From positions 1 through 23,858 of IMG/VR virus record IMGVR_UViG_3300025889_000948: 23,858 nucleotides of DNA. The stretch is one strand, 5' to 3'. Shown here one piece after another: positions 1 to 23,858 of this stretch. This stretch comes from a virus. The stretch's first letter is position 1, and each line of letters starts with the position of its first letter. Below the pieces are notes generated by a model. That model had not been told where the DNA came from and made no database searches. It saw only the letters and a list, made by a program, of their open reading frames with translations. Made by a program: the position numbers and the translations under genes.

Positions 1-35
1 TATCCGCCCTTGAATTGTTTTTTTGTGAAAGTCAT
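1..35 (-). CDS. 5' end of a gene leaving the window (unknown product)
   Basis: An ATG at 35 opens a minus-strand frame that runs off the left edge after 11 codons (MTFTKKQFKGG). The start is supported by the local start signal TAAC exactly 8 bases before ATG and by a good promoter 30-58 bases upstream. Too little is visible to assign a function. Confidence 0.5.
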   Translation of the reverse strand, partial: MTFTKKQFKGG

Positions 36-64
36 AAAAAGTTGTTATTTAATTGAACAATCTT

Positions 65-93
65 ATTATATATCTTTTGGTATCAAATTGCAA
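65..93 (-). promoter_or_regulatory. Sigma70-like promoter for the gene leaving the left edge
   Basis: On the minus strand TTGCAA (93-88) is followed after 17 bases by TATAAT (70-65). Transcription would start near 58 and reach the ATG at 35. Two ATACCAAAAG direct repeats overlap or flank the -35 and spacer, so the promoter is probably controlled. Confidence 0.6.
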
Positions 94-104
94 GCTTTTG
101 GTAT
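74..104 (-). repeat. Two direct repeats ATACCAAAAG, 21 bp apart
   Basis: ATACCAAAAG occurs at 104-95 and at 83-74 on the minus strand, with starts 21 bp apart (two helical turns). The left copy lies inside the -35/-10 spacer of the promoter at 65-93 and the other lies just upstream of its -35. This is the geometry of paired operator sites on one DNA face. The binding protein is unknown. Confidence 0.5.
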
Positions 105-141
105 TATTTAACTTGACAAGTTTGATTAAGTGTTTTATTAA

Positions 142-270
142 TCATTCACAATCATAAGTATCCCATTGAACAATACCTTTAACCGTTTGAACCTTAGCGG
201 TCTCGCATTTTTCCACTTGTACTGTTGTAATGGCTAATAAAAGGAAAGTTGTAACTAGTATTTTTTTCAT
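142..270 (-). CDS. Small secreted or membrane-anchored peptide, 42 aa
   Basis: The frame encodes MKKILVTTFLLLAITTVQVE followed by about 22 polar residues with two cysteines (near residues 22 and 41), ending in TGA. A Lys-Lys start plus a hydrophobic stretch at residues 4-17 looks like a signal peptide or single membrane anchor. There is no lipobox cysteine directly after the hydrophobic stretch. The start has TAAC 9 bases upstream, and its leader is almost identical to that of the next gene upstream (285-416). The frame is short but has all the start features of its neighbours. Function unknown; export is inferred from sequence only. Confidence 0.55.
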   Translation of the reverse strand: MKKILVTTFLLLAITTVQVEKCETAKVQTVKGIVQWDTYDCE

Positions 271-284
271 AAAAGTTTAGTTAA

Positions 285-416
285 TTATTTAATATCAATT
301 AATTGGTGGTTATTTTTGAGGAGTTCTATTATCTTGTTAATCTTCTCATCTTGGCTATCTAATCTTTCTTCTAGATATTCTATGGCTTGAGCAGCTATAG
401 GGTGAATGGCGGACAT
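285..416 (-). CDS. Small predicted alpha-helical protein, 43 aa, unknown function
   Basis: A 43-codon frame beginning MSAIHPIAAQAIEYLEERL, then a charged helical stretch rich in Glu, Lys, Asp and Ile with heptad-like spacing, ending TAA. It is probably a short coiled-coil or oligomerising protein. It lies in the left-going small-gene operon behind the ERF gene, with short gaps to both neighbours. The leader TAACTAAACTTTATTATG nearly repeats that of the following gene. No family recognised. Confidence 0.55.
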   Translation of the reverse strand: MSAIHPIAAQAIEYLEERLDSQDEKINKIIELLKNNHQLIDIK

Positions 417-432
417 AATAAAGTTTAGTTAA

Positions 433-672
433 TTATAAAAAAATATTACCGTTATTCATCTCCCCCTTAACTACTTGGAAAAATGAAATGATTTTTAGTC
501 TGTTGAATCCCATATCGCATTGCTCTTTAGATTCTCTAGCAAATACATACATTCCCTCTTTTCTTGCTGCCCATAGCTCTTCTCCGTTGTTTTTACTTAC
601 TAGTTGATAGGTTAATGCTATATCAAGCGAACTAGCGAGGTCATTTGGCTTGTAGGGGAAAGGATTAATCAT
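433..672 (-). CDS. Hypothetical protein, 79 aa
   Basis: No family recognised. The protein starts MINPFPYKPNDLASSLDIAL and contains a middle segment (about residues 24-60) that reads like a small alpha/beta domain with several aromatic residues and one cysteine; no membrane segment. It lies directly downstream of the conserved companion gene of the ERF protein, with an 11-base gap, so it probably belongs to the recombination/replication operon. The ATG has TAAC 10 bases upstream. Short conserved genes of this kind are common in early phage operons, but nothing here points to a specific activity. Confidence 0.6.
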   Translation of the reverse strand: MINPFPYKPNDLASSLDIALTYQLVSKNNGEELWAARKEGMYVFARESKEQCDMGFNRLKIISFFQVVKGEMNNGNIFL

Positions 673-683
673 AATTGTTTTAG

Positions 684-1022
684 TTAAATATCAAGTTTAG
701 AATCTATTTGTTTTTCAAACTCTTTCATCGCCTTAGTATAAAAAGTTTCCCAGCTTTCTTCGCTACCCCCTCTTTGAATATGTAGTTTTTTAATCTTCCA
801 TCTTAACCGTTGGGAGTTTGTCATTTTTCCTGTTTCTGGCAATCTTTCAGTCGGTACAGGTACGTTTTTTTCGGGTGAAAAATTAATCCATCCTTGCAAC
901 CCTCTCTCACTTGCTAGCTCTGTGTAAAATGTATCGGGTACTTCTAACATGGAGCCAAATCTTAAACTAACAGATTTATCGGCTCTAGGTGAAAAGTTCT
1001 CAAATATTACTGGTAACTTCAT
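684..1022 (-). CDS. Phage protein of the ERF neighbourhood, 112 aa
   Basis: The C-terminal half (about residues 66-109) carries a pattern I recall from small proteins next to single-strand annealing proteins in phages: an (S/N)SQRLR-type segment (here MTNSQRLRWKIKKL), then ESWETFYTKAMKEFEKQI before the end. The N-terminal half reads as a small beta-rich domain. No catalytic motif is visible. It lies immediately downstream of the ERF gene (9-base gap) and so is probably co-transcribed and may assist recombination or replication. The start has TAAT exactly 8 bases before ATG. Family recall is from memory and the function is unknown. Confidence 0.65.
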   Translation of the reverse strand: MKLPVIFENFSPRADKSVSLRFGSMLEVPDTFYTELASERGLQGWINFSPEKNVPVPTERLPETGKMTNSQRLRWKIKKLHIQRGGSEESWETFYTKAMKEFEKQIDSKLDI

Positions 1023-1031
1023 TATAAATTA

Positions 1032-1574
1032 TTAGACGAATGTAGCTAAAGGCGTTTTCTTGCCGCCATATTCTTGAGTGCAAACATCACAAGTAAACAT
1101 TGTATAAGGCTCTCCGTTTTTTTTAGTGCCATGTTTTGGATTAGATAAAACTTTTTTGCACCTCTGGCAGTTTGTTTTTTCTACGCTATCAACATTTGCA
1201 ATCTTGACATCTATTGAAGACGCCCTATTGGCGTCATCGTCTTCCTCTGTTGTAATGTTAAAGATTTGACCAGTGTTATATCTTTTATAGTAAGTTATTT
1301 CACCTCCTTTTTGTTGTGGCGTTCCCTCTCCTAAACTTATACAACTTGTTATTTTTTCGCCACTCTCAACGTCAACCAATTCAGTACAAACAGCACCATC
1401 TTTGGTATAGTGAGTTAAAACTAAATTGTTTTCTTTAAGGATTGGTAGCAACTTTTCCATTATATCGTCAAGGCTACTATACTTTGATTTAAAAAATGGA
1501 TTGTCCGAACCCTTTTTGATTGCTAGCCCCTGTATCTCAAAAAGCTTTTTGTATATTGTGTTTTCTTTAGTCAT
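1032..1574 (-). CDS. ERF-family single-strand DNA annealing protein with C-terminal zinc ribbon
   Basis: The N-terminal domain (residues about 5-118) shows ERF hallmarks: NPFFKSKYSSLDDIMEKLLP near residues 25-44, GGEITYYKRYNTGQIFNI near 90-107 and the acidic tail EEDDDAN at 110-116. ERF proteins form rings on ssDNA and anneal complementary strands in phage recombination, often in place of Red-beta or RecT. Residues 136-165 form a CxxC...CxxC pair (C136/C139, C162/C165), a likely zinc ribbon after a linker; some ERF proteins carry such extensions. Total length of 180 aa is typical. The gene sits second in a leftward operon, and the ATG has TAAC exactly 8 bases upstream. No partner exonuclease is identified with certainty; the nuclease-like gene at 2509-2982 lies nearby. 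Confidence 0.88.
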   Translation of the reverse strand: MTKENTIYKKLFEIQGLAIKKGSDNPFFKSKYSSLDDIMEKLLPILKENNLVLTHYTKDGAVCTELVDVESGEKITSCISLGEGTPQQKGGEITYYKRYNTGQIFNITTEEDDDANRASSIDVKIANVDSVEKTNCQRCKKVLSNPKHGTKKNGEPYTMFTCDVCTQEYGGKKTPLATFV

Positions 1575-1583
1575 TGTAAATTG

Positions 1584-1754
1584 TTAGTTATTAATGCTTT
1601 TGGCTATCACAAGACGCTTCATGTCCTTAATAGCCTCCCTTATTTTGTTTGTGTCTACGTTTTCGTCTGTGTTTTTGACTATATAATTAAATAGTCTTTT
1701 GTCGGTCTTGTTGGAATAGAAATCACATATCATTTCCATTAAGTCGTAATTCAT
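1584..1754 (-). CDS. Small hypothetical protein, 56 aa, first gene of the ERF operon
   Basis: The frame starts MNYDLMEMICDFYSNKTDKR, is charged and helical, and ends TAA nine bases before the ERF start. No family recognised. It is the first gene after the minus-strand promoter at 1779-1806, so it is probably made early. The start has TAAC nine bases upstream. Codon use and context look genuine, and the size fits a phage early regulator or accessory protein, though nothing shows DNA binding. Confidence 0.6.
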   Translation of the reverse strand: MNYDLMEMICDFYSNKTDKRLFNYIVKNTDENVDTNKIREAIKDMKRLVIAKSINN

Positions 1755-1778
1755 GTTTTACTTGTTATTTACGAGTCA

Positions 1779-1806
1779 ATTGTAGCAAAGAAAATATAAA
1801 AGTCAA
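1779..1806 (-). promoter_or_regulatory. Sigma70-like promoter for the leftward ERF operon
   Basis: Minus strand: TTGACT (1806-1801), 16 bases, TACAAT (1784-1779). It fires towards the 56-aa gene starting at 1754, giving a short leader. It lies back to back with a rightward promoter at 1837-1865. AGTCAA at 1801-1806 and TTGACT at 1826-1831 form a spaced inverted pair between the two, a plausible site for a shared regulator. Confidence 0.6.
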
Positions 1807-1836
1807 ATCTTTTGTTACAAATTTCTTGACTTTCTC

Positions 1837-1865
1837 TTGCTTTTTGTTTCAATCTGTGATAATAT
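1837..1865 (+). promoter_or_regulatory. Sigma70-like promoter for the small-gene operon
   Basis: TTGCTT (1837-1842), 17 bases, TAATAT (1860-1865), about 23 bases before the ATG at 1889. The -10 region TGTGATAATAT resembles that of the strong promoter at 6099-6127 (TGTGATATAAT). A better -35 match, TTGACT, sits at 1826-1831, but at a poor spacing for this -10. Confidence 0.5.
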
Positions 1866-1888
1866 GTATTTGTCATTAACAATTAATC

Positions 1889-1984
1889 ATGACTAAAAAC
1901 GATTCACAATATCTTGATAGGCTTTTAGAAACTGCAAAGCGAATAGTCGCAGAGCAAAAAAAATCATCTAATAAATCTAAATGA
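1889..1984 (+). CDS. Micro-protein 1 of a five-gene chain, 31 aa
   Basis: The frame MTKNDSQYLDRLLETAKRIV continues to 31 residues ending TGA; it is a charged, probably single-helix peptide. It is the first gene after the rightward promoter and has TAAC exactly 8 bases before its ATG. Its stop overlaps the next start as ATGA. The repeated ATGA coupling through this region is the main reason to accept so short a gene. Function unknown. Confidence 0.55.
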   Translation: MTKNDSQYLDRLLETAKRIVAEQKKSSNKSK

Positions 1985-2112
1985 AAACAACCACTAAAAA
2001 ACTAAGCCGAAAAGAAGAAAAATTAAAACTTAAGAAAGAGAATCAAAAAAAGATTGATAAACTGTTTCCGCCCTTAGATAAAACTTATAAATTTTTTAAT
2101 AAATACTTATGA
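1981..2112 (+). CDS. Micro-protein 2, 43 aa, strongly basic
   Basis: The frame begins MKTTTKKLSRKEEKLKLKKE and is extremely rich in lysine over its first 27 residues, then has an aromatic tail (FPPLDKTYKFFNKYL). The composition suggests nucleic-acid or ribosome contact, but this is inference. The start overlaps the preceding stop (ATGA) and the stop overlaps the next start (ATGA). TAAT lies exactly 8 bases before the ATG, inside the upstream coding sequence. Confidence 0.55.
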   Translation: MKTTTKKLSRKEEKLKLKKENQKKIDKLFPPLDKTYKFFNKYL

Positions 2113-2180
2113 AAGTACAAAACGAACATTCAATTGATTTCAATGATCAACAGATCGACGATGAATTTTATAACGAATAA
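2109..2180 (+). CDS. Micro-protein 3, 23 aa, acidic
   Basis: MKVQNEHSIDFNDQQIDDEF followed by three residues and TAA: a short, acidic peptide directly after a strongly basic one. The ATG overlaps the preceding TGA, and TAAT lies exactly 8 bases before it. It is too short to trust alone; the coupling on both sides is the argument. Opposite charges of micro-proteins 2 and 3 could mean they pair, which is speculative. Confidence 0.4.
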   Translation: MKVQNEHSIDFNDQQIDDEFYNE

Positions 2181-2182
2181 TT

Positions 2183-2320
2183 ATGACTATAATCTTCTGG
2201 TTAATATTTGGATTTCTTATTTATAAAGATAAGATTAATCTAAAAGATAAAATAATGCTTTATGTCTTTATTGGTATAACTCTATTATGTATGGTAGTAG
2301 ATATAATATTAAATATATGA
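2183..2320 (+). CDS. Micro-protein 4, 45 aa, two membrane segments
   Basis: The frame MTIIFWLIFGFLIYKDKINL continues with a second hydrophobic stretch (about residues 25-44), giving two membrane segments joined by a short Lys-rich loop. It starts two bases after micro-protein 3, has TAAC exactly 8 bases before ATG, and its TGA overlaps the next ATG. A small inner-membrane protein in an early operon could act in takeover or exclusion, but no family is recognised. Confidence 0.55.
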   Translation: MTIIFWLIFGFLIYKDKINLKDKIMLYVFIGITLLCMVVDIILNI

Positions 2321-2517
2321 TATATGAAGAAATGACAAAAAAAGACCTTGTAACTAGTATCGCCAAAAAACATGGTGGTGTCAGTCTTGGTCTTTTTAAA
2401 TTAATGTTAAGTTGGGACAAAGAAAAACTTATAGAGATAGCTGAAACACAACCCGAAGAAATAAAAGTAAATCATAAATACTTGGAGGGCAGAAACAATA
2501 TAATTGATTTAACTTAA
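2317..2517 (+). CDS. Hypothetical protein, 66 aa
   Basis: I place the start at 2317 (MIYEEMTKKDLVTSIAKKHG) rather than the in-frame ATG at 2287, because 2317 overlaps the stop of the upstream gene as ATGA like the other members of the chain. The product looks like a small soluble helical protein; no family is recognised. Its last 9 bases overlap the 3' end of the converging nuclease gene. It is the largest and last of the five coupled genes. Confidence 0.6.
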   Translation: MIYEEMTKKDLVTSIAKKHGGVSLGLFKLMLSWDKEKLIEIAETQPEEIKVNHKYLEGRNNIIDLT

Positions 2518-2982
2518 TTTGAGGGGCTTAATTACTTTAGTACATATCTTAAAGGCATGATCTATTGGAAGATAGAATTTTTTTATAGTTGGTAATTCAT
2601 GCTCTTGATATTTACCTGACTGATGCAATCTTCTAAGATACTTTTTACAAAAAATAAAAATTACATCATAGTTGCCTTGTACATATAGCCATGTATTATC
2701 TTCGCAATAAATACCACTAGGGATAAACTCATAATTTCCCTCTTTGCTTTTTTCAGCTACCTCAATTGATAGTTGCTTAGTTTCAACCATTCTTGCATCT
2801 AGTTTTATTTCTACACCCTGTAAACTTTCGCCTTTGTCTTTCTGGTAAGAGTAAGATGTGTAAGGTGTAAACACCATGCCAAGTTGACGAGCTAATTGCT
2901 CAAACACAAAGTCTTGATATTCTAGTCCAACTTGAAAAGAATCTTTGTGACCGCTATTTTTCTCTATATATTGCGATCTCAT
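2509..2982 (-). CDS. Putative phage nuclease (PD-(D/E)XK-like), 157 aa
   Basis: The central part reads as a restriction-endonuclease-like core: GLEYQDFVFEQLARQLG (residues 19-35) as first helix with E21, then QGVEIKLD (55-62) and LSIEVAEKS (71-79) as acidic strands, with E58, K60, D62, E74, E77 and K78 as candidate metal-site residues. The segment IYCEDNTWLYVQGNYDVIFI (91-110) follows. I recall similar proteins among uncharacterised phage genes. A role in recombination, such as end processing for the ERF protein or resolution of junctions, is inferred. The gene overlaps its upstream neighbour by ATGA. Which acidic residues are catalytic cannot be decided by eye. Confidence 0.55.
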   Translation of the reverse strand: MRSQYIEKNSGHKDSFQVGLEYQDFVFEQLARQLGMVFTPYTSYSYQKDKGESLQGVEIKLDARMVETKQLSIEVAEKSKEGNYEFIPSGIYCEDNTWLYVQGNYDVIFIFCKKYLRRLHQSGKYQEHELPTIKKFYLPIDHAFKICTKVIKPLKLS

Positions 2983-3209
2983 GATGTTTCATAAATTGAT
3001 AAACGACAAGGGCAAGTTTTAACATTCATTAGATTTCTTTCATTACAATTGTCACAAATCCACTTAGTCTTTTTATAAACTTCTCTAATTCTCAAATCAG
3101 GCTGCTTCTGTTCTTCTTCTAACTCTCTAATAATCTGATTAATTTTATTTATATTAATTACAACTTCTCTTTGAAGAGATTTAATATCATTAAGTTTTCT
3201 TTGATTCAT
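2979..3209 (-). CDS. Small zinc-ribbon protein, 76 aa
   Basis: Residues about 1-45 are helical and charged. The C-terminal part holds CDNCNERNLMNVKTCPC, a C-x2-C...C-x1-C arrangement suggesting a zinc-binding ribbon. Its stop overlaps the start of the putative nuclease gene as ATGA, so the two are made together and the small protein may be a partner or specificity factor (inference). The start has TAAT exactly 8 bases before ATG, and a TATAAT lies about 50 bases upstream. Confidence 0.6.
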   Translation of the reverse strand: MNQRKLNDIKSLQREVVININKINQIIRELEEEQKQPDLRIREVYKKTKWICDNCNERNLMNVKTCPCRLSIYETS

Positions 3210-3256
3210 AGTTAAGAATTAATAAATAAACTTATTTATAATAACTTCCTCTTTAG

Positions 3257-3262
3257 ATTATA
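3257..3262 (-). promoter_or_regulatory. Probable -10 element for the zinc-ribbon/nuclease operon
   Basis: TATAAT on the minus strand (3262-3257), within GGATATAATC, gives a leader of about 40 bases before the ATG at 3209. The -35 region is weak (TTAAGC at 16 bases). Confidence 0.45.
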
Positions 3263-3359
3263 TCCACCTACAGAAGTAGCTTAAGTTTCTTAATACTACA
3301 ACTAAAGAAAGAAGTTTTTTTGATTACCTTAAATAACACATGATAAACAAGATAATTTA

Positions 3360-3710
3360 TTATAGTTTTTTGTTTTTATTCTATCCTCCTGATTGTAAAA
3401 GAGCAGCTTCCTATATATAGTTTTATGGCCTTCCCCTTTGAGTTATAGAGCCACCTTTGAAGTTCGTAATATTTAAGTTTGTAAACTTTGACTGTTTACC
3501 CATCCAGTTTGAGGCGGCTACTACGATTCGCTTACCCCTCCGTCGGATGTCTTAGAGCCAGTTATTATCTGGAAGGATTACAAGAGAAAACGATCAACTC
3601 CTATAATCCCTTCAAACAATAATTGGGCGTTCTTGCTAGTCAAGCTTCGATTAACAAAAACGCACAAATTCACAAGACAAATAATTGGCTTGCTTTTTTG
3701 TTTTTATTTT
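3360..3710 (-). ncRNA. Candidate structured non-coding RNA
   Basis: This gene-free stretch is less AT-rich than neighbouring intergenic DNA and folds well when read on the minus strand. A long hairpin spans 3626-3558: CCAATTATT (3626-3618) pairs with AATAACTGG (3566-3558), and a 16-base arm (3613-3598) pairs with 3586-3571 with 12 Watson-Crick pairs, three G-U pairs and one mismatch. A second helix pairs AGCCGCCT (3519-3512) with AGGTGGCT (3456-3449), enclosing the hairpin GTAAAC/GTTTAC (3499-3494 with 3486-3481). A promoter (3720-3749) points into it. The 3' end is undefined and no terminator is obvious. G-U pairs slightly favour the minus strand. Family not recognised. It could instead be a long leader of the 3209 operon. 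Confidence 0.5.
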
Positions 3711-3734
3711 TGTTTGGCAACTATAGCATTTCAT
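3651..3734 (-). CDS. Doubtful 27-aa cysteine peptide
   Basis: An ATG at 3734 opens a short frame starting MKCYSCQTKIKTKKQANYLS and ending in FVRFC, then TAA. The C-x2-C and trailing cysteines resemble half of a zinc finger. It lacks the usual start signal at 8 bases and overlaps the promoter that points into the structured RNA, so it may be chance or a decayed gene. A longer in-frame version reaching 3863 needs a TTG start and an AT-rich, low-complexity N-terminus. Confidence 0.25.
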   Translation of the reverse strand: MKCYSCQTKIKTKKQANYLSCEFVRFC

Positions 3735-3749
3735 AATTAGCTTGTTCAA
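3720..3749 (-). promoter_or_regulatory. Sigma70-like promoter facing the structured RNA
   Basis: Minus strand TTGAAC (3749-3744), 18 bases, TATAGT (3725-3720). Transcripts would begin near 3712 and run through the folded segment towards the 3209 operon. The divergent plus-strand operon starts at 3899. Confidence 0.5.
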
Positions 3750-3898
3750 GTTATTTAAGTAGACAAAAACAATATACTTGTGTGAAATTATAAAATATTT
3801 GTGTTTATAATAAACTTTCAATAAATTTATATTAAATAAACAATAAACTTTTGACCATTTCAATTAAAATCTTTAGTCTGTTTTCGTAATAAATAAAA

Positions 3899-4333
3899 AT
3901 GGCAAAAACTGAAAGGTCAAAACTTAACAAAGAAAACGAAGATATGGCAAAGAAAATTGCCAAACTTAGAGACAAAAACATTTGTCAAAAGTGTGGCAAA
4001 TTAGTAAGTGGGACGAATTGTCACGGCTCGCACGTGATACCAGTTTCAAGAGATGGGCGGTTGAGGTGTGACTCAATTAATATAAAAGTGCTTTGCTATC
4101 ATTGTCATAAGCATTGGTGGCACAAGCACCCTGTGGAGGCTGGTCATTGGTACACGGAAAAATTTCCTAAAAGGTGGGAATACCTAGAAGAAGAACATAA
4201 GCAAAATCAAAAGAAGGGCACAATTTCTATTTTGTGGATAAGAGAAAGAAACGAAGAACTAAAACAAGAATTACAAAACTTAAAAAATGAAGTAATTATT
4301 AACGATGTTACAATTGAAGATTTACCATTTTAA
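3899..4333 (+). CDS. NinG/Rap- or HNH-like zinc protein, 144 aa
   Basis: Residues 29-75 hold ICQKCG (C29/C32), then NCHGSHVIPVS (C41, H42, H45) and LRCDSINIKVLCYHCHKHWW (R56, C57, D58, N61, C66, C69). This is the Cys/His pattern of the phage NinG/Rap recombination proteins and related HNH-like nucleases, which cut branched or other DNA during late recombination. A helical, charged tail follows (about residues 95-144). It is the first gene of a tight plus-strand operon, nine bases before the 3D-domain gene. The start has TAAT exactly 8 bases upstream. Assignment to NinG versus a generic HNH family is uncertain; nuclease activity is inferred. Confidence 0.65.
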   Translation: MAKTERSKLNKENEDMAKKIAKLRDKNICQKCGKLVSGTNCHGSHVIPVSRDGRLRCDSINIKVLCYHCHKHWWHKHPVEAGHWYTEKFPKRWEYLEEEHKQNQKKGTISILWIRERNEELKQELQNLKNEVIINDVTIEDLPF

Positions 4334-4342
4334 CAAATCAAA

Positions 4343-4936
4343 ATGACTGAAAAAATAAAAGTTTCATTGTCAATAATATTGGGCTTCTTGTTAGCTACCG
4401 CGTGGCTTTTTATATCAATCAAAATCACAAAAGCCTTTTCACCAATAGATCAAATAATTAGCTTGTATACTGAATTTAAAGAATATATGAACAAGTTTAG
4501 TACTCAAGAGTTGAACAATGAAGTTGTACAAAATAACGAAGAATTGAACACCGAAGTTGTTCGACAGGCTGATGTTTTTAACGTTAAAATAACCACATAC
4601 AACCCAGAGGTGGGGCAAACTGACGGCAGTCCATGTATTGGCGCAATAGGCAAAAACGTTTGCCAAATGTATAGTGATGGACTTAACCCGATAGCAGTAT
4701 CAAGAGATTTAATTTATAGTCGTAACGCTCGAGCTGGATATTGTCAAACTAATTGTTCTTTAAATTGGGGTGATACTGTTGAGATAGTATCAGAAGAGCC
4801 TCAATGCAATATTATGGGGACGGTAGTTGATACTATGAACAGAAGATTTACAAATAGACTCGACATATTCAAGCCAACAAGAAATTTAAACACCTCTTGT
4901 GTGGGTAATATTTATATTCTTAACAAATCACAATGA
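4343..4936 (+). CDS. Membrane-anchored 3D-domain (double-psi barrel) wall-active protein, 197 aa
   Basis: One membrane segment (about residues 8-27) anchors the protein, followed by a helical linker (35-75) and a C-terminal domain with the three aspartates that name the 3D family: QTDGSP (D94), VVDTMN (D163) and NRLDIF (D174), with IAVSRDLI between. 3D domains occur in MltA-type and Rpf/YabE-type proteins that cleave or bind peptidoglycan. Six cysteines (98, 107, 134, 138, 155, 186) in the exported domain suggest disulphides. The gene lies between the NinG-like gene and a winged-helix-like gene, overlapping the latter by ATGA, and two genes before an M23 peptidase, so a role in lysis or wall penetration is likely. 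TAAC lies 8 bases before ATG. Confidence 0.75.
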   Translation: MTEKIKVSLSIILGFLLATAWLFISIKITKAFSPIDQIISLYTEFKEYMNKFSTQELNNEVVQNNEELNTEVVRQADVFNVKITTYNPEVGQTDGSPCIGAIGKNVCQMYSDGLNPIAVSRDLIYSRNARAGYCQTNCSLNWGDTVEIVSEEPQCNIMGTVVDTMNRRFTNRLDIFKPTRNLNTSCVGNIYILNKSQ

Positions 4937-5271
4937 TTTTGTTTGTATTCGTTTCTCTTTTCTTAATACTTTATTTAATGATTGGCCTTGCTAAAAAACA
5001 CAAGGAAATTTCTAATACTCCTATTTGGACAATAAAAGCAATAGAAGGAATGCAAAAAGTAAATGTTAATTTAGACGATTTAATCAAAAAACGTGTTCAA
5101 TTAGCAATTAAAGATAAAACTTTAAGTAAAAAGTTTTCAGTACATGAAATTAAAAAAGTGGCATCAGTTTATAGTAAAAACACTCTATTGTCTGCTTTGC
5201 AATCGCTTGTTAAAGATGATATTCTAAAGACTGAACAAGTACAAGGGAAACAATTATTTTACCAAAAATAA
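4933..5271 (+). CDS. Membrane-anchored winged-helix-like protein, 112 aa
   Basis: Residues 1-19 (MILFVFVSLFLILYLMIGLA) form one membrane segment. After a linker, residues about 55-110 read as a winged helix: IKDKTLSKKFSVHEIKKVA, then YSKNTLLSALQSLVKDDILK and a short beta-like end (KTEQVQGKQLFYQ). The order anchor, linker, winged helix would put a DNA- or protein-binding domain on the cytoplasmic face. It is coupled on both sides, by ATGA to the 3D-domain gene and by TAATG to the M23 peptidase gene, so it is made with the wall-active proteins. A related layout occurs in the protein at 6347-6823. The winged-helix call is by eye and unproven. Confidence 0.5.
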   Translation: MILFVFVSLFLILYLMIGLAKKHKEISNTPIWTIKAIEGMQKVNVNLDDLIKKRVQLAIKDKTLSKKFSVHEIKKVASVYSKNTLLSALQSLVKDDILKTEQVQGKQLFYQK

Positions 5272-6092
5272 TGGCCATCATTTATCATTCTCAAGCTGAA
5301 CTTTTACAACTTCTTTATAAGGAGGATAAAGTTGGCGTAACTCAAAAATATGGTGGCAATTTTCGTTTACCTAATGGGAATTGGGCGTATGCTGTAATGC
5401 ACGGCGGTGTTGATACTAGGGCGGCAGTTGGAACCCCTTTATATGCTCCCTTTGATTGCGAAGTCAAAAGCTCTGATTTGGGCAATAGAGACTATGGGAA
5501 AAATTTAACTCTTTGGGCTAAAAACATTTCTATAACTGACGGTGATAGGGTATGGCATGAATGCAAAGTGAGGATAGGGCATTTAAGCGAATTTTTGGTT
5601 AAAGATGGCTTTGTAAAAAAGGGGGCTAAAATCGCACTAACTGGCAATACTGGATTTTCAAACTCTCCACATTTGCACACTGAGCTAATACCATATCAAG
5701 ACGGTAATAGGGCAGTAATGAATAAAGTTAGCGGAAGAATCAACCCCGAGTCAATATCTTTTGTAAAAGACGTTTTTAAGGAAGCGAAAGAATGGGCGGA
5801 GCAATTAAAAATTTGCAATAATCAGAATTACAAGAATGCACCAACTAAAGAAGAGTTTTTACAAATGCTTTATAATTATGATCAGAACAAAGAACAATTT
5901 AAATATAATTACATGGATTTAAAAAATGAGGTTAAGAACCCTATATTTAACAAATATGATGGAACGTTAACCGAAAACATGGCTAGGATAATTGCCGACA
6001 TTGGAATAGACAGAAAAATGAAAGACCAGATATTGCCTTATATTCAACAGATAATAGACGAGAACAACTTGAAAAGTGTTTATTTTGAATAG
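5271..6092 (+). CDS. M23 (LytM-type) peptidoglycan endopeptidase, endolysin, 273 aa
   Basis: The catalytic domain (about residues 22-150) has all the expected zinc and catalytic residues: HGGVD (H44, D48), GHLSEF (H104) and SPHLHTEL (H134, H136), with the loop GTPLYAPFDCEV (54-65) typical of the family. M23 enzymes cut peptide cross-bridges of peptidoglycan. There is no signal peptide, so release through a holin is expected. The C-terminal 120 residues are helical and may bind the wall or serve another role; no known binding repeat is visible. The start overlaps the previous stop (TAATG) and has TTAC rather than TAAC at the usual spacing. It could also be a virion-associated lysin, but its place in this operon favours an endolysin. 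Confidence 0.85.
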   Translation: MAIIYHSQAELLQLLYKEDKVGVTQKYGGNFRLPNGNWAYAVMHGGVDTRAAVGTPLYAPFDCEVKSSDLGNRDYGKNLTLWAKNISITDGDRVWHECKVRIGHLSEFLVKDGFVKKGAKIALTGNTGFSNSPHLHTELIPYQDGNRAVMNKVSGRINPESISFVKDVFKEAKEWAEQLKICNNQNYKNAPTKEEFLQMLYNYDQNKEQFKYNYMDLKNEVKNPIFNKYDGTLTENMARIIADIGIDRKMKDQILPYIQQIIDENNLKSVYFE

Positions 6093-6098
6093 TGTTAT

Positions 6099-6127
6099 TT
6101 GACGTTTCTTTTTATTTGTGATATAAT
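6099..6127 (+). promoter_or_regulatory. Strong sigma70-like promoter
   Basis: TTGACG (6099-6104), exactly 17 bases, TATAAT (6122-6127). It begins seven bases after the endolysin stop and drives the 57-aa gene at 6155 and the membrane protein at 6347. Confidence 0.8.
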
Positions 6128-6154
6128 AGAAAGAAATCCAATAACAAAAACAAA

Positions 6155-6328
6155 ATGAACGAAACAAACAGCCTTCTTGATAGGATAGTCAAGGACATTG
6201 ATTCCCTCACAAAAAGAGTTGATCAATTTTATAAGCTCGGTCTTTACCGTGAGTCTTTTGATTTAGAAAAGACTTTGAGTAAAAAGAGCGACTTGTATTT
6301 TGCTTTAGGTAAAATGCTTTTTTCTTAA
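6155..6328 (+). CDS. Small helical protein, 57 aa, unknown function
   Basis: The frame MNETNSLLDRIVKDIDSLTK continues as a charged, probably helical protein to 57 residues and ends TAA. It is the first gene after the strong promoter at 6099-6127. Its leader TAACAAAAACAAAATGAA is identical over 18 bases to that of the gene at 6347, suggesting equal translation or leader duplication. No family recognised. Confidence 0.65.
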   Translation: MNETNSLLDRIVKDIDSLTKRVDQFYKLGLYRESFDLEKTLSKKSDLYFALGKMLFS

Positions 6329-6346
6329 TTCTCTAACAAAAACAAA

Positions 6347-6823
6347 ATGAAAACTATTAAGGTGTTATTCTTCTTTCTAACAGGTACTTTAGTGGCAAGT
6401 GGGGAAGTTGCCCTCTTCCTTCTTATAACTCTCTTAGAATGCATTTTAAAACTATTGAGAGTAGATTCAAACTTTACCTTGTGGCTAGATGAAAAAGCGT
6501 GCGATTTATATGATCATATTATGCAACACGAAGTACACGAGGAATTAACAGGGGAGAATCAATTTGCACAAAAAGATGATCTTCCGCATTATGACGAAAT
6601 AGTAGAGGCATTGCTTGAAACAGGCGGATGGAATATAGATGCAATGATGGAGCGTTTCGGAATATCAAGACACAAAATAAATGATATTTCAAAATGGTTA
6701 CAAAATAAATGTTTAGTTCTAACTAAAGACAAAGCTAATAAAAACAGAAACGTTTTATCCATAAATGATAAAACGTATCTAACTACAAGATTAAAAGACA
6801 ACTACCCCGCTCTTATTTCTTGA
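6347..6823 (+). CDS. Membrane protein with C-terminal helix-turn-helix-like domain, 158 aa
   Basis: Residues about 4-37 form one long or two short membrane segments (VLFFFLTGTLVASGEVALFL and following). Residues about 78-150 resemble a winged helix of the FtsK-gamma kind: DEIVEALLETGGWNIDAMME, then RFGISRHKINDISKWLQNKC and a wing-like end. FtsK-gamma domains bind short directional DNA motifs. A four-copy GTAATTC array lies just after this gene, but a link is only a guess. It shares the anchor-plus-HTH layout of the protein at 4933-5271 without obvious sequence identity. The leader matches that of the previous gene. Likely function: membrane-located sensing or DNA tethering; unproven. Confidence 0.5.
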   Translation: MKTIKVLFFFLTGTLVASGEVALFLLITLLECILKLLRVDSNFTLWLDEKACDLYDHIMQHEVHEELTGENQFAQKDDLPHYDEIVEALLETGGWNIDAMMERFGISRHKINDISKWLQNKCLVLTKDKANKNRNVLSINDKTYLTTRLKDNYPALIS

Positions 6824-6835
6824 GCTACTTTCAAG

Positions 6836-6859
6836 AAAAGGCTGAATACAGCAGTTTTT
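6836..6859 (+). terminator. Weak terminator-like hairpin after the 158-aa gene
   Basis: GCTG-AATA-CAGC (6841-6852) is flanked by AAAAG on the left and AGTTTTT on the right, so an A-tract can pair with the T-tract around the small stem. It lies 13 bases after the stop of the plus-strand gene. Stability is modest. Confidence 0.35.
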
Positions 6860-6864
6860 CAGCA

Positions 6865-6905
6865 GTAATTCATTAGTAATTCATCTGTAATTCGCCCAGT
6901 AATTC
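6865..6905. repeat. Four direct GTAATTC repeats at 11-12 bp spacing
   Basis: GTAATTC occurs at 6865-6871, 6876-6882, 6887-6893 and 6899-6905, with start spacings of 11, 11 and 12 bp. The array fills the gap between two converging genes. Near-helical spacing suggests an iteron-like or operator array bound along one DNA face. The spacing is too short for CRISPR. Function unknown. Confidence 0.55.
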
Positions 6906-7161
6906 ACTCGTTATCGTCCTCAATTTTATTTGCTGGTAAATACAAAACTTGTAATTTTCTTAATATCACTAAAGCCAAATTAACAAATAGCATCGTTGTT
7001 GTGGCTTGTGTATCATCTAATTGTAAATTCTTTAAATATATAATTGACTCGGTAAGAAAAAAAGAGGTTGCCATGTAGACGCCAGCATTAAAAATTGATC
7101 TTAAAGCAGTATAATGTTTTTCTCCTATAAAATTAAATAATTTAGATTTTAAATTAGACAT
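6904..7161 (-). CDS. Holin-like membrane protein, 85 aa
   Basis: Two hydrophobic segments (about residues 22-44 and 54-75) are separated by a short polar loop (NLQLDDTQATT), with a basic N-terminus and an acidic C-terminus (NKIEDDNE). Size and layout fit a class II holin, but holins have little sequence identity and the assignment rests on layout and on the nearby endolysin. It faces the opposite way from the endolysin operon. The start has TAAA exactly 8 bases upstream. Other small membrane proteins at 7507-8380 are equally possible holins. Confidence 0.45.
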   Translation of the reverse strand: MSNLKSKLFNFIGEKHYTALRSIFNAGVYMATSFFLTESIIYLKNLQLDDTQATTTMLFVNLALVILRKLQVLYLPANKIEDDNE

Positions 7162-7182
7162 AATAATTTTTTAATAATAATT

Positions 7183-7191
7183 TGGTATAAT
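7183..7191 (+). promoter_or_regulatory. Extended -10 promoter for the 77-aa gene
   Basis: TGGTATAAT (7183-7191) has the TG-N-TATAAT form of an extended -10 element, which can work without a good -35; none is seen 17 bases upstream. The leader would be about 57 bases to the ATG at 7255. Confidence 0.5.
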
Positions 7192-7254
7192 AAGTTTATC
7201 TTTTAACTCTCTGCCTATGTAAATTAAATTTATTTATTTCATTAATATAATATC

Positions 7255-7488
7255 ATGCAAATCGATTATAATAAACTAATTAAATTTGTAAAAGAAGAAC
7301 AATATAAAATAATAGAGGCCTATAATGAGTGGAAAGACAAAGAAGAGGAAATTAATGGACAAGTGTACAAAAGTATAGATGAATTTGAATTGTGTAGTCC
7401 CGGAATGCTGTGTAGATTAGCAGTAAAAAAAAAGGGATTGGACAAGTTAATAGATTTCCTTGAGAAAAACAAAAAAGAATTAATGTAA
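7255..7488 (+). CDS. Hypothetical protein, 77 aa
   Basis: A soluble, charged, mostly helical protein (MQIDYNKLIKFVKEEQYKII...) with a central ELCSPGMLCRLAVKKKG segment containing two cysteines. No family recognised. It stands alone between minus-strand genes with an upstream extended -10 promoter and a strong terminator just after its stop, so it is an independently controlled unit, as is typical of a moron or regulatory gene. TAAT lies exactly 8 bases before ATG. Confidence 0.65.
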   Translation: MQIDYNKLIKFVKEEQYKIIEAYNEWKDKEEEINGQVYKSIDEFELCSPGMLCRLAVKKKGLDKLIDFLEKNKKELM

Positions 7489-7490
7489 TG

Positions 7491-7516
7491 ATAGCCTCTT
7501 CGGAGGCTATTTTTTT
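7491..7516 (+). terminator. Rho-independent terminator with TTCG loop
   Basis: ATAGCCTC (7491-7498), loop TTCG, GAGGCTAT (7503-7510), then a T run: a perfect 8-bp stem with the very stable UUCG tetraloop. It ends the plus-strand 77-aa gene. The stop codon of the converging minus-strand gene lies inside the right arm. Confidence 0.92.
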
Positions 7517-7737
7517 GAGTTAGTTTTTATTATTGTACTAAGCTCTACTAGTACTTTTGTGTTTTCATTGTAAGACTCTATAAATTTATTATTAATTTCT
7601 TTTTGTGATGATATAAAATTATCCGCCATTTCCTTAATATCTTTATCTTTTCTTAGAATATACCAAGCGAAACTTAACGAGATAACGCCAAGAACGCCAT
7701 ACTCTAAAGCCTTTTCAAAAATTATGTTCATGTCCAT
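7507..7737 (-). CDS. BhlA/UviB-like holin candidate, 76 aa
   Basis: One N-terminal membrane segment (about residues 10-27, LEYGVLGVISLSFAWYILRK) is followed by a long charged helix (28-76). This is the layout of the BhlA/UviB family (EYGV/QGIWAVLF-type N-terminus, then KDKDIKE), whose members act as holins or bacteriocin-release proteins. It is the last gene of the minus-strand virion/lysis run, and its stop lies within a terminator stem shared with the converging gene. The start has TAAA exactly 8 bases upstream. Family assignment is by pattern only. Confidence 0.55.
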   Translation of the reverse strand: MDMNIIFEKALEYGVLGVISLSFAWYILRKDKDIKEMADNFISSQKEINNKFIESYNENTKVLVELSTIIKTNSKK

Positions 7738-7746
7738 AAGTATTGT

Positions 7747-8025
7747 TTAATAATGACGGTGTCCGTTCTTATAAATATAATATACAAAAGCTAGCATTGA
7801 TATCATAAAAGGTGTCTGTGCAATAATAATTATTAAATTGTTATAATGCAAATTAATACCTACAAGCTCCACGGTGACACATATTAAAGAACGCCAAGAC
7901 ATAGAAAAGAAAATAGACAGCATATTTCTCCTAAGCATCTCGTGTTTGCTAGGCCTAGACTTAAAAAAGAAAATAGCACCCAGTACGCCAACAACGAGAT
8001 TTATAATATAAAAGAATAAAAGCAT
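7747..8025 (-). CDS. Multi-span membrane protein, 92 aa
   Basis: About three hydrophobic segments are visible (residues 2-21, 42-57, 62-86) with a basic loop (KSRPSKHEMLRRN) after the first and a basic tail (KNGHRHY). No family recognised. Between two other small membrane proteins, it is likely part of the lysis or membrane-fusion set. The ATG is two bases after the previous gene's stop region, and no TAAY start signal is seen at 8 bases, so translation probably depends on the upstream gene. Confidence 0.55.
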   Translation of the reverse strand: MLLFFYIINLVVGVLGAIFFFKSRPSKHEMLRRNMLSIFFSMSWRSLICVTVELVGINLHYNNLIIIIAQTPFMISMLAFVYYIYKNGHRHY

Positions 8026-8026
8026 A

Positions 8027-8380
8027 TTATTTGAAAAATGGTGAAATAGTAGAAAAGAACATTATTATTACGAAAATTATAAAACAAATTTTTGAGGCTG
8101 TATCAATCCAGTTTTTAGACATAGTTTTTTTCATGTTATTACTTACTTGATCTAAAAAGCTATTGATTGATTTGTGAATATCTATTTTAAAATCATTAAA
8201 GTTTTTAATATAATCTATAAACATTTGGTGGTCTTTTTCAGATTGATCTTGTAATAATTCCATTCTCATTTGGATTCCATTGAGGGCACTGTGATGTCTT
8301 TCTCTATCTTCTGTTCTCATTTCTTTTAAAACAGCAATCTCTTTTGTGTTTTGTAAAACAAGAGCATGTAAATCATTCAT
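8027..8380 (-). CDS. Coiled-coil protein with C-terminal membrane anchor, 117 aa
   Basis: Residues 1-85 form a long charged helix (NTKEIAVLKEMRTEDRERHH and onwards), and residues about 94-113 (ICFIIFVIIMFFSTISPFF) form a membrane anchor close to the C-terminus. A tail-anchored coiled coil next to small membrane proteins recalls spanin-like or holin-associated proteins, but topology would be N-in unless reversed, and no lipobox is present. It precedes the three-span protein with a one-base gap. Function uncertain. Confidence 0.5.
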   Translation of the reverse strand: MNDLHALVLQNTKEIAVLKEMRTEDRERHHSALNGIQMRMELLQDQSEKDHQMFIDYIKNFNDFKIDIHKSINSFLDQVSNNMKKTMSKNWIDTASKICFIIFVIIMFFSTISPFFK

Positions 8381-8388
8381 TATTAAAA

Positions 8389-9063
8389 TTAAAAGTGTGA
8401 TTTTTTACTAACTTCTTCTATTAATTCAACCCTATCTATTCTATTAAGTCTTGATTGTATATTGCGCTCCATTTCTAATAAATTAGGTCTACCACTAGAC
8501 CCAAGCATGTCTACCTGGAAGTCTTCATTAAGTAGTGCTGGCTCTTCTAAATAATGTATATTTTCCCAAACTCCTTGAGATATGCCGGTAGTTCTTTCTC
8601 TTCCTTGATCAATTGCTTTTTTAGACAAATACCATTTCCAATATTCCGGCTCTTCGGCTTGAAATTGCTCATCTGTAATTTTGCCGTCGTTTAATTCAAT
8701 CAATTTAATCCTACATTCTTCGAACTTGTCCATCATCCCTGTTTTGTTTCTTAGGCTTAAATCAAGTAAATCTATTTCATTTTCTCTCCGCATAATCTCA
8801 ATGTCATAATTTTCTTTTTTTTCTTTGTTTAATTTTTCAATTTCTCTCAATTTTTCTTCTTTATCAAGATACATTCTTTTAGCTTCATACATTGCTAACG
8901 AGTATTGCCTCATTAAAAAATGATAATTGTGAGCGATAAAATTGCCCTCCTTTTTAACGGTAAACTTTTCAATATCAAAGTCACTTTTCAACCTTCCCAT
9001 TTCAATAAACTCTGACTTAAGTTCTTGGAATTTTGCGTTAATTTCGTTGTATTTTGTTAGCAT
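8389..9063 (-). CDS. Predicted coiled-coil protein, 224 aa, possibly tail-associated
   Basis: Residues about 1-120 are strongly helical and charged (NEINAKFQELKSEFIEMGRL; KEEKLREIEKLNKEKKENYD). Residues 120-224 contain mixed segments with several tryptophans (EEPEYWKWYLSKK). It directly follows the kelch-like fibre gene, with TAAC 7 bases before its ATG. GGAGG occurs upstream but too far away to act as a ribosome site and inside codons of the previous gene. Position suggests a fibre chaperone or an accessory tail protein; no family recognised. Confidence 0.5.
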   Translation of the reverse strand: MLTKYNEINAKFQELKSEFIEMGRLKSDFDIEKFTVKKEGNFIAHNYHFLMRQYSLAMYEAKRMYLDKEEKLREIEKLNKEKKENYDIEIMRRENEIDLLDLSLRNKTGMMDKFEECRIKLIELNDGKITDEQFQAEEPEYWKWYLSKKAIDQGRERTTGISQGVWENIHYLEEPALLNEDFQVDMLGSSGRPNLLEMERNIQSRLNRIDRVELIEEVSKKSHF

Positions 9064-9071
9064 AAAATTTG

Positions 9072-10334
9072 TTAAACACCTCCTAAAAAGCCCCTAGTGA
9101 CAGTTAGATCACCCTTATCTGTAGCATTTCCTGTGGTAGTGGTTGAGTCTATGTAATCAATTATATTTTTACCACTACCCCCACCAAAAAAGCCATAAGT
9201 AGCACCACTAACACCAGCCAACGCCCACCTAGCAACGGTAAGATCGCCCTTGTCTGTGGCATTGCCCGACGTTGTTGTTATATTAATATAGTCTATTGTA
9301 TTTAAAATACCTGTATCTACCCCCCCACCAAAAAAGCCATAAGTAGCACCACTAACACCAGATAAAGAATACCTAGCAACGGTAAGGTCGCCTTTGTCTG
9401 TGGCATTGCCCGACGTTGTTGTTATATTAATATAGTCTATTACATTAGATTGAGTCCCTGTATCACCTCCTCCGTAATAACCATAAGTACTTCCCGAAGA
9501 ATTGCCGGTAGATGACCTAGCAACGGTAAGGTCGCCTTTGTCTGTGGCATTGCCCGACGTTGTTGTTATATTAATATAGTCTATTACATTAGAGTAACTC
9601 CCAGCATACCCCCCACCAAAAAAGCCATAAGTAGCACCATTAGTCCCAGTCACGCCTTCTCTAGCAACGGTTAAATCTCCTTTGTCCGTAGCGTTGCCGG
9701 TACCGGTGGCTAAAGTTATATAATCAATAATATTTTGGTTAGCCCCTGAAACAGTACCGCCTGCAAAGAAGCCATAAGTAGCCCCCCGTGTTCCACCGAC
9801 AGCATTGCGCCCAACAGTTAGATCGCCCTTGTCGGTCGCATTTCCTGTAGTAGTGGTCAAGTTTGTGTAATCAATAACATTTGAATCGGAAGACCCACCA
9901 CCAAAGAAGCCATAAGGGCCAGCAACAAATATACCCCATCCACTACCGCATTCACAACCTACCCAATACTCATTGTCAACACCAACTAATTCTATTTTGT
10001 CGGCAATAGTAGAGCTTTCTATTGAACCGGCTGCATCAGTTTCGCCCAATGAAGTTAATATTTTATCACCTGCACTAGCGGTTATTTTCACATTAAAAGG
10101 ATCAAAGACAAAAAAAGTATGCCTTAATCCATCTTCACAAGTAGGCAAAGAAAATTCCACTTCTGCTACCGCCCCTTGATTAGTTAGCATCTTATTATAA
10201 TCGGTCGTAGCAACAACTGTATAGGCTGTAGTTTTTGCGGACGTTGTCAATAGTGCGTCGTCTCTTAATGTATTGTAGTCGGACGCAAGTGCTGTATTGC
10301 CAGCCGATACATTTGTAGAAGTTCCAACCGTCAT
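9072..10334 (-). CDS. Tail fibre or adhesin with six kelch-like repeats, 420 aa
   Basis: Residues 1-140 form an N-terminal domain, probably for attachment to the tail. From about residue 141 to the end there are six repeats of 42-49 residues with the core TYGFFGGG...N.IDY....T.GNATDKGDLTVAR, like kelch-type beta-propeller repeats found in many phage and environmental adhesins. Six such blades could close a propeller. Differences cluster after FFGGG and after LTVAR, where exposed loops would lie. The repeats are nearly identical in DNA as well. The gene lies at the distal end of the tail module, after the hub and a fibre-associated gene, which fits a host-binding role. TAAT lies 8 bases before ATG. 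Confidence 0.75.
   Translation of the reverse strand: MTVGTSTNVSAGNTALASDYNTLRDDALLTTSAKTTAYTVVATTDYNKMLTNQGAVAEVEFSLPTCEDGLRHTFFVFDPFNVKITASAGDKILTSLGETDAAGSIESSTIADKIELVGVDNEYWVGCECGSGWGIFVAGPYGFFGGGSSDSNVIDYTNLTTTTGNATDKGDLTVGRNAVGGTRGATYGFFAGGTVSGANQNIIDYITLATGTGNATDKGDLTVAREGVTGTNGATYGFFGGGYAGSYSNVIDYINITTTSGNATDKGDLTVARSSTGNSSGSTYGYYGGGDTGTQSNVIDYINITTTSGNATDKGDLTVARYSLSGVSGATYGFFGGGVDTGILNTIDYINITTTSGNATDKGDLTVARWALAGVSGATYGFFGGGSGKNIIDYIDSTTTTGNATDKGDLTVTRGFLGGV
9227..9593 (-). repeat. Tandem 144-bp DNA repeats inside the kelch-like gene
   Basis: A 79-bp block is identical at 9371-9449 and 9515-9593, and a third copy starting at 9227 differs at only a few positions; all are spaced 144 bp (48 codons). 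A further shared block (GCCATAAGTAGCACCA and flanks) recurs between them. Such identity points to recent duplication and allows repeat-number change by recombination. Assembly collapse in this stretch is possible. Confidence 0.85.
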
Positions 10335-10363
10335 ATAATTATATTAAGTAGTACTATTATAAA

Positions 10364-10852
10364 CTAACTAAAGGTAAAAGTATAGAAAACGCTTAGTGTT
10401 TTAGATACTGTTTTAGTTATATTTACAAGCACACGGCTAAACATTATACCGCTGTCAATTGTACCGCTAGCCGTTAATGCTGCCCCATCTCCAAAAACTG
10501 CCGCCTCTTTCCACGTTCCGTTGGCTTCTCCTGTATTAAAAAAAGTAGTCAATGTAGTTACAGACCCACTAGCTGAACGAGTTTGAATAAGTTTACGAGT
10601 AGAATTAGTTTCACTCTGTAAAGTAGTATCAGAAAGGCTAGGGGTATTGTTACCAGTACCAAAAGCAAAATAAGTGACTTCCACCTCTGCCGAATTTGAT
10701 CCAGCCATTTGTTGAGCAAGGGCATTTAAAGCAACGCTAGGGACAAGGTTATCATACTCAAATATTTCCTCTTGTCCAGTATTTACATCCGTTAAAACAA
10801 ATTTATAATGTCCATGACATTTCATCGGTCTTTCTTTGATTCCTTTTTTCAT
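10364..10852 (-). CDS. Tail or baseplate structural protein, 162 aa
   Basis: After a short basic start (MKKGIKERPMKCHGHYKF), the protein is beta-rich, with the pattern YFAFGTGNNTPSLSDTTLQS (about residues 61-80), then ANGTWKEAAVFGDGA and FSRVLVNITKTVSKTLSVFY near the end. This matches a widespread type of small phage tail/receptor-region protein (GTG..tP..sDt.L... fR..../...K). It lies between the hub and the kelch-like fibre, so it may link them. TAAT lies exactly 8 bases before ATG. The exact family name cannot be given from sequence alone. Confidence 0.6.
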   Translation of the reverse strand: MKKGIKERPMKCHGHYKFVLTDVNTGQEEIFEYDNLVPSVALNALAQQMAGSNSAEVEVTYFAFGTGNNTPSLSDTTLQSETNSTRKLIQTRSASGSVTTLTTFFNTGEANGTWKEAAVFGDGAALTASGTIDSGIMFSRVLVNITKTVSKTLSVFYTFTFS

Positions 10853-10861
10853 ATAATTTTA

Positions 10862-13195
10862 TTAAGACCATTGAAATTGTGACCATATACCTTGGTCGGG
10901 ATCAGACCCCCATTTTGCGGCTGCGTTGCCTAGAGAATAACTAAAGCCTTCTGTAATATAAATATTTTCGTCTGCGTTTTCTAATTGTATAACTACCTCG
11001 TCAAAATTATCATTTTCGTTTCTATCAAGTAGCTTTTGAAACAGTTCTATTATTCCGAACAACGTACTTGCACAATTTACAGTATAAACAGAATAATCAC
11101 CGTTTCTAATAGTCTTTGTAAGGCTTTGAATTAAAAAAGTATCGTTTAAGCCTCTTTCTGTGTCTATTATACTAATCAACTGGCCCGCATGCAATCCGTG
11201 CCAATCTGTCGTAAATTTAGCATTTACAATAGGATTGGAATATTTCCGAAGTTGAGCATCTGCCAAATCCGCCGCCTCTGATTGTGTGAGGATTGATTGA
11301 TTTGTGATTGGCTCACCGTCAAAAATACCAGTCCCACCAATTAAAGTCTGCATTCTTGTAATTGAAGCGTTGTCTTTTCTTTGAATAGATATTTTATATT
11401 TTTCGTTATATTTAAACTTAATAATACCATCAGTTGTTAAAGTTGTTTCGCTGTCAGTTGCTCTTACTGATCTATTATTAAAATCAGAAACATAGTCAAC
11501 GGTTGTCTCATCGGCTATATTTTCAAGCCCTACAGATTTACTAGAAAAAATAGAAAAAGTGTCGCCGTTAGTTTGACCTGTTACCGCTGCGACAGTAAAA
11601 GAATCAGGATCGGGAACGGTTAGAACTTCTCTAACTTCACTTCCTGCAGTCCTATTTGTAATATAGTCGCCAACTGTCAAGCCATGGCCTGTAGCGTTTA
11701 TTGTTGTTGTTGTTGTGCCAGCTTCTGCTAGGTCTGTAACTGTGTTGTTATCTACGAAAACTTCTAAATTAACAAACTGACTTTTTAATATCCATTCTCG
11801 CATCTGCCCATCTCCGAAAGTGTTTTGTTCATAAGTTGCCGCCGAGGTCGCCAGCCCCCCATGTACTACCTGCTGATTTACTAACTGATCAGAGTCAACG
11901 GTAATTGTTAGCTTGTCAAAGTTATCAGAATTATTACTCAAGCCAAAAGGAGCTGGATTAGTGGCTTGTTCGTAAAAATGTATGTCTTTGTCATAGTCTA
12001 TATACCAAAAGAACCCCTTAACATCAGCCATTAATTGCATTACTTTACTAGGTCTTTGTCTTCGCATATTGAAATTGTCAAACGTGCTTGACTCATTCAC
12101 ATTGTCAAATGTAAAGGAACCAGTTTCATTAATACGGACACCGTCAATATAAATTGAACTGTCAGCCGTTTCCGTAATGATAAATTCTAAATGCGTTATA
12201 TCTGTCCAATCAGGCGTACCGACTACTGTCATGTCAACTAAATCAATTCTTTTATAATGAAAGTCGTTATCTGCCTCGGGTGTAAATGTTTGCTTGACAT
12301 AATTAGAACTATCTGAACCAATACGAACCTCAATAGAAGTAACCGCCGTATTGTCTACTTGCTTATACCAAAAAGCCAAAATACCCTCTAAAGGTGTCCC
12401 ACTTGCCGCACCTGTTAAATACTCAATATTAATATTTGAGGGTGTACCTGTAAAAGTCGCCATTCCTCCCGAATAAGTCCAAGGAAATTCAGCCGACGTA
12501 TTACCTTCTCTTATTTCTATAGTTTCAAGTAGGGGATTGTCACCGTCTCCAGTCTCTACCCATTCAGCCCTTAAAGCCGTAACATTAGTATATTCCATGT
12601 CTTCAATAAGCTCATTTAAATTAATGAAATTATTTACTGCGTCAACGGTAATATATAACGACGTTCTGTCTTCGTAACTCTCATTTATTAAAGCTTTATC
12701 AAATAACTTTGTGTAATCTGTGCATTGTACGTTATAAATTAAATTAGTCAACTGTACTAAATTTTGATCTGATACAGTAGTCACAACACCGCCAAATATT
12801 TTAATGCCGACTAGTTCGTCTTCGTTAAAAGTCCCTACAACATTATCAACAAGCGTGATTGTATTAGTTGATTGATTAATATCTGAAATAACCATCTTTT
12901 CATTATCTCCGCCAATGTCAGCATATAAAGTATTACCAACCCTAAATAGATTAGTTGACCATATGGAATCACCTGAAATAGTTTTATCTTTTATTACTAG
13001 GGTATTACTAGACAAAGAAGAAATTAAAACATGTTCGTAAATAACAACCTCTTGATATTCCGAAGGCTTATTTTTCAGCATTGAAAAACTACAAGACGTT
13101 GCTCGCCGTTGGAAGTTCTCGCTGATTGAGAGTGAATCTAATTCAACACTTGCGTCAGTTGATCTATTAACCCCATTGATAAAAATAGAAATCAT
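10862..13195 (-). CDS. Baseplate hub/tail protein with inserted binding-type domains, 777 aa
   Basis: The gene follows the tape measure with an ATGA overlap, the usual place of the distal tail or hub protein. The C-terminal part (about residues 635-715: EAADLADAQLRKYSNPIVNA, then AGQLISIIDTERGLNDTFLI) resembles hub proteins of siphophages. Two insertions stand out. Residues 210-355 read as a jelly-roll, carbohydrate-binding-like domain (LAFWYKQVDNTAVTSIEVRI ... IYIDGVRI). Residues about 484-550 carry TGHGLTVGDYITNRTAGSEV, a small beta domain common in phage tail proteins. These inserts may contact the cell surface. No lysozyme-type motif is visible. The start lacks the TAAY signal, consistent with coupling to the upstream gene. 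Confidence 0.72.
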   Translation of the reverse strand: MISIFINGVNRSTDASVELDSLSISENFQRRATSCSFSMLKNKPSEYQEVVIYEHVLISSLSSNTLVIKDKTISGDSIWSTNLFRVGNTLYADIGGDNEKMVISDINQSTNTITLVDNVVGTFNEDELVGIKIFGGVVTTVSDQNLVQLTNLIYNVQCTDYTKLFDKALINESYEDRTSLYITVDAVNNFINLNELIEDMEYTNVTALRAEWVETGDGDNPLLETIEIREGNTSAEFPWTYSGGMATFTGTPSNINIEYLTGAASGTPLEGILAFWYKQVDNTAVTSIEVRIGSDSSNYVKQTFTPEADNDFHYKRIDLVDMTVVGTPDWTDITHLEFIITETADSSIYIDGVRINETGSFTFDNVNESSTFDNFNMRRQRPSKVMQLMADVKGFFWYIDYDKDIHFYEQATNPAPFGLSNNSDNFDKLTITVDSDQLVNQQVVHGGLATSAATYEQNTFGDGQMREWILKSQFVNLEVFVDNNTVTDLAEAGTTTTTINATGHGLTVGDYITNRTAGSEVREVLTVPDPDSFTVAAVTGQTNGDTFSIFSSKSVGLENIADETTVDYVSDFNNRSVRATDSETTLTTDGIIKFKYNEKYKISIQRKDNASITRMQTLIGGTGIFDGEPITNQSILTQSEAADLADAQLRKYSNPIVNAKFTTDWHGLHAGQLISIIDTERGLNDTFLIQSLTKTIRNGDYSVYTVNCASTLFGIIELFQKLLDRNENDNFDEVVIQLENADENIYITEGFSYSLGNAAAKWGSDPDQGIWSQFQWS

Positions 13196-15261
13196 ACTAT
13201 AGCAGTTGATAAGCCAAGCTGTTTGGCGATAATATTGCCGAACCTTATAGCCTCGTCTTCATTGCCGACAAAATTACCAGAAATATTAATAGTAACGCCT
13301 CCCATATTGCTTGAAAGATTTTTTTGTTGTGCTTTATTTAAAATCAGTTCTCCCGGTGTAAGCATTGCCGGCACTGTGTCAGTTCCTCTTGCAACACCAC
13401 CAGAGGCAAAGTAACTAGGTATAATTCCACCGCCAGCCCAACCACCGGAAGCCCCTCTACTAGGCAATGTAGGGCCTACAAATGGATCAGAAGTTTCTTT
13501 TTTTGCTCCTCTAAATTTATCAAGAACCCAATTAATAGCATTTTTAATTTTTTCAACAGCTCCGGTTATAGTGCCGACAATAGAGTCCCAAATGCCCATT
13601 ATAGTTGACTTTATAAACTCAAAAGGATTTAAAATAGCATTTTTTACCGCTTCAATGCCAGCACTTACCTTTTCTTTTATCCCTTCCCATACACCAGCAA
13701 AAAACTCTTTTATAGAGTTCCAAATAGCTAAAGTTTTTTCCTTAATCCAATCCCAATTTTTGACCACTAAAACGATAGCACCAACTAAAGCGGTTAGCCC
13801 TAAAATTATCCAACCAACCGGCCCCATCGCTATTTTTAAAGCAATACCAAAGGCATTTGTAGCAGTAGTGGCTAGCCAAGTCGCAGCGGTAACCGTTCCA
13901 GTCCAAACATTGTGAGCAATCAAAGCAACCTTAGACAACCCCAGTTGTATTAAATTACTACTAAACGCAGCAGTTAATAAGTTTTTAGCTAAAATATAGG
14001 CGTATGTTGCTGTATTGGCTAACCAAACAACACCAGTAAAAAGCTTAGTTGCCATATTTGCGGCCACAATCGCAATTTTAACTGTAACTAGTGCCGCCCC
14101 CAACCCTAATAAAACAGGGATAAAGAGCTTCACAAATGTTTCATTCTCGGCTAGCTTTCCAATAAATTCGGTTACTTTGGCTATAACAGCACTAACAGGA
14201 GTTGCAAAGCTATCATATAAGGCATTTTTTAAAGAAAAAATAGAATTACTCATAGCTTGTATTTTTGACTCTGTAGTTTCAAATCTTTTGTCTGCCTCTA
14301 TTTGTAATGCTGTATTATCTTTAAAGGCATTATTGGCCAAATCAATAGAATTTCCTAACAAATCACCGGCATTAGCTAACGATAAAAAGGCTCTTTGTAG
14401 TCTAACATCTTCACCAACTAAATTCCCCAAAGTCATTGAGGCATTATCTCCTTGTTTTTGCAACCCTTCAACAAATAATTGAAATCCTTTGGCGGCATCT
14501 GTTTGCCACAATTTCTTAAACTCTGTTGCTGAAAGACCGGCAACATCTGCAAAATCAGCCATTTCTTGACCACCTGCCGCAACTGCATTATTCATTTGTA
14601 AAATTGTCTTTTGGACAGCTGACCCCCCAGCTTCGGCCTGTATTCCGACCGAACTAAAAGCCGTGGCAATACCCAAAACATCGGACACACTCATTTCTGC
14701 TATATGGCCAGCCCCCGCAATTCTGTTAGCAAATTCCGTTATTTCGGCTTCTGTAGTTGCTGAGTTATTACCCAAATCAACTAACGCCGAACCCATTTCG
14801 TCAAATTGATCTTGTGTCAATTGCATTATATTAGCAATACGAGCAAAAGAACTAGCCGCAGATTCTTCTGTTAAATTAGTTGTTATTGCTATTTTTGAAA
14901 TAGTATCAGTAAAATCAATTACATTTTCTTTAGCAACGCCTAATTGCCCCCCCAACTCTGCTATTTTAGCCAATTGATTAGGATCAATGGGATTAGTTTT
15001 ACTTAAATTTAAAATCCCTTTTTCCAATGCTTTATATTGTTCTTCCGTTGCGTCGATTGTCTTCCTTACACCAGCAAAGCTACTTTCCCACTCTATAGCC
15101 GTCTTTGCTACAGACTTCATCATTAAGCCAGTAGCGCTTAAAATTGCCGCTCCAGCTAAAGCGGACTTATTTGCTATCCCGCCAATGCTATCCCCTATTT
15201 TGGCAGCAGCAGCAGACGCCTTGTCTACAACACTTACAACTATATCTAAATTGTCAGCCAT
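13192..15261 (-). CDS. Tail tape measure protein (TP901 core type), 689 aa
   Basis: Residues about 45-250 match the TP901-type tape measure core (SFAGVRKTIDATEEQYKALE, AKIAELGGQLGVAKENVIDF, GIATAFSSVGIQAEAGGSAV). Residues about 370-500 hold several hydrophobic stretches (LFIPVLLGLGAALVTVKIAI; GWIILGLTALVGAIVLVVKN) that probably enter the host membrane during DNA delivery. The C-terminus has the common tape-measure tail ASGGVARGTDTVPAMLTPGE. At about 0.15 nm per residue, 689 residues imply a tail near 100 nm. It follows the chaperone genes, and its TGA overlaps the hub start. TAAT lies 9 bases before ATG. Confidence 0.92.
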   Translation of the reverse strand: MADNLDIVVSVVDKASAAAAKIGDSIGGIANKSALAGAAILSATGLMMKSVAKTAIEWESSFAGVRKTIDATEEQYKALEKGILNLSKTNPIDPNQLAKIAELGGQLGVAKENVIDFTDTISKIAITTNLTEESAASSFARIANIMQLTQDQFDEMGSALVDLGNNSATTEAEITEFANRIAGAGHIAEMSVSDVLGIATAFSSVGIQAEAGGSAVQKTILQMNNAVAAGGQEMADFADVAGLSATEFKKLWQTDAAKGFQLFVEGLQKQGDNASMTLGNLVGEDVRLQRAFLSLANAGDLLGNSIDLANNAFKDNTALQIEADKRFETTESKIQAMSNSIFSLKNALYDSFATPVSAVIAKVTEFIGKLAENETFVKLFIPVLLGLGAALVTVKIAIVAANMATKLFTGVVWLANTATYAYILAKNLLTAAFSSNLIQLGLSKVALIAHNVWTGTVTAATWLATTATNAFGIALKIAMGPVGWIILGLTALVGAIVLVVKNWDWIKEKTLAIWNSIKEFFAGVWEGIKEKVSAGIEAVKNAILNPFEFIKSTIMGIWDSIVGTITGAVEKIKNAINWVLDKFRGAKKETSDPFVGPTLPSRGASGGWAGGGIIPSYFASGGVARGTDTVPAMLTPGELILNKAQQKNLSSNMGGVTINISGNFVGNEDEAIRFGNIIAKQLGLSTAIV

Positions 15262-15278
15262 AAAGTAATTATTAATAA

Positions 15279-15751
15279 TTAGCTCTCTTGGCTATTTTCA
15301 GTCAATTCAGTTTTTAAAATTTCCATGAATAGAATCATTTTTTTGCATTCTCTTTGTTTCCAGTCAATGCCAAATTTTTCCGACATCTTATAATCTAAAT
15401 ATGCACTTAAGTCAGCTCTTTTACCTTTGGCTGCTCTAATTCCATTTTTAATTTTTTTTTATCTTCCTCACTCAAATTAAGACTTTCGGCGTAACAATTC
15501 ATTATATCAGAAATTTGTCGCATGCTTAATTTTTTTAATATTTCTTTTGTAATCATTACTTCTTCTCCATCACTAATTAATTTATGAATTAAAATTAATA
15601 ATATTTCTAATTCGTTTTCTTTATTATTAGCTAAATCTTTTGAAAGATTGATAATTTTTTCATTATCTTCCCAAGACAGACTAGTAAAAACTAATATTTT
15701 ATCATTTTCTCCATAAGTTAGCTCTTTTGTATCTTGATTAAATAAGGCCAT
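15279..15751 (-). CDS. Tail assembly chaperone, long -1 frameshift product (GT-like), 157 aa
   Basis: If ribosomes slip back one base on the run of nine A residues (15460-15452) after codon 100 of the short chaperone gene, reading continues in an open frame for 57 more codons (IKNGIRAAKGKRADLSAYLD, then MSEKFGIDWKQRECKKMILF and ELTENSQES) to TAA at 15281-15279. This is the arrangement of lambda G/GT and of many siphophages between major tail protein and tape measure, where the long form helps load tail tube subunits on the tape measure. The extension lacks its own start apart from a late internal ATG and ends 17 bases before the tape measure ATG. Frame arithmetic was checked by hand; use of the site is inferred. 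Confidence 0.78.
15407..15751 (-). CDS. Tail assembly chaperone, short form (G-like), 114 aa
   Basis: A small acidic, helical protein (MALFNQDTKELTYGENDKIL; LSMRQISDIMNCYAESLNLS) lying between the major tail protein and the tape measure gene, exactly where G-type tail chaperones sit. Sequence similarity to known G proteins is not obvious by eye; position, size and the downstream frameshift frame make the case. The ATG has TAAT exactly 8 bases upstream. Its own promoter (15791-15819) may boost expression because a plus-strand lipoprotein gene separates it from the major tail gene. Confidence 0.72.
   Translation of the reverse strand: MALFNQDTKELTYGENDKILVFTSLSWEDNEKIINLSKDLANNKENELEILLILIHKLISDGEEVMITKEILKKLSMRQISDIMNCYAESLNLSEEDKKKLKMELEQPKVKELT
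15452..15460 (-). other. Slippery A9 run for -1 ribosomal frameshift
   Basis: On the minus strand, GAT-AAA-AAA-AAA-TTA contains nine consecutive A residues, offering A-AAA-AAA heptamers. Slipping one base back connects codon 100 of the short chaperone to the 57-codon extension frame. No strong downstream hairpin was looked for in detail. Confidence 0.72.
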
Positions 15752-15790
15752 AAATTATTATTAAGAAATACTATAAATATATTACCATCT

Positions 15791-15819
15791 ATTTTACTTG
15801 ACGCCAAAAAGATTGACAA
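15791..15819 (-). promoter_or_regulatory. Promoter for the chaperone/tape measure genes
   Basis: Minus strand TTGTCA (15819-15814), 17 bases, TAAAAT (15796-15791). Its -35 overlaps the -35 of the divergent lipoprotein promoter (plus strand TTGACA, 15813-15818), so the two promoters share one site and may compete for polymerase. Confidence 0.55.
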
Positions 15820-15842
15820 GCTATAGTTAAATTTGCTATAAT
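15813..15842 (+). promoter_or_regulatory. Sigma70 promoter of the lipoprotein gene
   Basis: TTGACA (15813-15818), 18 bases, TATAAT (15837-15842): consensus hexamers, the best match in the window together with 6099-6127. A perfect inverted repeat begins four bases after the -10, over the expected transcription start. Confidence 0.82.
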
Positions 15843-15845
15843 AGC

Positions 15846-15862
15846 ATGATCTGGCCGATCAT
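15846..15862. promoter_or_regulatory. Operator-like palindrome ATGATC-TGGCC-GATCAT
   Basis: Six-base perfect arms (15846-15851 and 15857-15862) flank TGGCC. The site covers about +1 to +15 of the lipoprotein promoter, a classic place for a repressor. A second copy was not seen in the window, so the regulator is unknown and may be encoded elsewhere in the phage or by the host. Confidence 0.6.
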
Positions 15863-15883
15863 TTATAATTTAACCATTTTATT

Positions 15884-16204
15884 ATGAATAAAATTTTATT
15901 AATTCTGTCTACAACGCTATTAATAATATTTGCTTTTACTGCCTGCGGCTCTAAGCAAGAGATTGTAAAAGAACCCATTAAACAGCCCGCAATATTACAG
16001 GGAGGGGAAGAGGAAAAGGCTGAATCGCTAGCGAAAGATTATTTATTACAAAAAAATCCCGAAATATCTCTAAATGAAAGAGCTGACAGGATTATGTACG
16101 ATGGATATAGTTATAACGTAGAAATTAAAGACAAAAAGGGAAATGGCTACTTTTGTATAGTAGACACCTCCCTTAAAGAAGAAATTTTATGCACTAATAA
16201 CTAG
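15884..16204 (+). CDS. Lipoprotein moron inside the tail operon, 106 aa
   Basis: The N-terminus MNKILLILSTTLLIIFAFTAC is a lipoprotein signal with the lipobox FTAC followed by GSK, so cleavage before Cys21 and lipid anchoring outside the cytoplasmic membrane are expected. The mature part has a linker (about 22-50), then an alpha+beta segment (AESLAKDYLLQK; YSYNVEIKDKKGNGYFCIVD) that resembles a small PepSY-like fold. Two cysteines in the mature domain may pair. It is on the strand opposite to the flanking tail genes, has its own consensus promoter and operator-like palindrome, and overlaps the 3' end of the major tail gene by 11 bases. Phage lipoproteins placed like this often block superinfection, but that role is inferred. 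Confidence 0.75.
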   Translation: MNKILLILSTTLLIIFAFTACGSKQEIVKEPIKQPAILQGGEEEKAESLAKDYLLQKNPEISLNERADRIMYDGYSYNVEIKDKKGNGYFCIVDTSLKEEILCTNN

Positions 16205-17741
16205 TAACCCCATTTCTCAAAACAACTCTAACAGTTTCAGCGTCATCCTCATCATATTCAGCTTCAAACTTTATATCTTGATTAATCACATCTTCGGCGG
16301 TCAGATTCGTTCCAAAAACGTCATATTTGGTCTTAGGGAAGCTTACTCGTAAGCTTTCCTTTGCGTTGGCGTCAATTCCATGTACTGTGTCGCCTAGATT
16401 AGCTTTAGCAACGGCAGCAATAGCGAATTCAGTTGCACCAGTACCACTTGCGGCAGCACTAACACCAGATAGAGCGTCAACGGCAGCAGCGACTAGAGTG
16501 GCTGTATTTTTATTTGTTGTTGTACTTGCTAGCTCAATTAAAATATTTTTACTTCCTGTTGGATTGAATGAAGCAGCCAGATCATCGGTATCATTGATTA
16601 CTATTGTTACGTTATAATCTTCACCAGCACGACCAGCGGTGTCGGCAGTAACAGTCACAACCCCATTAGCACCACCCGGCCCAAAATCTAACGTTGCAGC
16701 TTGAGCGGAAGCAGTTGAAAGGGTAGCACCGCAATGATGTACTCTTGTGCCTATTTCTTGATTATTAACCAAATCGTCAAATTGTGAAACATTGGCAAAG
16801 TAATTAGTGAAAGAACCCCTAGCCCTAAAATCTTTTAAATTAATAGTGCTTGCGAATCTGTTTGCAAAATTGCAACCAGTAGCGGCGAATCTAGGATCAA
16901 GCACGTTTTCAAACTCGAACGTGTAATCTTCGGCGTTTACTGTGACAGCGTTATCAACTGGATTAGGATAGGTCGCACCGACTGTGTAATTTGAACCGCC
17001 AATCCAAATTAAATTTTCTCCTAGATCATAGGTCGGTGTTCCTTTTTTAATAACTACTATATCGTCAATATCAAGAGTATCTGAAATTGTAGATACTTCC
17101 ATTTCAGTTTCGCTAGTTATTGAGCTAATTGTATATTCAGCTATTTCAGTTTCGTGGTCGTCTTTATCTAAAACAATAATAGTGTCGCTAGTAGTTAATC
17201 CAGTTGTTTGTTTTAAGTTCATTGTAGTACCAGAACTAGCGGCGACAGTCAACCTAGTAGTTGTAAATGATTTTTGCGGTACAACTTCAATAGCCGCCAT
17301 TATTTTATTATCTGTTTGACTAAATGTTACCTTAGCCACTCTAACACCTACATATCTATAAACATAATTAAAGCCAGCAAGTTTTACGTCCATTGTGAAA
17401 GTTGTCAAAGTATTTGACGGAGTAAATACATGTTGATAAACAACCCCAGATTCTACAGTTGTTGTTGTTGGATTGCCAAGCCCTGCTTGTAGTAAATAGC
17501 CAATTGTTTTGGCGTCAACGCATACGTTAATAGTACCGCCAATCTCAATTTTATCTTTAACGCTTCTGAGTCTAGCGTCACGTTTTCCGGCTATAGGCTC
17601 GACAGCTTGAATTGTATATTTTGTTTGTACGTTTTCGTCAATAAGTTCTAAATAAGTATCAGGCTGCACGGCCACCCCTGCGGTAGTTTCTTTTTTTAAA
17701 GCTAGATAACCAAGACGTGAAAAGGACGTAGAATTAGACAT
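16194..17741 (-). CDS. Major tail (tube) protein, enlarged by inserted domains, 515 aa
   Basis: The N-terminal region (MSNSTSFSRLGYLALKKETT, then GVAVQPDTYLELIDENVQTK) and IEIGGTINVCVDAKTIGYLL resemble siphophage tail tube proteins, and the gene lies just before the chaperone and tape measure. Its size is well above usual tube proteins. Extra beta domains appear near residues 165-235 (SSGTTMNLKQTTGLTTSDTI) and about 340-450 (GVVTVTADTAGRAGEDYNVT, then TLVAAAVDALSGVSA). The latter looks like the small domain often built into phage sheath and tail proteins. Such inserts would project from the tube. The start overlaps the preceding stop (TAATG), with TAAC exactly 8 bases upstream inside the previous gene. 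Confidence 0.75.
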   Translation of the reverse strand: MSNSTSFSRLGYLALKKETTAGVAVQPDTYLELIDENVQTKYTIQAVEPIAGKRDARLRSVKDKIEIGGTINVCVDAKTIGYLLQAGLGNPTTTTVESGVVYQHVFTPSNTLTTFTMDVKLAGFNYVYRYVGVRVAKVTFSQTDNKIMAAIEVVPQKSFTTTRLTVAASSGTTMNLKQTTGLTTSDTIIVLDKDDHETEIAEYTISSITSETEMEVSTISDTLDIDDIVVIKKGTPTYDLGENLIWIGGSNYTVGATYPNPVDNAVTVNAEDYTFEFENVLDPRFAATGCNFANRFASTINLKDFRARGSFTNYFANVSQFDDLVNNQEIGTRVHHCGATLSTASAQAATLDFGPGGANGVVTVTADTAGRAGEDYNVTIVINDTDDLAASFNPTGSKNILIELASTTTNKNTATLVAAAVDALSGVSAAASGTGATEFAIAAVAKANLGDTVHGIDANAKESLRVSFPKTKYDVFGTNLTAEDVINQDIKFEAEYDEDDAETVRVVLRNGVTSY

Positions 17742-17872
17742 TATAAGTCGTTAGATGATAGTTTTGACTTCTTTTTAGGAAGTTTAGGAGCTTCTTTAGG
17801 CTCTTTGTAGACAATTTCAGCTTTCACAACGTTTCCATTATCATCAAGAGTTTTTTTAATTTCGTAATCCAT
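17741..17872 (-). CDS. Small basic protein before the major tail gene, 43 aa
   Basis: The frame MDYEIKKTLDDNGNVVKAEI continues with a Lys/Pro-rich tail (KEPKEAPKLPKKKSKLSSND) and ends TAA overlapping the next ATG. TAAT lies exactly 8 bases before its ATG. The coupling to the major tail gene and the preceding promoter/hairpin make it a credible gene. Function unknown; a role in controlling expression or assembly of the tail protein is only a guess. Confidence 0.6.
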   Translation of the reverse strand: MDYEIKKTLDDNGNVVKAEIVYKEPKEAPKLPKKKSKLSSNDL

Positions 17873-17883
17873 AATAATTTATT

Positions 17884-17917
17884 AAAAAAAGAGCCACGTA
17901 ATAAAACGCAGCTCTTT
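17884..17917 (-). terminator. Terminator-like hairpin in the leader of the major tail operon
   Basis: Minus strand AAAGAGC (17917-17911) pairs with GCTCTTT (17894-17888), with an inner GCGT/ACGT helix, followed by a run of T bases ending at 17884. It has the form of a rho-independent terminator, yet a TATAAT at 17935-17930 would start transcription just upstream, placing the hairpin inside the leader of the 43-aa/major tail operon. It may end read-through from the neck genes, attenuate, or protect the 5' end. Confidence 0.65.
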
Positions 17918-17935
17918 GGCTATGATGTAATTATA
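17909..17935 (-). promoter_or_regulatory. Late promoter -10 plus 13-base leader element (copy 1)
   Basis: Minus strand TATAAT (17935-17930) is followed after eight bases by AGCCAAAGAGCTG (17921-17909). The same 13 bases follow a TATAAT before the connector gene (19659-19682). The -35 is poor in both, which could mean a phage activator is used. Confidence 0.5.
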
Positions 17936-17963
17936 ATAACAATATCTTTAAATAAACACAAAT

Positions 17964-18449
17964 TTAAGTGTTTCTTATTCCTCGTCTTTTATATACCAAT
18001 ACAATATCAACTTTTTTTAGTAAAGTTTTATTATCAGGCGAAATATTTTGATCTTCATAATTTATATTTATTGTATCATTGTATAATGTATAGCCAGAAA
18101 CATCTATATTTTTTCTAACAACACCTATAATGGAAGTGTCAATAATTTCTTTATTGACGTTAGTATCCTCGACCCATTTAACTAGTTGTTGTTGATTGTG
18201 CTGAATGTCGTTGGTGTCATCCATTTCTAAATATGTCTTGTGGTTGAGTACTAATTTAACGCCGACAGTGTGAGTTGTTTCATCTCTAACCGTTCCCGAT
18301 TTTTCTATAGTGGTACTAATAGGGTACACAAACAACGCCGGTAACTCCGTTCTATCATATACAAAAGTGTCACCATAGTTATAATCTTTAAATGTAGTTG
18401 TAAATTGTGCTTCAAACAACGACAACAATTCAGCTATTAAATCATCCAT
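17964..18449 (-). CDS. Tail terminator / neck protein candidate, 161 aa
   Basis: Alpha+beta protein (MDDLIAELLSLFEAQFTTTF; ELPALFVYPISTTIEKSGTV; TTHTVGVKLVLNHKTYLEMD) in the position expected for the tail terminator, between the gpG-like protein and the major tail gene. The pattern of a helix, a strand pair naming 'LPALFVYP' and a repeated strand (LLKKVDIVLVYKRR) fits gpU-like or similar tail-end proteins, but the match is structural guesswork. It ends before a hairpin and promoter, so it closes the neck gene group. No TAAY signal lies at 8 bases; it starts one base after the previous stop. Confidence 0.55.
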   Translation of the reverse strand: MDDLIAELLSLFEAQFTTTFKDYNYGDTFVYDRTELPALFVYPISTTIEKSGTVRDETTHTVGVKLVLNHKTYLEMDDTNDIQHNQQQLVKWVEDTNVNKEIIDTSIIGVVRKNIDVSGYTLYNDTININYEDQNISPDNKTLLKKVDIVLVYKRRGIRNT

Positions 18450-18450
18450 A

Positions 18451-18888
18451 TTATATAAAGTCAGTTACTAAATATTTTCTTAAAATTGCTTTAATATCTT
18501 TTATCATTGGATTGGTAACGCCTAGCATTTTTCTTTGATCAACACCCTCACCGAGTTGGTGTTTTCTGTAATAAGATACTTGGTTACCAATTTTGACAGA
18601 AAAATTATTCAATTGTAATATCTTAAATCCTTTTTTTAATTTTCCAGTTCTTTCTAGTATTGGATGATAAGCACCAAAGCCAAGCCTAGCACGTTGAGAG
18701 GCGGTAAAAGGTGATAGTGGCTTCCAGTTTTGCCCAAAATATCCTTCTGATTGAAAATTCTTTAGTACGTTTTTAACTACATATTCGCCGGATTCTTGCA
18801 AAGGCTTTTTTGCGTTCTTAACTCTCATTGTAAAGGCTGCAATTTTAGCTTTAATCAATTTGTCGCCTATAACTTCAACATTAGACAT
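18451..18888 (-). CDS. Phage virion morphogenesis protein (Mu gpG-like), 145 aa
   Basis: The order of features fits the phage virion morphogenesis family: a helical N-terminus, then GYFGQNWKPLSPFTASQRAR (about residues 49-68), PILERTGKLKKGFKI (76-90), VKIGNQVSYYRKHQLGEG (98-115) and a final RKMLGVT segment (118-124) corresponding to the usual RpFLG. These proteins act in head completion and head-tail joining. The ATG overlaps the final base of the upstream connector gene (TAATG), and TAAC lies 11 bases before it within that gene. Confidence 0.78.
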   Translation of the reverse strand: MSNVEVIGDKLIKAKIAAFTMRVKNAKKPLQESGEYVVKNVLKNFQSEGYFGQNWKPLSPFTASQRARLGFGAYHPILERTGKLKKGFKILQLNNFSVKIGNQVSYYRKHQLGEGVDQRKMLGVTNPMIKDIKAILRKYLVTDFI

Positions 18889-19643
18889 TAAAATTGCTCG
18901 TTAACTTTAAAATTGTTTGTTGTGTCGTCTTCGTCTCCGTCTCCTGTAGAACTAGAATTGTTCGGATAGAAATTTAAACGACCACCGTTCGAGGTGTTAA
19001 ACTCTGAACCGTTACCGTCCATTAATTTAATTTCTTTAGTTTGAATTTTCCTTAATTCTTCCATTGCAACTTCCATCATTCTATAACCGTCTTTATCCGT
19101 ACCCTCGGCCTCCTTACCGTAAGCAATTTGCATTAATTGAGCGGCTGCCATCAATTGAGATATTTCTCTAAGAATAGGGTGAGCTGTAGGCATAGGAGTC
19201 CCACCAGTTGCGGTGATTCCTTGGACTGTTTGCGGATCGGTGGAAGTTATCACGACATCTGTTTTGTCGTTAGTTACCTTCGAAACAATTCTAACTGTTT
19301 CATCATCCAAAGTTGGCTCACTATAAATATTTCCATTTACAGACAAAATGGATTCTCTTAATAAGTCAGCAGCACGATCGGCAGTCATCGCATTTTCAAT
19401 GTCAACAGTATAATCTTGTCCGTCAATTGTAATTGTCATTGTACCTGAACCAGAACCAGTGCCAGAAAACACAATTGTGTTTTCCCAGAAAACAGGTAAA
19501 GGCAATTGATAAACATCTGAGATCATGCCGTCAATTACTTGTTGAGCATAAAATAATTTATTATGAACTAGAGCATCAGTAATATTACTGTTGTTGTGAA
19601 GTCCTGCCGTTAATAGTGTTCTGTCAATAGAGCCGTATAACAT
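18888..19643 (-). CDS. Head-tail connector (gp36/DUF1320-like) with inserted beta domain, 251 aa
   Basis: Residues about 28-52 (AQQVIDGMISDVYQLPLPVF) and 153-195 (AHPILREISQLMAAAQLMQI and on) match the halves of gp36-type connectors, in which helices and a YxLPL segment bind at the head-tail joint. Between them, residues 55-150 carry an extra domain (TMTITIDGQDYTVDIENAMT; AADLLRESILSVNG; VRIVSKVTNDKTDVVITST) resembling the small domain found in sheath and other phage proteins. The C-terminus is polar and disordered (GDGDEDDTTNNFKVNEQF). A TATAAT and the shared 13-base element lie just upstream. TAAT is 7 bases before ATG. Confidence 0.68.
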   Translation of the reverse strand: MLYGSIDRTLLTAGLHNNSNITDALVHNKLFYAQQVIDGMISDVYQLPLPVFWENTIVFSGTGSGSGTMTITIDGQDYTVDIENAMTADRAADLLRESILSVNGNIYSEPTLDDETVRIVSKVTNDKTDVVITSTDPQTVQGITATGGTPMPTAHPILREISQLMAAAQLMQIAYGKEAEGTDKDGYRMMEVAMEELRKIQTKEIKLMDGNGSEFNTSNGGRLNFYPNNSSSTGDGDEDDTTNNFKVNEQF

Positions 19644-19658
19644 AAATTAGATTATTTA

Positions 19659-19682
19659 CAGCTCTTTGGCTCTTTGATTATA
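19659..19682 (-). promoter_or_regulatory. Late promoter -10 plus 13-base leader element (copy 2)
   Basis: Minus strand TATAAT (19682-19677), preceded at about 15 bases by TTGATT, and followed after five bases by AGCCAAAGAGCTG (19671-19659). The local sequence CAAAGAGCCAAAGAGCTG contains the octamer CAAAGAGC twice. The leader then runs about 15 bases to the connector ATG at 19643. Confidence 0.5.
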
Positions 19683-19699
19683 TAATACACTAAAAAAAA

Positions 19700-20131
19700 T
19701 CAAACATCTACAGCCTGCGTCAAATCAATTCCAGCAAAGTCGTCTAGTGTTTTTAGGTATGTGTAAAGGTGTGCTATAGCCTCATTCATAATATCGTTAA
19801 AATTATTAGGTGAAAAGTTTCCAAATACATTGCTCCAATTAAGCATAACAATACAATCTGTATCGCTCATTTGATTAAATTCATAATCAAGATTATTGTC
19901 AGCTATGTGAACAGTTATAACTTTCAAAGGACTAGCCGGATTATTGCCATCCCTAGCGGCTATATTTTTCCACACGATACATTCAAGTTGAGCAATTTTA
20001 TTAACAGGATCAAACATTTGTAATTTTTCGGGCAGTTCAACGTTTTGTCGTCCTATTCTGAAATAAGCATCAGCCAAAACATTATTATTTGGATCAGCGA
20101 AGCGGTCAATAAAGGGAATTGTTAAAGCCAT
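19700..20131 (-). CDS. Hypothetical structural-module protein, 143 aa
   Basis: An alpha+beta protein (MALTIPFIDRFADPNNNVLA; LQMFDPVNKIAQLECIVWKN; IMNEAIAHLYTYLKTLDDFA). No family recognised. It lies between the large fibre-like gene and the connector gene, so it may belong to the virion or its assembly. About 8 bases upstream of the ATG is TAAC, followed by an A run. A gap of about 56 bases to the next gene contains a promoter-like sequence. Confidence 0.55.
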   Translation of the reverse strand: MALTIPFIDRFADPNNNVLADAYFRIGRQNVELPEKLQMFDPVNKIAQLECIVWKNIAARDGNNPASPLKVITVHIADNNLDYEFNQMSDTDCIVMLNWSNVFGNFSPNNFNDIMNEAIAHLYTYLKTLDDFAGIDLTQAVDV

Positions 20132-20147
20132 TTTTTTTGGTTAATTA

Positions 20148-22268
20148 TTAAGTAAGAGTAACTGACTTCCAAGAGCCATTATAAATATAAAGTTTATTAT
20201 TAGAAGTATCATATTGCATAGCCACCTTTCCTGTAAATGAGGTGGGGGTACCTGTTGGCACGCCTGCACTAGTAGGAATATAAACAAATCCATCAGTAGC
20301 CGTTGTTACTAAAGCGGCTTGCTCGCCTAAAACAATATTTCCCCTTCCTGTAGCTGATAAAATTGTAGTGAGACTATTTAGGCTAGAACCACTAACGCCA
20401 GCCTTTGAAATTTTCAAATTAACAGAACCACCAATTCCAGTGCCGGTACTCTTCCCTCCGCCGATATTTAAATCATAACCGGCAGCATTACCACCACTAA
20501 TTCCAGTATTTTGAATTGTGACCGCGGCATTGGTTAAGCTAGTAACACCTCGTCCCAAATAAAAATCAGTTATACCGTTGCTATTGCCAATCACACATTG
20601 ATTAGCTGCTGTAGCATTAACGCTATACCCTAAAACTATAACGTTACTATAACTACCAGTAGTTTGACAGCCAGCACCGACTACAGTTGAATAATTATCA
20701 GTATTGAACCCACTACCTGCGTTGTACCCTATAGAAGTTAGCCCAATGCCAGAAGTGGCATTACCATTAGATTCATAGCCAATACTTACTCTTTGCCCTC
20801 CTGTTGTTGTTAGTTTAGAGGATTGATAGCCTATAGAAACATTATAAGAAGAAGTGGCATTTCCTCCAAGAGCAGAAGAATGAGCATAATATCCAATTGC
20901 AACTACACCATCACCAGCAGTCTGATTATAAGCAGCCCGCCCCCCGAAAAAAGTATTATAACTAGAGCTCGTTATTTTCCATCCGCAAGTAATACCACCA
21001 AAAGCAGTATTGAAATCACCTGTAGTTTGAGCAAGCAAAGCCGCATTACCAAAGCCCATTGGTGACTCACTTGAAGTGGTATTCTTACAAACTTGATCCC
21101 CAATCATTACGCCATTACGAGCAGAGGTTATTGAGCTTCCTGTACCGCTGGACCCAGCGATAAAATTCCTAAATCCTGTCATTGTTAAATTACCAACGTC
21201 TTGACCTATACACACGCTGTCTTCTGTTGGCGTGAATATGTCTATTATACCAGCAGAAGCGTTATTATTGGATATTGTTAATTTATTATTAGTTTTATCC
21301 CATACAAAATTATTGTCACCACCCAAAGAGCCAGAATCATTGAATTGTATTTGAGTCGTTGAGCCTGCAGGGAAAAAACTTATAGATGTAACAGGATAAG
21401 AATTTGAAACATTAATATTATTCCCACCAACAAAATACAATGTATCAGTTGGCGAAGTTGCGGCCATAGAGGTGACGCCATCGCTTATGTTTAGCCATAA
21501 GTTTTGGCTTGTATCATTATCATTTTGCCAAGTAAGAGAACCGGCACCGTCAGTTTTTAAAACTTGCCCATTAGAACCATCTATAAGAGGAAATTTATAA
21601 GTATTATTTATTTCAACTTCTCCGCTTGCTGTAAGTGCAAATCTTTGAGACCCTCCAGCTAACAAATGAAATTCATCGGTAGCGGTAGACCTTAAAATAT
21701 GATGAGTAGAACCGTTTAAATTTAAATCATTATTAGAAAGACCGCCGTTGTCGATAGTAATGTTGTTTGTCGTGGTCGCTCCTAAATCTGTAACATTTTG
21801 CAATGTTTGCGTTTCTGTGTATCCGGTAATATATCCAGCATCATTGACTAATTCAGAGACATTGTCGCCACTAGATAAAAATTGTGATGTAGCATTGTTG
21901 TAAAGCGATAAATCTGTATCAATGCTCAAAGTGTCCCCAGTTAAACTTAGAGGCGAAGTTGCTGCTAAATTTGTATCGTCCGAAATATCAATAGTATTAC
22001 CACCGGTAACAACTCCGCCAGCAGTATTTTTTAAAAATCCGGCCGTAGTCATCTCGTCAAAAATATAATCCCCCTTAGTTACATCGCTTGTTGTTCTAAA
22101 AGTAATGCTGTCAGAAGGATCAACACCACCGTAAAGAACCTGCCCGCCAGTACGCCCAAGCAATAAATGATATTGCGAGTGATCATCGTCACTAAGCCCG
22201 GTTAAAGCTCCATGATCTGTTACACCTCCACCAGCCCCCGCAATGTTCGGATATTGATGAATTGACAT
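20148..22268 (-). CDS. Large fibre or decoration protein with YadA-head-like repeats, 706 aa
   Basis: The N-terminus contains DHGALTGLSDDDHSQYHLLL (residues 18-37), a motif very common at the start of phage fibre proteins. Residues about 40-340 are beta-rich and low in complexity. Residues about 365-590 hold repeats of the type VAIGYYAHSS, VSIGYQSSKL, VSIGYESNGN, TSIGYNAGSG: the left-handed parallel beta-roll repeats of YadA-like trimeric adhesin heads. The last 55 residues (TDGFVYIPTSAGVPTGTPTS; VAMQYDTSNNKLYIYNGSWK) are a common fibre end domain. No S74 chaperone tail is present. It lies before the neck genes rather than after the hub, so it may decorate the head. Confidence 0.75.
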   Translation of the reverse strand: MSIHQYPNIAGAGGGVTDHGALTGLSDDDHSQYHLLLGRTGGQVLYGGVDPSDSITFRTTSDVTKGDYIFDEMTTAGFLKNTAGGVVTGGNTIDISDDTNLAATSPLSLTGDTLSIDTDLSLYNNATSQFLSSGDNVSELVNDAGYITGYTETQTLQNVTDLGATTTNNITIDNGGLSNNDLNLNGSTHHILRSTATDEFHLLAGGSQRFALTASGEVEINNTYKFPLIDGSNGQVLKTDGAGSLTWQNDNDTSQNLWLNISDGVTSMAATSPTDTLYFVGGNNINVSNSYPVTSISFFPAGSTTQIQFNDSGSLGGDNNFVWDKTNNKLTISNNNASAGIIDIFTPTEDSVCIGQDVGNLTMTGFRNFIAGSSGTGSSITSARNGVMIGDQVCKNTTSSESPMGFGNAALLAQTTGDFNTAFGGITCGWKITSSSYNTFFGGRAAYNQTAGDGVVAIGYYAHSSALGGNATSSYNVSIGYQSSKLTTTGGQRVSIGYESNGNATSGIGLTSIGYNAGSGFNTDNYSTVVGAGCQTTGSYSNVIVLGYSVNATAANQCVIGNSNGITDFYLGRGVTSLTNAAVTIQNTGISGGNAAGYDLNIGGGKSTGTGIGGSVNLKISKAGVSGSSLNSLTTILSATGRGNIVLGEQAALVTTATDGFVYIPTSAGVPTGTPTSFTGKVAMQYDTSNNKLYIYNGSWKSVTLT

Positions 22269-22271
22269 TGT

Positions 22272-22703
22272 TTATGGTGTTATTTCTACGCCGAAGACCG
22301 TAAAAGTCAAAGCGTCATTTGTTTCAGTCCTAACGGCTAGATTTCCGTTATCATCGTTCATTGTCCAATAGATGGAAAATTCTACCGTAGTGTTGGCGGC
22401 TATGTCAGGATCATAAATTAACGCTGTGCTTTGGTCGTAAGTTGTGCCGTCATCGTCAATAAACACTCTTGCTTTTACAGATGATCCTGTAGTATTACAA
22501 ATCACTAAGCTCGTTATAATTGTGGTTGTCGAAGCCGGTGGGCTATAAATACTAGTTGCTGTCGTGTTAGGTGGTCTCAATTGCCCTAATTGTTTTCGTG
22601 TAAATGTTCCTCCACTAACAACTGGTAGCGGATTTAAATTATTAATAGGATCGCCATCGCTATCCAACAAGCCGACATTTTGGTTAGAGGCTCCACCCGA
22701 CAT
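22272..22703 (-). CDS. Small beta-rich virion protein, 143 aa
   Basis: Mostly beta strand with few charged residues (IYSPPASTTTIITSLVICNT; KARVFIDDDGTTYDQSTALI; NTTVEFSIYWTMNDDNGNLA), as in capsid-decoration or fibre-base proteins. The N-terminal 30 residues are Gly/Asn/Pro-rich and probably flexible. It precedes the large fibre-like gene by three bases and may be its anchor. TAAA lies exactly 8 bases before ATG. The family is not named with certainty. Confidence 0.55.
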   Translation of the reverse strand: MSGGASNQNVGLLDSDGDPINNLNPLPVVSGGTFTRKQLGQLRPPNTTATSIYSPPASTTTIITSLVICNTTGSSVKARVFIDDDGTTYDQSTALIYDPDIAANTTVEFSIYWTMNDDNGNLAVRTETNDALTFTVFGVEITP

Positions 22704-22716
22704 ATTAATTTTTTAA

Positions 22717-23490
22717 TTATTTAAACTTAGCCGCTCTAACTTTTAATTCTCTAGCTTGCAAATCTTGCTCTTTAAAATCTAAGCCGGCTTTTTTATCATC
22801 TAAACTTTTTCGTTCATCTCTCTGTCTCAACGCTCTTTCATCTGCGTTCTTTCTTTCTTTTTCTAATTCTAACTTCTCAGCTTTTAATTGTTTTTCTAGT
22901 TTAGACAGCTCTTTTGCTTTTAATTCATTTTCGGCGTCTAACTCTTTATTATAAATCTCGACAATCTTCTCTTTATATTCAATTCTAGGAGTAAGGTCAA
23001 TGTTTGCTTTCTTTTCTTTTAATTCAATCAATTGCTTCAATTCATCTGTAACTTGTTTTTTAACATTCTTGAGCTTACTAAGCCACTCATTTTTTTCTTG
23101 CTCTAATTCTTCTTTTTGTAAAGTTAAACTTTTCTCATCTTCTTTTAATTTAGCTTCAAGAGCATCGCATTTTATTTCTCTCTCTTTAACTTTCTTATCG
23201 TCAACAGATACCTCAACAGGTACCTCAATAATCTTCTCTTTATATTCAATCTTGTTAACAGTCTTAACTACAGGATTAAGGTCAATGCTTGCTTTTTTTT
23301 CTTCAAGCTCTTCAATCTCTTTTTTTAAACTTTCTATATTTTTTAAAAAAGACTTTTCGAGTTTTTCGTTTTCAGCCTTTAACTCTTTGGCTCGCTTTTC
23401 TTCGGCTTTAGCAAAATTCTGAAAATCAATCATTTGTGATCGAGCGACTCTAAGTTTTTCCGTTGCTTTGTCAAGTTCGTTGTTTTCCAT
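22717..23490 (-). CDS. Coiled-coil protein with an internal duplication, 257 aa
   Basis: The protein is almost wholly a charged coiled coil rich in Lys and Glu. A segment occurs twice: EEKKASIDLNPVVKTVNKIE then YKEKIIEV (about residues 62-90), and KEKKANIDLTPRIEYKEKIV (about 157-177). The pattern suggests two equivalent rods with short beta-like breaks. There is no membrane segment. It lies among virion genes, so scaffold-like, head-fibre or assembly roles are all possible; none is shown. TAAA lies exactly 8 bases before ATG. Confidence 0.6.
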   Translation of the reverse strand: MENNELDKATEKLRVARSQMIDFQNFAKAEEKRAKELKAENEKLEKSFLKNIESLKKEIEELEEKKASIDLNPVVKTVNKIEYKEKIIEVPVEVSVDDKKVKEREIKCDALEAKLKEDEKSLTLQKEELEQEKNEWLSKLKNVKKQVTDELKQLIELKEKKANIDLTPRIEYKEKIVEIYNKELDAENELKAKELSKLEKQLKAEKLELEKERKNADERALRQRDERKSLDDKKAGLDFKEQDLQARELKVRAAKFK

Positions 23491-23492
23491 AA

Positions 23493-23858
23493 TTATTTTT
23501 TAGTTGAGAATGTATTAAAAACAGTAACTCCAGCCGTGCCAGTAATATATAAATTACTAATAAGCATACCGTAATCACTCCAAGTGATTTTGTAAGGAGA
23601 TTGAGCAGCTGTTATTGTGATAGGGTCAGCAGTAACTAAATTAATTCTAACCGTAATAGTTGCGTCTGTTGTAATTTCGACGAAAGTGCTAACAGGAAGA
23701 TTTGTAAAGCCTCCATGAGTTGCCTTAAAGTCTACATTAGTCCCACTATGCGAAGCAGAATTAGAGTCATATTTGTTATAGTTGACAGTATTGAAATCCG
23801 ACAAATCACTATACATCGATAAATTGTCAAACAACATTGCTGCCTCGGTGTCAGAAGT
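23493..23858 (-). CDS. Beta-rich virion protein, 5' end beyond the window
   Basis: An ATG at 23837 would give 114 residues (MLFDNLSMYSDLSDFNTVNY ...), but the frame stays open to the window edge (TSDTEAA before that Met), and that ATG lacks the TAAY signal seen at other starts. I therefore treat the gene as incomplete at its 5' end. The visible part is beta-rich (TFVEITTDATITVRINLVTA; PYKITWSDYGMLISNLYITG), fitting a small capsid, decoration or fibre-base protein. It ends three bases before the coiled-coil gene. Confidence 0.6.
   Translation of the reverse strand, partial: TSDTEAAMLFDNLSMYSDLSDFNTVNYNKYDSNSASHSGTNVDFKATHGGFTNLPVSTFVEITTDATITVRINLVTADPITITAAQSPYKITWSDYGMLISNLYITGTAGVTVFNTFSTKK

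Follow-up and report, generated by a model that had tools for sequence, protein, structure and literature searches.

A TTAA(C/T) word before the ATG as a probable Shine-Dalgarno-independent start signal in a phage fragment and a Patescibacteria clade

How are start codons marked in the phage fragment from IMG/VR analysed here (the window, 23,858 nucleotides), where Shine-Dalgarno (SD)-like words (GGAG/GAGG/AGGA) occur at only ~3% of the starts? The initial annotation had proposed that TAA(C/T/A), eight bases and ATG replace the SD site throughout the window, and this is confirmed by the sequence: all 21 starts that it listed carry TAA(C/T/A) exactly 8 bases 5' of the ATG, and the minus-strand start at 20131 (TAACCAAAAAAA-ATG) is an additional exact-spacing site (Table 1). 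In our own gene list, which holds 40 starts with full leaders (start 35 excluded, 20131 included), TAAH occupies -12 to -9 in 21 (52%), against an expectation of 7.7% from the local A/T-rich composition (binomial p ~1e-13). TAA is found at -12 to -10 before 11 of the 605 non-start ATGs of the window (1.8%) and at any one fixed position within -40 to -20 in ~4%. The enrichment also stands against the shuffled controls that the initial annotation had called for; over 5000 shuffles per leader, the highest count at any position had a mean of 6.3 and was at most 14. With genes called automatically as ORFs of 60 aa or more, 16/31 starts show the signal. A de novo motif search of the window leaders returned TAA[CT][AT]A at -12. 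At some further window starts the TAA lies at -11 or between -13 and -15; besides 6155 (Table 1), off-spacing sites precede 270, 416, 672, 1754, 6347, 9063, 15261, 15884, and 18888. An Rfam search of the window gave no match.

Table 1. Start-signal sites and putative promoters in the window
Positions	Strand	Element	Start served	Remark
44..47	-	TAAC-N8-ATG	ORF starting at 35	
1031..1034	-	TAAT-N8-ATG	684-1022	TAA doubles as stop of 1032-1574
1583..1586	-	TAAC-N8-ATG	1032-1574	stop of 1584-1754 overlapped
1877..1880	+	TAAC-N8-ATG	1889	without same-strand upstream gene
1969..1972	+	TAAT-N8-ATG	1981-2112	within upstream reading frame
2097..2100	+	TAAT-N8-ATG	2109	
2171..2174	+	TAAC-N8-ATG	2183-2320	
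3218..3221	-	TAAT-N8-ATG	2979-3209	
3887..3890	+	TAAT-N8-ATG	3899-4333	HNH endonuclease-like
4331..4334	+	TAAC-N8-ATG	4343-4936	TAA is stop of 3899-4333
4921..4924	+	TAAC-N8-ATG	4933-5271	within upstream gene's codons (ATGA overlap)
7170..7173	-	TAAA-N8-ATG	6904-7161	
7243..7246	+	TAAT-N8-ATG	7255-7488	first gene, divergent
7746..7749	-	TAAA-N8-ATG	7507-7737	TAA is stop of 7747-8025
10343..10346	-	TAAT-N8-ATG	9072-10334	
10861..10864	-	TAAT-N8-ATG	10364-10852	TAA is stop of 10862-13195
15760..15763	-	TAAT-N8-ATG	15407-15751	
17750..17753	-	TAAC-N8-ATG	16194-17741	major tail protein-like, 515 aa
17881..17884	-	TAAT-N8-ATG	17741-17872	
20140..20143	-	TAAC-N8-ATG	19700-20131	absent from initial annotation
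22712..22715	-	TAAA-N8-ATG	22272-22703	
23499..23502	-	TAAA-N8-ATG	22717-23490	
6142..6145	+	TAAC, 9-nt spacer, ATG	6155-6328	off-spacing example
6099..6127	+	TTGACG-N17-TATAAT	6155	sigma-70-like promoter; implied leader ~20-25 nt
15813..15842	+	TTGACA-N18-TATAAT	15884	sigma-70-like promoter; implied leader ~30-35 nt

The signal is no peculiarity of the phage; a clade of bacteria uses it as its normal start signal. Among 40 Patescibacteria genomes sampled, those with TAAC-type starts, six in number, group together as a single clade (support 1.0). We infer the name of its class, Gracilibacteria in the broad sense; several members of the class have high in-frame TGA and apparently use code 25. 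The starts of two signal-bearing genomes, G181 and G321, show the motif [TA]TAA[CA], and their most enriched 4-mer is TAAC (7.5x and 4.8x, respectively), while SD sites are present at 5.5% and 3.1% of the starts against 11% in the upstream control. The signal is not class-wide: four sampled class genomes (L234, L235, L251, and L252) show neither signal.

Phage relatives, when pooled, display the motif [TA]TTAA[CT] with TAAC enriched 10.8x and SD absent, at a GC content of up to 0.45. In relatives of the major tail protein of the window, YTAAY lies 8-11 nt before the ATG in 7/7 orthologous leaders, and the remainder of the leader drifts. These data bear on the possibility that selection acts only on A/T-richness and low structure, in a Kozak-like manner as in Bacteroidia, with TTAAC itself unrecognised. 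The leaders do have such a composition, with G almost absent from -12 to -1 and A at -3 in 74%, and A-rich leaders do serve initiation in Bacteroidia (PMC6847099). We nevertheless consider this reading unlikely because TAAC is enriched about 5-11x, above other AT-rich words, in the window, phages, and hosts; within-leader shuffles never reached the observed count; and YTAAY was kept in every orthologous leader amid drift elsewhere.

Could the TAA instead be a by-product of termination and reinitiation, supplied mostly by the stop of the preceding gene where a 9-nt gap between genes is preferred? Five of the 21 sites coincide exactly with the stop of a gene listed upstream, and because a TAA at -12 shares the frame of the ATG, a frame control was needed. 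The in-frame positions -9 and -15 of the window reach 8/40 and 3/40, well below -12, and in the host genomes enrichment at the out-of-frame positions -13 and -14 is similar to that at -12 and -15. The remaining 16 sites are not upstream stops, in line with the initial annotation, and with the five removed 16/35 starts retain the signal (p ~1e-9). Its claim that first genes carry the signal was also borne out: in the window, G181, and G321 alike, it is equally frequent at divergent first genes and at closely packed genes (52% of divergent first genes in G181 and 41% in G321; controls 8% and 12%). The flanking T and C also belong to the motif. We find a stop-codon origin hardly credible.

Another reading takes TAAN as a -10 box of leaderless transcripts that start at or near the ATG. 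T at -12 and A at -11 would suit such a box, as in the leaderless lineages of Deinococcus-Thermus (PMC12340547, in the part of that account considered here), and such lineages seem to be present in the phylum, one genome (G362) having TANNNT at -12 in 24% of its starts. However, T at -7 is rare here, and TANNNT at -12 is found in 5% of the starts in the window and G181 and in 7% in G321. Starts 6155 and 15884 each have a good sigma-70 promoter 20-35 nt upstream; the leader implied for the former means that 6155 is not leaderless. Operon-internal starts that overlap upstream genes carry the signal as well. The missing T at -7, the leaders of at least 20 nt, and the operon-internal use thus set the signal apart from those lineages, as far as the same part of PMC12340547 describes them, and we give the leaderless reading next to no credence.

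The initial annotation had further suggested that the signal might pair with an atypical 3' end of 16S, and this did not hold. The position and near-fixed spacing of the signal match the usual place of an SD site, altered 16S tails exist in some Patescibacteria (G362 and G659), and SD-scarce CPR without CCUCC are published (PMC10783764, in the portion consulted), all of which would suit a re-coded SD directed at a changed 3' end or at some other accessible part of 16S. The signal-bearing candidate host genomes, however, keep the canonical end ...GGATCACCTCCTTT with CCUCC; G659 is an exception to CCUCC retention, and some genomes gave no clear call. The duplex energies of clade and window leaders with the 16S tail equal those of shuffled leaders, so that the comparison with host 16S proposed by the initial annotation revealed no pairing advantage, whereas the leaders of an SD-using control (G035) pair better than shuffled ones. 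GTTAA, the complement of TTAAC, occurs only internally in 16S, and an SD-using genome, too, has its recurrent copy near 1095. For the sampled clade, a re-coded SD is highly unlikely.

One gene departs from this pattern. The leaders of rpsU, which encodes bS21, carry an extended SD in 21/30 class genes, with pairing energies of -14 to -22 kcal/mol (strong SD being set at or below -13 kcal/mol), against an SD word in 5/58 other starts (p = 5e-9). It is the strongest-pairing of the sampled starts in both G181 (-19.5 kcal/mol, 261 starts) and G321 (-18.4 kcal/mol, 313 starts), where three and two other starts, respectively, lie at or below -13 kcal/mol. The rpsU SD is present in 13/13 genomes that match the canonical anti-SD and missing in 4/6 without a match (Fisher p = 0.004), where a 16S without a match is no proof of anti-SD loss, as G221 has the anti-SD yet did not yield to the pattern search; in G655 and G611, rpsU carries the SD although the anti-SD gave no match. 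With a clade-specific alignment, bS21 was found in 274/353 class genomes, and an apparent absence from most TAAC genomes under the Pfam model was dropped. A Tyr in the C-terminal part of bS21 is invariant in 30/30 class sequences. S1 domains of the bS1 type are present in all genomes of either start type and do not discriminate between them. In the rpsU leader of G321, AATTAAAAGGAGG matches the variant 16S tail of that genome, UUUAAUU; covariation of tail and leader beyond CCUCC was not retained, as G640 and G641 share the leader type but have the common UUUCU tail. The exceptional rpsU leader suggests that sequestration of the anti-SD, with bS21 autoregulation, arose more than once.

In the case of Flavobacterium johnsoniae, mRNAs are SD-less, the anti-SD is sequestered by bS21-bS18-bS6, and rpsU has an extended SD (PMC9976891, PMC6847099); the 16S tail lies in the bS21-bS18-bS6 pocket, with Tyr54 of bS21 (PMC9976891). 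The clade resembles it in that its genes are SD-less while the 16S retains CCUCC, in an extended SD almost confined to rpsU with comparable energies (below -13 kcal/mol), and, here in the phage, in a favoured A-3. It differs in its phylum, its divergent bS21 sequence, the conjectural status of its sequestration, and its distinct TTAAC word 8-11 nt before the ATG in place of single A positions such as A-3.

We conclude that the start signal is real, host-derived, and SD-independent; the bS21-linked sequestration of the anti-SD we infer. The explanation as a whole, drawn from sequence comparison, appears probable to us. TTAA(C/T) about 8-11 nt before the ATG would serve as an SD-independent translation-start signal native to the standard-code members of the Patescibacteria clade (Gracilibacteria in the broad sense), and their phages would copy it. 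A platform pocket involving bS21 may keep the 16S 3' tail from the mRNA, as in Bacteroidia, and ribosomes lacking bS21 would expose the anti-SD and translate rpsU, which would amount to autoregulation. Other mRNAs, including those of the phage, would be positioned by an unstructured, G-poor leader together with the TTAAC word, which may touch the 30S platform, the exit channel, or some bound protein, for instance bS1. Only tentatively, as somewhat more doubtful than probable, do we suppose that anti-SD sequestration and specialised ribosomes under bS21 control arose here, in a Patescibacteria clade, a second time and independently; the sequence-specific TTAAC word, read by the ribosome or a partner, would then rule start choice, and the phages of the clade would obey it.

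The TTAAC clade is likely to provide the hosts of the phage, judging from the shared start signal and a code-25 phage relative. In one phage relative (L021), TGA is read as Gly, 13/24 aligned TGA codons facing Gly, which points to Patescibacteria as hosts. Coverage had raised the suspicion of code 25 for L014 as well, which was dropped because its matched protein has no in-frame TGA. The Patescibacteria genome G016, itself with mixed SD starts, holds a relative (E 3.9e-24). A genome scan with the tail protein found no host; none of the 353 class genomes gave a convincing copy, and a match in G492 that looked like a code-25 copy was not upheld on closer check. The spacing is mostly exactly 8 in the phage versus 8-11 in the sampled bacteria; hence, the exact host is probably absent from the sample. 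The family has both standard-code and TGA=Gly members, similar to phages of Gracilibacteria and Absconditabacteria, and compared with the part of that account considered (PMC10746230), start signals are the main feature here.

The TTAAC motif could be used for gene finding and start annotation in a large uncultured group and its phages, and it can help to predict the hosts of phage contigs. It also offers a testable case of start choice by ribosomes without SD pairing, via a mutable positional word. Within the scheme of Estrada et al. 2024 (PMC10783764), as far as the consulted part defines it, class ii (CCUCC conserved, SD scarce) fits G181, G298, and G321, and class iv (CCUCC lost; SR1, Peribacter) resembles G659; relative to that part, a replacement motif and the rpsU exception are given here for CPR.

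TAA(C/T/A)-N8-ATG had been reported at 21 starts in the initial annotation, and all 21 were verified when every leader was read off the sequence; the start at 20131, absent from that list, also carries the signal. TAA lies at -12 in 21 of the 40 genes with full leaders, compared with 7.7% expected from local base composition, about 4% at any set distance farther upstream of the starts, and 1.8% at non-start ATGs in the window (n = 605). Enrichment over shuffled leaders also held, as 5000 shuffles per leader gave at most 14 at any position versus the 21 observed. An unsupervised EM motif search recovered TAA[CT][AT]A at -12 from the window leaders, in which TAAC is the top enriched 4-mer (9.9x) and, as had been noted, Shine-Dalgarno (SD) words are nearly absent. 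Reuse of the upstream gene's stop codon, which had been discounted from the outset, accounts for a minority only, with 16 of the 21 TAA not being such stops. A reading of the signal as the -10 box of leaderless genes was likewise rejected: TANNNT occurs in 5% of the window starts, and clear promoters are located 20–35 nt upstream of two first genes.

The window, a virus contig in IMG/VR, encodes the tail genes and other proteins listed below.

Annotated features of the window
Feature	Coordinates	Category
Tape measure	13192-15261	tail gene
Major tail protein-like, 515 aa	16194-17741	tail gene
Tail completion	18451-18888	tail gene
M23 peptidase	5271-6092	
HNH protein	3899-4333	

A 420-aa protein (9072-10334), in which nearly identical GNATDKGDLTVAR / ATYGFFGGG repeats occur several times, matches phrog_19111 (function not assigned), and the ~650 bases between divergent genes at 3230-3890 contain no convincing gene and no Rfam match.

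The 515-aa tail protein has relatives in ten further viral contigs, and YTAAY is kept in 7/7 orthologous tail gene leaders with a spacing of 8–11 nt. In the pooled phage relatives (near-identical contigs left out; GC up to 0.45), the motif search gave [TA]TTAA[CT], in which TAA falls around -12 to -15, and on control SD phages it returned AGGAGG. Many in-frame TGA codons were observed in the relatives L021 and L022. L021 is not readable in code 11 and opens when TGA is read as Gly; 13 of its 24 TGA codons aligned to the window tail protein are opposite Gly. Code 25 is in use among Gracilibacteria and Absconditabacteria. Together with a relative in one of 380 Patescibacteria genomes (G016, E 3.9e-24), this code usage points to Patescibacteria as the most likely hosts of the phage family.

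Across 20-kb ribosomal-protein regions of 40 Patescibacteria genomes, three start types were found: SD users, T-at-minus-1 types, and a TAAC group, whose six genomes are monophyletic with a support of 1.0 (17 proteins, 3080 columns). In larger samples of two TAAC genomes, SD words were found in 5.5% (G181) and 3.1% (G321) of SD regions versus 11.4% and 11.0% further upstream. Their motif, [TA]TAA[CA], starts mostly at -13 to -16 and is equally frequent at divergent first genes and operon-internal starts; the bacterial starts were called at the first ATG, and the signal is diluted by this. The class of G181 comprises 353 genomes (G298, G321, G356, and G221 among them) and would correspond to Gracilibacteria in the broad sense; in-frame TGA at 2.7–5.6 per 100 codons in about 8 of 20 sampled contigs is consistent with code 25. 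Part of the class is without the TAAC signal, which is weak in the code-25 members (TAAC 2x), and contamination of the sampled MAGs is possible. Since no sampled bacterial genome matches the tight phage spacing of 8, the exact host is probably missing from the sample. In other Patescibacteria (G343, G361, G352, and others, including L131, L124, and L120), T directly precedes ATG in 75–93% of starts with almost no SD, representing a third start type.

The suggested pairing with an unusual 16S 3' end failed: tails are canonical in TAAC genomes, and leader-tail pairing was no better than shuffled. SD-scarce organisms retaining a conserved anti-SD are known (PMC10783764, PMC6847099). The bS21 gene rpsU carries an extended SD in 21 of 30 examined genomes of the class (GAAAGGAGGTG in G181), with a pairing of -14 to -22 kcal/mol, versus any SD word in 5 of 58 neighbouring starts (p = 5e-9), and is the strongest pairing of all starts sampled in both G181 and G321. 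Among genomes with a checkable 16S tail, the rpsU SD is present in 13/13 with a canonical anti-SD match and missing in 4/6 without one (p = 0.004 for co-occurrence), such as G659, which has CCTTTTTT where CCTCC is expected. In Flavobacteriales, bS21 contributes to anti-SD sequestration, and ribosomes without bS21 translate the bS21 gene (PMC9976891). From the recurrence of this rpsU-specific pattern, we infer that the same logic may operate in the Patescibacteria class, in which bS21 would take part in sequestering the anti-SD and rpsU would be read by ribosomes lacking bS21. In searches of an open-access library, we found no description of the TTAAC start word or of an rpsU-specific SD in Patescibacteria. 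A Tyr in the C-terminal part of the class bS21 is invariant (30/30; L266-L295) and may correspond to Y54 of F. johnsoniae. S1-domain proteins occur in SD and non-SD genomes alike, and bS1 is therefore a candidate reader of TTAAC rather than a finding.

A separate lineage (G362, from the Patescibacteria draw, with L165 and L223-L231) has a 16S 3' end without CCUCC, reading GGAATAATTCAATTTG; its starts show TANNNT at -12 in 24% and T at -1 in 68%, and it looks like a lineage with a lost anti-SD and many leaderless genes.
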